Of a stretch of 64,000 bases of DNA, positions 1-64,000 are shown piece by piece. This DNA is from Eubacteriaceae bacterium. GTDB lineage: Bacteria > Bacillota > Clostridia > Oscillospirales > Acutalibacteraceae. The number at the start of each line of letters is the position of its first letter. Position 1 is the stretch's first letter. A program made the position numbers and the translations under genes. The DNA lies in NCBI GenBank assembly GCA_021770095.1, contig JAETRQ010000005.1, positions 1-64,000 on the forward strand, in the 5' to 3' direction. The notes beneath the pieces were generated by a model. It was not told the origin of the DNA and ran no database searches. It saw only the letters and a program-made list of their open reading frames with translations.

Positions 1-37
1 GGCTGCTTGAAAAAGTAATGCGATGTCAAACTTCAGT

Positions 38-110
38 GCCGACTTTCAGTCGGCGAGCCAGTAGGCGGCCCTTTTAGGGCCTGTGCAAACCACCAGTTCA
101 ACTGGTGGTT
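38..110. repeat. Cluster of three consecutive perfect hairpins
   Basis: gccgac-tttca-gtcggc (38-54), ggccct-ttt-agggcc (67-81), aaccaccagtt-c-aactggtggtt (88-110), directly downstream of the minus-strand trmL stop. Confidence 0.75.
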
Positions 111-114
111 ATGA

Positions 115-633
115 TTACCAGTCAAACTTTGTCAGTTTGCCTTTTTGTGATAATTGCGGATAACCCCATTGCCGCAATACTTCATATGTACCTACGCATA
201 CAGCGTTGGAAAGATTAAGACTTCTTATTATTCCGCGCATTGGCAGACGCACACAAGTGTCGTGATTTTCTTTAAGCAGTTCTTCAGGCAAGCCTTTTGT
301 TTCTTTACCAAAAACGAGGAACGCATTGTTTTCATATTTCATATCACTGTGCGCGATTTCTCCCTTTGTGGTGAAATAATAAAACTTTCCGCTGCAATTT
401 TTTTCAAAAAATTCTTCTGTGCTGTTATAGTAGGTGATGTCAAGTTTATCCCAATAATCAAGTCCGGCACGTTTTACCTGTTTGTCTGTGATTTGAAATC
501 CCATTGGTCCGACAAGGTGCAGCCTTGCACCTACTGCCGCACAGGTCCGTGCAATATTTCCGGTATTTTGAGGGATTTCGGGTTCAATAAGAACTATATT
601 AAGCGAGTATTCCATTGATATAAACCCTTTCAA
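115..633 (-). CDS. trmL: tRNA (cytidine(34)-2'-O)-methyltransferase (SpoU/TrmH family)
   Basis: NIVLIEPEIPQNTGNIARTCAAVGARLHLVGPMGF... FGKETKGLPEELL ... RGIIRSLNLSNAVCVGTYE. Confidence 0.92.
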   Translation of the reverse strand: MKGFISMEYSLNIVLIEPEIPQNTGNIARTCAAVGARLHLVGPMGFQITDKQVKRAGLDYWDKLDITYYNSTEEFFEKNCSGKFYYFTTKGEIAHSDMKYENNAFLVFGKETKGLPEELLKENHDTCVRLPMRGIIRSLNLSNAVCVGTYEVLRQWGYPQLSQKGKLTKFDW

Positions 634-1723
634 TATCTAATTCTTTATTCAAAAAAATAAAATCAGCACATTTGCCTGTTTGGATGGAACCGATATTCTT
701 ATCTTCACCTATTGCTTTTGCAGGATTGATTGTGCAGGATTTAAGTGCGGTTTTAAAATCAATGCCGAAATCAATCAGATTTTTGAACTCTTCATATATA
801 TTTGTGATGGAGGCGGCAATTGTTCCGTTTTCAAGTACAGCATATTTTATGTTTGGTTTTACATATGTCTTTTGTCCGCCAAGCTCAAATTCGCCTTCAC
901 CCAGACCGGCAGCACGCATAGAGTCACTGATTACAACTGCTCTGTTTTCACCAAGGATGTCAAACGTATTTCTTACTACGGCAGGGCAGATGTGACCTCC
1001 GTCACAAATCAGTTCACACATTACTCTTTCATCATCAAGTGCAGTACCGACTATACCTGCCTCTCTGTGGGTCATGGGTGTCATGGCATTATATAGATGT
1101 GTTATGTGTTTCACTCCGCTGTTGATTGCCTGTTTGCATTCCTCTGCGTTTGCGGCTGAATGACCGATTGATACTGTGCAGTATTCGGATGCATTTTTTA
1201 TGAATGCATCACTGTCAGTAACCTCCGGGGCAATTGTAATCAATTTCATCAGTCCACTGCTGGCGTTGTATAATTTTTCAAAATCATTTTTGTTTGCAAT
1301 TGCGATATAATCCCCGTTTTGTGCACCTTTTTTAGCACTTGCAATGAACGGACCTTCAAAATTTATTCCGATAATTTTTGAACCGGAATTTTGTTCTTGT
1401 TTGTAATCAACAATGGTCTTTGCAATTTTTTCTAATTTCTCAATCGGAAGCGTCATTGCGGTTGGGCAGAAAGATGTAACACCGTTTTTTGCAAGCTGCT
1501 TTGCCATTTTGTCGAGGCTGGTTTTGTCGGCATCACTGCAGTCTCCGCCGCCGCAGCCGTGAATATGTATGTCAACAAACCCCGGAATCATGATTCGCTC
1601 AGACATATCTATTCCGTCTTCTTCAAATATTCCGATTTGTGTTATTTTACCGTTTTCAACTTTAATATCGCCGAATTCTTTTTCAAATAATTCGTTGTAA
1701 AAAGTGCAGTTCTTGAAAATCAT
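599..1723 (-). CDS. nagA: N-acetylglucosamine-6-phosphate deacetylase
   Basis: MIPGFVDIHIHGCGGGDCSDA, GINFEGPFIASAKKGAQ, SIGHSAANAEECKQAINSGVKHITHLYNAMTPMTHREAGIVG. Confidence 0.93.
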   Translation of the reverse strand: MIFKNCTFYNELFEKEFGDIKVENGKITQIGIFEEDGIDMSERIMIPGFVDIHIHGCGGGDCSDADKTSLDKMAKQLAKNGVTSFCPTAMTLPIEKLEKIAKTIVDYKQEQNSGSKIIGINFEGPFIASAKKGAQNGDYIAIANKNDFEKLYNASSGLMKLITIAPEVTDSDAFIKNASEYCTVSIGHSAANAEECKQAINSGVKHITHLYNAMTPMTHREAGIVGTALDDERVMCELICDGGHICPAVVRNTFDILGENRAVVISDSMRAAGLGEGEFELGGQKTYVKPNIKYAVLENGTIAASITNIYEEFKNLIDFGIDFKTALKSCTINPAKAIGEDKNIGSIQTGKCADFIFLNKELDIERVYINGILA

Positions 1724-2691
1724 AGTTCATTTTCCTTTGCTATTTTATATGCAAGTTCTTCTAATTGTTCGTATTTTTCAAATGTGCCTATTTCACGTCT
1801 GAAAGCCGCACCACCGTGCAGTCCTTTTGTATAATATGCAGCATGGTGACGTGCTTCCCGCATTGCAGTATATTCGCCCTTGTATTCGATGATTTTTCTG
1901 ATATGTTTTAGCATAACAACCATCTTTTCATTTATGCTTACTTCCGGCAGAACCCGACATTCGTTAAAATAAGCATTGAGTCTGCTGAAAATCCATGGAT
2001 TACCCAATGCGCCTCTGCCAATCATGATTGCGTCACAGTTTGTTTTTTCGTACATTATTGCTGCACTTTGCTCATCTTTTATGTCTCCATTTGCAATTAC
2101 AGGGATGGATACTGCTTTTTTTACTTTGGCAATGATGTCATAATCAACAGTGCCGGAATACATCTGCATTCTGGTCCGCCCGTGTACAGTGACTGCGGCA
2201 GCGCCGTTTTTTTCAGCAATTTGTGCAATTTCAACTGCATTGATATTTTCATCGTCCCATCCTTTTCGGATTTTTACAGTTACGGGAATACTGACTGAAT
2301 TTGCTACTTCTCGTATGATTGCACCTGCAAGTACAGGACTTTTCATCAGACTTGCACCACCGCCGTTTGATGCGATTTTTGGTGCAGGACATCCCATATT
2401 GATGTCTATGATATTGGGTTTGAATTCAAGACATTTTTGTGCCGCCAAAGCCATAATTTCAGGATTATCACCAAAAATTTGTGCAGCAGCAGGATCTTCA
2501 ATTTTGCCGAGCGTAAGCAACTGAGAACTCTTTTTATCTCCTATTGTGAGCCCTTTGGATGAGACCATTTCAGTTACAACATATCCTGCTCCATAGTTAA
2601 TACACAGTTCTCTGAATGCTCTGTCAGCAATCCCTGCCATGGGTGCAAGGCATATTCCGTTTTTGATTTCAACTTCTTTTATCTTCATCAT
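1720..2691 (-). CDS. dusB: tRNA-dihydrouridine synthase
   Basis: LAPMAGIADRAFRELC, DINMGCPAPKIASNGGGASLMK, VTVHGRTRMQMYSG, IANGDI. Confidence 0.93.
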   Translation of the reverse strand: MMKIKEVEIKNGICLAPMAGIADRAFRELCINYGAGYVVTEMVSSKGLTIGDKKSSQLLTLGKIEDPAAAQIFGDNPEIMALAAQKCLEFKPNIIDINMGCPAPKIASNGGGASLMKSPVLAGAIIREVANSVSIPVTVKIRKGWDDENINAVEIAQIAEKNGAAAVTVHGRTRMQMYSGTVDYDIIAKVKKAVSIPVIANGDIKDEQSAAIMYEKTNCDAIMIGRGALGNPWIFSRLNAYFNECRVLPEVSINEKMVVMLKHIRKIIEYKGEYTAMREARHHAAYYTKGLHGGAAFRREIGTFEKYEQLEELAYKIAKENEL

Positions 2692-3449
2692 TATATCCTT
2701 ACAGGGATACCGTTATTGTTAAGGTATTTTTTTAGTTCAGGGACAGGAAGTTCATTAAAATGGAACAGACTTGCTGCCAGTACGGCATCTGCTTTTCCTG
2801 TTGTGAATGCATCATAAAAATGTTCGGCTTTTCCCGCACCGCCTGATGCGATAACAGGGATACCGACATTTTCGCTTATTGTTCTTGTAAGTTCAATGTC
2901 ATATCCTGTTTTTTGTCCGTCCTGATCCATAGAGGTTATCAGTATTTCACCTGCACCGCGCTGTTCGGCTTCAACTGCCCATTTTACGGCATCAATGCCT
3001 GTTGGTATTCTTCCTCCGTTGAGATATACTTCCCAGCTTCCCTTGCTGTCCCTTTTTGCATCAATGGCACAAACAACGCATTGTGCGCCAAATTTGTATG
3101 ATGCTTCGTTGATTAATTCGGGATTTCTTACTGCTGCCGAGTTGACTGAAATTTTATCTGCTCCTGCTCTGAGCAGTTCTTTGAAATCGTCAACGGATTT
3201 TATACCTCCGCCGACTGTGAAAGGGATAAATACAGTTTCGGCAACTCGTCTTACAATATCTATCATTGTGCTTCTGCCCTCGTGTGTGGCAGTAATATCA
3301 AGCAGCACAAGTTCGTCAGCACCCTGTCTGTCGTATGCTGCCGCACATTCGACAGGATCACCTGCGTCTATCAAATCAACAAAGGATACCCCTTTTACTA
3401 CTCTGCCGTTTTTGACATCAAGGCAGGGAATAATTCTTTTTGCGTACAT
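2691..3449 (-). CDS. hisF: Imidazole glycerol phosphate synthase subunit HisF
   Basis: [40 protein letters not shown]-barrel phosphate-binding motifs. Confidence 0.96.
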
Positions 3450-3451
3450 TT

Positions 3452-4075
3452 TTATCCCTCCGATTTCAAGAAGTTTTCAAGTAGTTTAAGACCGATTTTA
3501 CTGCTCTTTTCAGGATGGAATTGTGTTGCGCAAAGATTTCCTTTCTGCACAGCACATTCAATTGTAACTCCGTATTCGGCAGTTGCTGCAATAACATCCT
3601 CATCTGCTCCGTCAAGATAATAAGAATGAACAAAGTAAAAATAACTGTTATCTTCAATATTGCTGAATATTCCGTTGTTTTGTTTTAATGATACAGAATT
3701 CCAACCCATATGCGGAACTTTGAGACCGGTATCTTTTGGTATAGTGATTATTTTTCCGTTCAGAATACCCAATCCTTTAACATTAGGACTTTCATCACTG
3801 CTTTCAAATAATAATTGCAGACCAAGGCATATTCCAAGGAACGGTTTGCCGCTGAGTGCCGCTTTTTTTACGGTTTCAACCAGTCCGCGCTCCTGCATGG
3901 AATGCATTGCATCACCAAATGAACCTACACCCGGAAGGATAACGTGGCTGGCTGTCAGTATTTTTTCTTTGTCCTGTGTTATTTCGCTTTCAGCACCAAG
4001 GTAATCCAGAGCCTTTTTCACACTGCTGAGGTTACCCGCACCATAGTCAATAATTGCTACCATATCTATCTCCAT
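3452..4075 (-). CDS. hisH: Imidazole glycerol phosphate synthase subunit HisH
   Basis: [47 protein letters not shown]. Confidence 0.95.
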
Positions 4076-4137
4076 AATTTATAATATCTGTATTCTATCA
4101 CAAATGAAAATGACTTGCAATATAACGGATTGCCGGA

Positions 4138-4166
4138 TTGACAAAAAAGATTGTTGGTGTTAAAAT
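4138..4166 (+). promoter_or_regulatory. Sigma-A-type promoter of the interrupted tRNA-Ser gene
   Basis: TTGACA (4138-4143) - 17 nt - TAAAAT (4161-4166), 24 nt upstream of the tRNA 5' half. Confidence 0.7.
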
Positions 4167-4190
4167 CTTAGACAGGTCAAATATTAATAT

Positions 4191-4231
4191 GGAGTGGTAC
4201 CGAAGAGGTCATAACGGCATGGACTCGAAAT
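4191..4231 (+). pseudogene. 5' half of host tRNA-Ser(CGA), cut in the anticodon loop (left attachment site)
   Basis: GGAGTGG TA CCG aagaggtcataa CGG C ATGGA CTCGAAA T; its acceptor and anticodon stems pair perfectly with the 3' half at 31052-31109. Confidence 0.9.
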
Positions 4232-4315
4232 TTTTTGAAGAGTTGGCTGTTTGCTCCGCTTAAAAAGCCCGTAAAATCAGGAGTTTTCTTCGGTTCGAAA
4301 ATTGAATATTTTGTT

Positions 4316-4337
4316 GTTCTTTCCGTCAGTTCTTTCC
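4316..4337 (+). repeat. Two tandem GTTCTTTCC sites, candidate integrase arm-type sites (left)
   Basis: GTTCTTTCC at 4316-4324 and 4329-4337; further copies at 4535-4543 (inverted), 4556-4564 (inverted), 4609-4617 and 5894-5902. Confidence 0.7.
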
Positions 4338-4372
4338 AAAAGTTTTTGGAAATAATGCGGAATTACATACAC

Positions 4373-4461
4373 GGAGAGTTGTCCGAGTGGTCGAAGGTGC
4401 AGCACTCGAAATGCTGTGTTCCCAAAAGGAACCTAGGGTTCGAATCCCTAACTCTCCGCCA
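4373..4461 (+). tRNA. tRNA-Ser(CGA), intact, element-borne
   Basis: GGAGAGT/ACTCTCC acceptor, CAGCA-CTCGAAA-TGCTG anticodon arm, ttcccaaaaggaa long variable arm, TAGGGTTCGAATCCCTA T-arm, encoded CCA. Confidence 0.95.
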
Positions 4462-4501
4462 AAAAGTCCAGTAAACAAGCGGTTTTCTGGACTTTTCTTT
4501 T
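4462..4501 (+). terminator. Intrinsic terminator downstream of the element tRNA-Ser
   Basis: aaaagtccag...ctggacttttctttttt hairpin followed by T-run. Confidence 0.75.
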
Positions 4502-4605
4502 TTGCCCTTTTGCTCAAAATCGGCTCAAAACTATGGAAAGAACAGCCTGTTTTTTGGAAAGAACAAGGCGATTTCGGGCATTTTGGCGTATTCGAACCGT
4601 AAAAA

Positions 4606-5820
4606 TCAGTTCTTTCCGCCATCGTTTGAAATTTCGGTCCATTTGCTACTAAAATTCACCGATTCGGGAAGTGCCATTCCGCTGACCATTGCCTTTGCCG
4701 AGGACAGCTTTGAAGTGTAGTCAAGGTGAGCATATATGTTAGCGGTGGTAGAAAAATCGCTGTGTCCAAGCCACTCCTGAATTTGTTTCAGCGGTACGCC
4801 GTTCGCAAGAAGCAGACTTGCGCAACTGTGTCTTAAATCGTGAAAACGCATTCTTTTACAGCCGTGCTTTTGGATATACTGTGGGAAATAGCTTGTCAAG
4901 TATTCCGGTCGCATTAAATCTCCCAGCTCGTCTACAAAGACATAACCGTCATATTCGTAGTTATAGCAGTTTCCGCAGACCTTCTTGTTGACCTCTTGCG
5001 CCGCTTTTACTTCTTTGAAGTACTCCGCAAAGCTGCCGACAAGCGGAAGCGTACGCATACTGGACTTTGTTTTGGCAGAGTCCTGTGCGTACATTTTTGT
5101 TTTTCCGTCCACTTGCAGCGATGTGACCGTGTGCCTTATAGTGATTGTGCCACGCTCAAAGTCTATTGCATCCCATTTCAGTCCGCAGACCTCGCCACGA
5201 CGCAAGCCGTAGAAAGCGGCGACTAAAACAGGAAGTTCCAGCTTTGTCCCTTTGACTACTTCAAATAAATGCTGCAGTTCTTCCGCATCAAGGAATACAG
5301 GCTGATAATCATTCTTTTTCGGGCGATCCACTTTCATTGCCACATTCTGCGTAACGAGGTCGGTTTTCATTGCGTATTTCAGCGCCTGATGAATAACGGC
5401 GTGATAGTGAATAACCGAGTTTGGTTTGACCGTTTTCAGCTTTTCGGAATAGAATTGCTGAATGTGTCTCGCCTCCAATCCCTGAAGCGTTAATGCCTTC
5501 TTACGAAAATACGGCTCAATCACCGATTTTACCATTTGCTCGTAAGAGCTGAATGTGGTTGCCTTAACACGCACCTTGACGATTTCCAGCCATTCAAGCA
5601 GATAGTCTGCAAACGGCATATCAGAAGCAAGCTCGCCGACTTCCTGCGGCGGTATAAATTCACTTCTGATTCGCACAAGCTCAGCTTCGGCTTTTCGTTT
5701 GTTGCCCTTTTCGGGCAGTCCAGTGGAAAAGTATTTCACACGGCGTTTTCCGTTGTTGTTATAGTAGCTCAGCACTACATAATAAAAACCTTTTTTAACT
5801 TGTAGGTGTCCTGATACCAT
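4606..5820 (-). CDS. int: Tyrosine recombinase/site-specific integrase
   Basis: AAFYGLRRGEVCGLKWDAIDF ... MRFHDLRHSCASLLLANGVPLKQIQEWLGHSDFSTTANIYAHLDY catalytic motifs. Confidence 0.96.
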   Translation of the reverse strand: MVSGHLQVKKGFYYVVLSYYNNNGKRRVKYFSTGLPEKGNKRKAEAELVRIRSEFIPPQEVGELASDMPFADYLLEWLEIVKVRVKATTFSSYEQMVKSVIEPYFRKKALTLQGLEARHIQQFYSEKLKTVKPNSVIHYHAVIHQALKYAMKTDLVTQNVAMKVDRPKKNDYQPVFLDAEELQHLFEVVKGTKLELPVLVAAFYGLRRGEVCGLKWDAIDFERGTITIRHTVTSLQVDGKTKMYAQDSAKTKSSMRTLPLVGSFAEYFKEVKAAQEVNKKVCGNCYNYEYDGYVFVDELGDLMRPEYLTSYFPQYIQKHGCKRMRFHDLRHSCASLLLANGVPLKQIQEWLGHSDFSTTANIYAHLDYTSKLSSAKAMVSGMALPESVNFSSKWTEISNDGGKN

Positions 5821-5940
5821 TATTTTTAACTCCTTTCATTGTACATCACAGGAAAGACCTACACCGACAAGCCTATTATAGCTTGCCGGCATAGTTCTTT
5901 CCATTCTGCAAAAGTCACTCGCTGTACACTTTGGTTCGAA

Positions 5941-6858
5941 TTAACGGGCGTCTCTGTTGCGTTCTCGCTGGCGTTTCAAAAGCTCCAATCCTTTAAGAAT
6001 ATCTCGTTTGATTTGCTTATCGCTGTAATTTTGCGGAAAGTATTTGCGAAGCTCATCACGCGGCAGTTTGATTTGTTCTTTTTGATTTGGTTTTTCTTCC
6101 GACAAAATAGCGTAAATAGCGTCGGCGGTAAGCAAGCCGTCCTGTGACATTTTCTTCAGCCTGATACTCTGTGCGTGTGACGGTGTGCAGTCGTTCATAT
6201 TGATTGCGTCAAGCAAAGTGAGCTGTTCGTCACGGTCAAGGTAGGAGATTTCAACCGCAGGGTTGAAAGCGATTTTTTTGTCATCTACCATTGAAAGCAG
6301 TTCGGGAATTAAGTAAGTTAAGCGGATATATCTTCGCACTTGGTCTTTGCTTTCACCGGCTTCTTCGGCAACCTTTTCTACACTAAGCAACTTCTCTGCA
6401 ACTTGCACAGAAGTTTTACCTTGGTGCTTTATGGCCTCCAGCTTCATCTTATACGCAAAGGCTTTTTCGCTTGGCAGTATCGTTTCTCTTTGCAAATTTG
6501 CGTCCACCATTGCAATCACAGCCTCATCGTCTGACATTTCGCGGACGATTACAGGCATTGTTTCAATCCCCAGCACCTGACACGCCGCAAGCCTTCTGTG
6601 CCCTGAAATAAGCTCATAGCCGCCGTCGGGCAGAGGTCTGGCAAGCGCCGGAGTTATCGTGCCGACCTTGCGTATACTCTCAATCATTCGCTCCATTTCT
6701 TCGTTATTCAATATCTTAAACGGATGATTCTTAAAAGGGTGAAGTTCGCCAAGAGGTATGTTCTTTATACGCTCAAGCTTTGCATCGTCACGCTCCGCCT
6801 GCGTTGTAAATAGATCGTCCAGCGTCGGTAAAGTAAAATCTGATTTTCGTTTTGTCAT
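5941..6858 (-). CDS. ParB/RepB/Spo0J family partition protein
   Basis: IPLGELHPFKNHPFKI... GYELISGHRRLAACQVLG... ANLQRETILPSEKAFAYKMKLEA. Confidence 0.92.
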   Translation of the reverse strand: MTKRKSDFTLPTLDDLFTTQAERDDAKLERIKNIPLGELHPFKNHPFKILNNEEMERMIESIRKVGTITPALARPLPDGGYELISGHRRLAACQVLGIETMPVIVREMSDDEAVIAMVDANLQRETILPSEKAFAYKMKLEAIKHQGKTSVQVAEKLLSVEKVAEEAGESKDQVRRYIRLTYLIPELLSMVDDKKIAFNPAVEISYLDRDEQLTLLDAINMNDCTPSHAQSIRLKKMSQDGLLTADAIYAILSEEKPNQKEQIKLPRDELRKYFPQNYSDKQIKRDILKGLELLKRQRERNRDAR

Positions 6859-8240
6859 CGTTCGTATCCTCTCTTTCTTGATTTATTAAGTCCGAAATAT
6901 CGGCTTCGCATATTCTCCTCAATGAGAATATTTTCTTTGACTTTGGGGTTATCCTCAATAATCCTTGCCGCTGTTTTCTTGTCCTTTCGAAGCTGAGCAA
7001 GAGCCTTTGTGCAGTCATCTCGCTTGGCTACAAGCTTTGCTTTTTCGTCGGGATCGTGGCAAGAATCAATATCTCGGTAGAGCATTTTGCGGTAATCCGA
7101 TATGAGTTTCATTTCCGAATCAGCGTTTTTTATAAATGCTTCCACAGAAGAAATATCGGTCAGGTGATTGCCGCAAATGAGCTGTACCTGTGCAGTGTGG
7201 CGGTCAAGCCAACGGCAGGCTTCACGCATTTCGGGCGATAGCGGCTTGTGTTTTTTGTTTTTAGGCAGCACGCCCAGCAGATATAAATATCTGAAATACA
7301 ACGCTTTAAGACCAGTGATTTTTTTGGCGGTTTTTAAATTGCCTTTAACTGAATAAGCCTTTTGAATTGTTACACCGAGGCTCTTTTTTTCGGTAAACTC
7401 ATAGTATAAGCGGTAAGCTTCCTGAGAGTTGTTTCGCAAAGTATCTCTCATTCGGTCATAGATTGCATCTCGGTCATAGGCTTCTCCCAAGCGGTACAAA
7501 CGAGTTGCTTTCTTGCTGTTGACAGAGCGAATGGTGGCGTACTTATGATATGGATTAAGGTCGATTACATATCCGAGCTGTTTCATAACATAGGTGAAAG
7601 CTTTGGGATTTGTACTCATCGTAAGCGCTTTATCTATCGCCTCACGCATTAAATTGTATGGGGTAGGTTCGCCGTTCTCTTCTGCAAAGTACAGCTTGCG
7701 TGGCGTCTTTCCTGTGGGATTTTTAATGACCGTCAAACCGTTTTCTTTGCAAAGCTCATCGGAAATACTGCGCAGTTTCCAGTATGCTCCCTCGTTGCAG
7801 TTAAACTTCTTACCGTTCCACATATTCACCGAATTGATGACCAAATGATTGTGATATGTGCCGGTGTTAAAGTGCGTAGCGACCAGCACTTGATACTGGT
7901 CGCCCCACATTCTTTTGGCAAGCTCAACGCCCAGCTTGTGTGCAAGTTGCGGTGTAACTTCGCCTGTCTTAAAGCTCTGATATGCGTGATAAGCCACATT
8001 ACCGACCGTCTTATCAAAGTGTTCTTGTACCGCATTCATCTCGACAAAAGCTGTTTCTGCTGTGCAGTTTACGCCTGTCACGTACATTGCTTTTTCTTCA
8101 GCGATTACGGTTTTTCGCTCGTCGCTTGCGTAGTGAAGTGCCTTGCAAATATCGCTGTAGATCGTCTTGTCCGGGTTTGCCGCATAGCTCAAAACACGGT
8201 TGACGCTGTCTGTTACAGCCCATATTTTTGTTACTGCCAC
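6855..8240 (-). CDS. Relaxase/mobilization nuclease domain protein (MobP-type)
   Basis: VAYHAYQSFKTGEVTPQLAHKLGVELAKRMWGDQYQVLVATHFNTGTYHNHLVINSVN relaxase His motif. Confidence 0.92.
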   Translation of the reverse strand: MAVTKIWAVTDSVNRVLSYAANPDKTIYSDICKALHYASDERKTVIAEEKAMYVTGVNCTAETAFVEMNAVQEHFDKTVGNVAYHAYQSFKTGEVTPQLAHKLGVELAKRMWGDQYQVLVATHFNTGTYHNHLVINSVNMWNGKKFNCNEGAYWKLRSISDELCKENGLTVIKNPTGKTPRKLYFAEENGEPTPYNLMREAIDKALTMSTNPKAFTYVMKQLGYVIDLNPYHKYATIRSVNSKKATRLYRLGEAYDRDAIYDRMRDTLRNNSQEAYRLYYEFTEKKSLGVTIQKAYSVKGNLKTAKKITGLKALYFRYLYLLGVLPKNKKHKPLSPEMREACRWLDRHTAQVQLICGNHLTDISSVEAFIKNADSEMKLISDYRKMLYRDIDSCHDPDEKAKLVAKRDDCTKALAQLRKDKKTAARIIEDNPKVKENILIEENMRSRYFGLNKSRKRGYER

Positions 8241-8545
8241 GACGAATCACTTGCACTTTCCGGCTCACCGATTGAGTGATAAGCTTTCAAAAATTTGCTC
8301 ACAACATCGTTGAAACTTGCATTTACATTGACTTCTGAAAGCGACTTCCAATTGTCACGAAGCGAGGTCAAACCTCGGTAAGCTTCGTAAAATTCCTGTG
8401 GCAAGGTTGCCTGAACTTCCTTGCCAAGACCAAGTTTTCTAAGGTAAGCAGAGAGCGAAAGTCCGCATTTTTTAGCGGCAGTTTCCATTTTTCTTTTCTC
8501 TCCCTCAGTCACTCGAATATTGATTGCGGTTGTTCTTTGTCTCAT
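8231..8545 (-). CDS. MobC-like plasmid mobilization relaxosome protein
   Basis: RTTAINIRVTEGEKRKMETAAKKCGLSLSAYLRKLGLG; overlaps the relaxase start. Confidence 0.85.
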   Translation of the reverse strand: MRQRTTAINIRVTEGEKRKMETAAKKCGLSLSAYLRKLGLGKEVQATLPQEFYEAYRGLTSLRDNWKSLSEVNVNASFNDVVSKFLKAYHSIGEPESASDSSWQ

Positions 8546-8584
8546 ATATTTTCATTCCTTTCTCTGTATAATCGGGGTTACAGG

Positions 8585-8615
8585 GGCGGCAAGTCCCTTT
8601 CGGCAATTTGCCGCC
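8585..8615. other. Inverted repeat upstream of the mob genes, candidate oriT region
   Basis: GGCGGCAA (8585-8592) / TTGCCGCC (8608-8615) just upstream of the mobC start. Confidence 0.4.
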
Positions 8616-8740
8616 GGTTTTGTGGGCTTCAAAGGCAACACAAAACCTATGCTCGCTATCCTTATGGATTGGCATTACCTGTATAGCCATATATCCACTT
8701 TCTCAAAAAGTGACGATAGTGACGGCTGTGACGGCTTTTC

Positions 8741-9766
8741 CTATATAGAGAATTTATTGTCATCGCCGTCATTGCCGTCATTCTTTTTTAAGTAAATCAG
8801 TCGGCTCGTGCCGGTGCGTTTTGTTTTATATTCGATGCCTTGCGGCTGAAAAACTTCCGAAGAAAATCGGGCAAGCATTTTGGTCACGACATTCGGTGTA
8901 ACCTCGGTTTCGTTGACCTGCGTTAAAAGCTGCGTTGCCGTGCCTCGCCATTCTTTTACTTCCGATACATAATCAACCAGCCGGAAAATAAACTTCGGAA
9001 TTTCTTCACGGTGAATATCCTCCATATCCTTTCGCTCGACCAACTCCCACAAGTGACTGCGGTTGTCAAACTTCAAGGTCAGCTCCTGATATTCAATATC
9101 TCGACCTGTGGCAAGCAGCGTTCCGGTTTCATTGGCACGGCTGCGCTTCAAAACAAAATTCGTATCTGCCGCACCTGTGATACCTGTGGAGCCTGACACC
9201 TCGTTGAACGGATCGCTGACATCTTTCAGCTTCCTGACGTGATGAACAACCATAACAGCGATGCTGTACTTGTCCGAAATATTTTTCAGTGCCGTTACAT
9301 CGTCGTAGTCGCCTGCGTACATTCCGTTTTTTCCGCCGGTGCTTTTTGAATCTCGCACCTTTTGAAAGGTGTCGATAATGACAAGCTTTGTTTTCGGAAA
9401 GTCGGAAAGATACTGCTCAATTTGCTGTTCTAAGCCGTTGCCGATTTGAAAACTCGTTGTGGCAATTCGAAGTTCGGCCGGTGCTTCGTCTGCGATTTGA
9501 TACAGGCGGCTTTGTATTCGTGCGTAAGTATCCTCCAAGCAGAGATAAAGTACATCGCTCTTGTAGGTTTCAAATTCCCACACGGGTTGTCCTCTCGCCA
9601 CTTGAACGCCGAGCCAAAGCATAAGCCAGCTCTTGCCAATTTTGCTTGAACCTGAAAGCACGCTGAGCCCTTGCGGTATCAAGCCGTCAACCACAAATAA
9701 GGTTTTCCTTATCGGCGTTGACAGCAGTGTGTCCGCATCGATTGTTTTCAGCTTTTCAACTTGCAT
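8741..9766 (-). CDS. AAA/RecA-like ATPase, RepA-helicase type
   Basis: LSVLSGSSKIGKSWLMLWLGVQVARG Walker A; LVIIDTFQKVRD Walker B; IAVMVVHHVRK. Confidence 0.87.
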   Translation of the reverse strand: MQVEKLKTIDADTLLSTPIRKTLFVVDGLIPQGLSVLSGSSKIGKSWLMLWLGVQVARGQPVWEFETYKSDVLYLCLEDTYARIQSRLYQIADEAPAELRIATTSFQIGNGLEQQIEQYLSDFPKTKLVIIDTFQKVRDSKSTGGKNGMYAGDYDDVTALKNISDKYSIAVMVVHHVRKLKDVSDPFNEVSGSTGITGAADTNFVLKRSRANETGTLLATGRDIEYQELTLKFDNRSHLWELVERKDMEDIHREEIPKFIFRLVDYVSEVKEWRGTATQLLTQVNETEVTPNVVTKMLARFSSEVFQPQGIEYKTKRTGTSRLIYLKKNDGNDGDDNKFSI

Positions 9767-9983
9767 TCTTCACACCTTCTTCCATAACATAGTTGATGAC
9801 ATTAACCTTCGGAATCTTAAAAGCGTTTCCGATTTTAACGCCGGAGATATATCCGTTGTTAATCAGGTCGTATGCCAAATGTCGGCTTACGCCGAGCATT
9901 TGTTGAAGCTGAGCTACCGTGACAATATCCGGGTATTCCGGGAACATCATTTTGTAGAGCTCTTTCAATTCTGTTTTTCTCAT
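9756..9983 (-). CDS. Excisionase-like helix-turn-helix protein
   Basis: VAQLQQMLGVSRHLAYDLINNGYISGVKIGNAFKIPKVNVINYV. Confidence 0.8.
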   Translation of the reverse strand: MRKTELKELYKMMFPEYPDIVTVAQLQQMLGVSRHLAYDLINNGYISGVKIGNAFKIPKVNVINYVMEEGVKNAS

Positions 9984-10003
9984 CTTCTTAACCTCCTTTG
10001 TGA

Positions 10004-10031
10004 GAAAAAAAGCTGTACGGTGTGTACAGCT
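10004..10031 (-). terminator. Terminator/attenuator-like hairpin in the minus-strand operon leader
   Basis: Minus strand: AGCTGTAC-acacc-GTACAGCT followed by TTTTTTT, about 20 nt before the HTH ORF start. Confidence 0.55.
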
Positions 10032-10252
10032 ATGTACGAGGCAACAGATAGAATGGAGGTTTCTTTCTGTTGTCTTTTCGCCGTTCTGCCCGAATGTCGT
10101 TTTTGTTATCCCTGCCCCCTTCTCAGCGGCGTTGCTTCGCTTGAGTCGTCTCCGACTGTCATCGCAAAGTCATATCCCATTCGGACGGTCATTCAATTTT
10201 AGAAAATCAAACACAGTACAATCTTGATTTGCAAATTTATTATAGCTATGTA

Positions 10253-10281
10253 TTGACACAAAGGCAATACTTTTGTATAAT
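10253..10281 (+). promoter_or_regulatory. Consensus sigma-A promoter
   Basis: TTGACA (10253-10258) - 17 nt - TATAAT (10276-10281). Confidence 0.8.
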
Positions 10282-10350
10282 GTTCTTTGTAGTGATATAG
10301 ATTTGCTAATTATTCAAAAATTCTCATTTTCTAAAACGGAGGTCTTGGTA

Positions 10351-11772
10351 ATGAGCGAAAACCTACTCCAAACAGAAGATAAATACAGTGCCGTGTACTT
10401 TGGATTTGCTCCAAATAGATGGCATATAACAAACGACGAAAAATCTTGCGTTCTTTCCGTGAACGGCGAGTACAATTACTCAAAACTACTTGAGTTGTAT
10501 AACGCAATCGAAGTCGATAAGCGAGAAGAGATTACTTCGGCTGTTACCGGCAAAAAAGAATTTGCTTTATCGGACGGCGAACTTGCTCAAATTAAGCAGG
10601 ATACTGCCGATACGCTTGCTCGTTTGCGAGCCGTTACGCAAAAAATAAATTCTGCATTTGACTTTCTTCCTATGGGCGACAGCAGAACTTATATCTCACC
10701 GATGAACACCGCTTCTGTCTTTTTTTCACCGGGCGAAGGAATTTTGAATTTTCTATATGCTGATTTTGATTCGGCGTATAATGAATGCCTGAATCGCACA
10801 AAAAAAGACCTGCCTGACGAGACAAGTCTTGATATATCTTTACTGACCGAAAAAGAAAAGAAATTGTATTATTATTTGGCTTTAACCGAAACGCAAAAAC
10901 GCTTTAAGCCATTGATAGAAGCGTCGCTGTTTACAGCGGAATTTCCGCCTATTCTGCTTTATTGCTCAAAGCAGGAGTTGACAGACTATTACCGCTACCT
11001 TAAAGAAATGCAAAATAATCTATTGCATTTAATCGAGGCGACATTTGACGAGAATTTTTGCGACGGATTTTTCAATCATCTAACCCATAAAACGAGATTT
11101 GCAGGCTACTGCCGTAAGCAGGGGTTGTCGGCGGAGCAAAAGCGAACGATTGTGCATAGTATCAGCATCATTGATGCCGAACATCAGATAGAAAATGTGC
11201 TTGACGGCTATATCGAAAGTGATTTTGATTTGGATATCAAGATGGCTGCCGCTTCGGAGGTTTCTCCGAGTGTTCAAAAGAATTTGGATAAGCTCGGTTT
11301 TACTATGCCGGAAATGATTGCCTTGTCTGCAATGCAAGCCGACGAGTACGAAACCTGTATTTGCGAAAGTATTGAACAGCAAATTGAGTTTGAACTGATA
11401 CAGTTGTTGAAGTCCGACATCGGAATGCGTAAATGCAAACGCTGCGGTAAGTATTTCATTATGAAAGGCAACTACGATACAAACTACTGCGACCGCATTG
11501 CCGAGGGTGAAACTCGCAACTGCCAAGACTTAGCCGCACAAGAGAACTACAAAAAGAAAATGGCGGATAATGCCGCCATTGGGTTGTATCAAAAGTATTA
11601 TAAGCGCTATGCCGCCCGTGTTCGTGTAAGGCAGATTAAAGAGCCTGATTTCAAAAAGTGGAAGTATCAGGCGATGACAAAGCGTGACGAATGCTCCGAC
11701 GGCAAAATCACCCTTGCCGAATTTGAAAATTGGCTTGAGGGAAGTTTTCCGAATAGGAAGAAGAAAGAATAA
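10351..11772 (+). CDS. Hypothetical protein with C-terminal zinc-ribbon-like motif (DUF6076-like)
   Basis: ORF with RBS ggaggt and ATG at 10351 (track start 10273); MRKCKRCGKYFIMKGNYDTNYCDRI. Confidence 0.65.
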   Translation: MSENLLQTEDKYSAVYFGFAPNRWHITNDEKSCVLSVNGEYNYSKLLELYNAIEVDKREEITSAVTGKKEFALSDGELAQIKQDTADTLARLRAVTQKINSAFDFLPMGDSRTYISPMNTASVFFSPGEGILNFLYADFDSAYNECLNRTKKDLPDETSLDISLLTEKEKKLYYYLALTETQKRFKPLIEASLFTAEFPPILLYCSKQELTDYYRYLKEMQNNLLHLIEATFDENFCDGFFNHLTHKTRFAGYCRKQGLSAEQKRTIVHSISIIDAEHQIENVLDGYIESDFDLDIKMAAASEVSPSVQKNLDKLGFTMPEMIALSAMQADEYETCICESIEQQIEFELIQLLKSDIGMRKCKRCGKYFIMKGNYDTNYCDRIAEGETRNCQDLAAQENYKKKMADNAAIGLYQKYYKRYAARVRVRQIKEPDFKKWKYQAMTKRDECSDGKITLAEFENWLEGSFPNRKKKE

Positions 11773-11950
11773 TCATCCTTTGCCAATAAACAACCAATTT
11801 TTCCAAGCGGAACTGTAACAAAAGCAGTTCCGCTTTTATAATATTTTCCCGCCTTTCCTTTATAAATCCGCAATAATCCTTGATTTTAAGCTTAAAATAT
11901 GCTATACTAAAATTGTATAAGTATATCTACCCGAAAGTGAGGATAATTAA

Positions 11951-12139
11951 ATGGATTCCAACATTGAACGCTGGTACTCAATGAAAGAAATTTGCGAATA
12001 CCTCGGCGTCAGCCGTGACACCGTACTCGCTTGGATAGAAAAAAGAAATATGCCCGCCGCAAAAATCGGACGCCTTTGGAAATTCAAGGTCAGCGAAGTA
12101 GACGCTTGGATGAAATCCGGCGTTGCGGCGGATAAGTAA
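11951..12139 (+). CDS. Excisionase-family HTH DNA-binding protein
   Basis: WYSMKEICEYLGVSRDTVLAWIEKRNMPAAKIGRLWKFKVSEVDAWMKSG. Confidence 0.85.
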   Translation: MDSNIERWYSMKEICEYLGVSRDTVLAWIEKRNMPAAKIGRLWKFKVSEVDAWMKSGVAADK

Positions 12140-12148
12140 GTTTCGGAG

Positions 12149-12643
12149 ATGTATAATATGGGTTTTATTGAATCGTATAAACATCTTGAAAAACTATGCG
12201 GCGAAGTATTAAATGACGATAGGCGTATATCCGCTTATATTGATGAAATGATAAATACTCCCCGTGGTTCTTATCTTGTAAGAGGTTGGGATGATGACCT
12301 AAAACAACTGAAACACTACCGTTGGGTTAGAAATCAAATAGCACATGAACCTGATTGCACCGAGCAAAATATGTGTGAACCGTGTGATACTGTGTGGCTT
12401 GACGATTTTTATTCACGCATAATGAATCAAACCGACCCTCTCGCTTTATATTCTAAAGCCACCCAGCCTCGTCAGGCTCAAAAACCGGTACAAGCTCATA
12501 AGCCGGAATCCCATACATACACTTATTCTCAGCCAACTTCTAATCATAGAAAATCATCCCCACAGGCTGCCGGTTGTATGACATTTTTAGTAGGTATTGT
12601 AATTATTGTAGTTGCAATCGTTATAATTTCAGGAATATTATAG
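12149..12643 (+). CDS. HEPN-like protein with C-terminal transmembrane helix
   Basis: [14 protein letters not shown] (Rx4H motif); C-terminal [21 protein letters not shown]. Confidence 0.55.
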
Positions 12644-12663
12644 TTCGATTTTGGAGGTGCAAT

Positions 12664-13077
12664 ATGGCACTTGAAAATAAATTAGGGCTGACAAGCTCTG
12701 CCGACCTTGCCCGTGAAGAAGAACGAATCAGCAAGAAAAAGGCTGCTGAACTTTTTGAAAAAGGTGTTTTAGATAATCTTCCTGTCGGCAAGATGAATAT
12801 TGCCCACCCGTTCCGAGAGGGCAACGGTCGCAGCACACGCATTTGGCTTGACCATATCTTGAAAAACAAAATCGGCAAGGTTGTCGATTGGAGCAAGGTT
12901 GATAAAGAAGATTATCTCCTTGCAATGGAGCGTAGCCCGATTAAAGATGTGGAAATCAAAGTGTTGCTAAAAGGTGCGCTGACCGATGAAGTTAACAGCC
13001 GTGAGGTCTATATGAAAGGCATCGACCACAGCTACTACTACGAGGGTTATACAACCTTTAAGACGGAAGAATTATGA
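12664..13077 (+). CDS. Fic family protein, apparently internally deleted
   Basis: [21 protein letters not shown] (Fic motif) only about 45 aa from the start; usual N-terminal Fic core missing. Confidence 0.75.
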
Positions 13078-13097
13078 TAACGAGATGAGGTGCAAAT

Positions 13098-14180
13098 ATG
13101 CCCAACAAGAATTGGCAATTTGAACTTGAAGAATATATAAAACAGGGCGAGCCTGAAAGAGCCGAAAAAAGTGAAGCTTGGCAAACTGCTATCGGCTTGC
13201 AGGCGGTTGATGGGCTGAAAACCTCTGATTATTTGCTGGATACTGCAAAGGACCACATCGAGGGCAAAATTACCATTGACGAGGCTCAGAGGCGAATTCA
13301 CAGCTATTACGAGCAGAGAACCACCCGCACCGAAACCGAAAACGAAACCAAAGAGGCGGACATCGTTTCTGCAAGAATAACCAAGCTTTTAGGCGAAAAG
13401 GCGTTTCAGTTTTCTCCTGCCGAGTGGATTACCATTCACCGCAGATTGTTCGAGGGCGTATTTGACCACGCCGGACAAATCCGTCAGTATAACATTTCCA
13501 AAAAGGAATGGATACTGAACGGTGAAACGGTTATCTACGCTGATTGGGGCAGCATAAAAGACACCTTGGATTATGATTTTGCCACCGAAAAACAGTTTTC
13601 CTATGAGGGACTGTCAGTGGAAGCATCGGTAAAGCACCTTGCAAAATTTGCATCGGATATTTGGCAGATTCATCCCTTCGGTGAGGGTAACACAAGAGCC
13701 ACCGCCGTGTTTATGATTAAGTATATGAAAACTTTTGGGTTCCGTGTCAATAACGATGCGTTCCGTGAGAATTCTTGGTATTTCCGCAACGCATTGGTTC
13801 GTGCAAACTATAACGATTTACAAAAAGGCATTCATTCCACCACAAAGTTTTTGGAATTGTTTTTCTCAAACCTTCTGCTCGGCACAAGCCACGAATTGAA
13901 GAATCGTTATATGCACATTGATTTTGTGGATGAAACCGCTTCCCAAAGTGCCAAAAGTGAAACGCCAAAGTGCCAAATTGACACTTTGAAGTGTACTTTA
14001 GAAGAACTTGCCGTGTTAGATTTAATAAAAAAGAACCCGTCTGTTAAGCAGGCCGAGCTTGCAGAACAAACAGGAAAGTCCGTCAGAAGCATAAAGCGCA
14101 TTATAGACTCTCTGAAAGAGAAACAATATATCCGTAGAGTTGACGGCAAACGCTACGGCAAGTGGGAAGTTTTGGTGTAA
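13098..14180 (+). CDS. Fic family protein with C-terminal winged HTH
   Basis: IWQIHPFGEGNTRATAVFMIKYMK Fic motif; KQAELAEQTGKSVRSIKRIIDSLKEKQYI HTH. Confidence 0.9.
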   Translation: MPNKNWQFELEEYIKQGEPERAEKSEAWQTAIGLQAVDGLKTSDYLLDTAKDHIEGKITIDEAQRRIHSYYEQRTTRTETENETKEADIVSARITKLLGEKAFQFSPAEWITIHRRLFEGVFDHAGQIRQYNISKKEWILNGETVIYADWGSIKDTLDYDFATEKQFSYEGLSVEASVKHLAKFASDIWQIHPFGEGNTRATAVFMIKYMKTFGFRVNNDAFRENSWYFRNALVRANYNDLQKGIHSTTKFLELFFSNLLLGTSHELKNRYMHIDFVDETASQSAKSETPKCQIDTLKCTLEELAVLDLIKKNPSVKQAELAEQTGKSVRSIKRIIDSLKEKQYIRRVDGKRYGKWEVLV

Positions 14181-14192
14181 CATAGTTGCGCA

Positions 14193-14264
14193 GTGTATAT
14201 AAAAAGCATCAACCACAGCTACTACTATGAGGACTATACAACTTTTAAGACGGAAGAATTGTAA
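14193..14264 (+). pseudogene. Remnant of a Fic C-terminal tail
   Basis: [23 protein letters not shown] nearly matches the first Fic tail [23 protein letters not shown]. Confidence 0.75.
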
Positions 14265-14395
14265 AATTCCAAAGTATCAAATCGATATTTCGGATTGATA
14301 TGAGTCTTTTTCCCCGTATATATCTTATTCTCAAGAACAGCTTTTTGGAATCGTTTGTGCGAAAATTGTGTTTTTTTAAGAAATAATAGCAAAGG

Positions 14396-15226
14396 ATGTT
14401 CATTATGACAATAATTGAAGCCATAAAAGAAGTTTTAAAATTCGAACCGAAAGGGCTTTCTTCAGTAGAAATATATCAGAGAATAATTGATCAAAATCTA
14501 TATCAGTTTGGTGCCAAAAATCCGGTTGGTGTTGTAAATGGCGAAATAAGACGACATTGTATTGGACTTGATTTTCCTACTGCATATCCGGTTAAGCATT
14601 TTGCAATAGCAGGAAAAGAAGGAAAAAAATTAAAATTTATTGTTTGTGAAAATAATAAGTCGGGAAAGACTATTAAACAATCACAAAACGTAATTGATGA
14701 CAATACAGAGTTTTTGCCTGAGGAGAAAATTGCAAACGCTATAGATGAACATCTGCAGCAAATCAAACAGCAATTATTGGATAATATAATGTCAAATCAT
14801 CCTGATTTTTTTGAGCAGTTAGTGGTTGAGCTTTTGCTGAAAATGGGATATGGATACGATAAAAAATCCGGAATTGTAACCGGGGGTTCTCACGATAATG
14901 GTATTGATGGAATAATCAGTGAAGACAAATTAGGTCTTGATCTTATATACATACAAGCAAAGCGTTATTCGAACGCCAACAAAGTTGGCAGAAAAGAATT
15001 ACAAGCCTTTATTGGGGCCATGGGGCATATTCAAAAAGGTGTATTTATAACAACATCTTCATACACTAAAGAAGCATTAACTTTTGCTACTCAACAACAG
15101 CAAAAAAGTGTAAAACTTATCGATGGCGAATCATTGACTGACTATATGGTCAAGTACGGAATTGGTGTTGAAAGCGTTAAAACCTTCAATATTTATAAAA
15201 TCAATTCAGACTATTTTCGAGAGTGA
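14396..15226 (+). CDS. Mrr-like restriction endonuclease with N-terminal HARE-HTH-like domain
   Basis: GLSSVEIYQRIIDQNLYQFGAKNPVGVVNGEIRRH; GGSHDNGIDGIISEDKLGLDLIYIQAKRY (PD-(D/E)xK Mrr motif). Confidence 0.85.
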   Translation: MFIMTIIEAIKEVLKFEPKGLSSVEIYQRIIDQNLYQFGAKNPVGVVNGEIRRHCIGLDFPTAYPVKHFAIAGKEGKKLKFIVCENNKSGKTIKQSQNVIDDNTEFLPEEKIANAIDEHLQQIKQQLLDNIMSNHPDFFEQLVVELLLKMGYGYDKKSGIVTGGSHDNGIDGIISEDKLGLDLIYIQAKRYSNANKVGRKELQAFIGAMGHIQKGVFITTSSYTKEALTFATQQQQKSVKLIDGESLTDYMVKYGIGVESVKTFNIYKINSDYFRE

Positions 15227-15325
15227 TTGTCCGTTTTATGGGACGGATTGTAAGGTATAATTTTCAAGATACAGAGGATGCATTATTGTATCTATTTATA
15301 GGACTATTAGTTAGGAGTTTATCTA

Positions 15326-17980
15326 GTGCGAGATACAGATTTGGATATAGCCTTTTGCGAAAGATATAACCTTATTTCAGATGAATACGAAGGTGTTTCT
15401 GTAACAACGCTGCCTTTTTCCGTTCGTGTAATCAATCGTTTTATAGGAAATGGCATAACAACAGTTGCAGAATTGTTAAAAACCTCGCCATCAGCTTTAA
15501 TGAAGTTGAAAGGGTTCGGCAAGAACTGCCTAGTTGAAGTTGATGCTTTTTGTGCAACGCTAAATAATGATGACTCTATACCCATCGTTCAAAATAAAAA
15601 AGCATCATTATGTTCATCTTCGCTGTTTATTGATCATCGCAATGAAATAGCGGTTGGTAACTTTTCGGTTTTTGAAGATATGGATTTGTCAGAAACCGAA
15701 GCCGAAATGCTCCAAAGGTATAGAGAAGCCTATGATATCTTGGGTGAAGAACTTGCTTTTGAGTGTGTTACTTCAACTGAAAATGTGATTCCGATAATTG
15801 AAATGTTTGTAGATTATCAAAGTCGCATCAAAAAACATATTGAGATTTGGAGAATGGCAAACGCTCTTCCAAACACACGCAAGAACAATAAGGCGTTAGG
15901 GTACATCAATGCTTTTACTTTGGATGAAAATGAGCGGTCTGTTTTGAAAGGTCTGTGTGAGTCTGAAGAAACATCCTTGCTTTCGATGGCAGGAACCGAT
16001 AAGGTCGATGATCTCTCAACATACATTTTATTAAAGAAATTTTTTAAGTGGTGTGCATTTGATTTAGAAAAAGAAGTCAATGAATTGTTTGACAATTTAT
16101 ATTCCAATGAGCGAGTCCGCAAGGTTGTACAGTTAAGAGCAAGAAAAGAAACATTAGAGCAGATTGGCGGAACCCTTAGTGTTACAAGAGAAAGGGTTAG
16201 ACAAATAGAAGCTAAAGCAAAAAAGCTGTTCTCTCGTCTCTATAGTCAAATACGCATAATCTCAAAAATATCTGCAGAACGAAATGGTGATATCGTTTTA
16301 ACACCTGTTGAAATCAAGGAATATTGTGGAGAGTATACTTCTGATTTATTGTTCTTCTTGCAATCATATGAAAGTGCTAACTATACATACGACCGTCAAC
16401 TCGATGTCTTTGTTCTTGGCGATGATTCTATCACTGGTCGTGTTCAAAATTGCATAGAAACATTACCCGAAATCGTAAAAGCAAGTCAACTTGACAGTAT
16501 TCTCGGCGATGCTGCAGAAGAAGCGGATATACCCCTTGAAATGTTAGAAAAAGCATTCATAGATGCATATCGTCTTACCGGTGAAGTTTTTCATCGATGC
16601 AGATTGTCCCTTGCTGCTATATATGAACGAGTTCTTGATACTCATTATCCGCAAGGATTCAAAGCTTACGACGCCGATGAACTTCTTCGTTTCCGAGAGA
16701 TTATTGCAAATGAATATGGTGATGTGGGGCTTCCTGCAAATGATCGCGCACTGACCGCTAGAGTTGCAAGCATTTGTGTTCTCTGTGGCAAAGGTGTTTA
16801 TCGTCTGAAAAAGAAAGATTATCTGCCTTGCCAACTTGCAAATAAAATATGTGAATATATCGAAAATAGCGAAAGCACAATATTCTTGACAAATACGTTG
16901 TTTAGCATTTTTGAAGAGGAGTTGTTGGCTGCTGGTATTGATAACAAGTACTTCTTGCAAGGTGTTTTACACGAACTGTTTGCGGATAGGTTTGTCTTTA
17001 GAAGAGATTATATTTCAAAAGATGTTGACGTTTCTTCTGTTTATTCGGCGGTTGTTGATTTTATCAAGAAGTCAAACTTTCCGGTTTCTAAAGCACAAAT
17101 TCAAGAAGCTTTTCCTGGTATAACAGAGATTGTTATCAATTTTTCTGTCAGTGATCCTAATGTACTTAACTATTTTGGCGAATATCTTCACGCAAGCAAG
17201 TTGAATATTTTGGACAATGAGAAGACCTATTTGTTCAATGTAATAAATGCGTTGACTTCTGATGGTGAGGCACACCATGGACGAGAAATTTATGAAATCA
17301 TATCGCACCAAAAGCCTGAAATATTAACACGAAATGCCGCTATGTATCCGTTTAGTGCTTTTAGTGTGGTTGAATTCTTGTTTAGGGATAAATTCCAATT
17401 CTCGCGTCCGTATGTAGCGAAAAACGGGGTTGAGATTGGCCGTCCAGCAGAACGTTTACACGATTTGATTTACTCCAGTGATGAGTTTACTGTAAGTGAG
17501 ATCAGTGAATTTGGCAGAGATAATCACTTCCAAATTTATTCTTTGCTTGAATATGTTAACGGATGCAATGACGAGTTTCTTCTCATTAATGATGACACAA
17601 TGATGAGAATTGACAGAACCGGCATTGATGAAGTTGTTGCACATCAAGTGGAGGACATCATTTCTGATTCTATCAGCGAAACAACTCTGGTGAAAAATCT
17701 CTCAATATGGGCAGATCTTCCGTCTATAAAGGTGCCGTGGACAGAATGGCTTATTTATAGCGTTATCTTCAAGTGGGGCACCAAACTTGTTGCCGCGACT
17801 ACATCTAACCAGTTTAGATTGTCTGTCCCCCTAGTTGCGCCGGTCGATAACTTTGATCCATCTGCGTTTAAGGATGTGGATAAAGGTGATAGTTCCGTTT
17901 CCTTTGTCGCCGATGATTTAAGCGATATGGATTCACTTTTGGAAGATATTATAGGAGACGATTTTCTCGATAATTTTTGA
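15326..17980 (+). CDS. 884-aa protein with RNA polymerase alphaCTD-like and sigma-70 region 4-like domains
   Basis: LPFSVRVINRFIGNGITTVAELLKTSPSALMKLKGFGKNCLVEVDAF (alphaCTD-like); LRARKETLEQIGGTLSVTRERVRQIEAKAKKLFSRL (sigma4.2-like); GTG start. Confidence 0.75.
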   Translation: MRDTDLDIAFCERYNLISDEYEGVSVTTLPFSVRVINRFIGNGITTVAELLKTSPSALMKLKGFGKNCLVEVDAFCATLNNDDSIPIVQNKKASLCSSSLFIDHRNEIAVGNFSVFEDMDLSETEAEMLQRYREAYDILGEELAFECVTSTENVIPIIEMFVDYQSRIKKHIEIWRMANALPNTRKNNKALGYINAFTLDENERSVLKGLCESEETSLLSMAGTDKVDDLSTYILLKKFFKWCAFDLEKEVNELFDNLYSNERVRKVVQLRARKETLEQIGGTLSVTRERVRQIEAKAKKLFSRLYSQIRIISKISAERNGDIVLTPVEIKEYCGEYTSDLLFFLQSYESANYTYDRQLDVFVLGDDSITGRVQNCIETLPEIVKASQLDSILGDAAEEADIPLEMLEKAFIDAYRLTGEVFHRCRLSLAAIYERVLDTHYPQGFKAYDADELLRFREIIANEYGDVGLPANDRALTARVASICVLCGKGVYRLKKKDYLPCQLANKICEYIENSESTIFLTNTLFSIFEEELLAAGIDNKYFLQGVLHELFADRFVFRRDYISKDVDVSSVYSAVVDFIKKSNFPVSKAQIQEAFPGITEIVINFSVSDPNVLNYFGEYLHASKLNILDNEKTYLFNVINALTSDGEAHHGREIYEIISHQKPEILTRNAAMYPFSAFSVVEFLFRDKFQFSRPYVAKNGVEIGRPAERLHDLIYSSDEFTVSEISEFGRDNHFQIYSLLEYVNGCNDEFLLINDDTMMRIDRTGIDEVVAHQVEDIISDSISETTLVKNLSIWADLPSIKVPWTEWLIYSVIFKWGTKLVAATTSNQFRLSVPLVAPVDNFDPSAFKDVDKGDSSVSFVADDLSDMDSLLEDIIGDDFLDNF

Positions 17981-18191
17981 TGTTTAAGATCACTATCATA
18001 CTATCCCAATCAGATTCAAGGATGCAATCTCTATTGTTGCTTTGATTGGCTAAGATACTGCAGAAAACATACGCAAAGCCTCCTGCAAACATTTTAACAC
18101 AGATTCCATCTCTGACAGGGTGGATAATCTTGATGTTTTGGATTTTTCGCTTGAGGATATTATAGATTTCAATGTTTTGGGGGATTAACCT

Positions 18192-20243
18192 ATGAGCCTA
18201 AAGGATTTAGATATCAAATTAAGCTACATCAGTTGTGGCGAAGAGAACATTACAAAATCTTTTCTAGTTCCGGCATTAAAACACACTAAATGTTATCGTC
18301 GAAGCGTGGGCTTCTTTTCTTCGGGTGTGTTCGGACCGATAATTGATGGCATAGTTTCTCTTTCCCGTAATGGTGGAAAGATTGAATTGATAGCAAGCCC
18401 ACAACTAAGTGATGAAGATATCAACGCTATTAACTTGGGGTATCAGAAAAGAGAAGAAATCATTGAAAGTGCTTTTTCGAGAGATTTTATGAAAGAACTT
18501 GATGCACTTGATGATGCCAAGTTGCAGTTGTTGGTAGCATTGATAGCGAATGGTACTTTAGATATAAAAATTGCCGTCACGGAATCCAACGGGATATACC
18601 ATGATAAACTAGGAATACTTGAGGATTTTGATGGAAACATCGTTGTTTTTTATGGCTCTGCTAACGAAAGTTTAAGTGGATACCAAAACAATTACGAAAA
18701 AATCCGTGTAGTTAAAAGTTGGGTGGCTACAGAGGTCAAGAGTATTGAGGATGAGTGCAAAGAGTTTCAGACTTTGTGGGATGGCACCAATCCGTTTGTG
18801 AAGACATATAACTACAAGGAGTCTGCAAAAGCAAACATCCTTAAAGTAATTAATACTCGAAAAGCCACTGGAGGAAAAGCTAAATCCACTCTAATTAAAC
18901 TCCGTGACTACCAAGAAGAAGCTATCAATGCTTGGGTAAATAATGACTACCACGGATTTTATGTTATGGCAACCGGTACAGGTAAAACCTGGACAGCTAT
19001 TTTTTCAGCAAAACATCTTGTTGAAAAACATCCTGCTATGATTGTAATTTGCGCTCCGTACAAGCACCTAGTCAAGCAATGGGCAGATGACGTTGAGAAG
19101 GCATTCCCTGACGCAAAACTTATAATGGTTTCTTCGGAAAACCCAACATGGGAAACACAAATCGCGCAAGAGATTATAAGAAAACAATATAAGCCGGATA
19201 ATCAGATTATTATTATTTCGACAATCGCTTCTTTCAAAATGGAGCGATTTACCAGTGTAATAAGCAGATCCAAAGAAGATAAGTTGCTCATTGTCGATGA
19301 AGCACACAGATTTACAGACCGTCCGGATAAACTAAAAGAGATGTTCCGATATATGCTCGGATTGAGTGCGACACCGTTTAGCGGTTCATCCGCACATAAA
19401 GGTCTTGAGCTAATGGAGTGGTTTGGAGGACAAGTTTTCAATCTTCCTATTGAGAATGCATTAGAGAGAGGATTTTTAGTTCCCTATAACTATTATCCTA
19501 TATACGTCTATGCTACCGAAGATGAGGAAAGGAGATTCAAATACCATACTCAAAAAATCCTATCTTGCTTTAAAAATAATAAATGCATCAACCCAGACCT
19601 CCTTGTCAAGTCGTTAAGAAACCGTTTGCGCGTTATCTCTATGGTCGAGGAAAAAACAACTCGTATTGACGAAATAATTAATCGTATTGCTGAAAAAGAC
19701 CACTTTGTGGTGTATTGCGGTGATGGCAAGCTGTTTGATGCAGACTCAGGCAAAGAGCTCCGTCACATTCAAGCTATAAAGAGAGTTCTTACTGCACACG
19801 GGTTTAAAGCTAGCCAGTTTACTGCCACCGAAAATATGGCTGACCGAATGGAACTGGTCGACGCATTCAACAAGCAAGAGATATCTGCTCTCGTTGCCAT
19901 ACGTTGCTTGGACGAAGGTATTAATATCCCTTCAATAAAGAGCGCTTTAATTCTTTCAAGTAACGACGATTATCGTGAGTTTGTGCAGAGAAGAGGTCGT
20001 ATTCTTCGTACTTATGGCAATAAGAAATACGCGAACATATACGATGTCATTGTTTTACCAAGTTATGATATGCAAGGTTGGGCTAAGATTGAGTTGAGGA
20101 GGTTCCACGAATATGCCCGCTTGGCTTTGAACTGGAACGACCTGGAAGTGGAATTAACTGACCACCTAGGTGCATACGGACTTACCATAGAAGATGTTGA
20201 TGTTTATGACTATGAGGGAATGGAGGAATTGATTGATGAATGA
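18192..20243 (+). CDS. PLD-like nuclease domain fused to a DEAD/DEAH helicase (Dnd-linked restriction-enzyme type)
   Basis: N-term GIYHDKLGILEDFDGNIVVFYGSANESLSGY (PLD HxK-like); RDYQEEAINAWVNNDYHGFYVMATGTGKTWTA, LLIVDEAHRF, GLSATPF, FVQRRGRILRT. Confidence 0.88.
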   Translation: MSLKDLDIKLSYISCGEENITKSFLVPALKHTKCYRRSVGFFSSGVFGPIIDGIVSLSRNGGKIELIASPQLSDEDINAINLGYQKREEIIESAFSRDFMKELDALDDAKLQLLVALIANGTLDIKIAVTESNGIYHDKLGILEDFDGNIVVFYGSANESLSGYQNNYEKIRVVKSWVATEVKSIEDECKEFQTLWDGTNPFVKTYNYKESAKANILKVINTRKATGGKAKSTLIKLRDYQEEAINAWVNNDYHGFYVMATGTGKTWTAIFSAKHLVEKHPAMIVICAPYKHLVKQWADDVEKAFPDAKLIMVSSENPTWETQIAQEIIRKQYKPDNQIIIISTIASFKMERFTSVISRSKEDKLLIVDEAHRFTDRPDKLKEMFRYMLGLSATPFSGSSAHKGLELMEWFGGQVFNLPIENALERGFLVPYNYYPIYVYATEDEERRFKYHTQKILSCFKNNKCINPDLLVKSLRNRLRVISMVEEKTTRIDEIINRIAEKDHFVVYCGDGKLFDADSGKELRHIQAIKRVLTAHGFKASQFTATENMADRMELVDAFNKQEISALVAIRCLDEGINIPSIKSALILSSNDDYREFVQRRGRILRTYGNKKYANIYDVIVLPSYDMQGWAKIELRRFHEYARLALNWNDLEVELTDHLGAYGLTIEDVDVYDYEGMEELIDE

Positions 20244-20397
20244 ACAAGCAATTGTCGAGAAAATGATTACCTTTATCGAAAAGAAAGAGCGTGAACTGCA
20301 AGCAAACAAAATGAATGCAGACAACCGTGCAAAGAACGACATAATAAAATCGATTATGGACGAATTGGAGCGTGAAACGACAAATGAGAATAACTAA
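20236..20397 (+). CDS. Small 53-aa protein overlapping both neighbours, missed by the ORF track
   Basis: Hand translation MNEQAIVEKMITFIEKKERELQANKMNADNRAKNDIIKSIMDELERETTNENN*; start overlaps the helicase stop, stop overlaps the ATPase start. Confidence 0.6.
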   Translation: MNEQAIVEKMITFIEKKERELQANKMNADNRAKNDIIKSIMDELERETTNENN

Positions 20398-22342
20398 TAT
20401 TGAATTTGAAAATTTCCGCAACTTTAGAGACCATGGTGAAATCAAGTGTTCTACTGATGGCAAGGTAACTATTATATACGGAAAAAACGGTGATGGTAAA
20501 ACCACCCTGCACCAGCTGTTCCAGTGGGTGTTCTACGGACAAGTTCATTTTAACAAGACTACTACAGACCGCCTCTATAATCTTCAGTATGAAAGTGAAT
20601 GCTCTTTTGGCGATACATTCCAAGTTATGGGCTGTATTGACTTTGAGCATTCTGGTGTTAAATATTCATTAAAGCGTACCTATACATATAAAAAAGGATT
20701 GAACGATTCTGAAAAGATAGCTGAAGATGTTGTCCTCAATTATATGAATGAAGATCACGATTGGCGTAGAATCGATAAACCGAAGGAAACTATTGAGAAA
20801 TTACTTCCCTCCGGATTGTCCGACTACTTCTTCTTCGATGGCGAAAGTATGATTGCTGACCTCCGTGTTAAGGGAAAGGACTCTGCCGGAAAACTTCGCA
20901 AGGCACTGTACTCCATGTTTGACCTTGATGTGATTGAGTCCGCACTGGATCATATCGGTGACACAAAACTGAAGACTACTGTTCTTGGAAAGCTTTATTT
21001 GAGCAAGGGCACTATTTCCAGTGGAAGTAAAATCGCTGCGGTCAAAACCAATATAGAAAATGCACAAGCGTTGATTGAAAAACACGAAAAGGCTCTCGAA
21101 GAAGCCAAGAAGAAAAAAGCTGAGTGCCAAGCTCTGATTCAGAGTGTATCCGAGCAAATTGGTGGTTATAAATCCAAGGCAGATTACGAACATCAGCGTA
21201 AGAAACTCAAAGCACAACGCGATGCTTTCATTAAAAGTTCTACAGATGCACAAGCACGATTTGGCGACGATGTCCTAGATATGTTTCCAAAATTGCTCAT
21301 TTCCAAGGCAGTACTTGATGCAAAGAAAAAGATTCAGTTAAAAATTGAACAGGACAAGCTCCCTGAAGGTGTATCCAAAAAACTCATTTCCCATCTTCTT
21401 GCCGAAAAGACAACAGAGTGTGTATGTGGTCGAGCGTTAGGCGAAGAAGAAAAGGCTTACATTCGCCACTATCTGGATATTCTTCCGCCTAAATCTTTTG
21501 CAAGCCTATATCAGGATTTTACAAAGACCGCAAACTTCTGGGGCAAGGGCTACGATAAAACAAAAATCGAAGCCTATATTCTTGATGTGCTTAACTACAA
21601 CGAGTTAGCAGCTGATTGCGATAAACGCATTCGTGAACTCGATGCAGCCGAAAAGAAGAGTCCTGACATTGAAGATCTTATTGTTGCAAGGCAGAAGGCT
21701 GAAATTGCTATAGTAGAACTGGATGCTACCATCGTTGGCCTTGAAACTGAAATTAAGAAGTGCGAACTTTACAGAAATAAGCAAATGAAAGACTTTGATG
21801 AGCTTACTCGAGGTAACGCCGAAGGTGAAAAGGTTCTTACCAAGATCCGTATCATGGAGCAGGTTGCTGCATATTTTGCAAAACGCTTGGAAGAAGAGTC
21901 TATTGCTTACAGCCAGAGATTACAGACGAACATCCAGAGCCTTATTGATGGAATGCTCACAAGTAAGCGTCACGTTACTGTTAGTCCAGAGTTTTCTGTT
22001 CGAGTTACCGATAGTTTTGATGATGAGTCAAAATCGGAAGGTCAATTCGCGGTTGTATCTTTTGCATATATTGGAGGTATTCTCAAAATGCTTCAAAGCG
22101 AAGATCATCTTTCTTCCAAAGAGTATCCTCTTGTACTTGATGGTCCTTTCTCTAAACTTGATCCTGATCAACGTCAAAATGTAGTGGATATGATTCCTCA
22201 ATTTGCACCTCAAGTTATCCTTTTCTCTAAAGATGATTTGCATGAGGTGTTTCATGCCGAAAATATCGGCCGAGTATGGACGATTGTAAGTAACGAAGAA
22301 AAAAATATTGCAAAAATTGAGGAGGGACACTTATGGAAATAA
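20384..22342 (+). CDS. SMC/Rad50-like ATPase, second DndD-like protein
   Basis: MRITNIEFENFRNFRDHG, IIYGKNGDGKTTLHQLFQWVFYG Walker A, YPLVLDGPFSKLDPDQRQNV Walker B, central CVCGRAL; track start GTG 20372. Confidence 0.83.
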   Translation: MRITNIEFENFRNFRDHGEIKCSTDGKVTIIYGKNGDGKTTLHQLFQWVFYGQVHFNKTTTDRLYNLQYESECSFGDTFQVMGCIDFEHSGVKYSLKRTYTYKKGLNDSEKIAEDVVLNYMNEDHDWRRIDKPKETIEKLLPSGLSDYFFFDGESMIADLRVKGKDSAGKLRKALYSMFDLDVIESALDHIGDTKLKTTVLGKLYLSKGTISSGSKIAAVKTNIENAQALIEKHEKALEEAKKKKAECQALIQSVSEQIGGYKSKADYEHQRKKLKAQRDAFIKSSTDAQARFGDDVLDMFPKLLISKAVLDAKKKIQLKIEQDKLPEGVSKKLISHLLAEKTTECVCGRALGEEEKAYIRHYLDILPPKSFASLYQDFTKTANFWGKGYDKTKIEAYILDVLNYNELAADCDKRIRELDAAEKKSPDIEDLIVARQKAEIAIVELDATIVGLETEIKKCELYRNKQMKDFDELTRGNAEGEKVLTKIRIMEQVAAYFAKRLEEESIAYSQRLQTNIQSLIDGMLTSKRHVTVSPEFSVRVTDSFDDESKSEGQFAVVSFAYIGGILKMLQSEDHLSSKEYPLVLDGPFSKLDPDQRQNVVDMIPQFAPQVILFSKDDLHEVFHAENIGRVWTIVSNEEKNIAKIEEGHLWK

Positions 22343-22848
22343 CCACCGACATTAGTCTCCGAGGAACTGCTTGGAATACGGCAATTGAAAAGTTGGGTTG
22401 TATATTCAAAACTCGTACAAACTATATGATTTATATGCTGGCGTTATCTATTGGCATTATGTATGACAAAAGAGAAGATAGACTCCCTGTCGAAGACGGA
22501 GAGGAAGTAAGATCTGTACCTCGTAATGTCATCCGCAATAATGACCAAGGCAAACTTGATTTTATGTTTCAGGCTGCAATCTTATCCACGACAACAGAAG
22601 AATTTTCCGAAGAAGAAAGACTGGATTTTGCTTTCGGTGATAAAAATGATGAGAAGATAGGATTTAAGAGAATCGATTTCTTAACACAGTTTGCAAACTT
22701 CGGTGTAACAAAACTGATGGAACAAATAGGAGAAACACCTATTGAATCTATGGAGAGCATTAAGAATTTCTTGGTATCTACTGTTGAAGGACGAAACTTG
22801 GAGATTGACGCATTGCCGGATGATATCCTTTTAGAAGGAGATTATTAA
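22333..22848 (+). CDS. Small protein, possibly DndE-like
   Basis: TRTNYMIYMLALSIGIMYDKRED; overlaps the ATPase stop, so probably translationally coupled. Confidence 0.45.
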   Translation: MEITTDISLRGTAWNTAIEKLGCIFKTRTNYMIYMLALSIGIMYDKREDRLPVEDGEEVRSVPRNVIRNNDQGKLDFMFQAAILSTTTEEFSEEERLDFAFGDKNDEKIGFKRIDFLTQFANFGVTKLMEQIGETPIESMESIKNFLVSTVEGRNLEIDALPDDILLEGDY

Positions 22849-22878
22849 CTTGCAAACACTCTAAAAATCACGAGAATA

Positions 22879-22907
22879 TTGACATTAAGCGTCGAATGCG
22901 GTATACT
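22879..22907 (+). promoter_or_regulatory. Promoter of the dndBCDE operon
   Basis: TTGACA (22879-22884) - 17 nt - TATACT (22902-22907), 46 nt before the dndB ATG. Confidence 0.8.
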
Positions 22908-22934
22908 TAAGTATGTACTTAAGTATACCGCATT
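22895..22934. promoter_or_regulatory. Perfect palindromic operator overlapping the -10 box
   Basis: AATGCGGTATACTTAAGTA-TG-TACTTAAGTATACCGCATT; 19-bp arms, 2-nt spacer. Confidence 0.85.
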
Positions 22935-22953
22935 GTTATTTATGAGGTGTGTT

Positions 22954-24018
22954 ATGAACTTTTCTTATCGTTTTCCGGCAGTTAAAGGTATTCAAGCCGG
23001 TAGAGAATACTATATTTCTATGGTTCCGCTGAAGCTGTTGTCTCGCCTTTTCCCGGCTGAGGAAGAAATCGTTCTGCCTGAACATAGAGCGCAACGAAGA
23101 ATCAATGAAGCCCGCATCCCGGAGATTAAGAACTATATTCTCGATAACAGGGATACCTATGTGTTTTCTGCCCTTTCTGCCTCCATTGATGGTGAGTTCA
23201 AATTCACTCCATATATGGATACAGATGCAGGTATTTTTGAAGTTGATATGGGTTCGATTTTTTTGATTAACGATGGGCAACACCGCAAGGCAGCTATCGA
23301 ATCAGCTATGAAAGAAGATCCGTCTTTGGAAAAGGAAACGATTTCTATCGTTTTCTTCAGCGACGAAGGATTAGCTCGTAGTCAGCAGATGTTTACTGAC
23401 CTTAACAAACACGCAGTTAAAACTTCTAATTCCCTCGCCACACTTTATGATTCAAGAGATGAAATAGCAGTAGCTACGAAGCATGTTATAGATACTATTC
23501 CTTTTTTTAAAAGATATACAGACAAGGAAAGAGATATCCTTGGTAAGAATTCCTCAAGTTTATTTACGCTAAACATGATTTATAAAGCAAACCAAAAGAT
23601 AATGCATAGCGAAAAATGCTCAAGTTCTGATGCGGAGTTTTTACTTTCTTATTGGCAGCTTGTTTCTGACAATATTGTTGAATGGCAGGAAGTCCTCAAT
23701 AAGTCTCTCACCAAAAAGGCCTTGCGTGAAAATTATATAGTGACATTGGCTATTACTATTAGCGCGTTTGGAAAGCTAGGACGATTCTTTTTTGATAATG
23801 ATAATTATAATATGCAGAAATATTTGCCGAAACTTCAACAGATTGATTGGCTTCGCTCCAACAATATGTGGATAGGCAGGACAATCCGAGACAACGGCAA
23901 GGTGTTGAATAGCGAAGAAGCTATATCTCTCACTTGCGCTGTAATCAAACGAGAGATTGGTCTGCCCCTTACAAAAGAGGAAAAACAAAAAGAGAAACAG
24001 ATTTCGGAGAAGATGTAG
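22954..24018 (+). CDS. dndB: DNA sulfur modification protein DndB (DGQHR domain)
   Basis: IFLINDGQHRKAAIESAMKEDPSL ... MFTDLNKHAVKTSNSLATLYDSRD; MNFSYRFPAVKGIQAGREYY start. Confidence 0.9.
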   Translation: MNFSYRFPAVKGIQAGREYYISMVPLKLLSRLFPAEEEIVLPEHRAQRRINEARIPEIKNYILDNRDTYVFSALSASIDGEFKFTPYMDTDAGIFEVDMGSIFLINDGQHRKAAIESAMKEDPSLEKETISIVFFSDEGLARSQQMFTDLNKHAVKTSNSLATLYDSRDEIAVATKHVIDTIPFFKRYTDKERDILGKNSSSLFTLNMIYKANQKIMHSEKCSSSDAEFLLSYWQLVSDNIVEWQEVLNKSLTKKALRENYIVTLAITISAFGKLGRFFFDNDNYNMQKYLPKLQQIDWLRSNNMWIGRTIRDNGKVLNSEEAISLTCAVIKREIGLPLTKEEKQKEKQISEKM

Positions 24019-24019
24019 T

Positions 24020-25393
24020 ATGGCTTATATAGGAGAATTTAAAGTATATGAGGATATAATTCAAGAGATGTCCGTTGTATATCAACACGACAAGAGACCG
24101 TGGATGATTGGCTTTAGTGGAGGTAAAGACTCTACTCTTTTGTGCTGTCTTGTTATGGAAATGCTACAGCGTCTTCCTGTAGAAAAAAGAAATAAAACCG
24201 TGTATATCGTTTCATCAGATACTATGGTTGAAAATCCAATTGTCAGGGATTATATGCATCGTATGTCAGATATGATCAACAATGTCGGTGCGGAACTTAA
24301 TGTCAAAGCAGATATTATTTACCCTAAAGTTGAGGACTCGTTCTGGTGTAAAGTTATAGGTTTGGGATATCCTACGCCGGAACCTCCTGGATTCAGATGG
24401 TGTACAGAGCGTTTAAAGATACATCCTATGAACGCTTATACGCTAGAAACTATAAAGAATAATGGTGAGGTCATATTACTGCTAGGCGTCCGCAAAGCAG
24501 AAAGCACCTACAGAGCTAATAATATTCGTTCTAGAGAAATCGAAGGAAAACTTCTTGTTCCTCATAATGACATAGAAAATGCTTATGTCTATAATCCGTT
24601 AACGGAAATTCCGAACGAAGATGTGTGGAAATTTCTTCTCAAAGGGGACGCCATCTCTCCTTGGGGTTCTGATAATAAATATCTTTTTTCTCTTTATCAA
24701 GGTGAAAACCTCGGCGAAGAGCAAAGTGTTATTGGTGAAATCGATAAAGATAAAATACCTGTTACAGGCAATTCTCGTTTTGGTTGTTGGATTTGCACTA
24801 TGGTTAAAGAAGATAAGTCATTAAAAGCCTTTATTGATAAAGGTGAAAAATGGCTTATTCCGTTGCGTGATTATCGTAACTGGATGCTTGAAATGCGCTC
24901 AACTCCAGGTGCACGAGAATACAAAAGAAGAAACGGTGCTATGTATAGAAAGGCGGACGGTAATCTTGGCGAAGGACCCTTTACAATGGAAACCCGACAG
25001 GAAATGCTTCGTCGGTTGTTACAGCTGGAGGTTGACACAGGATTATCCCTTATCACGATTGAAGAACTGAAATATATAGATTTCTTGTGGGACAGCGAAG
25101 GAGACTTAACTCGTCGCAAGCTGGTTGATATCTACTACGAAACAACCGGAAAACGACTGCCTTGGGATCAATATAAAGTATCTGTATTTCCCCAAGAAGT
25201 GATTGACGAAATCCATAAATTGTGCGAAGAGAATCAAATTGAATTTGAACTGATTTCAAAGCTTATTATCGAAATTGAGGCAAACAAGAATTATACCAAG
25301 AGTTCTATGGTTACCAAAGCGTTCGATAGAATTTTGAACCAAGGCTGGTTGCATTTTGACAGTATTGAGAAGGGGTTAAACAATGAAAATTAA
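24020..25393 (+). CDS. dndC: DNA phosphorothioation sulfurtransferase DndC (PAPS reductase family)
   Basis: WMIGFSGGKDSTLLCCLVMEML, RWCTERLKIHPMNAY, SRFGCWICTMVKEDKSLKAFID. Confidence 0.94.
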   Translation: MAYIGEFKVYEDIIQEMSVVYQHDKRPWMIGFSGGKDSTLLCCLVMEMLQRLPVEKRNKTVYIVSSDTMVENPIVRDYMHRMSDMINNVGAELNVKADIIYPKVEDSFWCKVIGLGYPTPEPPGFRWCTERLKIHPMNAYTLETIKNNGEVILLLGVRKAESTYRANNIRSREIEGKLLVPHNDIENAYVYNPLTEIPNEDVWKFLLKGDAISPWGSDNKYLFSLYQGENLGEEQSVIGEIDKDKIPVTGNSRFGCWICTMVKEDKSLKAFIDKGEKWLIPLRDYRNWMLEMRSTPGAREYKRRNGAMYRKADGNLGEGPFTMETRQEMLRRLLQLEVDTGLSLITIEELKYIDFLWDSEGDLTRRKLVDIYYETTGKRLPWDQYKVSVFPQEVIDEIHKLCEENQIEFELISKLIIEIEANKNYTKSSMVTKAFDRILNQGWLHFDSIEKGLNNEN

Positions 25394-27470
25394 TAATATC
25401 ATTTTGCACAACTTCGGCTCATACGAAGGAACTACAAATTTTGATACTAGACCTTGTGATGGCAGAAATATTGTGTTGATTGGTGGAAAAAACGGTGCCG
25501 GCAAAACTACATTATTCACGGCAATGCGACTCTGCTTATACGGCTACAAAAGTATGGGTTACAAAAATCCGAATTCGTTCTACAACCGTGCTGTTGTTAA
25601 GTTAGTAAACAACACCGCAAAGATAACCAAACCTGCTACTGCCTTTGTTACGATGTGCGTTGAACTTAATAACGGTCAGGGCATGGACTCTTTTTTGTTA
25701 ACCCGTAAATGGGAACTGAATGAGTCGCTCATAGAAACTTTTTCTGTTTTAAAAAATGGAGCGGACTTATCAGAAGATGAAATTGCCGATTTTGAGAAAT
25801 ATGTCGTTTCGTTAATTCCGCCCGAGTTGTTTAATTTATACTTTTTTGACGGTGAAAAAATTGCCAATTTCTTTATGGATGAAGGTAGCAACACCCGAAT
25901 AAAAGAAGCTTTTCTTACGCTTTGTGGCTATGATACTTTCGATATTATGCGTAAAAATTTCAAGAGAATAAGAGCAGGAATCCCTACTTCGGCTCCTGCA
26001 CTTGATGAGTATATTGTAGCTAAAGATGCCCTTGCATCTGCCGAATCATTGTATCACGATTTGACCGATAGGTTGAAGGCTTGCGTTGATGCAATTGCGG
26101 ATTGTGAGGCTACCCTTGATGCGGAAGAGAAAGAATATCATCAAAAAGGCGGTATCACAGAAGAAGAATGGAATCAGAAACTCTATACTCTAAAGGAAGA
26201 AGAAAAAAAGCGTGAAACATACAATGCCTTGCTCAAAAAATGGGCAAATGATGTAATTCCCTTCATTATGCTTCGCAAACAAATTCTCGCACTGAAGGCA
26301 CAGATAGAGAACGAAAACCAGGCATTAAAGTATACCTATTTCTGCGAAGTTCTTAACTCTCCGGCAGTCCAAACCTTGGTGAAAGACAAACTAGCAGAGA
26401 TTGACTCTGCTGCATTTGCTGACTTTGGAACGGAAAAAGAACCTATCCTTAACCTTTCTTTTGAACAGAATTCCCTTATTCTGGCACAAATCAATACGAT
26501 TTTATCATTTGAACAGGATAAAGTAGAAAAATGCAAAAAAGCAATTAAACGTTCTTTGAACCTTACTGCAAAGATTAGAAAAGAGATTGAAAGTAGTAGC
26601 ATAACAAGTGTTCAGGAATATATGAAACGAAGAGCACAGCTTTTTGAAGAAAAGAGCGCATTGCTCGTTCAGCGTGTTGAATTAGAACAACAACTTGTTG
26701 CTCAGAAAGAAGCCTTGACATTGGCAGAACAACAGTTAGGTAAAGTTCAAACTCGCCTTGAGGAAGAATTGAAGAAAGCATCTATTAACGATATTTCCGC
26801 TAGAGCCATTGTTATGCTCGATAAATTGCAAGAAATTCTTTATCGCCGTCAAATTGATAAGGTAGAAAACTGCTTCCGCAAAGAAATTCGTACCTTGATG
26901 CGAAAAACGCATTTTATCGACGATATATACATTGACGATAATTTCAACACCCATATCTATCGTACAGAGAAAGTATCAATAGAAAAAATTCGCAAAGCAT
27001 TAAAAACAAATACCGAAGAACAGCTTTTAGCATTTTGGGGTGCTAAAGCTATGCAAACACTGTATAAAAAGGCAAATTCAAATGATTACAATGATATGTG
27101 CAAATACTTTGAATCAGTTGATATCAAATCTCTATCATTGCAAATAGAAATTGATAAGGCATCTTTATCTAACGGAGAAAAACAAATTTTTATTATGGCA
27201 CTATACTACTCTCTTGTTAGTTTGTGCAATCATGAATTACCTTTTGTAATCGACACCCCTTTTGCTCGAATTGATACAGAACACCGACACAATATATCAA
27301 AGCACTTTTTCAGCGAATTAAAAGGGCAAGTATTTATTCTTTCGACAAATGAGGAAATCAACAGTTCTCATGTTCAAATTCTTAAAGATAAAATTGCTGC
27401 TACATATATGCTTGAAAACTCGGACAACAAGCGTACGGTTGTAGTGAAGAATTCTTATTTCGAGGTGTAG
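25383..27470 (+). CDS. dndD: DNA sulfur modification protein DndD (SMC-like ATPase)
   Basis: MKINNIILHNFGSYEGTTNFDT, LIGGKNGAGKTTLFTAMRLCLYG, LYFFDGEKIANFF, FVIDTPFARIDTEHRHNISKHFF. Confidence 0.94.
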   Translation: MKINNIILHNFGSYEGTTNFDTRPCDGRNIVLIGGKNGAGKTTLFTAMRLCLYGYKSMGYKNPNSFYNRAVVKLVNNTAKITKPATAFVTMCVELNNGQGMDSFLLTRKWELNESLIETFSVLKNGADLSEDEIADFEKYVVSLIPPELFNLYFFDGEKIANFFMDEGSNTRIKEAFLTLCGYDTFDIMRKNFKRIRAGIPTSAPALDEYIVAKDALASAESLYHDLTDRLKACVDAIADCEATLDAEEKEYHQKGGITEEEWNQKLYTLKEEEKKRETYNALLKKWANDVIPFIMLRKQILALKAQIENENQALKYTYFCEVLNSPAVQTLVKDKLAEIDSAAFADFGTEKEPILNLSFEQNSLILAQINTILSFEQDKVEKCKKAIKRSLNLTAKIRKEIESSSITSVQEYMKRRAQLFEEKSALLVQRVELEQQLVAQKEALTLAEQQLGKVQTRLEEELKKASINDISARAIVMLDKLQEILYRRQIDKVENCFRKEIRTLMRKTHFIDDIYIDDNFNTHIYRTEKVSIEKIRKALKTNTEEQLLAFWGAKAMQTLYKKANSNDYNDMCKYFESVDIKSLSLQIEIDKASLSNGEKQIFIMALYYSLVSLCNHELPFVIDTPFARIDTEHRHNISKHFFSELKGQVFILSTNEEINSSHVQILKDKIAATYMLENSDNKRTVVVKNSYFEV

Positions 27471-27471
27471 T

Positions 27472-27849
27472 ATGATATTTAAAATAAGAACATCAAAAAA
27501 GACAATGAGTATCTTTGAGGAGATAGCGGCAAGCACTAATTATGCACCTTTTATTCTATCAAAACTATCAATTTCGTTATCTATCAAAAGTGAAAAACCT
27601 CTTGAAGATGCAGATTTTAAAACAGATACCTATGGCTTAGAATTAAACCGACAGACAATTACTGCGGAGTGGGACGGTTTGTATAAATGTCTTATTTCTA
27701 TGGCAGAAAAGCGTCACATTGAAGATGATGAATATTTTCAAAAGTATCTAAAAGCACATCTCGATAGAGGTGCAAATATGCTATATAGCGAATTTAAGTA
27801 TAATAAAGACTTTATTCTAGCACTAATAAACGAGAAAAAGGGTATATAA
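27472..27849 (+). CDS. dndE: DNA sulfur modification protein DndE
   Basis: 125 aa directly after dndD: MIFKIRTSKKTMSIFEEIAASTNYAPFILSKLSISLSIKS. Confidence 0.82.
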   Translation: MIFKIRTSKKTMSIFEEIAASTNYAPFILSKLSISLSIKSEKPLEDADFKTDTYGLELNRQTITAEWDGLYKCLISMAEKRHIEDDEYFQKYLKAHLDRGANMLYSEFKYNKDFILALINEKKGI

Positions 27850-27861
27850 AGGAGAATTAGG

Positions 27862-29746
27862 ATGTCAAACATAAAGGGAACTGTAACAACATTGCGCCAA
27901 TTCCTGTTTAACGTTGAATCTGAAGTTAAAACTGAAGTAAACGGAATAAAATACCCAATTATTTATTTCAAAAAAGACAGAATTTTATCTGTCCCAGACT
28001 ATCAAAGAGAAATCCGTTGGCAAAAAGAAACTTTGTTCTCGCTGATGAATGATATTTCTCGTGGCTCAAAATTTTTAGGAAATATAATTCTATCTTCATT
28101 CGGAGAAAAAGATTTTGAAATAATAGATGGTCAGCAACGTTTAGTTTCGCTTAATATGTTAATTACATACATAAAGTCTCACTATGCAGAACAAATTACT
28201 GACATTGACGAACTTGTCACAATCAATGTCAATTGTTTTGACAAATTTTCCGTATTTCGAGAGGCTGATTATACTTTAAGAAATGTAGATGAATCAATTC
28301 GAGAAGATGTAAAAAAGAGCGACAAGCTTGGACAAATTAAAATACTAAGCGAATTATATTCCTCTATTAGTGAGGAAAAAATTTTAGATACCGTTGCAAA
28401 AGCTGAATCGTTTTTGGAAAATCTAAAAAAATGCACAATAAATGTTATAGTGTCAGACGATGAAGATATGAAAATAAGTACAGAGTACTATATTGATGTG
28501 AACTTGAAAGGTATTAAGTTAGATACCGAAGATATTTTTAAAGGGTATTTATTTTCGCAAGATTCTTCTAAAGAAATCCGAGATTATTGGGTTGAACTCA
28601 AAGAATCTTGGATGAAGTTTAACGAACGATGCAATTGCAAGCCTGAAAAAAGCGTTTATTCATTAACCAAAATACTCGAGCATTACATTTACTGTCATGT
28701 GTTGAGCAAACCAGAATATAAAGATGTTTCAATCAATGAAAAATTCACTCTTGACTCTCCCTGTGAAGTTAATGGCACTAAATACTACCTTGGTGATCAT
28801 GTCATTAAGGTTATTAGAAATAATACCTACATGAAGGAAGTTTTAGTAGGTTCCAAAGAATACATTGACTGTTTAACCGAAATAATTGCGGCAGATGGTG
28901 GTGCTCCAGGTTGCATAAGGGATGGTTGTGCCAAAAATACTCATCTTGAAGTATTATCTTTCTATTTGTGATGGCAAAGCAAAGAAAGCAACTTGCAAAA
29001 ATTTGTATGCTATATATTTTTATAATGTTCTATTCATGCTTTTTGGTGATAAAAAGTCTGATGCAGAAAACATCAAAAGAATCTCCAGAAGTACCGAATA
29101 TTATCCGGAAGTGGTTAAAGCAATTAAAAATTTCTTCGAAGATGGAAATATATCTGAGTCACGACAAATCGCTATTGCAAAATGGAACAGTAATTATGAA
29201 AACGAAGCTTTACAATATAAATGTAAATCGTTGGCTACCATTTATAACTATTTTACAATAAATAATAATTCAGTAGAGATTTCATCAAGTGACGATGTTT
29301 ATAATTTTTTAAGTGATGAGGATGTCTACAATATTGAGCATTTTATAGTAAATGGTTCCGGAAGTACTACTTATGTAGATGGTAAAGATAACTATGAATT
29401 GCCTGACAGTGTCAAAAAGTATAGTGCATATATCTTCAACTTTATTTTTGTCCCCAAAAGCATTAACAATGATATTTTCAAGAACTATTCCGTTCGCACA
29501 AAAATGGAGTTGTTATCTAAATCCAATCGTACTTCTGAAATAAAGTGTGAATATTCAAAAATGATTATAGATATAGTTAAAGATATGTTTGCTGACGAAG
29601 TAACAATTACTGATTTGAATGATTCAGAACAAAAAGAACTAGATAAATATTGGTTAGTAACATTTAAAAATGAGTATTCTCGTTTCACTTCAAGGGTAAT
29701 TGACAAATTATTAGATCATTTTTCAAATACCCACACAGATAAATAG
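27862..29746 (+). pseudogene. DUF262/DUF1524-like protein (GmrSD/SspE-type architecture), split by a frameshift near 28960-28971
   Basis: ORF 27862-28971: LSVPDYQREIRWQKETLFSLMNDI, FEIIDGQQRLVSLNML; ORF 28922-29746 in another frame: YNIEHFIVN ... NFIFVPKSINNDIFKNYSVRTKMELL. Confidence 0.8.
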
Positions 29747-29758
29747 TCTTTAAGCAAT

Positions 29759-29796
29759 AAATCACAACCGTTTTGCTAATCTACGGTTGTGATTTT
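29759..29796. terminator. Bidirectional terminator between the dnd operon and tnpV
   Basis: aaatcacaaccgt ... acggttgtgattt hairpin between convergent genes. Confidence 0.75.
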
Positions 29797-29799
29797 CAA

Positions 29800-30042
29800 T
29801 TATATGCAATTTATTTCTTTTACGACAATCTCAGTTGCTCTACTACGAGTATTATTCATCCTCCTCACCCATGCCATTTGGTCGGCAGCTTTGAGTTGTT
29901 CGGTCACATATCGTTTGTGCCTTAATGCCCACACGCCGATATTACCCGTTTCTTTTTCCGCCGGTAAAGCTAGGTTCGGCAGTAGATAATCGCCTTGTTG
30001 CGTGTATGTACCGCCGAGTTGTTCAAATAATGTGTCAGTCAT
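29800..30042 (-). CDS. TnpV-like transposon-encoded protein
   Basis: MTDTLFEQLGGTYTQQGDYLLPNLALPAEKETGNIGVWALRHKRYVTEQ. Confidence 0.75.
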   Translation of the reverse strand: MTDTLFEQLGGTYTQQGDYLLPNLALPAEKETGNIGVWALRHKRYVTEQLKAADQMAWVRRMNNTRSRATEIVVKEINCI

Positions 30043-30198
30043 AGTAAAAACCTCCTTTGCACTTATATTGTACAAAGGGGGCTGCGTAAAGTCGAATGTG
30101 CGATTTATGAATTTGCATATATCGCCAGTGCCAAAAAATACAGCGAATATTTCCAAACTTGTGCCACTTTTTACAGCGAACATAGCGAATATTCACTC

Positions 30199-30780
30199 TT
30201 ATGTTTTTAATCCTCGTATCACTTGCCAACGAGGGAATTCTTGAAGCACTCGGATATGCCAATCGGATTTTCGGGTGATAGTGCGAAAGTATTTTGAGCA
30301 AAAGAATTCTATTAAATAGACTTTCGGAATGTGATTCATATTGTTTCGCTTAAACGCTTTAAGATGTCCTTTCCTGCACCAATCATTTATTGACGTTGTA
30401 CCGTAACCAATTACTTTTGATATTTCGGTCGCAGTCAGCACATCAGGATATTGTGCAAAAAGTTCCGTGTAATACAGCTTCATATTTTCAAGAACCTGTT
30501 CGGGTACTTCGGTTTTCATTTTCACTGTATAGTTCCCCTTGTACCACCCAGCCGGTGCTGAATAGGATTCGGGAAATACTTTTCTCTTTTCAAGATATGT
30601 AATAACATCGGCCTTTTTGATTTTGTAACAGCGAGTTTTCTTGCCTGTGTATTCACACGGTATCTTTCCGCTGCGAAGCAGATACAAAGCCGTTGATTTG
30701 CTGATGTGGCAGATTTGATAGAGTTGGTCTTTGGTAATAATATCGGGAATCAAATCCCAGTTGATTGCGGTTTCATTCAT
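30199..30780 (-). CDS. Double helix-turn-helix protein, possible recombination directionality factor
   Basis: ITKDQLYQICHISKSTALYLLRSGKIPCEYTGKKTRCYKIKKADVITYL and TATEISKVIGYGTTSINDWCRKGHLKAF. Confidence 0.7.
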   Translation of the reverse strand: MNETAINWDLIPDIITKDQLYQICHISKSTALYLLRSGKIPCEYTGKKTRCYKIKKADVITYLEKRKVFPESYSAPAGWYKGNYTVKMKTEVPEQVLENMKLYYTELFAQYPDVLTATEISKVIGYGTTSINDWCRKGHLKAFKRNNMNHIPKVYLIEFFCSKYFRTITRKSDWHIRVLQEFPRWQVIRGLKT

Positions 30781-30853
30781 AGCAATACACCTCGTAAATA
30801 TTTTTGTCGGTGTTGGTTTTCCCGTGTATTGCCGTTGTTGATGTGTTTATTCT

Positions 30854-30895
30854 GTTCTTTCCGCAGTTCTTTCCAAAATAGTGCCTGTTCTTTCC
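30854..30895 (+). repeat. Three GTTCTTTCC sites, candidate integrase arm-type sites (right)
   Basis: GTTCTTTCC at 30854-30862, 30866-30874 and 30887-30895. Confidence 0.7.
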
Positions 30896-31051
30896 GAAAA
30901 CAGCGAAAATGCCGTTATTCGAACTTTCCTTTATTTATCGGGATTTCAGCGGCACAACCGTCAAAAAGCCTTTAATATCAAGCATTTTCGGCGAATACGA
31001 AGTATCCCGAAACTGCCTTCAAAAATCACTAAACAGCCATTAACCCATAAA

Positions 31052-31109
31052 ACTCGAAATCCATCGTGTGAGCAATCACCCGTGGGTTCAAATCCCACCC
31101 ACTCCGCCA
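31052..31109 (+). pseudogene. 3' half of host tRNA-Ser(CGA) (right attachment site)
   Basis: ACTCGAAA TCCAT ... GTGGG TTCAAAT CCCAC CCACTCC G CCA; pairs with the 5' half at 4191-4231. Confidence 0.9.
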
Positions 31110-31113
31110 TATG

Positions 31114-31163
31114 AAATACCTATAACGATCCGAACCATTAAGAGTTGGACAGTTATAGGTATT
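31114..31163 (+). terminator. Terminator of the original host tRNA-Ser gene
   Basis: aatacctataac ... gttataggtatt hairpin followed by T-rich sequence. Confidence 0.75.
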
Positions 31164-31259
31164 CTTTATTTTTCCTTGATTTTTTGATTGTATCTTGTAT
31201 ATATTTTTGACTATGTTATAATCGAATTGATAAATAGTAATTTGAGAGGATTACAATAA

Positions 31260-31553
31260 ATGAAAGTAATAACAATATGCGGAAGTTTAAAATTTCAAAA
31301 AGAAATGATGATAGTTGCAGAAAAATTGGTTTTAGAAGGTAATTGCGTTCTTACACCAGTTTATCCAATATTAGAAAATTTAGAAAAGACAGAGGAGCAA
31401 CTTGAAAAATTAAAAGAAGCACATTTTAAGAGGATAGAATTATCGGACTCAGTATATGTAATAAATAAAGATAACTATATTGGAAAAAGCACAAAATCAG
31501 AAATAGAATATGCCAAAAAGTTAGGAAAAGAAATCATATATTTAGAAAGATAA
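31260..31553 (+). CDS. Nucleoside 2-deoxyribosyltransferase-like small protein
   Basis: MKVITICGSLKFQKEMMIVAEKLVLEGNCVLTPVYP ... KSTKSEIEYAKKLGKEIIYLE. Confidence 0.6.
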   Translation: MKVITICGSLKFQKEMMIVAEKLVLEGNCVLTPVYPILENLEKTEEQLEKLKEAHFKRIELSDSVYVINKDNYIGKSTKSEIEYAKKLGKEIIYLER

Positions 31554-31644
31554 ATTACAATTTGTCTTTAAGAATAAAATGGTTCAAATACATATAATCA
31601 ATTGCAAAATATATTTTTTGTATTCTTCAGATAAAACAAAAATC

Positions 31645-31672
31645 CGTTCTGTGAGAGAACGGATTTTTACTT
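31645..31672. terminator. Intrinsic terminator
   Basis: aaatccgttctgtgagagaacggattttta. Confidence 0.7.
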
Positions 31673-31739
31673 TATGTTTTACTTTGTCTTTTAATTTAGC
31701 AAAGCAAAAAGATAGTATGACGAATATTTTAAACGGATA

Positions 31740-33125
31740 TTAAAGTGATACATCCGAACATTCTGCTTTTAATTTTTTGAACAAACTTATGAGGGTGCAT
31801 ACAGCGGCGGCCGCAAGTATAATTTCAGACACAGTCTGTGCATAAGCAAGACCATAAAGCGGATACAGGTAATTAAGCAGAAACAATGCAGGAATTTCAA
31901 GAACAATTTTTCGCATAATTGCAAAAACAAGTGATTTTTTGCCCATTCCGCATGCCTGAAAGACACCGACTGCAATGAAATCCATACATAAAAAAGGCAA
32001 TGAAAGGCACATGCCCTGCAAGAATTTTGAGCCATACGCAACGATAGCATCATTCTCCATAAACAGAGAAATCAGTCCGCCGGAGAATATGTGAAAACCT
32101 ATAGTTGCCATAAGCAGGAATCCTATGGAAATTTCACTTAAAAATACAAGTGCTTTCTTCATTCGCTTTACATTTTTGCTTGCATAGGAATAACTGATAA
32201 GCGGCATAATTCCCTGTGAAAAGCCAAGTGCTACCTGCATCGGAATCATATTGATTTTCTGTGCAATTCCCATTGCGGCAACTGCCGAAGAACCGAACGC
32301 AGCAGTAAAATTATTAAGCACCGTCATACCCGTAACATTAAGCAGATTCTGTATAGATGCAGGAATACCGACTGCAAAAACGCCTGACACAATTTCCTTT
32401 TTTAAAGTGAACATTTTAGGGTTAATACACACATATGTGCTTTTCCTTTTAATAAAAAGAAGTATAAAGAAATATATGCACGCAAAACAGTTTGAAACGA
32501 ATGTAGCCAGCCCTGCACCTGCCACACCCATATCCAAAAATTGCGGAAGAACAAAAAAGGGATCAAGAAAAATATTGAGTATGCATCCGCTCATTGTGCC
32601 AACACTTGCATGGAGTGACGCCCCCTCGGCACGTACGAGATAAGCAAGCACCACATTTAAGATTGCAGGCACCGCACCGAGACCGACTGTCCATTTAAGA
32701 TACTGTGCTGTTGCTGCTACTGTTTCACTGTCCGCACCGAGTACGGTTAAAAGCGGTATATGCAGTATGGTATAAAGCAGTGAAAACAGTACTCCGCTGA
32801 TTACGGAACAGTAAAAACCAAAAGCAGAACTCCTGTAAACCGTATCAAAATCTTTTCTGCCGAGTGCACGGCTCATCATACTTGAACTGCCGACGCCAAA
32901 AAGATTATTTACCGCATTGAATGCCAGCAAAAGCGGAGCGGCAAGTGTTACGGCAGAATTTTCAATCGGATCACCCAGCATACCTACAAAGTAAGTGTCG
33001 GCAAGATTATAAATAACCATTACAAGCGAACTTAAGACGGTGGGAACAGACAATTTCATAACTGCTTTTCTGACCGGCATATTTTCAAATAATTCTATTT
33101 TTTCATCATTTTCCATTTGAATCAC
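31740..33125 (-). CDS. MATE family efflux transporter
   Basis: 12-TM profile; MPVRKAVMKLSVPTVLSSLVMVIYNLADTYFVGMLGDP, SSMMSRALGRKDFD. Confidence 0.93.
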   Translation of the reverse strand: MIQMENDEKIELFENMPVRKAVMKLSVPTVLSSLVMVIYNLADTYFVGMLGDPIENSAVTLAAPLLLAFNAVNNLFGVGSSSMMSRALGRKDFDTVYRSSAFGFYCSVISGVLFSLLYTILHIPLLTVLGADSETVAATAQYLKWTVGLGAVPAILNVVLAYLVRAEGASLHASVGTMSGCILNIFLDPFFVLPQFLDMGVAGAGLATFVSNCFACIYFFILLFIKRKSTYVCINPKMFTLKKEIVSGVFAVGIPASIQNLLNVTGMTVLNNFTAAFGSSAVAAMGIAQKINMIPMQVALGFSQGIMPLISYSYASKNVKRMKKALVFLSEISIGFLLMATIGFHIFSGGLISLFMENDAIVAYGSKFLQGMCLSLPFLCMDFIAVGVFQACGMGKKSLVFAIMRKIVLEIPALFLLNYLYPLYGLAYAQTVSEIILAAAAVCTLISLFKKLKAECSDVSL

Positions 33126-33357
33126 TACTTTAACTTTGTGTTGTTACATGATTTCATAAAATCCTTGTTATCACTGTAAAGCATCGACCTTTACAGCAAT
33201 AAATTATTATATATAAACGGTCATAATAAGTCAATATCAATTCAATGATTTTATTCGTGTTCAGCCTTTTGTGTCCAATTCAATTGGATTGAAAACGGAG
33301 AATTTTTATTGCCTAAGCAATCACACTTTGATATAATTAAATAAAGAGGGTGCTGAA

Positions 33358-34272
33358 ATGAAAAATATGATAGAAATAAAAAATCTTAACAAGAGTTTTG
33401 GAAAGATTAAAGCCGTGCAGGATTTAAGCCTTGAAGTGAAAGAAGGCGAACTTTTTGCATTTCTGGGAATTAACGGGGCCGGCAAAAGCACAACCATTTC
33501 CATAATCTGTTCTCAGCTTGAAAAGGACAGCGGAAAGGTGTATGTTAACGGCAGGGATCTGGATAATGACTCAAGCGAAATAAAAAAGAATTTGGGCGTC
33601 GTTTTTCAGAATTCCGTTCTTGATAAAGCACTTACCGTAAAAGAGAATCTTAAAAACAGAGCAGCACTTTATTCCATTACCGGAAGAGAATTTGATAAAC
33701 GGCTTGAAGAACTTTGTGAATTGTTGGAATTCAAAGATTTACTGAAAAGACCGGTCGGGAAACTTTCGGGCGGACAGAGACGGAGAATTGATATTGCAAG
33801 AGCCCTTTTTCATAAACCTAAAATATTAATCCTTGATGAACCGACAACAGGGCTTGATCCGCAGACGCGAAAAGCAGTTTGGAATGTTGTTGATAAACTG
33901 CGTGAAAATGAAAATATAACCGTGTTTTTAACCACACATTATATGGAAGAGGCGGCGGAAGCGGATTATGTTGTCATTCTTGACAGCGGAAAAATAGTTG
34001 CCAAAGGCACACCGCAGGAATTAAAGAATGAATATACCGGTGATTATGTAATTCTTTATAATATAAACGAAAATCAGATCAGAGTATTGAATCAGGACTA
34101 TGAAAAACTGCCAAATGCTTATCGTATTGCTGTTTCGGATGCTTCACAGGCAACAGAATTGATTGTGGCTCATCCTGAACTTTTTACCGATTATGAAATA
34201 ATAAAAGGGAAAATGGATGATGTCTTCCTTTCGGCAACCGGTAAAATGTTACAAGGAGGAAATTTAAAATGA
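33358..34272 (+). CDS. ABC transporter ATP-binding protein
   Basis: FLGINGAGKSTTISIICSQLE, KLSGGQRRRIDIARALFHKPKILILDEPTTGLDPQTR. Confidence 0.95.
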   Translation: MKNMIEIKNLNKSFGKIKAVQDLSLEVKEGELFAFLGINGAGKSTTISIICSQLEKDSGKVYVNGRDLDNDSSEIKKNLGVVFQNSVLDKALTVKENLKNRAALYSITGREFDKRLEELCELLEFKDLLKRPVGKLSGGQRRRIDIARALFHKPKILILDEPTTGLDPQTRKAVWNVVDKLRENENITVFLTTHYMEEAAEADYVVILDSGKIVAKGTPQELKNEYTGDYVILYNINENQIRVLNQDYEKLPNAYRIAVSDASQATELIVAHPELFTDYEIIKGKMDDVFLSATGKMLQGGNLK

Positions 34273-35168
34273 AAAAGTTTGCTTCTCTGACGAAACGAAA
34301 TGTAAAATTATTTTTTAAAGATAAGGGGATGTTTTTTACCTCTCTGATTACTCCTATCATTCTTCTGGTTTTATATGTAACTTTTTTGGCAAATGTTTTT
34401 CGAGATACGTTTGTTTCTGCTTTGCCTGATGGTTTTACCGTACCGGAAAAACTGATTAACGGTTTTGCAGGTGCAGAACTTTTTTCCTCACTGCTTGCGG
34501 TTTGCTGTGTCACAGTTTCTTTTTGTTGCAATATGCTGATGGTGCAGGATAAGATAACAGGAGCAAGAACAGATTTGACTATGGCTCCTGTAAAAAATTC
34601 TGTTTTGTCCTTAAGTTATTATACAGCTACATTAATATCAACATTGATTGTATGCTATGTGGCGGCAGGTGCCGGCTTTATTTATATGGCAAAGGTCGGT
34701 TGGTATCTTTCAGTCAAAGATGTTGTTTTTATACTGATTGATATATTTTTACTGGTCATGTTCGGAACCGCACTTTCCTCTGTGATAAACTTCTTTTTAT
34801 CCACACAAGGGCAAATTTCAGCAGTCGGAACGATTGTAAGTGCGGGATATGGTTTTATTTGCGGTGCTTATATGCCGATTTCTTCGTTCGGTACCGGATT
34901 GCAGAAAGTTTTGTCGTTCCTGCCCGGTACTTACGGTACATCCTTGATAAGAAATCATACCCTTCACGGCACGTTTGAAGAAATGGCTGCAGTTGGTTTC
35001 CCCGATGAAGTTGTTGAAGCAATTAAGGACAGTGTTGACTGTAATTTGTATTTCTTTGATAACAGTGTAAGTGAAAGTTCAATGTATATTGTTATGGCGG
35101 TCACTGTTGTTGTTTTAATATTGATTTATGTTCTGTGCGGCAGAATTTTTCCCTCAAAGACAAAGTAA
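34269..35168 (+). CDS. ABC transporter permease
   Basis: ABC-2-type membrane protein overlapping the ATPase gene. Confidence 0.9.
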   Translation: MKKFASLTKRNVKLFFKDKGMFFTSLITPIILLVLYVTFLANVFRDTFVSALPDGFTVPEKLINGFAGAELFSSLLAVCCVTVSFCCNMLMVQDKITGARTDLTMAPVKNSVLSLSYYTATLISTLIVCYVAAGAGFIYMAKVGWYLSVKDVVFILIDIFLLVMFGTALSSVINFFLSTQGQISAVGTIVSAGYGFICGAYMPISSFGTGLQKVLSFLPGTYGTSLIRNHTLHGTFEEMAAVGFPDEVVEAIKDSVDCNLYFFDNSVSESSMYIVMAVTVVVLILIYVLCGRIFPSKTK

Positions 35169-35218
35169 ATTATAATCAGTAGAGATAGGGAGTTTAAACC
35201 AAAATAAAATGATAAGAA

Positions 35219-35258
35219 TAAAAACGCACACTCTGTATTTTCAGAGTGTGCGTTTTGT
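35219..35258. terminator. Bidirectional terminator
   Basis: aaaacgcacactctgtattttcagagtgtgcgtttt. Confidence 0.75.
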
Positions 35259-35578
35259 CAGCATCGGGTCAGGTAAAATGATTTTATATCTCTATATCCG
35301 CCGTTATCAATATGCTCTTTTATTTCTGATGAGAGCTGGAAAGTTGTTAGGACTTCCGAACTCTCGGATATATCTTCAACTGTGATAACAAAGGCATTCA
35401 TCTCTTCACGGCTGTCTTTATATGCGAGATATGTGTTGGAAAGGTCCTCTCTGTACAAACCGCATTTCAGTACCGCCTCCGCCTCTGATTCAAAGGGAAG
35501 CAAGATTTTAGATCCCAATTCAATTTTTTCTTTTATATCGGTGTTGTTTAAATCTAAATTGTAATTAATTATATCCAT
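35258..35578 (-). CDS. Hypothetical protein
   Basis: 106-aa ORF 15 nt downstream of the next gene. Confidence 0.5.
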   Translation of the reverse strand: MDIINYNLDLNNTDIKEKIELGSKILLPFESEAEAVLKCGLYREDLSNTYLAYKDSREEMNAFVITVEDISESSEVLTTFQLSSEIKEHIDNGGYRDIKSFYLTRC

Positions 35579-35592
35579 CTTATGTTTTCTCC

Positions 35593-35991
35593 TTATTTTA
35601 CTCTAAATTTAGCGGGTTTACCGCCAATTCCTTCAACAAACTTACTAATATCAGAATTTATATCACATACTTTATTCCAGAATTTTTTACCGGCAGGACT
35701 TTTGTTTGGATAATCTTGATATTCGTTTTTGTGGTCTTTGAATAAATCTCTGAGTGTAAATATATCCCCGGATGAAAGTTCTCCGTTTTCCTTTTTTGCT
35801 AAAATCAGTTCAGTTATTCTTTCTGTTGTTAATAAAGGCGGATTATTCGGGAATAGTTGCGTTTTTATATATGTAGATAATCCATATCCGCTGGCATCTG
35901 CCCTTTGTTTAAGTTCATAGTATTCAGAATCAGTAAATTTGATTGACAGTATATTGGTGCAAGTCTCTTTCATAGCTGTCCTCCTTTTCAC
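35593..35991 (-). CDS. Hypothetical protein, RHH-like N-terminus, DUF1413-like C-terminus
   Basis: LSIKFTDSEYYELKQRADASGYGLSTYIKTQLF; GDIFTLRDLFKDH...SPAGKKFWNKVCD. Confidence 0.5.
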   Translation of the reverse strand: MKRRTAMKETCTNILSIKFTDSEYYELKQRADASGYGLSTYIKTQLFPNNPPLLTTERITELILAKKENGELSSGDIFTLRDLFKDHKNEYQDYPNKSPAGKKFWNKVCDINSDISKFVEGIGGKPAKFRVK

Positions 35992-36094
35992 TCTGTAATA
36001 CTAAGTGTAACATGCGTTTGGGAATTTGTCAATACTTTATAATAAAAATCCCCAAGAATTCTTGGGGATTCAGAATGCTTTGATATATTTATTT

Positions 36095-36994
36095 TCATAA
36101 CTCGGCAACATATTTGTTAATCTTATTTGCGATTGGCGCAGCCTCTCCAACAGAAATAGGTAAAAACGGGCTGCGCGGATTTCCGCAGTCGATACCAAAT
36201 CTTAAAGAAATAACCTGTTTTGCAGCACCGTATAATGATGCACAGGAGAGCAAATCAAATATGCATTCATTGATTTTGAACTGAAGTTTTGTTGCCTCTT
36301 CGATTTTTTTCTCGTTTATGAGTTTGTCGAGTGCAACGAAAAGTTCAGGCATACAGCCGTATGTTCCGCCGATACCTGCATCAGCACCCATGAGCCGTCC
36401 GCCGACGAATTGTTCGTCAGAACCGTTGAAAATTATGAAATCATCACCGGCAGCCTGTCTGTATCTTTCCATAAGGAAAACAGGTTCGGCAGAGTTCTTA
36501 ACACCGATTACTTTCTCATTTGCTGCCATTTCCTTAAGCAGTTGTGGGGAAAGATTAAATCCTGTAAGTTGAGGTATATTATATATAATAAACGGAACAT
36601 CTGTTGAATCAATAATTGCGTTCCAGTGGAGTTTAACGCTTTCTTCTGGCAAATGATAATACACACTCGGTACAGCACTTATTGCGTCTGCACCAATACT
36701 TTCGGCATGTTTTGCAAGTTCAATACTTTCTTTTGTAGAGGCACAGCCGATATGAACAATGACAGTAAAATCATCACCGGCTGCCGCACATACTGCTTCG
36801 GCAACTGCTTTTCTTTCTTTGGCTGAAAGTAAAAAGCCTTCTCCTGTAGAGCCGCAGGCATAAACGCCTTTTACGCCGAGTGATTTGTATTTGCGTACAA
36901 GTTGTTTTATTTTTTCGGTGTCGATATTGTCATCTTTATCATATATTGCATTCAGTGCACAAAACACTCCGCGGAATTTGTCTAAGTCTGTCAT
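36095..36994 (-). CDS. nanA: Dihydrodipicolinate synthase family/N-acetylneuraminate lyase
   Basis: GVKGVYACGSTGEGFLLSAKERKAVAE, FIIYNIPQLTGFNLS, VIGVKNSAEPVFLMERY; next to nanE. Confidence 0.87.
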   Translation of the reverse strand: MTDLDKFRGVFCALNAIYDKDDNIDTEKIKQLVRKYKSLGVKGVYACGSTGEGFLLSAKERKAVAEAVCAAAGDDFTVIVHIGCASTKESIELAKHAESIGADAISAVPSVYYHLPEESVKLHWNAIIDSTDVPFIIYNIPQLTGFNLSPQLLKEMAANEKVIGVKNSAEPVFLMERYRQAAGDDFIIFNGSDEQFVGGRLMGADAGIGGTYGCMPELFVALDKLINEKKIEEATKLQFKINECIFDLLSCASLYGAAKQVISLRFGIDCGNPRSPFLPISVGEAAPIANKINKYVAEL

Positions 36995-37067
36995 ATTTGC
37001 ATATCCCTTCTTTTAAATTATCTTGATTGTAACACAATATAATGATATAATCAATAAGGTGATAAAA

Positions 37068-37757
37068 ATGACAAATTCAGAAATTTTAGAAAAAATCAAA
37101 GGCGGATTAATTGTTTCATGCCAGGCACTTGCAAGCGAGCCGCTTTATGACAGTTATATTATGGCGAAAATGGCATGGGCAGCATATCTTGGCGGTGCGG
37201 TCGGTATAAGATGCAATACGGTTGTGGATATAAAAGCCATTAAAGAAAAGGTTGATTTGCCTGTTATTGCAATCATAAAGCAGGATTATGATGACAGTGA
37301 AGTGTATATTACCCCGACAATGAAAGAAGTCGATGCATTGGCTGAAATCGGGTGTGAAATTATTGCGCTTGATGCTACGGACAGACCGAGACCAAATGGC
37401 GTTACATTTGAAGAATTTTTTACTGAGGTAAGAAAAAAATATCCGAATCAGTTATTTATGGCGGATACAAGCTGCTTTGAAGAAGGCAAAAAAGCGGAAG
37501 AACTCGGCTTTGACCTTATCGGAACAACCATGGCGGGATATACTCCGTATACCAAAGGAACATCTCTGCCTGATTTTAATCTTATGGAAAGATATGTGAA
37601 TGAACTCAGTACACCGGTCATTGCTGAGGGCGGAATCTGGTCACCTGATGAACTGAAGAAAGCAATGGACATCGGTGTGCATGCTGCGGTTGTCGGCACA
37701 GCGATTACAAGACCGATGGATATTACCAAACGATTTGTGAAAGCAATCTGTGAATAA
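37068..37757 (+). CDS. nanE: N-acetylmannosamine-6-phosphate 2-epimerase
   Basis: GGLIVSCQALASEPLYDSYIMAKMAWAAYLGGAVGIRCNTVVDI; IIALDATDRPRPNG. Confidence 0.93.
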   Translation: MTNSEILEKIKGGLIVSCQALASEPLYDSYIMAKMAWAAYLGGAVGIRCNTVVDIKAIKEKVDLPVIAIIKQDYDDSEVYITPTMKEVDALAEIGCEIIALDATDRPRPNGVTFEEFFTEVRKKYPNQLFMADTSCFEEGKKAEELGFDLIGTTMAGYTPYTKGTSLPDFNLMERYVNELSTPVIAEGGIWSPDELKKAMDIGVHAAVVGTAITRPMDITKRFVKAICE

Positions 37758-37866
37758 AAGTGAATACGTATTATCAGAGTGTATCTTTCCGATACGCTCT
37801 TTTTATTGTAAAACATGAATGATTATGGTATAATAACTTTAACTATTGTTAGATATGAGGTTGATT

Positions 37867-40464
37867 ATGAAACTACTTGTTATTGACGGAAACAGTATTG
37901 TAAACAGAGCTTTTTACGGTATCCGATTATTGACAACGAAAAACGGCGAATATACAAATGCGATTTATGGTTTTCTTAAAATTATGCTGAAGTTACAGGA
38001 TATATGCTCACCCGATGCGGTGGCAGTTGCATTTGATGTTCATGCACCGACTTTTCGCCATAATATGTATACAGAATATAAAGCAGGCAGACACGCCATG
38101 CCTGAAGAGCTCAGGGCGCAGATGCCTGTGCTTAAAGAACTGCTGAATGCTCTCGGTTATACAATCCTTGAACATGAGGGCTGGGAGGCTGATGATATTC
38201 TCGGAACACTCGCACAATGCTGTCGCAATAACGGGGATGAATGTTTTATTGCAACAGGTGACAGGGATTCACTTCAACTTGCACATGGCGGGGTAAAGGT
38301 TCTTCTTGCCCGTACAAAAATGGGACAGGCAGTTACGGATATATATGATGAAAATGTTATTATGGAAGAATACGGCGTAACTCCCGCAGAATTGATTCAG
38401 GTCAAAGCTTTGCAGGGTGACAGCAGTGATAATATTCCCGGCGTTGCAGGTGTCGGTGCAAAGACTGCTCTTGATTTAATCAGCCGTTTCCACACGCTTG
38501 ATTATATTTATGACAATCTGGATACGCTTGATATAAAAGCAGGTGTGAAAACAAAACTTGCCAATGATAAAGAAAAGGCATATCTCTCCCTTGATTTGGG
38601 ACGAATTCGTACAGATGCTCCTGTTGATTGTGATATTCGTTCTTACAGTAAAGACAGGGACAGTCAAAAAGCAGTTTCAATGTTTGTAAGACTTGAACTT
38701 TTTTCACTCATAGATAAATTTAATCTGAATCCCAATGATGCAACCGTCCAGGAAACTGAGCCTGAAAAAGTGAGAGAACTCAGTCGTCTGACTTGTGTGG
38801 ATGCGGATTATCTGCTTGATAAGGTCCGCGGTACAGACGCGTATTTTTATCCTAATATTATTGACGGAAGTATAACGGATTTGTATTTTGCCTTTGGCGA
38901 TGAAATTATTGTTATGCCGAGTGAGACACCTGAGTATTCTTATTTTGTCCGCAATTTTTTTGAAGATGAAAGTATAAAAAAGTATTCATATAACACAAAA
39001 GAGCTCCATCGTCTTGCCTGCAAATATGGTGTTGCATTCAAAAACGTATGCGGTGATTTAATGCTCAGTGCATATCTCCTCAGACCGAGTGATAACAACT
39101 ATGATGTTGAACATCTTTGTATGGAATACGGTGTAACTATACCTGAATTTTTAAACACGCTTGGTGAAAAAGACTTAACTGTTTCACTGGCAGCAGTAAT
39201 TAAGCCTCTTTTTGATAAAACAAGTAAACTTATTGATGATGCAGGCGAAACAGCACTTCTCACGGATATTGAACTGCCGCTTTCGGCAGTGCTGGCAAAA
39301 ATGGAATATGCCGGTTTTGAAGTTGACCGAAACGGTATTGAACAATTCGGTAAAACACTTGGTGAAAAAATCAGTGAACTGACCAAGTCAATTTATGACA
39401 GTGTCGGTTATGAATTTAATATCAATTCGCCAAAGCAGTTGGGTGTTGCTTTGTTTGAAGATCTCGGTTTGCCATGCAAAAAAAAGACAAAGACAGGTTA
39501 TTCAACAAATGCAGAGGTGCTTGAGGGACTGATTAATGCGCATCCTGCAATATCACAAATCCTCGAATATCGTTCGCTGTCAAAACTCAAATCCACCTAT
39601 TGTGACGGATTGCTCAAAGTGATTGAAGATGACGGAAGAATTCATACCCGTTTCAATCAGGTTGAAACCCGAACCGGACGAATTTCTTCACTTGAACCTA
39701 ATTTGCAGAATATACCTATCCGTACTGAACTCGGCAGAGAAATGCGCAAGTTTTTTGTTGCAGGAGACGGTAAAAAACTTGTTGATGTCGATTACAGCCA
39801 GATTGAACTGCGTGTGCTCAGTGACCTTGCAGACGATAAAACCATGATTAATGCCTTCAATCATAATGACGATATTCATACCATAACCGCATCTCAGGTG
39901 TTCAATCTGCCTGTTGAAATGGTAACGCCGCAGATGCGCAGCAGGGCAAAGGCGGTCAATTTCGGTATCGTTTACGGCATCGGTGCATTCTCGCTTGCCA
40001 AGGATATTGGCGTTACGAACAAAGAAGCAAAGCAGTATATTGATAATTATCTTGCAACATACAGCGGTGTTGATGCATATATGAAAAAAATGATTGAAGT
40101 TGCAAAGGATAAAGGATACAGCGAAACACTTTTCCACAGAAAAAGATATTTGCCCGAACTTGCCTCATCAAATCATATGATGCGTGCTTTCGGTGAGCGT
40201 GTGGCAAGGAATATGCCGATTCAGGGTACTGCTGCCGATATAATCAAAATTGCAATGGTCAAAGTTGATAAACGGCTCAAAGAAGAAAATATGCAGTCTC
40301 ATCTGATTCTTCAGGTTCACGATGAATTGATTGTTGAAGCACCTGAAAATGAGGCTGAAAAAGCACTTGCTATTGTAACTGAAGAAATGGAAAATGCCTG
40401 CAAAATGAAAGTCCTTCTGCGTGCAGACGGTAAAATCGGCAGTACATGGTACGATGCCCATTAA
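37867..40464 (+). CDS. polA: DNA polymerase I
   Basis: VDYSQIELRVLSDLADD, RSRAKAVNFGIVYGIGAFSLAKD, LILQVHDELIVEAP; N-term 5'-3' exonuclease. Confidence 0.97.
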   Translation: MKLLVIDGNSIVNRAFYGIRLLTTKNGEYTNAIYGFLKIMLKLQDICSPDAVAVAFDVHAPTFRHNMYTEYKAGRHAMPEELRAQMPVLKELLNALGYTILEHEGWEADDILGTLAQCCRNNGDECFIATGDRDSLQLAHGGVKVLLARTKMGQAVTDIYDENVIMEEYGVTPAELIQVKALQGDSSDNIPGVAGVGAKTALDLISRFHTLDYIYDNLDTLDIKAGVKTKLANDKEKAYLSLDLGRIRTDAPVDCDIRSYSKDRDSQKAVSMFVRLELFSLIDKFNLNPNDATVQETEPEKVRELSRLTCVDADYLLDKVRGTDAYFYPNIIDGSITDLYFAFGDEIIVMPSETPEYSYFVRNFFEDESIKKYSYNTKELHRLACKYGVAFKNVCGDLMLSAYLLRPSDNNYDVEHLCMEYGVTIPEFLNTLGEKDLTVSLAAVIKPLFDKTSKLIDDAGETALLTDIELPLSAVLAKMEYAGFEVDRNGIEQFGKTLGEKISELTKSIYDSVGYEFNINSPKQLGVALFEDLGLPCKKKTKTGYSTNAEVLEGLINAHPAISQILEYRSLSKLKSTYCDGLLKVIEDDGRIHTRFNQVETRTGRISSLEPNLQNIPIRTELGREMRKFFVAGDGKKLVDVDYSQIELRVLSDLADDKTMINAFNHNDDIHTITASQVFNLPVEMVTPQMRSRAKAVNFGIVYGIGAFSLAKDIGVTNKEAKQYIDNYLATYSGVDAYMKKMIEVAKDKGYSETLFHRKRYLPELASSNHMMRAFGERVARNMPIQGTAADIIKIAMVKVDKRLKEENMQSHLILQVHDELIVEAPENEAEKALAIVTEEMENACKMKVLLRADGKIGSTWYDAH

Positions 40465-40523
40465 TTTATAAGGTGTTGCCATTCCCTATGATTGTTTGAC
40501 TAACCAAAAACGGAAAATAAGAT

Positions 40524-40955
40524 ATGAACATTAAAATTCTAAAAGCAACAAAAGATAATATAACAGACATTGCAGGGATTGAAAAATCTTGTTTTTCAAT
40601 CCCGTGGACGGAGAAAAGCATAGGAGACTCCATATCCGGCGGCAATACTTTTTTTAATATTGCATATATTGACGGCGAACCTGCGGGGTATATGAGTATG
40701 CAGGTTATACTCGGTGAAGGTGATATTATGCGTGTTGCTGTTTTGCCGCAGTACAGACGCCATGGTATTGCAAAACGATTGCTTGATGATTGTTTTTCTT
40801 CAAATACGCTTGATGTGGTTTTTCTTGATGTAAGGGAAAATAATATCCCTGCCATAAAACTTTATCAATCTTTTGATTTCAAAAGTATAGACATTCGCAA
40901 AAACTATTACTCTAACCCCACAGAAAATGCTGTGATGATGAAAAAGGAATTTTGA
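40524..40955 (+). CDS. rimI: Ribosomal-protein-alanine N-acetyltransferase
   Basis: IMRVAVLPQYRRHGIAKRLLDDCF; LDVRENNIPAIKLYQSFDFKSIDIRKNYY. Confidence 0.9.
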   Translation: MNIKILKATKDNITDIAGIEKSCFSIPWTEKSIGDSISGGNTFFNIAYIDGEPAGYMSMQVILGEGDIMRVAVLPQYRRHGIAKRLLDDCFSSNTLDVVFLDVRENNIPAIKLYQSFDFKSIDIRKNYYSNPTENAVMMKKEF

Positions 40956-40956
40956 T

Positions 40957-42312
40957 ATGCGTAAACGAAAACAAGATAGTGACAGAGTAGCAAATATTGA
41001 ATCTGTTAAAATAACTTTTGTTCATTTCTTTAATGATTATTATAACAATCACAGAGAAATTAAAAATGTCAGTTATAAAGAAATGGAAAATAACCAAGGC
41101 TATTGCGCCGTGCTTGAATATAAAAATTTTACGCAATATGTCAACTATTTTTCTGATTACTTTTCATTTGACAAAGCAGTTGTTAACAGTTGCTTTTTAT
41201 TTCATTTAAACAAACCTTTTATATGTAATTTTGATGATGTGCTTGATTTGGTTGACAGCGATGATTTGTCTTTTTATACATATTCAAATTGTTTTAAAGA
41301 CGATGCTGTTTTATCTGCAATAAGCAATATTATGTCTGCTACTGAAAAACACAGACCGCATCTCTATAGTATTGCGAGTTCTGATTTTTTAAAGAAGAAA
41401 TATATTAAGGCAAATTTCAGCGAAGATGAAGAATGGATAGCTTGTGTAGAAGATAATGTGGATGCTGTATATTTTTCTTACAAAATAAATGGTGATGCAG
41501 ATGATTATTACACTTACTTAAAAAAAGAATTGGCAAAACAGTACAGAAAAAACCAACTTGATACTATGTATGAAAAGCGTGCGTACCGTGTGCTTAATCA
41601 TCTGACCAAATCTGACATCAAAAAACTTGAAAAAGATATTGAATCAGCAAATAAAATGTCTAAAAAAGACAAATTCCTGATGTATTTGCCTTTGCTCATT
41701 AATGCGGTGTTATTCCTGTTTTTGTTCGCTGTTATCGGATATAAACTGGATGAACAGGTATTTGCCGACTGTGTCGGTGCAAATCATCTGAAATCCGCTT
41801 TTGGATTCGGTATTGCAGGTGTTTGGGTGTCTCTGGCGGTTTCACTTTTATTGCCGAATTCCATTTATAAGTGGATAGTAAAAAAAGAAAATTATGATTC
41901 GTTTATCCGTATGGTAAAAGCACAGGATCTTCAAGTGAAGAAAATTTATAGGACACTCATTTATGCCTTTCTTATTTTGGCTTGTTTGGCGGCTGCACTG
42001 TTCTTTATTTTCGTTTTTTGCTTTAACGGAATTGTCTTTAATGATGACGCAATCGTTTATAAAGAATATGCTTTTTCCGAACAACAAATTTATTCTTTTG
42101 AAGATACCGATATTGCCGTTGTTGAGGGCTCATATGACAGTGACGGCTGGTACGCCGAATATGATGAAACTGCATATGCTTTTTGCTTGGACGGAGAATG
42201 GGTGGAATACGGCGTGCCGGCAGATGAACCGTCAGGCAGCATGATTCAGGAAAATATAGAAAAATATAATAAATCAGTCAGGATTTATCAATCCATCGGA
42301 GATATTGAATAA
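40957..42312 (+). CDS. Hypothetical membrane protein
   Basis: 451-aa ORF with three hydrophobic segments in the C-terminal half. Confidence 0.65.
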   Translation: MRKRKQDSDRVANIESVKITFVHFFNDYYNNHREIKNVSYKEMENNQGYCAVLEYKNFTQYVNYFSDYFSFDKAVVNSCFLFHLNKPFICNFDDVLDLVDSDDLSFYTYSNCFKDDAVLSAISNIMSATEKHRPHLYSIASSDFLKKKYIKANFSEDEEWIACVEDNVDAVYFSYKINGDADDYYTYLKKELAKQYRKNQLDTMYEKRAYRVLNHLTKSDIKKLEKDIESANKMSKKDKFLMYLPLLINAVLFLFLFAVIGYKLDEQVFADCVGANHLKSAFGFGIAGVWVSLAVSLLLPNSIYKWIVKKENYDSFIRMVKAQDLQVKKIYRTLIYAFLILACLAAALFFIFVFCFNGIVFNDDAIVYKEYAFSEQQIYSFEDTDIAVVEGSYDSDGWYAEYDETAYAFCLDGEWVEYGVPADEPSGSMIQENIEKYNKSVRIYQSIGDIE

Positions 42313-42386
42313 ATGTTATTGTTGAAGATATGGACAGGCAGTCAAGAGGTTTGCAGGGTTAATTATTTTTTTAAAGAGGATAGGAA

Positions 42387-43406
42387 ATGAAAATTTTAGG
42401 AATTGAGTCCTCCTGTGACGAAACTGCGGCAGCGGTTGTTGAGGACGGACGAAAAGTTTTATCAAATATAATAGCAACTTCACTTGAAGAACATAAACTG
42501 TATGGCGGAGTTGTGCCTGAAATTGCATCAAGGCGTCATGCTGAGAGTATCAGCGGTGTGGTTAAAGAAGCACTTGAACAATCCGGATGCACAATGGATG
42601 ACATAGATGCGATTGCAGTTACATATGCACCGGGTCTTATCGGTGCACTGCTTGTAGGTGTTAATTTTGCAAAAGGACTTGCATTGGCTACAGATACACC
42701 GCTTGTGCCTGTCCATCATATCAGGGGGCATATTGCCTCAAATTATATTTCAGGTGATGTTGAACCGCCTTTCCTTTGTCTGATTGTAAGCGGCGGTCAT
42801 TCACATATAGTTGCTGTTCATTCTTATACGGATTTTGAAATTATCGGCAAAACACGTGATGATGCAGCGGGAGAAGCACTGGATAAGGCAGGCAGAACAA
42901 TGGGGCTTGAATACCCCGGTGGTGTGAGTATTGACAAAATAAGCAAACAGGGTGACGAAAATGCGTTTAAGTTTCCTAAACCCAAAGTGAGCGGAAGTCC
43001 GTATGATTTTTCTTTCAGCGGTTTAAAAACTTCAGTAATCAATACCGTTCACAATGCACAGCAGAAGAGTGAGAATATAAATACGGCGGACCTTGCGGCA
43101 TCGTTCCAAAAGAGCGTGGTTGATTGCCTTGTTACAAATCTTGAAAAAGTTGCACTGGATAAGAATTTTAATAAAATAGTTATAGCAGGCGGAGTTTCTG
43201 CCAATTCTAAACTGAGGGAGCAAGTTCGGATTTTATGTCAAAAACACAATTGGCGTTTGTATCTTCCGCAGTTGAAGTACTGCGGTGATAATGCGGCGAT
43301 GATTGCTTCGCAAGGCTACTATGAGTTCATAAACGGCACAAGGTGTAATGAAAATCTCAATGCATATGCTACTATGCCTATTGACAAGAATTACAAAACT
43401 ATTTAA
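42387..43406 (+). CDS. tsaD: tRNA N6-adenosine threonylcarbamoyltransferase
   Basis: MKILGIESSCDETAAAVVEDGRKVLSNIIATSLEEHKLYGGVVPEIASRRHAE. Confidence 0.97.
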   Translation: MKILGIESSCDETAAAVVEDGRKVLSNIIATSLEEHKLYGGVVPEIASRRHAESISGVVKEALEQSGCTMDDIDAIAVTYAPGLIGALLVGVNFAKGLALATDTPLVPVHHIRGHIASNYISGDVEPPFLCLIVSGGHSHIVAVHSYTDFEIIGKTRDDAAGEALDKAGRTMGLEYPGGVSIDKISKQGDENAFKFPKPKVSGSPYDFSFSGLKTSVINTVHNAQQKSENINTADLAASFQKSVVDCLVTNLEKVALDKNFNKIVIAGGVSANSKLREQVRILCQKHNWRLYLPQLKYCGDNAAMIASQGYYEFINGTRCNENLNAYATMPIDKNYKTI

Positions 43407-43559
43407 TTACTTATTGTCTTATTGTTACATTTTAATGAATTTTCTTTGCTGCTATTGAATTTTTGTAATTTTTTGCTATAATTACTAATGAAATTACGTT
43501 GGGTAGTTTTATCATTTGTTATTACAAATTATATAAACCATATAAAGGAGAATACAATA

Positions 43560-45341
43560 ATGCAAACAAATCTTACATCAAATAAGTCATTACTTGCATG
43601 GCTTGATGAAAAAGTAGAACTCCTCAAACCATCAGAGATTGTATGGATTGACGGCTCAAAGGAACAGATTGATGCTCTCAAGGCTGAAGCTGTTGAAACA
43701 GGTGAAATGATTAAACTTAATGAAGATCTTCTTCCTGACTGCTATCTTCACAGAACAGCAGAAAATGACGTTGCTCGTGTAGAAGACAGAACCCTCATCT
43801 GTACAAAGAATGAGAAAGATGCAGGTCCTACAAACCATTGGATGGATCCTGAAAAATGCTACAAAATGCTTTATGATATTGCTGCAGGTTCATATGAAGG
43901 CAGAACAATGTATATCATTCCTTATTCAATGGGTCCTGTTGGTTCACCTCTTTCAAAGATTGGTGTTGAAATCACTGACTCAATCTATGTTGTTCTTAAC
44001 ATGAACATTATGACAAGAGTCGGCAAGGCTGTTCTTGACGTTCTTGGTGACAGCGATGACTGGGTTCGCGGTATGCATTGTAAATGTAATGTTGACCCTG
44101 AAAACAGATGGATTTGCCAGTTCCCTGAAGATAACACAATCATTTCTGTTAACTCTGCATACGGCGGTAATGTTCTTCTCGGTAAAAAGTGCTTTGCTCT
44201 GCGTATAGCATCTTATCTTGGTAAGAACGAAGGCTGGCAGGCAGAACATATGCTTATTCTCGGTCTTGAAAAACCAAACGGAGAAACAAAATATATCTGT
44301 GCTGCATTCCCGTCAGCTTGCGGTAAAACAAATCTTGCAATGCTTATTCCGCCGGAAGGCTATCAGAGAAAAGGCTACAAAGTATGGTGTGTTGGTGACG
44401 ATATTTCTTGGATCAGAAAAGGTCCTGACGGACGTCTTTATGCTATCAACCCTGAAAACGGTTTCTTCGGTGTTGCACCCGGTACAAATATGAAGTCAAA
44501 TCCAAATGCTCTTAAGTCAACAATGAAGGGCACAATCTTCACAAATGTATGCCATAATCTTGACAACAATACAGTTTGGTGGGAAGGTCTTGACAAGAAT
44601 CCGCCAACAAATGCAATTGACTGGAAGGGCAATCCTTGGAATGGTGCAGAAAGTGAAGAAAAGGGTGCTCATCCAAACTCAAGATTCACATCTCCTGCTG
44701 TTAACTGTCCTTGTATTTCAAGTGAATTTGAAAATCCACAGGGTGTTCCGATTTCTGCAATCGTATTCGGCGGACGCCGTGCAAAACTTACTCCGCTTGT
44801 ATATCAGTCAAAGGATTGGAATCACGGTGTATTCGTAGGTTCAATTATGGGTTCAGAGACTACTGCTGCTGCAACAGGTGCAGTTGGTGTTGTTCGCCGT
44901 GACCCAATGGCTATGCTCCCATTCTGCGGTTACAATATGGGTGACTATTGGAAGCACTGGATTGAAATCGGTGAAACTCTTGATCCTGAAAAGGCTCCTA
45001 AGATTTTCAACGTTAACTGGTTCAGAAAAGACGATGAAGGTAACTTCCTCTGGCCTGGATTTGGTGACAATATGCGTGTTCTTGACTGGATTATCGACCG
45101 TTGCGACGGTAAGGTAGATGCTCAGAAAACTGCAATCGGTTACCTCCCATATGCTAAGGATATTAACCTTGAAGGTCTTGATATGACTGTTGAGGAACTT
45201 GACAATATTCTTGATGTTGATAAGGATGCATGGGAAGAAGAACTCAAAGGTGTTGAAGAACTTTATGCTAAGTTCGGCGATACTCTTCCTGAAGAACTCG
45301 CAGCAGAACTTGCAGAAGTTAAGGCTGACCTTAATAAATAA
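43560..45341 (+). CDS. pckG: Phosphoenolpyruvate carboxykinase (GTP)
   Basis: FPSACGKTNLAMLIPPEG, PISAIVFGGRRAKLTPLVYQSKDWNHGVFVGSIMGSETTAAATG. Confidence 0.96.
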   Translation: MQTNLTSNKSLLAWLDEKVELLKPSEIVWIDGSKEQIDALKAEAVETGEMIKLNEDLLPDCYLHRTAENDVARVEDRTLICTKNEKDAGPTNHWMDPEKCYKMLYDIAAGSYEGRTMYIIPYSMGPVGSPLSKIGVEITDSIYVVLNMNIMTRVGKAVLDVLGDSDDWVRGMHCKCNVDPENRWICQFPEDNTIISVNSAYGGNVLLGKKCFALRIASYLGKNEGWQAEHMLILGLEKPNGETKYICAAFPSACGKTNLAMLIPPEGYQRKGYKVWCVGDDISWIRKGPDGRLYAINPENGFFGVAPGTNMKSNPNALKSTMKGTIFTNVCHNLDNNTVWWEGLDKNPPTNAIDWKGNPWNGAESEEKGAHPNSRFTSPAVNCPCISSEFENPQGVPISAIVFGGRRAKLTPLVYQSKDWNHGVFVGSIMGSETTAAATGAVGVVRRDPMAMLPFCGYNMGDYWKHWIEIGETLDPEKAPKIFNVNWFRKDDEGNFLWPGFGDNMRVLDWIIDRCDGKVDAQKTAIGYLPYAKDINLEGLDMTVEELDNILDVDKDAWEEELKGVEELYAKFGDTLPEELAAELAEVKADLNK

Positions 45342-45511
45342 TTCTGTATTCTCAGTTTAATAATTACAGAGCCATCGGATTACCGATGGCTTTTTGTTTA
45401 TCCGCTTTGGCTGATAAGAGTTTTGTATTATAATTATATTATTAATAATTATTGCATTTTATCGGTATTTTTGTTAATATTCTTATTAGAAAAACAAAAG
45501 GACGATTCAAA

Positions 45512-46783
45512 ATGTTTGTTGATATTGCAAAGATAAAAATTAAAGCAGGTGACGGCGGTGACGGTGCGGTTGCATTTCACCGTGAAAAGTATGTTGCAGC
45601 AGGCGGACCGGATGGCGGTGACGGCGGAAAAGGCGGCGATGTTGTTTTTGTTGTTGATGACAATTTGGCAACACTTGCGGATTTCAGATATAAGCGTAAA
45701 TATGCCGCCAAAAAAGGAGAAAACGGCAGAGGCTCACGTCAGTATGGTAAAAAAGCACCTGACCTTGAAATAAAAGTTCCGAGAGGCACTCTGATTCGTG
45801 AAGTCAATTCAGGCGCAGTTATGGCTGATATGAGCAAGACTGACCGATTTGTTGCTGCAAAAGGCGGAAAAGGCGGATGGGGCAATATTCATTTTGCTAC
45901 CCCGACACGCCAGGTCCCTCGTTTTGCCAAACCCGGTATGCCCGGTGAAGAATGGGATGTTTCGCTTGAACTCAAATTGCTTGCGGATGTTGGTCTGCTT
46001 GGCTATCCGAGCGTTGGTAAGTCCAGCCTTATTTCCGTAGTAAGTCAGGCGAAACCTAAGATTGCCGATTATCATTTTACTACCCTTGTGCCTAATCTTG
46101 GCGTGGTTTCCATGGGCGAAGGCAATTCTTTTGTAATTGCAGATATACCCGGTTTGATTGAAGGTGCAAGTGAGGGTATCGGACTCGGTCACGAGTTTTT
46201 GCGCCATGTTGAAAGATGCAGGCTCCTTGTCCATATTGTTGATGTAAGCGGTCATGAGGGCAGAAATCCGATTGAAGATTTTGAAAAAATCAATGCAGAA
46301 CTTGTTAAATTCAATCCGGAACTTGCAAACAGACCTCAGATTGTTGCGGGTAATAAGATTGATATGGCAGAACCTGAGCAGATAGAAGAATTGAAAAACT
46401 ATGTTGAGTCAAAGGGATATGCATATTTCTCTATCTGTGCACCTATTCTTGAGGGTACTCAGGAACTGATGAATGCTGTTTGGAATAAACTTCAGACCCT
46501 GCCTCCAATCAAGGAATATGAGGCGGAGGAAATACCGCTTGATGCATTCGTCAAAGAAGACAGCGGATTTAAGATTACGGTTGAAGATGATAATTATTAT
46601 ATTGTTGAGGCTGCATGGTTCCCGAAAGTGCTTAAGGGTATTGACGTTGAAGATTATGAGGCTCTCCAATATATGCAGCGTGTTCTTGAAAAAAGCGGCG
46701 TTTTTGCCGCATTGCGGGAAAAAGGAATTCAGGAAGGCGATATCGTCTCAATTTATGATATTGAATTTGAGTATGTACCTTAA
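45512..46783 (+). CDS. obgE: GTPase ObgE
   Basis: MFVDIAKIKIKAGDGGDGAVAFHREKYVAAGGPDGGDGGKGGDVVFVVD; GYPSVGKSSLIS. Confidence 0.97.
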   Translation: MFVDIAKIKIKAGDGGDGAVAFHREKYVAAGGPDGGDGGKGGDVVFVVDDNLATLADFRYKRKYAAKKGENGRGSRQYGKKAPDLEIKVPRGTLIREVNSGAVMADMSKTDRFVAAKGGKGGWGNIHFATPTRQVPRFAKPGMPGEEWDVSLELKLLADVGLLGYPSVGKSSLISVVSQAKPKIADYHFTTLVPNLGVVSMGEGNSFVIADIPGLIEGASEGIGLGHEFLRHVERCRLLVHIVDVSGHEGRNPIEDFEKINAELVKFNPELANRPQIVAGNKIDMAEPEQIEELKNYVESKGYAYFSICAPILEGTQELMNAVWNKLQTLPPIKEYEAEEIPLDAFVKEDSGFKITVEDDNYYIVEAAWFPKVLKGIDVEDYEALQYMQRVLEKSGVFAALREKGIQEGDIVSIYDIEFEYVP

Positions 46784-46803
46784 ATATAATTTGTTTAACT
46801 AAG

Positions 46804-47865
46804 GTGAATGGTATGAAAAAGAATACGAATAAATGGCTGATTGCATTCTCATTTGTATTTTATATCTTTGCAATCGTACTTATGATAGTCGGTTCGTTTA
46901 AGGATTTACAGATAACAGTCAGTTTGTATAATCCTGAAAATTTATTTGCACAGCTTTTTGAAAACTTCAGTGTTTTTGTATATTGGGCTATATGGGGACC
47001 GGCGTTCACAATCATTTTTCTCTGCAGGCGGGATTTGAATGAAAGTCTTGCGGTAATCCATAAAATTATCCCTGCAATAAAGCCAATCAAAAATACAGAG
47101 CATAAAGCATATAAAATTTTCAATATATTTCTGAAGATAATTACAACAGCCGGCTTTTTTGTTCTTGCAGTAATCGGATGGAAAAAGTTGATTGAAAATG
47201 TGCTGAAAAATATTCTTCTTATGGCGGATAAGGATAATATGTCACAGACTTTTTATTTTATTGTCAGTGCAGTTTGTGCAGTAATTGCTATTTTGATTTG
47301 CAGTAAAATTGATAAAACAAAACGCAGAAAAATTGAAGCACTTGCGCTGGCAGGTGTACTGTTTGGCATTTTTATTAAAATCATTGAGGAACTCAAGCCG
47401 ATAACCAGCCGTGTCCGTGTCAGAGAAATGATTGCGTATTCAAACGGTTTTTTGAATGAAGAAGGAATGAGTGAAGGCAGATATTCCCCGCTCACCAAAG
47501 CAATGGCGGACAGTACTGATTTTTCAGCCTATACACCTTGGTACAAAATCGGTGATGATATGGGTATTTATAACCGTGCAGATTCATTTCCAAGCGGTCA
47601 TACTTCTTGCTCCTGTGCATCCTTTTTGCTCTGTCTTGTTACACTTACATATGATAAGTTGAAAAAGTTTGCACCTCTTGCATGGATTGTTTCATTTGCT
47701 TATGTGCTTACTGTAGGATTTTCAAGGATGATTGCAGGTGCGCATTATCTGACAGATGTTGCAGGGGCGGCAATCATTGCTTATTCATTCTTTTTGATTG
47801 TGTATAAACTTTATTGCTCTTTTACTGAAAAAGGTGTTATCGGTGAAAGACTGAATTGCCGTTAA
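46804..47865 (+). CDS. PAP2-family phosphatase, membrane-bound
   Basis: DSFPSGHTSCSCASF and FSRMIAGAHYLTDVAGAAIIAY. Confidence 0.87.
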   Translation: MNGMKKNTNKWLIAFSFVFYIFAIVLMIVGSFKDLQITVSLYNPENLFAQLFENFSVFVYWAIWGPAFTIIFLCRRDLNESLAVIHKIIPAIKPIKNTEHKAYKIFNIFLKIITTAGFFVLAVIGWKKLIENVLKNILLMADKDNMSQTFYFIVSAVCAVIAILICSKIDKTKRRKIEALALAGVLFGIFIKIIEELKPITSRVRVREMIAYSNGFLNEEGMSEGRYSPLTKAMADSTDFSAYTPWYKIGDDMGIYNRADSFPSGHTSCSCASFLLCLVTLTYDKLKKFAPLAWIVSFAYVLTVGFSRMIAGAHYLTDVAGAAIIAYSFFLIVYKLYCSFTEKGVIGERLNCR

Positions 47866-48263
47866 TGGAGGATATTTTGAGATTTGTTGATAAAGAAGTT
47901 AATCCCAAACAACTGAGTCCGCTCAATCTCGCATTCATAGGGGATTGTGTTTATGAAATGCTTGTGCGTGAAACTTTGGTGCTGGATGCAAACAGACCTG
48001 TTAACGATTTGCACAGAGAAAGTGTCAAATATGTTTCTGCCAAGGCACAGACGCTTGCATTTGAAAAGATAAAAGATATGCTTACAGAAGAGGAAATGTC
48101 TGTATTTAAACGCGGACGCAATGCCAAAGTCGGTCACTCGCCGAAAAGTTCAACAGAAGGTGAGTATCATTGTGCTACCGGAGTGGAGGCTCTTTTTGGC
48201 TATTTGTACCTGAAAGAGGAGACGGACAGAATAAAAGAATTGTTTTCTGCAATTAATACTTGA
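47856..48263 (+). CDS. mrnC: Mini-ribonuclease 3
   Basis: LNLAFIGDCVYEMLVRETLV, RGRNAKVGHSPKSSTEGEYHCATGVEALFGYLYL. Confidence 0.93.
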   Translation: MPLMEDILRFVDKEVNPKQLSPLNLAFIGDCVYEMLVRETLVLDANRPVNDLHRESVKYVSAKAQTLAFEKIKDMLTEEEMSVFKRGRNAKVGHSPKSSTEGEYHCATGVEALFGYLYLKEETDRIKELFSAINT

Positions 48264-48301
48264 CAATATCGATTTGTTGTTATATAATTAATGACGCTGA
48301 C

Positions 48302-48377
48302 GGGAGCATAGCTCAGCTGGGAGAGCATCTGCCTTACAAGCAGAGGGTCACAGGTTCGAGACCTGTTGTTCCCACCA
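48302..48377 (+). tRNA. tRNA-Val(TAC)
   Basis: GGGAGCA/TGTTCCC acceptor, TCTGC-CTTACAA-GCAGA anticodon arm, ACAGG-TTCGAGA-CCTGT T-arm, encoded CCA. Confidence 0.95.
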
Positions 48378-48872
48378 AAGACTTAACGGTTTAGATACTG
48401 TTAAGTCTTTTATTTTTATCTTGTTAAAAGGCTCGAACCTTGTGAAGGTCTGAGCGTCAAGAAAACAGTTCGGTGAACTGTTTTCAGCGAGGAGCGTGAG
48501 GTTGGTACCGAAATGCGGTAGCATTTGGGTAGCCGAGCGGAAAGAGTGCAAGGCAAAGCCGACGCAATCGGCGAGCCCTGTTGTTCCCACCAAAACCTAA
48601 TGGATTCATTTTCGTTAGGTTTTTTTATTTTTCGAGTTATAGAAAGCTCGAACCTTGTGAAGGTCTGAGCGTTAAGAAAACGGTTCGATGAACTGTTTTC
48701 AGCGAGGAGCGTGAGGTTGGTACCGAAATGCGGCAGCATTTGGGTAACCGAGCGGAAAGAGTGCAAGGCAAAGCCGCCGCAATCGGCGAGCCCTGTTGTT
48801 CCCACCAAAGACTTAATAGTTTAAATACTGTTAAGTCTTTTATTTTTATCTTGTTAAAAGGCTCGAACCTTG
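48378..48872 (+). repeat. Two 215-bp-period repeats, each ending in a copy of the tRNA-Val 3' end plus terminator
   Basis: ctgttgttcccacca at 48579-48593 and 48793-48807; gctcgaaccttg at 48431, 48646 and 48861; terminator aagactta...taagtctttt repeated. Confidence 0.88.
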
Positions 48873-49109
48873 CGTGCAATTGCAGGAGCAAGTTTTGTTG
48901 AACGCATCTTTTTTATGAATCAAACGTTATTTGATATTGCAGATTGTAATGCTATTGTTAAAAAATTAACTATAAGAAAATGTCATATTATAACGGTTTT
49001 TGTATAAAGTGTAAAATTTACAAATTTTTCTTGATTAATATAGGTAAAAAGTATAAAATAATAATGCATAAAAGCAATAAATAAAATTATTTTTCGGAGG
49101 TAATTTCCA

Positions 49110-50123
49110 ATGGTAAAAGTTGCTATTAATGGTTTTGGCCGTATCGGTCGTCTTGCATTCCGTCAGATGTTCGGTGCAGAAGGCTACGAAGTAGTTGCTA
49201 TTAACGACCTTACAAGCCCAAAGATGCTTGCTCATCTTCTTAAGTATGATTCATCACAGGGCAAATATGCTCTTGCTGACACAGTATCTGCTACTGATGA
49301 TTCAATCATCGTAGACGGTAAAGAAATTAAGATTTATGCTAAGGCTGACGCTTCAGAACTTCCTTGGGGCGAACTTGGTGTAGACGTTGTTCTTGAATGT
49401 ACAGGTTTCTACTGTTCAAAGGAAAAGGCTTCTGCTCACGTTAAGGCAGGTGCTCGTAAAGTTGTTATTTCTGCTCCTGCAGGTAATGACCTTCCAACAA
49501 TCGTTTACAACGTAAACCATGATACACTTACTGCTGAAGATACAGTTATTTCTGCTGCATCCTGCACAACAAACTGTCTTGCTCCTATGGCTAAGGCTCT
49601 TAACGATTATGCTGAAATCCAGAGCGGTATCATGTGCACAATCCACGCTTACACAGGCGATCAGATGACACTTGACGGTCCTCAGAGAAAGGGTGACCTT
49701 CGCCGTTCACGTGCTGCTGCAGTTAACATTGTTCCTAACTCAACAGGTGCTGCAAAGGCTATCGGCCTCGTTATTCCTGAACTCAACGGCAAACTTATCG
49801 GTTCTGCACAGAGAGTTCCTACTCCAACAGGTTCAACAACAATCCTCACAGCAGTTGTTAAAGGCAAGGACGTTACAGTTGATGCTATCAATGCTGCAAT
49901 GAAGGCTGCTGCAACAGAATCATTCGGTTACAACACTGACGAAATCGTTTCTTCAGACATCGTTGGTATGAGATATGGTTCACTCTTCGATGCAACTCAG
50001 ACAATGGTTCTTCCTATCGGTGAAGACCTTTATGAAGTTCAGGTTGTTTCATGGTATGATAACGAAAACTCATACACATCACAGATGGTTCGTACAATTA
50101 AGTACTTCTCAGAACTTGCTTAA
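49110..50123 (+). CDS. gap: Glyceraldehyde-3-phosphate dehydrogenase
   Basis: [56 protein letters not shown]. Confidence 0.98.
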
Positions 50124-50179
50124 TTTTGTATCACTGAAATAAATTAAGGACTTGGAATTATCCAAGTCCTTTTTTGATG

Positions 50180-50977
50180 TTAATTTATATTATCATTTGT
50201 TTCTGCTTTATGCTCTTTATCCATCTTTTTTTGTTTGATTGCATCTGTGATAATGTAATATATCGGGATTGTTAAAAAGATAATCCAAGTTGGGTGCCAT
50301 ATACCCATCAGCATACCCACTGTCAAATAGATTGCAACAACAAGCACCGGATATGCAAATGCAGATGGGTTATTTGTTTTGACAGCTGCAATGGAAGATT
50401 CAATAATCGGTATCAGCAAAAAGAGTAACCATCCGATTGCCCAGCCTTTTTCAAAAACAAAACCAAGAATTAAGTAGGTAATGATAGCACATATCGGCAG
50501 CAAAGCATGCATCCATGACGGCTTGCGTTTGAAAATATAATCTTCATCCACACCGTCAACTTCTATTCCGCTGCCGCCGATATGGACGCGTTCTCCGTTT
50601 TTTGTTTCAACATGGATACCTGAGAAAGAAATGTCAACTTTGTCCTTACCGTCGTGAACATGGATGCCGTTTGTAAAACTTACTTTTGGTTCATTCTCGT
50701 TTTCTTTTTCATTATCGTCATTCTGTGTTCTTTTGGCTTCGTCATTGTCTGTTTGCTGATTTGTTTCGGGTTCGTCAGTGCCATTGATTAATTCATCTAT
50801 TGTTATATTATACAGTCTTGCCAGTTCAATCAGATTGTCTGTGTCAGGACTGCTTTCACCGCGTTCCCATTTTGATATTGCCTGACGTGATACGCCGATT
50901 TTTTCAGACAAATCTTCCTGCGAATAATGATTAGCCTTTCTGTATCTGAAGAGTCTTTCGCCTGTTTCTTTGTTCAT
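50180..50977 (-). CDS. XRE-family transcriptional regulator with C-terminal membrane segments
   Basis: RLFRYRKANHYSQEDLSEKIGVSRQAISKWERGESSPDTDNLIELARLYNITIDELI. Confidence 0.9.
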   Translation of the reverse strand: MNKETGERLFRYRKANHYSQEDLSEKIGVSRQAISKWERGESSPDTDNLIELARLYNITIDELINGTDEPETNQQTDNDEAKRTQNDDNEKENENEPKVSFTNGIHVHDGKDKVDISFSGIHVETKNGERVHIGGSGIEVDGVDEDYIFKRKPSWMHALLPICAIITYLILGFVFEKGWAIGWLLFLLIPIIESSIAAVKTNNPSAFAYPVLVVAIYLTVGMLMGIWHPTWIIFLTIPIYYIITDAIKQKKMDKEHKAETNDNIN

Positions 50978-51099
50978 CTTATCACCTCAGATTGATTGTA
51001 TCAAATATATTGAATTTTTGCTATACATTTTAATTTGAATTTACGCAACTATTGGTTGCAAAAAGCAGGCAATGCCGTTAAGGATGCCTGCTTTATATG

Positions 51100-52701
51100 T
51101 CAGTAACTTTTTTTATTGTTCCAATCCTGATATTTTATCCAGTTTTCATACTGTACCATATGGCGGTTATTTGCAATGGCATATGGTGATGACGGAAGAT
51201 AAACATCCACCAAACTGTTCTTTTTCTTATAGTTTGTATCATCCAGTTTTGGGTCAGGGTTATTTGCTTTTTTTGAATACCAGTTGCCGAAGTAGTAAAA
51301 TTCCTGATCACCTGAAAGTGATTTTGTCACAATATCGGTAACTTTTTTGCTTATGTTCTGATGTTGGATATGACCGTATTCGCCGTTTGGATTGTGGGTT
51401 GCAATCACTTTCCAGTGTTTATAATTGAGGATTAATTTTATATCTGCATCCATACCTTCGGAACAGGTACTCCATTCATCAACAGAATATTTGTATTTTC
51501 CATTCTCACTCCATGTATCTTTAATATCAGGATAAGACAAAATCAGGTATTTGTCATTTGACATATTCATAACTTTTTTGAGTTCTGATGCACGCTGGCT
51601 TTTATAACTGTTTGTCATCACAATGACAAGGTATCTAGCATTCATTAGATGTGAACCTCCCCAAAGTGTTTCATCATCGGGATGAGCCACAATCATAAGA
51701 TTGTCAACAGATGACAGGTTGAGTTTGTCCAGATCCTTGGTTGTGAGAAAACCTTTTGTCTTGGTTACCTTTAGCATATATTTTGCTGAGAATTTTCCGT
51801 CTTTTGTCTTTGCCGTGATTTCAAGATATTCTGTTGGGCGCAGTGCTGTTACAACGCCTTTTGCATCAACTTTAGCCTTAGTTTCATCCTTAACTGTCCA
51901 TACGATTTCCTGATTGGTTGCATCTTTAGGGAGAACGTTGGCATGCAGCTGGATTGTACTTCCGGTTTCAACACTCAATCCTTTTTTATCATTTATTTCT
52001 ATGCCTGTAGTTTTAACAAACGGTTTTTCTACCTTGATTTTTATTTCTCTGCTTTTTTCTGTTCCTTCAACTGAGACTGTGATGATAACATCACCCTCGC
52101 CAACACCTGTTACTACACCATTTTCATCAACTGTTGCAATTTTTTCATCAGATGATGCATATTGAATGTTTTTATAATCTGTGTTTTCAGGGATTAAACT
52201 TGTTTTTATTGATATTGTTTTTTTCAGCAATACTTTTGTTGCAGAAGGAACTGCGTTGATATACTTGAGTGCAATCTTTTCTTTAGGCACAACTTGGGCA
52301 GTATCGCTCCAGAAAGAGTAAATACGATGGCCTGAGAATTCTTTATATGTTCTTGCGCGAACATAATATGTTTCATTCGCTGTCAGTTCATCAACTGTAA
52401 TGTAAATTCCTGTTGATTCTTTTTGTATAACATCGGTATCAAAAGTTTCGGATAAAGATGCTTCAATCTGGTATCCGCTTGACACCTTGTTTTTTGCTAT
52501 GTCAACAGCAAATGCCTCAGTATATGGCGAAATGCTTATTATTTCTGCTTTTGGTGCAAAATAAAAATACAATCCACCCAATATAATGCAGAAAATAATT
52601 ATTATTACAGAAACAGTCAGTATGGCAATCCTTGTTTTTTTATTAAATTTCTGCACTTTTTGGTTATCTGTGTTTTCAGCTTGAATATTATTGTTATCCA
52701 A
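51100..52701 (-). CDS. Membrane-anchored PIG-L deacetylase with FN3-like and BIG2-like domains
   Basis: N-terminal TM; GVVTGVGEGDVIITVSVEGT (BIG2-like); NLMIVAHPDDETLWGG. Confidence 0.85.
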   Translation of the reverse strand: MDNNNIQAENTDNQKVQKFNKKTRIAILTVSVIIIIFCIILGGLYFYFAPKAEIISISPYTEAFAVDIAKNKVSSGYQIEASLSETFDTDVIQKESTGIYITVDELTANETYYVRARTYKEFSGHRIYSFWSDTAQVVPKEKIALKYINAVPSATKVLLKKTISIKTSLIPENTDYKNIQYASSDEKIATVDENGVVTGVGEGDVIITVSVEGTEKSREIKIKVEKPFVKTTGIEINDKKGLSVETGSTIQLHANVLPKDATNQEIVWTVKDETKAKVDAKGVVTALRPTEYLEITAKTKDGKFSAKYMLKVTKTKGFLTTKDLDKLNLSSVDNLMIVAHPDDETLWGGSHLMNARYLVIVMTNSYKSQRASELKKVMNMSNDKYLILSYPDIKDTWSENGKYKYSVDEWSTCSEGMDADIKLILNYKHWKVIATHNPNGEYGHIQHQNISKKVTDIVTKSLSGDQEFYYFGNWYSKKANNPDPKLDDTNYKKKNSLVDVYLPSSPYAIANNRHMVQYENWIKYQDWNNKKSY

Positions 52702-52730
52702 AATTTTATTTCCTTGTTTAGTCTCTTTGT

Positions 52731-54629
52731 TTATTGTTTTTTCAATTCATCCCATTGATTTGCAGGAATCCAGTTTTCGTACTGTACCATATGGCGGTTA
52801 TTTGCAATGGCATATGGTGATGACGGAACATAAATTTCAACTATTCTATCTTTTGCAGCATAATCATTTTTACTTAATTTTTCTTCAGGGTTTATTTCAT
52901 TCTTTTGGTAGAAATTACCAAAATAGAAAAATCCTTGGTCATCATTAATGTTGTTTTGTGCGAGCGAAGTTACGATATTACTGGTTGATTTGTGGTGGTA
53001 ATGTCCGTATTCGCCGTTTGGATTATGGGTAACTATTGTATCCCATTCTTTGTAGTTGAGTATTAATTCAAGATCTTTTTGAATTCCTGTACGGCAGGTT
53101 GACCATGTATCGACAGAATATTTATAATTATTGTTTTCATCATACCATGTGTTTTTTAAATCAGGATAGGACATAATTATATATTTGTCATTTGTCTGTT
53201 TCATAACCTGCTGGAATTCTGATTTCCTTTGCTCTTTATAACTATTTGTCAGTACTACGACAAAATAATTATCTTTTATCAGATGAGCACCGCCCCAGAG
53301 TGTTTCATCATCAGGGTGAGCTACAATCATGAGATTGTTGACAGATGAAAGATTCAGTTTGTCTAAATCTGATTTGGTAAGATAACCTGTATTTGCAGTT
53401 ATCTTGAGTTCGTAACTGTCAATAAATCCGCCGTCATTGCTTGTTGCGGTAATTAAAACATATTCAGTTGGTCTTATTGCTGTTACAATTCCATTGGCAT
53501 CAACAGTTGCTTTGGTTTTATCACTTGTTTTCCACGTGATACTTTTATCTACTGCATTTGAAGGACTTACCTGTGCATGCAGTTTTATTTTTCGTCCCTT
53601 TTCAACGGTTTGTCCTTTTGGGTCGGTTATGCTGATTGATTTTACTGACACCTGTGAAAGGTTAACGGTCTTTGCACTGCTGAATTCAGAATAATATCTT
53701 TTGCCGTCAACAACTTTTCTGCTTCTGATTCTGACATAATATGTTGCACCTGACTTTAATTTTGATACGGTTTTGCTTGTGCTGTCAGTTCCGTCAATAT
53801 AGAGATATGTGCAGTTGTTTGATGGAAATCGTTTGTCTGTACTGTACTGGAGCTGATAACCTTGTGCGGTGCTTTCTTTCCGCCATGTTACGTTGAATGA
53901 AGTGGTGAATGCGGTTGTATAGGTAATGTAAGTTGGATTTGCTTCATTCCTGTGCCTTGTTGCGATTGATTTAATATTGCTCCATGCAGAATAATAATTT
54001 TGACCGCTGACGGTTCTGTATGTTCTGATTCTGACATAATATGTTCGGTTTGACATACATCCTGCTATTTGTTTTGCTGTAACAGTTGAGCCGTTAACAG
54101 TAGTTGTTTTTGTACCGCCTGATGGGAACTTGCTGCTTGTACTGTGCTGAATTTGATACCCTGTTGCATTTGCAACTTGCTTCCATGCAAGATAATATCC
54201 GCCTGGTCGGCCTGAAAGACTTGTGATTGTTGTGTCAGCCGCTTCATTTCTGTGTCTTGTTGCAACCGGTTTTGCACTGCTCCATGCCGAGAATTGCTTT
54301 TTATTATTAACATTTTTATATGTTCTCAGTCTAACGTAGTATGTTCTGTTTGACATACATCCTGTAACTGTTTTACCGTAACAGTCAGGATTTGCAATAT
54401 CAATCAGTTTGTATCCTCCGTTTGGGAACTTGTTGCTGGTACTGTACTGTATCTGATAACCGTTAATATTGGATTTTCGTTTCCAGCTTACAGCAAATCC
54501 GCCCGGTTTGCCTGCTAAGGCATTAATATTTACCGACGGTATGTTTGATGCTGCAAATATAGTACTTGAAAAACCTGTGCCGGTTATTAAGATGATAATT
54601 GCAAGAAAGACTGATATTGTTTTTTTCAT
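52731..54629 (-). CDS. Secreted PIG-L deacetylase with repeated FN3-like domains and a BIG2-like domain
   Basis: Signal peptide; repeated GYQIQYSTSSKFPSGG...TYYVRIRTYR; NLMIVAHPDDETLWGGAHL. Confidence 0.87.
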   Translation of the reverse strand: MKKTISVFLAIIILITGTGFSSTIFAASNIPSVNINALAGKPGGFAVSWKRKSNINGYQIQYSTSNKFPNGGYKLIDIANPDCYGKTVTGCMSNRTYYVRLRTYKNVNNKKQFSAWSSAKPVATRHRNEAADTTITSLSGRPGGYYLAWKQVANATGYQIQHSTSSKFPSGGTKTTTVNGSTVTAKQIAGCMSNRTYYVRIRTYRTVSGQNYYSAWSNIKSIATRHRNEANPTYITYTTAFTTSFNVTWRKESTAQGYQLQYSTDKRFPSNNCTYLYIDGTDSTSKTVSKLKSGATYYVRIRSRKVVDGKRYYSEFSSAKTVNLSQVSVKSISITDPKGQTVEKGRKIKLHAQVSPSNAVDKSITWKTSDKTKATVDANGIVTAIRPTEYVLITATSNDGGFIDSYELKITANTGYLTKSDLDKLNLSSVNNLMIVAHPDDETLWGGAHLIKDNYFVVVLTNSYKEQRKSEFQQVMKQTNDKYIIMSYPDLKNTWYDENNNYKYSVDTWSTCRTGIQKDLELILNYKEWDTIVTHNPNGEYGHYHHKSTSNIVTSLAQNNINDDQGFFYFGNFYQKNEINPEEKLSKNDYAAKDRIVEIYVPSSPYAIANNRHMVQYENWIPANQWDELKKQ

Positions 54630-54770
54630 TCGTTATGCACCTGATTTCAAACTATAATTTTGTAATAATACCACAACTGAGCTATATTGTGTATCACAGT
54701 TAAATTATATCAAAGTTAATATTGGTTGTAAACAACACATTATTGGTATTTTTGTAAATTTTCTTGAAAC

Positions 54771-55823
54771 TTATAATAAAGAGAATCTGAATTCCGTAAC
54801 GGTTCGGAATTCTTTATTTGCTTCAACATATACAAACGGGAAGTTTGAATGATTAACAGAATCAGGATAGAACTGTGTTTCCAATGCAACACCGCGTCGG
54901 TAGGATACGGGTGCGTTTTCTTTTCCTGCTGTTGCATTTTTATTCAGCCATCCGCCGCAGTAAACCTGAATTCCGGGCAAGTCGGTATATACTTCCATTT
55001 TTCTTCCCGATGCTTCGTCGGCAAGAATACACGCTTGTTCCAGTTTGCCGATTTCTTTGTTGCGCAGACAGAAATTATTGTCGTATCCTATTCCGTCAAT
55101 AATTGCTCTGAACGGTTCGTCAATTCTGTCTCCTATTTTATGCATTTCGGTGAAGTCCATCATAGTTCCTTTTACTTCGCCGAGTTCACCTGTAGGAAGC
55201 TGGTCTTCATCTGTTTCCGTAAAGTAATCTGCATTTATTTTCAGCAGATGTTCCTCAACCGTTTTTTCTCCATTGCAGGATAAATTGAAATAAGAATGGT
55301 TTGTAGGATTGGCAATTGTCTTTTTGTCTGACAGGACAGTATATTCGAGTCGGAGTACATTATCATCAGTGAAGGTGTATTTTACTTTCAGTGTAAAGTT
55401 GCCCGGGAAACCATCCTGCATATCCGGTGAAAAGAAAGAGAACGTAACGCTGTTATCCGTGCTTTCCTCAACATTCCACAAATTAAAACTGAATCTTCCG
55501 CCTCCGTGGAGAGTCCAACTGCCTTGGTTGTTCGGTGTGTTGTATGTTTTTCCGTCAAGTTCAAATTTTGCATCTCTGATTCGGTTTGCATATCTTCCCA
55601 CAACAAGTCCCTGATAACCCAAATCAGGGTCAGCATAATACTTCGGCTCGTCAAAACCGAGTACAACATCACCCAAAACACCGTTTTTATCAGGTACATT
55701 GATTGACTGAATACCTGCACCGAATGTCATCAGAGAGACAGAAGCACCGTTTTTGTTTTTTATTGTATAAAGTTCCACTTCTTTGTCATTAAACTTACCG
55801 AAAACTGATTTTGTGATATTCAT
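54771..55823 (-). CDS. galM: Aldose 1-epimerase (galactose mutarotase)
   Basis: SLMTFGAGIQSINVPDKNG, NPTNHSYFNLSCNGE, PGIQVYCGGWLN, ALETQFYPDSVNH. Confidence 0.94.
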   Translation of the reverse strand: MNITKSVFGKFNDKEVELYTIKNKNGASVSLMTFGAGIQSINVPDKNGVLGDVVLGFDEPKYYADPDLGYQGLVVGRYANRIRDAKFELDGKTYNTPNNQGSWTLHGGGRFSFNLWNVEESTDNSVTFSFFSPDMQDGFPGNFTLKVKYTFTDDNVLRLEYTVLSDKKTIANPTNHSYFNLSCNGEKTVEEHLLKINADYFTETDEDQLPTGELGEVKGTMMDFTEMHKIGDRIDEPFRAIIDGIGYDNNFCLRNKEIGKLEQACILADEASGRKMEVYTDLPGIQVYCGGWLNKNATAGKENAPVSYRRGVALETQFYPDSVNHSNFPFVYVEANKEFRTVTEFRFSLL

Positions 55824-55904
55824 ATCATTACTCCTAAAGTCAAAATTGTTTATAAATTAACAATTTTAAGTATAAGATAAAATGTAAACAAATTCAATAC
55901 CTTC

Positions 55905-56726
55905 TTGACTTTTATTCGTGTTCTAATGTATCTTATTAATATAAAATTATTCAAAGGAGTGACAGGATTGGATAATATCAATGTGTTTTTAACAGGTACT
56001 CTGCGATATATACTTCCGATACTTGCAGTGATAATTGTTGCTGTCTGTGTGATTTCTTTATTCAGAAACAGACCGAGACTGCACAAACTTGCTCAGTTGG
56101 TTGATCAGAACAATGGTTCAATAATAGATATTGACAGATGGGAAACCTCAATAGGCAAAAGCAAATCGAACGATGTTGTGCTTCCTATGCCGGATATTTC
56201 ACGTTTCCACGCTGTTATTGCCAAAAAGAGAAAAGATTGGATTATAACAGACACATTTTCAAAAACAGGCATAGAGGTTAATGGTGAAAAGGTTGACGGC
56301 AGTATGGTTATTACCGACGGCGATATAATCAATATCGGCTCAATACCGCTCAAATTCCTTTGTGCTGAAGCACTTTCAAATGAAATGAAAACGCAAATGA
56401 GAACTGAGGCGAAAGAAATGAATGTACAAAGTAACAATATTGCATACGCTGTTTTGGTAGATGTTAAGACACACAGACCTGTTTATCTCAGGAGCAAAGA
56501 TGTTCTTATCGGCAGAGGGGATGAATGTGATATTCAAATCAAACTTGATACGGTCAGCACAGAGCATGCAAGGATTCATATGACAACGCACGGATGGGCT
56601 TTGTCAGATTTGAACAGCCATAACGGGACAAAACTTAACGGCAGATTTATTTCGCAGCCGCAGTTGATTTTTGATGAAGATATGGTTACTTTCGGTGACA
56701 GAGTATTTATTTTCTATGAAAAATAA
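55905..56726 (+). CDS. FHA domain-containing protein
   Basis: Two FHA-like repeats: SIGKSKSNDVVLPMPDISRFHAVI and LIGRGDECDIQIKLDTVSTEHARI...LSDLNSHNGTKLNG. Confidence 0.85.
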   Translation: MTFIRVLMYLINIKLFKGVTGLDNINVFLTGTLRYILPILAVIIVAVCVISLFRNRPRLHKLAQLVDQNNGSIIDIDRWETSIGKSKSNDVVLPMPDISRFHAVIAKKRKDWIITDTFSKTGIEVNGEKVDGSMVITDGDIINIGSIPLKFLCAEALSNEMKTQMRTEAKEMNVQSNNIAYAVLVDVKTHRPVYLRSKDVLIGRGDECDIQIKLDTVSTEHARIHMTTHGWALSDLNSHNGTKLNGRFISQPQLIFDEDMVTFGDRVFIFYEK

Positions 56727-56738
56727 GGAGTTTGAATT

Positions 56739-58019
56739 ATGGCAAAAAATAAGGTTAAAAATAAACCGAAAAAAATACCCCATATTAAGCCGATAAATAA
56801 TTTTGCTCTTCTTTTTGTATTGACATTGTTCCAGCTCTTTACAGGTTACAGTGCTGCTGTTGCAGACGGAGAATTTGCGAGCAAAGTCATGTTATCTTCG
56901 GGAATATTTATTGCACTTGAATGGGTTTATGTTACCGTGTTTTATACCGTGCTGCACAGAAGAAATTTTGAACTTGAGTTCATTGCTTTTTTTCTTACGG
57001 GTGTAGGATTGACAGTGATAGGTTCTGTTGATCCAGATGCTTGTTTTAAACAATTAATGATTGCTGTGGCAGGTATTATCGGTTATACCGTTCTGGTATT
57101 TATCCTCGGTGATGTTGATTTGTGTATGAAATTGCGTCTGCCTGTAGCAATTGCGGCACTCTTTCTGCTTGCACTCAATCTCATTATCGGTCAGGTTAAG
57201 CATGGTGCGCAAAACTGGATTACGATTGGCGGTGTTACTGTTCAGCCGTCTGAATTTGTCAAGGTGGCATTTATTTTTGTCGGTGCGGCAACTTTGGAAA
57301 AAATACAGACATCCAAAAATATTATCAGGTATATTGCATTTTCTGTGGTTTGCGTCGGCACATTGATTTTAATACGTGACTTCGGTACAGCACTTATCTT
57401 TTTTATCACTTTTCTTATCATAGCATTTATGAATTCGGGTGATTTTAAAACAATCGGTCTTGCTGTTTCTGCGGCAGGACTCGGCGGTGCAATTGTAATC
57501 AAATATAAATCTTATGTAACAAAGCGTTTTGCAATTTACCGCCATGTGTGGGAAGATCCTTATGACAAAGGTTATCAGCAGGTGCATATTCTGACAGGTA
57601 TGGCATCGGGCGGATTGCTTGGTCTCGGTATCGGCAATGGCAGTATCAGGCATTATTTTGATAATTATCTGACAACAACGGATGATATATTCGGTATTAT
57701 TTGTGAAGAGTGGGGATTTTTGTTCGGAATTGTATTAGTGCTTTCATTTGTTGCAATTGCCGTGTCAGCACTGGTTAATTCCATTGCGGCAAGATCTGCC
57801 TTTTATTCTATTTCAGCAGTAGCAGGTGCAGGTATGCTTTTGTTCCAGACCGCACTCAATATTTTTGGTATAACAGATGTTTTGCCGCTGACAGGTGTAA
57901 CACTGCCTTTTGTCAGTCAGGGCGGCAGTTCCATGATCAGCTGCTGGGCAATTCTTGCATTTATCAAGGCGTCTGATGTGCGTACCTATAATTATCTTGG
58001 AGGTGTACGCAGGAAATGA
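56739..58019 (+). CDS. FtsW/RodA/SpoVE family peptidoglycan glycosyltransferase
   Basis: VQPSEFVKVAFIFVGAATLEK, RDFGTALIFFITFLI, LPLTGVTLPFVSQGGSSMISCWAILAFI. Confidence 0.93.
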   Translation: MAKNKVKNKPKKIPHIKPINNFALLFVLTLFQLFTGYSAAVADGEFASKVMLSSGIFIALEWVYVTVFYTVLHRRNFELEFIAFFLTGVGLTVIGSVDPDACFKQLMIAVAGIIGYTVLVFILGDVDLCMKLRLPVAIAALFLLALNLIIGQVKHGAQNWITIGGVTVQPSEFVKVAFIFVGAATLEKIQTSKNIIRYIAFSVVCVGTLILIRDFGTALIFFITFLIIAFMNSGDFKTIGLAVSAAGLGGAIVIKYKSYVTKRFAIYRHVWEDPYDKGYQQVHILTGMASGGLLGLGIGNGSIRHYFDNYLTTTDDIFGIICEEWGFLFGIVLVLSFVAIAVSALVNSIAARSAFYSISAVAGAGMLLFQTALNIFGITDVLPLTGVTLPFVSQGGSSMISCWAILAFIKASDVRTYNYLGGVRRK

Positions 58020-59401
58020 AGATGATAACACGAAGAGGATTATTTCTCCTTATACTTGTAATTGCATTCTTGGGTGGACTTGGATTTTTAACATACAGTT
58101 TTATTACAGAAGGCCATGATTGGGCAATGCAGCCGTACAATAGTAAAGTTTATTATAATGGTGAACTTGTCGGTGCCGGCAAGATAACAGACTGCAACGG
58201 AAGAAGCCTTGCCGAAACGGTTGACGGCAGACGTGAATATAATGATTCCGAAACAACAAGAAAATCTACGCTCCATGTTGTCGGGGATACAAAAGGCTTT
58301 ATTTCAACGGGTATCCAGAATGTGTATGAATCAAAATTAACAGGATATAATGCACTCACAGGTATTTACAGCCTTACGAACGGTAAGACTAATGATATGG
58401 AACTCACAATTGACGCAGATATTTGTGATGTTGCATACAATGCTTTATCAGATTACAAAGCAGGCTGTGTCGGTGTTGTAAACTATAAAACAGGTGATAT
58501 TGTTTGTGCAGTATCAACCCCGAGTTATGATGTGCAGAATAAACCGAATGATATAGATACAAACAAGAGATATGAGGGTGCATATATCAACAGATTTTTG
58601 ACCGGTTTGTATACGCCCGGTTCAACATTCAAAATTGTGACATCCATCTGTGCATTGGAAAATATACCGGATATTCAGCAGCGTACCTTTGTTTGTGAGG
58701 GTGAGTATGATCCTGGTAAGGGTACACCGATTGAATGTAATGCTTATCATGGAAAAATCACTTTTGAACAGGCACTGGCAAAATCCTGCAATTCTGCTTT
58801 TGCACAGATTGCAATTGAACTCGGACCTGAAAAACTCGCCAAAACAGCACAGCAGCTGGGTATTACTTCTCCTGTATATGTCAGCGGTGACATCAGTTCA
58901 TCAACAGGAAGATTTTTCCTTGAACAAGGTGATGCCGATGATTATGTCGGCTGGACAGGAATTGGTCAGGGCGATACGCTTGTTTCCCCGATTGCGATGC
59001 TCAGATTGGTCAGTGCAGTAGCAAATGACGGAAAAACCGTTTCCTACAATCTTGTTAATTCGTTTGCAAATAAGGCAGGGAAGGCACTTGATCTCGGGTT
59101 TACACGCAGGGAAACACAGTTGATTAGTTCTCAAACTGCTTCAACAATGAAAACACTTTTAAGAAATAATGTAAAAGAACAGTACGGCGATTATAATTTT
59201 GATGGTCTTAATCTCTGCGCAAAGTCAGGAACGGCACAGATTGACAGCAATACAAATCATAATACAGCATGGTTTGTGGGATTTATGGATGATGACAAAA
59301 ATCCTTATGCCTTTGTTGTTCTTGTTGAATACGGCGGTTCAGGTTCTCAGAATGCAGGACCTATTGCGAACAAGGTGCTTCAGGCAATTGTTAATAAGTA
59401 G
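58016..59401 (+). CDS. Penicillin-binding protein 2-type transpeptidase
   Basis: YTPGSTFKIVTSICAL (SxxK), SCNSAFAQIA (SxN), LCAKSGTAQIDS (KSGT). Confidence 0.94.
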   Translation: MKMITRRGLFLLILVIAFLGGLGFLTYSFITEGHDWAMQPYNSKVYYNGELVGAGKITDCNGRSLAETVDGRREYNDSETTRKSTLHVVGDTKGFISTGIQNVYESKLTGYNALTGIYSLTNGKTNDMELTIDADICDVAYNALSDYKAGCVGVVNYKTGDIVCAVSTPSYDVQNKPNDIDTNKRYEGAYINRFLTGLYTPGSTFKIVTSICALENIPDIQQRTFVCEGEYDPGKGTPIECNAYHGKITFEQALAKSCNSAFAQIAIELGPEKLAKTAQQLGITSPVYVSGDISSSTGRFFLEQGDADDYVGWTGIGQGDTLVSPIAMLRLVSAVANDGKTVSYNLVNSFANKAGKALDLGFTRRETQLISSQTASTMKTLLRNNVKEQYGDYNFDGLNLCAKSGTAQIDSNTNHNTAWFVGFMDDDKNPYAFVVLVEYGGSGSQNAGPIANKVLQAIVNK

Positions 59402-59601
59402 GCAAGAATAGAAATCCGAACTTGCCCAAAGCACCGTATTAAAGCGAATTTGTGAAGTTTTCTATGTTGCCTTGCGTCAGCAAGGCTTCCATCTCAAAAA
59501 TCAAAATTCATCTTTAATCCATTGATTTTACTATTGAAAATGAAAAAGAAAAAGCACTGCTAATCTCAGTTGATACAGGAGATTTTGATGCTCAGGTCTC
59601 A

Positions 59602-60786
59602 ATGGAGGAGCTGGAAGAACTCACCAAAACAGCAGGTGGTAATCCTGTTGCCAATATGGTGCAGAAACGCAGTGCTGTCGAGGGTGCAACCTTTGTCGGT
59701 AAAGGACGGCTTGAGGAAATAAACGAATTCTGCAAGAATAATGATATTGATGTTATTATTGCAGACAATGAATTGACACCTGTGCAAGTCAGGAATATTG
59801 AGAATGCAACTGATGTGAGAGTTGTGGACAGAACAACTTTAATTCTTGATATCTTCGCAGGCAGAGCCAAGTCGAAAGAAGGCAAACTGCAGGTTGAACT
59901 TGCTCAGCTGAAATATGCCTTGCCAAGATTAACGGGTAAAGGTACAAGCCTTTCGCGTCTTGGCGGCGGTATCGGTACACGCGGACCCGGTGAAACAAAG
60001 CTGGAGACGGATAAACGTCATATCAGACGTAAAATTCAATATATCAAAGAAGAACTTGCGGACGTTGAAAAGCGCAGGGATATGCAGCACAAACGCAGAA
60101 AAAAGAATGGTGTAAGTGTGATTGCGATTGTCGGTTATACAAATGCAGGCAAGTCCACGCTTATGAACCGATTGACAGATGCAGGCGTTTTGCAGGAAGA
60201 TAAATTGTTTGCAACGCTTGATCCAACAGCGAGGAAGTTGTATTTGCCCGATGGTCAGCAGGTGATGATTGTTGATACGGTTGGCTTTATCAGCCGTTTG
60301 CCTCATCAATTGATAGATGCTTTTCGTTCAACTCTTGAGGAGGCAACTTATGCCGATGTTATTCTCAATGTCAGTGACGCCTCAAGCGAGCAGTGTCATA
60401 ACCATATCATGACTACAAACAATATTCTTTCATCTCTTTTCAGCAACGGCCGTATTGATGTACCCGTAATAAATGTTTTTAACAAATGTGATATTGCACA
60501 GGATTTAGAAAGTGTCACTTACCCGTATTCTGCCGGTAATACCTGTGTCAGAATCAGTGCAAAAACCGGTGAAGGTATTGATAATCTGCTTGCTGCAATT
60601 CAGTCCTCTCTTCCGCAGACAAGAAAGAGAGTAAACCTTCTTATTCCGTTTGATAAAGGTGCAATAGCGGCGAAAATCAGAACGGATGGTGTAATCCACA
60701 GTGAAGAATATCTTGCACAGGGATTATTTCTTGATGCAACTGTTGAAATTTCATATTTAAAGACTTTAAAAGATTATATTATGTAA
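59602..60786 (+). CDS. hflX: GTPase HflX (N-terminal coding extends upstream without a canonical start)
   Basis: KGTSLSRLGGGIGTRGPGETKLETDKRHIRRKI, IVGYTNAGKSTLMNRLTDAGV; conserved reading continues upstream to 59518. Confidence 0.9.
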   Translation: MEELEELTKTAGGNPVANMVQKRSAVEGATFVGKGRLEEINEFCKNNDIDVIIADNELTPVQVRNIENATDVRVVDRTTLILDIFAGRAKSKEGKLQVELAQLKYALPRLTGKGTSLSRLGGGIGTRGPGETKLETDKRHIRRKIQYIKEELADVEKRRDMQHKRRKKNGVSVIAIVGYTNAGKSTLMNRLTDAGVLQEDKLFATLDPTARKLYLPDGQQVMIVDTVGFISRLPHQLIDAFRSTLEEATYADVILNVSDASSEQCHNHIMTTNNILSSLFSNGRIDVPVINVFNKCDIAQDLESVTYPYSAGNTCVRISAKTGEGIDNLLAAIQSSLPQTRKRVNLLIPFDKGAIAAKIRTDGVIHSEEYLAQGLFLDATVEISYLKTLKDYIM

Positions 60787-60817
60787 AAATAAATCATAGA
60801 ATTACTTAGGTGATTTT

Positions 60818-61282
60818 ATGAAAATGTTTACTTTTAAACTGAAACCAAAGACTATTTTTGGTTTGATTCTGGCTGTTACAGGCATAATTGTTATTATCCT
60901 TACTTTTGTGTCAAATCATTTGATAGACAGTAAGAGCGTTTCTGCCACAATCAGTGCATCTACGGATGAAGAGAGAAGAAATTATCTTGCACAGTTTGGT
61001 TATGAACTCTCTAAGGATTGTGAGGAAAAGGAACTCACTATACCGCAAAGCTGGAATCAGGTTTATACTGACTATAACGAGGTTCAGGTTAATCAGGGAT
61101 TTGATTTGACCGAATATAAAGGGAAAAAGGTAACACTGTATACCTATACAATCACAAATTATGAAAATATCAGTGAAGGAATTGTTGCTGATATGCTCGT
61201 TTGTGACGGTATTTTAATCGGCGGGGATGTGTGCAACACTTCTGCAGATGACGGATTTTTAGTTGGATTTAACGGAGAATAA
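60818..61282 (+). CDS. Hypothetical membrane-anchored protein
   Basis: Short ORF with N-terminal TM, RBS present, overlaps the next start. Confidence 0.65.
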   Translation: MKMFTFKLKPKTIFGLILAVTGIIVIILTFVSNHLIDSKSVSATISASTDEERRNYLAQFGYELSKDCEEKELTIPQSWNQVYTDYNEVQVNQGFDLTEYKGKKVTLYTYTITNYENISEGIVADMLVCDGILIGGDVCNTSADDGFLVGFNGE

Positions 61283-61992
61283 TGGAGCGAATTGACAAAA
61301 TAATTTCGACATCATTAAATATATCAAGAAATGATGCAAGGAATTTGATAAAATCAGGAAGAACAGAAGTAAACGGAGTGGTTGTCAAAGATGTCAAGCA
61401 GAAGTTTGATACAGAAACCAGCTCCGTTATCTGTGACGGACAGGTTGTGACATATAATAAGTATGTCTATATAGTTATGAACAAACCAAAAGGTGTAATT
61501 TCCGCAAGCAGCGGGCATGGTGATAAAACCGTGATTGATATACTTCCTGCTGATATGAAGAGAAAAAATCTTTTTCCGGCAGGCAGACTGGATAAGGATA
61601 CCACAGGGTTTATGCTCATTACCGATGACGGGGATTTTGCTCATAGGATACTGAGTCCGAAAAATCATATACCCAAAACCTATATAGCTGAACTGGACAA
61701 GCCTTTTGACAGCGAAGTCGTTTCCGCATTTGAAAAAGGAATCACTTTAAAAAATGATACATGTATGCCGGCATCAATAAAAGCACTTGATGATAACCAT
61801 TTGGTTGCTGAGGTTGTGATAAAACAGGGTATGTATCATCAGATAAAAAGAATGTTTTTAAAATTCGGTATAACGGTTCTGGAATTGAAAAGGATAAAAA
61901 TGGGTGCTCTGATGCTGGATTCTTCTCTTATGCCCGGTGAATGCAGGTATCTTGATGCAGATGAAATAAAGCAAATTGAATATGGCAAATAA
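61282..61992 (+). CDS. 16S rRNA pseudouridine synthase, RsuA/RluB family
   Basis: S4-like N-term; MNKPKGVISA, FPAGRLDKDTTGFMLITDDGDFAHRILSPKNHIPKTY. Confidence 0.93.
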   Translation: MERIDKIISTSLNISRNDARNLIKSGRTEVNGVVVKDVKQKFDTETSSVICDGQVVTYNKYVYIVMNKPKGVISASSGHGDKTVIDILPADMKRKNLFPAGRLDKDTTGFMLITDDGDFAHRILSPKNHIPKTYIAELDKPFDSEVVSAFEKGITLKNDTCMPASIKALDDNHLVAEVVIKQGMYHQIKRMFLKFGITVLELKRIKMGALMLDSSLMPGECRYLDADEIKQIEYGK

Positions 61993-62182
61993 CTATACTT
62001 ATGATTTGAATTCATACCATTAACTATATATTGTGCATTTTGCTTTGCATACGTTTGTTTATGCAACTCTAACAAAAAAATATATATTTTTTTGTTAAAA
62101 TAGTTGCAATATGGTGAAAACTCTTGTATAATATTAACAAGTAATGTGTATGGTTTTTGTGCATTATTTTTAATTTGTTATT

Positions 62183-63289
62183 TTGTTGAGAGGTGAATGT
62201 TTTATGCCGAACAGATTATTTCAGGGCATAGTTAACCAAATGCGTGAAGCTATTGGCCGTACTGTCGGTGTTGTTGATGAATCAGGTACAGTTGTTGCAT
62301 GCAGTGACCTTGGGATTATCGGAGAAGTCCGCAAAAGTGTTGTTGCCGCAGGTGTTTTCAATTCTGCACAGACATGTGTTGATAATGCAACATATACCAC
62401 TTTTGATGTTTTAATTCATCCTGAGTACGCTGTTTTTGTTGACGGTGTTGACGAACTTGCTTATCGCTATTCACAGATTATTGCGGTTGCACTTGACCAA
62501 ATTAAACATAATAACGATGAAAAATTTGACAGATCCAATTTTGTCAAAAATGTTATTCTTGATAATATTCTTCCCGGTGATATATATATCAAAGCAAGAG
62601 AACTTCATTTTAATAATGATGCAACAAGGGTCGTTTTCCTTATCCGTACGAATCAGGAGACTGAAATACCTGTCTTTGATATTTTGCAGAATTTCTTCCC
62701 TGACAAAACAAAAGATTTTGTAATTAATATTAATGAAAGTGATATTGCATTGGTTAAAGAGGTAAGGCCGAATGTTGACAGCAAGGATCTGGAAAAACTT
62801 GCCCGTTCAATTAATGACACACTGCTGTCAGAGTTTTATTTCAATGCGGTTATCGGTATCGGTACCTGTGTTACCGGTGTAAAGGAACTGGCTCATTCTT
62901 TTAAAGAAGCACAGGTTGCGCTTGAAGTCGGCAAAGTTTTTGATACTGAGAAAACGATTATCAGTTATGAGAATCTCGGTATTGCACGTCTGATTTATCA
63001 GCTTCCTACAACCCTTTGTGATATGTTCCTTAAAGAAGTGTTCAAACGTGGTTCAATTGAATCGCTTGATAATGAAACACTGTTTACAATTCAGAAGTTT
63101 TTTGAAAATAATCTTAATGTGTCCGAAACTTCAAGAAAACTTTTTGTTCACAGAAATACGCTTGTTTACAGACTTGAAAAAATTAAAAAGTTAACCGGCC
63201 TTGATTTAAGAGAATTTGATGATGCAATTGTGTTTAAGGTTGCATTGATGGTTAATAAATATCTGGCATCAAGCCCTATTAAGTATTAA
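62183..63289 (+). CDS. PucR/CdaR-type sugar diacid regulator-like protein
   Basis: AIGRTVGVVDESGTVVACSD; C-terminal FFENNLNVSETSRKLFVHRNTLVYRLEKIKKLTGLDLREFDDAIVF. Confidence 0.88.
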   Translation: MLRGECFMPNRLFQGIVNQMREAIGRTVGVVDESGTVVACSDLGIIGEVRKSVVAAGVFNSAQTCVDNATYTTFDVLIHPEYAVFVDGVDELAYRYSQIIAVALDQIKHNNDEKFDRSNFVKNVILDNILPGDIYIKARELHFNNDATRVVFLIRTNQETEIPVFDILQNFFPDKTKDFVININESDIALVKEVRPNVDSKDLEKLARSINDTLLSEFYFNAVIGIGTCVTGVKELAHSFKEAQVALEVGKVFDTEKTIISYENLGIARLIYQLPTTLCDMFLKEVFKRGSIESLDNETLFTIQKFFENNLNVSETSRKLFVHRNTLVYRLEKIKKLTGLDLREFDDAIVFKVALMVNKYLASSPIKY

Positions 63290-63499
63290 TAACTGTAAAA
63301 TTTTACCACGGCAGATTGTGTTTTGCCGTGGTTTTATGCGTTTTTTCGGATTTTTTATGTATGCGGTAAAGGTTCTGTTTACAAAAGTGTAACAAAAAAT
63401 TCTTGATTTATTATATAAGTTGATATATTATATATATTAGGTATTGTGTTTTATGTGAAAATGCGTTATCGCAAATCTTTTATTAAGAGGTAAAATACT

Positions 63500-64000
63500 G
63501 TGATAGAATTCAGAAATGTATCAAAAGTGTATGACAGTAACGGAACCCATGCTCTGTCTAATGTTAATATTAAAATTGAAGACGGAGAATTCGTTTTTGT
63601 TGTTGGTTCATCAGGCGCCGGTAAAAGCACCTTTTTGAAACTTATTATGCATGAAGAAAAGCCTACTGAAGGTGAAATTATTTTTAATGAATATTCTTCT
63701 GCAACACTTAAAAAAAGAAAAGTACCATATTACAGACGTGATATGGGTATTGTTTTTCAGGATTTCAGACTTATCCCAAAGATGACTGTTTATGACAACG
63801 TTGCATTTGCTATGCGTGTCATCGGTGCTAAGGAAAAAGAAATCCGAAAAAGAGTACCTTATATCCTTCAGCTTGTTGGTTTGTCACAAAAGGCAAGAGC
63901 ATATCCAAATGAACTCTCAGGCGGTGAACAGCAGAGAGTTTCACTCGCAAGAGCATTGGTTAATAATCCAAAAGTTATTATTGCGGACGAGCCTACCGGT
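63500..64000 (+). CDS. ftsE: Cell division ATP-binding protein FtsE (partial, runs off the window)
   Basis: Hand translation from GTG: MIEFRNVSKVYDSNGTHALSNVNIKIEDGEFVFVVGSSGAGKSTFLKLIM ... ELSGGEQQRVSLARALVNNPKVIIADEPTG. Confidence 0.9.
   Translation, partial: MIEFRNVSKVYDSNGTHALSNVNIKIEDGEFVFVVGSSGAGKSTFLKLIMHEEKPTEGEIIFNEYSSATLKKRKVPYYRRDMGIVFQDFRLIPKMTVYDNVAFAMRVIGAKEKEIRKRVPYILQLVGLSQKARAYPNELSGGEQQRVSLARALVNNPKVIIADEPTG

Follow-up and report, generated by a model that had tools for sequence, protein, structure and literature searches.

Standard islands, integrative conjugative elements and prophages of the Islander type cross over in the anticodon loop of a tRNA gene by means of a tyrosine integrase, and carry the whole 3' half of that gene (~45 bp), with which the host gene is rebuilt (PMC4383910). 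A different arrangement, tRNA-dependent lysogeny, is already known in the actinobacteriophages Fionnbharth, LeBron, Gaia and others (Guerrero-Bustamante and Hatfull, 2024; PMC10865867), which use a tyrosine integrase and an attB in the anticodon region of a tRNA gene, have a core too short for rebuilding (8-17 bp) and carry a cognate tRNA. According to the same paper, prophage Lj965 of Lactobacillus johnsonii reportedly also leaves its target tRNA unrebuilt and carries a cognate tRNA. Integrative and mobilizable elements, in turn, encode an integrase and a relaxase without an evident conjugation apparatus, and form accretions by repeated integration, which usually regenerates the attachment site (PMC5704250). 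Here we describe a locus that combines traits of these systems, in a stretch of 64 kb of Oscillospirales DNA (the window).

A split tRNA-Ser(CGA) gene and its empty sites

The original prediction held that the window contains two distant halves of one chromosomal tRNA-Ser(CGA) gene, that their stems pair perfectly, that joining them at a 9-bp repeat yields one tRNA, and that the 3' half is not restored at the junction. Our analysis bore this out. The 5' half (4191..4231, forward strand) stops within the anticodon loop, and the 3' half including CCA (31052..31109, forward strand) shares 97-100% identity with its contiguous counterpart in genomes G011, G069, G105, G112 and G028. Each half includes the attachment core ACTCGAAAT (left, 4223..4231; right, 31052..31060; both on the forward strand), which spans the 7-nt anticodon loop and the A-T pair that closes it. 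The window has exactly three copies of this core, always on the forward strand (4223, 4404 and 31052). Joined at this core, the halves were recognized by ARAGORN as a tRNA-Ser(CGA) with acceptor and anticodon stems paired at 7/7 and 5/5 positions, and the rejoined gene is 99% identical to the intact tRNAs of three congeners. No rebuilt tRNA was found at either junction, since the attachment-core identity is only 9 bp, and the left junction runs on into an unrelated leader. The locus has a tyrosine integrase, an attB in a tRNA gene and a core too short for tRNA rebuilding, and lacks the 3' tRNA half in attP and the rebuilt gene of a standard tRNA-site island.

Nine congeners have an empty site adjoining hisF-hisH, in which the two tRNA halves are contiguous, and both the carried tRNA described below and its leader are absent at all nine sites. 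The original prediction had named two observations that would speak against it, namely the second tRNA standing without the element or non-contiguous halves in relatives with an empty site, and neither was encountered in these congeners.

A second, complete tRNA-Ser(CGA) inside the element

A separate and complete tRNA-Ser(CGA) of different sequence, which had also been predicted, was identified by both ARAGORN and Rfam at 4373..4461 (forward strand, CCA encoded). This carried tRNA starts 141 bp past the core in the same orientation as the target, and is 100% identical to the tRNA of eight other elements and at most 70% identical to the native tRNAs sampled. The copy of ACTCGAAAT at 4404, which the original prediction overlooked, lies within it. 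Among the 40 tRNA matches in the assembly, the carried tRNA is the sole tRNA-Ser(CGA); a tRNA-Ser(UGA) is also present. Since tRNA-Ser(UGA) may also decode UCG, the host may benefit from the replacement without depending on it. The best reading of these sequences is that the element would remove the only UCG-specific tRNA gene of the host, tRNA-Ser(CGA), and supply a complete, different copy near its own edge. The empty sites and the sole intact tRNA-Ser(CGA) thus support the original formula of target destruction plus complementation, in which complementation is the part that we infer. Stacking, the missing promoter of the carried tRNA, the single origin across the family and the phage precedent, all treated in this text, lay beyond the original prediction.

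Duplicated tRNA genes do exist, such as the Leu(CAG) pair in L282, and the window could in principle hold a standard tRNA-targeted island beside two native tandem tRNA-Ser(CGA) genes, one of them broken by an unrelated event. The single tRNA at all nine empty sites rules out this explanation, to which we give practically no credence; the identity of the carried tRNA to those of other elements rather than to native congener tRNAs, and the recurrence of the leader, tRNA and integrase as a module in many genera, also argue against it. A separate order-wide repeat search for a comparable Leu(CAG) arrangement gave one match, a plain tRNA duplication, and this extension was dropped; a possible Leu case in genome G055 has a 5' half and a whole, different Leu tRNA, and an exact pattern did not find its 3' half.

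Element anatomy and cargo

The leader that forms the left end of the element (4232..4372, forward strand) contains an A/T-rich hairpin (AAAGCCC..AGGAGTTTT) and arm-type repeats. Two GTTCTTTCC repeats (4316 and 4329; 4316..4337, forward strand) are putative arm-type integrase sites, as are three repeats at the right end (30854..30895, forward strand), and more copies lie at 4609 and, inverted, at 4535 and 4556. Behind the carried tRNA, a terminator-like inverted repeat AAAAGTCCAG..CTGGACTTTT (4462..4496, forward strand) was read by eye, its loop exceeding the length that the scanner handles.

A 404-aa tyrosine integrase (4606..5820; Pfam Phage_integrase, 9.9e-28) is encoded convergently to the carried tRNA. 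The same reverse strand encodes a ParB-like protein (5941..6858) that adjoins the integrase in most relatives too, a MobA/VirD2-type relaxase (6855..8240; Pfam Relaxase, 2.3e-38), an MbpA/MobA-like mobilization accessory protein (8231..8545; a match under the curated cut-off) and a RepA-like AAA_25 ATPase (8741..9766). The cargo lies within 14396..29746 on the forward strand, and comprises an Mrr-type endonuclease, PbeA-like and PbeC-like proteins, the DNA phosphorothioation proteins DndB, DndC, DndD and DndE, and a GmrSD-N/DUF262 protein. At the right end, an HTH_17/excisionase-like protein (30199..30780, reverse strand), kept at this position in relatives, is a candidate recombination directionality factor.

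No VirB4- or TraG-type match was found among the ORFs scanned, and the presence of integrase and relaxase without a conjugation apparatus corresponds to an integrative and mobilizable element. We are confident that the 26.8-kb segment from the core at 4223 to 31060 is an element of this kind that splits tRNA-Ser(CGA) in its anticodon loop. A phage origin was considered and dropped: the 20 main ORFs scanned include a relaxase and defence cargo and no phage structural gene, and an IMG/VR scan returned only two integrases at ~40%, plus five weak matches. Faecal scaffolds entered as 'Bacteriophage sp.' in INPHARED (55-57%), which are fragments without annotation, also carry this tRNA module.

Recurrence, nesting and the integrase clade

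An intact tRNA-Ser(CGA) located 44-336 bp past the integrase, with a repeated core 100-200 bp upstream, was found in 57 of 80 integrase relatives. Perfect split pairs occur elsewhere at distances of 15.5, 19.6 and 26.2 kb, and at ~102 kb in the cultured Flavonifractor sp. An10. An Oscillospirales-wide survey detected the signature in 28/394 genomes (~4 control hits). Many of the relatives are metagenome-assembled genomes, which might suggest a mis-assembly or a chimeric bin; the window, however, lies inside one 216-kb contig, and the layout is repeated in the isolates Flavonifractor sp. An82 and An10, Pseudoruminococcus massiliensis and Ruminococcus sp. zg-924, so that we regard such an artifact as extremely improbable. 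A chance arrangement is excluded by the nine empty sites and by the dozens of relatives that share this anatomy.

The carried tRNAs are targets themselves, and elements nest or stand in tandem. In G119, G128 and G145 a second integrase follows the inner 3' half, and stacks were found in which as many as three or four dead 5' halves stand in a row before one intact tRNA.

Elements whose integrases are at least 96% identical to that of the window split eight different target halves, and nearly all carry the same tRNA. The carried tRNA remains 98-100% identical even where integrase identity drops to 83% and 59%, a near-constancy that implies selection on it. One could instead propose that the insertion is tolerated because tRNA-Ser(CGA) is redundant, the carried copy being a passenger or serving the UCG-richer genes of the element (7.1 UCG per 1000 codons in element ORFs vs 3.5 in flanking ORFs), and the tRNA-Ser(UGA) of the assembly fits this proposal. 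We consider it rather improbable, as the carried tRNA is intact and nearly unchanged across diverged integrases, always cognate to the split gene and constant in place, and one intact tRNA persists while dead halves pile up.

In the integrase tree, the Ser-replacing integrases, except for one outlier, group in a single clade of 39, and the standard-mode integrases fall outside it. These outgroup integrases rebuild Met(CAT) or Arg(ACG) tRNAs with cores of ~45 bp (verified as two exact 45-bp cores and one of 44/45). This topology suggests that one integrase clade made the switch to replacement mode, with a single origin for the whole family.

Transcription of the carried tRNA and a proposed mechanism

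A consensus scan placed the promoter of the split target (TTGACA-17-TAAAAT, 11/12, extended -10) at 4138..4166 on the forward strand. Sigma-70-like promoters were found upstream of the outermost split half at 36/53 sites (1.6 expected), whereas the same scan, at 10/12 or better, found none in 53 leaders (0.7 expected), that of the window included; none was present at the right ends in 9/10 cases. Thus, read-through from 4138..4166, where the promoter of the destroyed tRNA lies, probably accounts for transcription of the carried tRNA. It is less likely that the replacement tRNA is driven by a promoter of its own, either in the leader or elsewhere in the element, its position behind the core being incidental. 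Fionnbharth offers a precedent, its tRNA having a strong promoter (PMC10865867); -10-like hexamers occur in 25/57 leaders, a count for which no null was computed, and leave room for a weak promoter; and the conserved AAAACCC..GGGTTTT hairpin of the leaders might halt read-through and so insulate the carried tRNA from upstream transcription. The contrast between leaders and split targets in the scan argues against such a promoter, as does the carried tRNA being always co-directional with the target and close behind it.

A predicted fold of the full transcript suggests possible mispairing between the carried tRNA and the dead 5' half, a point against the mechanism proposed below. Many leaders also have, at a fixed place and in position-specific excess, a 13-mer complementary to the D-region GTGGTCATAACGG; a functional pairing of this 13-mer with the dead 5' half was discarded, as per-locus duplex energies were no better than those of shuffles.

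In the mechanism that we propose, the tyrosine integrase would recombine ACTCGAAAT, the 9-bp core of attP, with the anticodon loop that matches it in the host tRNA-Ser(CGA). As the sequence shows, integration splits the target gene because attP lacks the 3' tRNA half, and the element's own complete tRNA-Ser(CGA) forms part of the attachment module. Only the loop, and not the stems, would have to match, so that hosts whose tRNA-Ser sequences differ widely would be open to the same element. The carried tRNA, likely promoterless, would be turned on upon integration: transcripts that start at the promoter of the split gene would cross its dead 5' half and then the leader before they reach the carried tRNA, whose ends would be set by RNase P and the terminator-like hairpin. 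Because the carried tRNA has the same loop, later elements insert in it (nesting) or at the junction (tandem), and each again replaces the sole intact tRNA-Ser(CGA), as the sequences also show. On balance, we favor the wider scheme in which the promoterless tRNA in attP is silent in the free circle, integration is self-complementing through the captured promoter, newcomers inherit that promoter, and the sole UCG-specific tRNA of the host repeatedly becomes an element gene, leaving a fossil array of halves.

Comparison with known systems

These observations extend tRNA-dependent integration beyond actinophages, to elements that are conjugatively mobilizable and occur across a gut-bacterial order, and show how an element may escape the need to match host tRNA stems. 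A core translation gene of these bacteria can be repeatedly swapped for mobile-element copies. Catalogues of tRNAs from such genomes contain genes of both host and element, and past insertions can be read off from the arrays of dead 5' halves. The idea of promoter capture lends itself to direct testing.

The locus agrees with the actinobacteriophages in its integrase, anticodon-region attB, carried cognate tRNA and short core, and in that related integrases differ in mode (PMC10865867). There the carriers are temperate phages and the targets are Lys(TTT), Ile2(CAT) or Leu(CAA), whereas here a relaxase-encoding Oscillospirales element targets Ser(CGA); the tRNA of Fionnbharth lies outside attP, whereas here it lies inside the attachment module; and serial nesting is a feature of the Oscillospirales elements, unlike the actinobacteriophages. 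Lj965, as cited there, resembles the element in its unrebuilt target and carried tRNA, and differs in being a prophage. Islander-type elements (PMC4383910) share the anticodon-loop crossover by a tyrosine integrase, but the Ser-replacing clade neither carries the 3' half nor rebuilds the host gene. The gene content and accretion match those of integrative and mobilizable elements (PMC5704250), except that each insertion here inactivates one tRNA gene and brings in its successor. Compared with these systems, four features appear to be new: a carrier that is a relaxase-encoding, defence-loaded Oscillospirales family and not a phage; a replacement tRNA inside the attachment module without a sigma-70-like promoter; carried tRNAs that serve as targets and yield nested or tandem arrays of dead 5' halves; and a switch made by a single integrase clade whose outgroup rebuilds Met or Arg tRNAs.

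Target gene and attachment core

Our analysis confirmed the positions of two tRNA halves and of a complete tRNA-Ser(CGA) at 4373-4461 (the carried tRNA), as well as the claim of the original prediction that the halves form one gene: the product of joining 4191-4231 to 31061-31109 is 90 nt long and is called as tRNA-Ser(CGA) by ARAGORN, with perfect pairing in the acceptor (7/7) and anticodon (5/5) stems. The core, ACTCGAAAT, comprises the seven-base anticodon loop and its closing A-T pair, and is present in three copies in the window (4223, 4404, and 31052), that at 4404 lying inside the carried tRNA. The left junction continues as an unrelated leader (4232-4372), and therefore the 3' half is not rebuilt there, as had been proposed.

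The original prediction also depended on the halves being contiguous, and the carried tRNA absent, where the element is missing, and this is what nine congeners show. Each has, adjoining hisF-hisH homologues, an intact tRNA-Ser(CGA) to which the window's halves match contiguously (3' half 97-100% identical in five of the nine), and neither the carried tRNA nor the leader is present at any of these nine sites. Three congeners have native tRNAs 99% identical to the rejoined one, against at most 70% identity between the carried tRNA and any native tRNA sampled. The assembly encodes tRNA-Ser(UGA), (GCU), and (GGA), together with a single intact (CGA), the carried one, and UCG usage per 1000 codons is 3.5 in the flanking ORFs and 7.1 in the element. 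We infer that the carried tRNA would complement the destroyed host gene; tRNA-Ser(UGA) may decode UCG too.

Gene content of the element

The left end (core at 4223) contains, in order, the leader with GTTCTTTCC repeats, the carried tRNA, a terminator-like hairpin, and a convergent tyrosine integrase, followed by a ParB-like protein, a MobA/VirD2 relaxase accompanied by a small mobilization protein, and an AAA_25 ATPase. Defence cargo spans 18192-29746 and includes PbeA- and PbeC-like proteins, DndB, DndC, DndD, DndE, a DUF262-type protein, and an Mrr-type endonuclease. At the right end are an excisionase-like HTH_17 protein and three further GTTCTTTCC repeats. Neither conjugation apparatus nor phage structural genes were found among the ORFs scanned. 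This gene content fits an integrative mobilizable element bearing defence cargo, which may be mobile.

Distribution and nesting

The integrase has 80 relatives with 58-100% identity, whose titles, where they give a group, point to Oscillospiraceae or other Clostridia. In 57 of the 80, an intact tRNA-Ser(CGA) lies 44-336 bp beyond the integrase stop and a second core copy 100-200 bp upstream, which in nearly all is the end of a 5' tRNA half. In three relatives (G119, G120, and G134) the halves lie 26.2, 19.6, and 15.5 kb apart, respectively, with 7/7 and 5/5 pairing. The isolate Flavonifractor sp. An10 (G128) has a 5' half (GCAGCGG...GCTGA) whose matching 3' half (TCAGT...CCGCTGC) is separated from it by about 102 kb that include at least two integrases, and orphan halves that have lost full pairing are present in Ruminococcus sp. 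zg-924. A simple two-core pattern matched 28 of 394 genomes of the order (22 genera; about 4 matches for the reversed control), and an intact tRNA-Ser(CGA) adjoined the repeat in 18 of the 20 loci fetched, window included.

At three loci (L283, L284, and L300), a split half and tRNA-Ser(CGA) occur, but the adjoining 1.3 kb or so lacks a related integrase and has transposase, GmrSD-like, or Fic-like genes instead; these are probably decayed elements retaining the replacement tRNA. A human faecal 'Bacteriophage sp.' record (MT836946.1, reverse-complement position 3644) has HTH_17-type genes, then right-end-like sequence fused at CTCGAAA to a leader, tRNA-Ser(CGA), and an integrase (56%). The record is filed as phage; its attP-like junction is that of an excised circle or of a tandem copy.

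Because it has the same anticodon loop, the carried tRNA is itself a target. Two to four 5' halves are arrayed ahead of the intact tRNA in, e.g., G119, G121, G122, G126, G018, and G021. The far side of G119 demonstrates nesting: 176 bp beyond the 3' half pairing with the inner 5' half there is a second integrase (57% identical). In G128 and G145, 3' halves immediately precede integrases, and eight integrases of the collection have a 3' half, not a whole tRNA, behind them. At a tandem junction (locus L129), a window-like right end (HTH_17 97% identical) and the left end of an 81% relative meet in the core.

Elements whose integrase is at least 96% identical to that of the window split eight different target halves, differing in acceptor strands, D-arms, and anticodon stems; their carried tRNA is, with one exception, identical or one base different. 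The window's carried tRNA is conserved at 100% in L166 (integrase 83% identical) and 98% in L189 (59%), which implies selection on it. Since the anticodon loop is the sole part common to all targets, these data support the idea that the element, with a complete tRNA of its own, would escape having to match host stems.

Integrase phylogeny

In the integrase tree, one clade (39 rows, support 99/97) unites the Ser(CGA)-replacing and nested members, and the integrases that adjoin rebuilt Met and Arg tRNAs fall outside it. Three of the latter (two Met, one Arg) have a 44-45/45 bp identity block, from anticodon loop to CCA, at the other end, which is the ordinary tRNA-restoring arrangement.

Two stacked 5' halves precede tRNA-Ser(CGA) at L296 (G436:C11), with a spacer of only 78 bp and a distant integrase (28%), perhaps an independent origin of this replacement mode. 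In G055 (C3:1-3000; L065/L253), a tRNA-Leu(CAG) 5' half adjoins a related integrase (54%), and a complete tRNA-Leu(CAG) of different sequence follows after about 170 bp. This is a possible second isotype with the same mode, although the 3' half of the split gene was not found.

Promoter and leader

The target's own promoter (TTGACA-17-TAAAAT, 4138-4166) is the sole sigma-70-like site on the relevant strand in the window. Upstream of the outermost half, 36 of 53 loci have a site matching at least 10/12 positions, against 1.6 expected from shuffles; in the interval from inner core to carried tRNA, none of the 53 does (0.7 expected). Nine of ten right ends, which would lie upstream in the circular form, also have none. 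The simplest reading is promoter capture, in which the carried tRNA lacks a promoter and would come, on integration, under that of the destroyed gene; against it stand a weak hairpin conserved among leaders, -10-like hexamers in some of them, and the predicted competition of the dead half with the carried tRNA.

Two features are shared by the window leader and 32 non-redundant leaders of relatives: an AAAACCC..GGGTTTT hairpin and, at a constant position, a CCGTTTYGTCCRC-like 13-mer that could pair with GTGGTCATAACGG in the D-region of the split 5' half, to which it is complementary. The excess of the 13-mer is position-specific, but by duplex energy it is not significant. These features are possibly an eroded tRNA 3' end plus terminator, or an RNA occupying the dead half.

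Comparison with known systems

In the open-licence literature, we found no replacement of this kind in mobilizable elements or in Oscillospirales, and neither a tRNA built into the attachment module nor serial nesting for tRNA-replacing integration. In actinophage tRNA-dependent lysogeny, cores are 8-17 bp, the tRNA is not rebuilt, and a cognate phage tRNA is required (Guerrero-Bustamante & Hatfull, PMC10865867); Lactobacillus prophage Lj965 was named as a possible further case (PMC10865867), and a later paper described prophage-like sequences of S. meliloti as substituting tRNA genes (PMC11476347). The element of the window works alike, but it is not lysogenic, and its promoter feature differs: the carried tRNA of Fionnbharth has a strong promoter of its own (PMC10865867).
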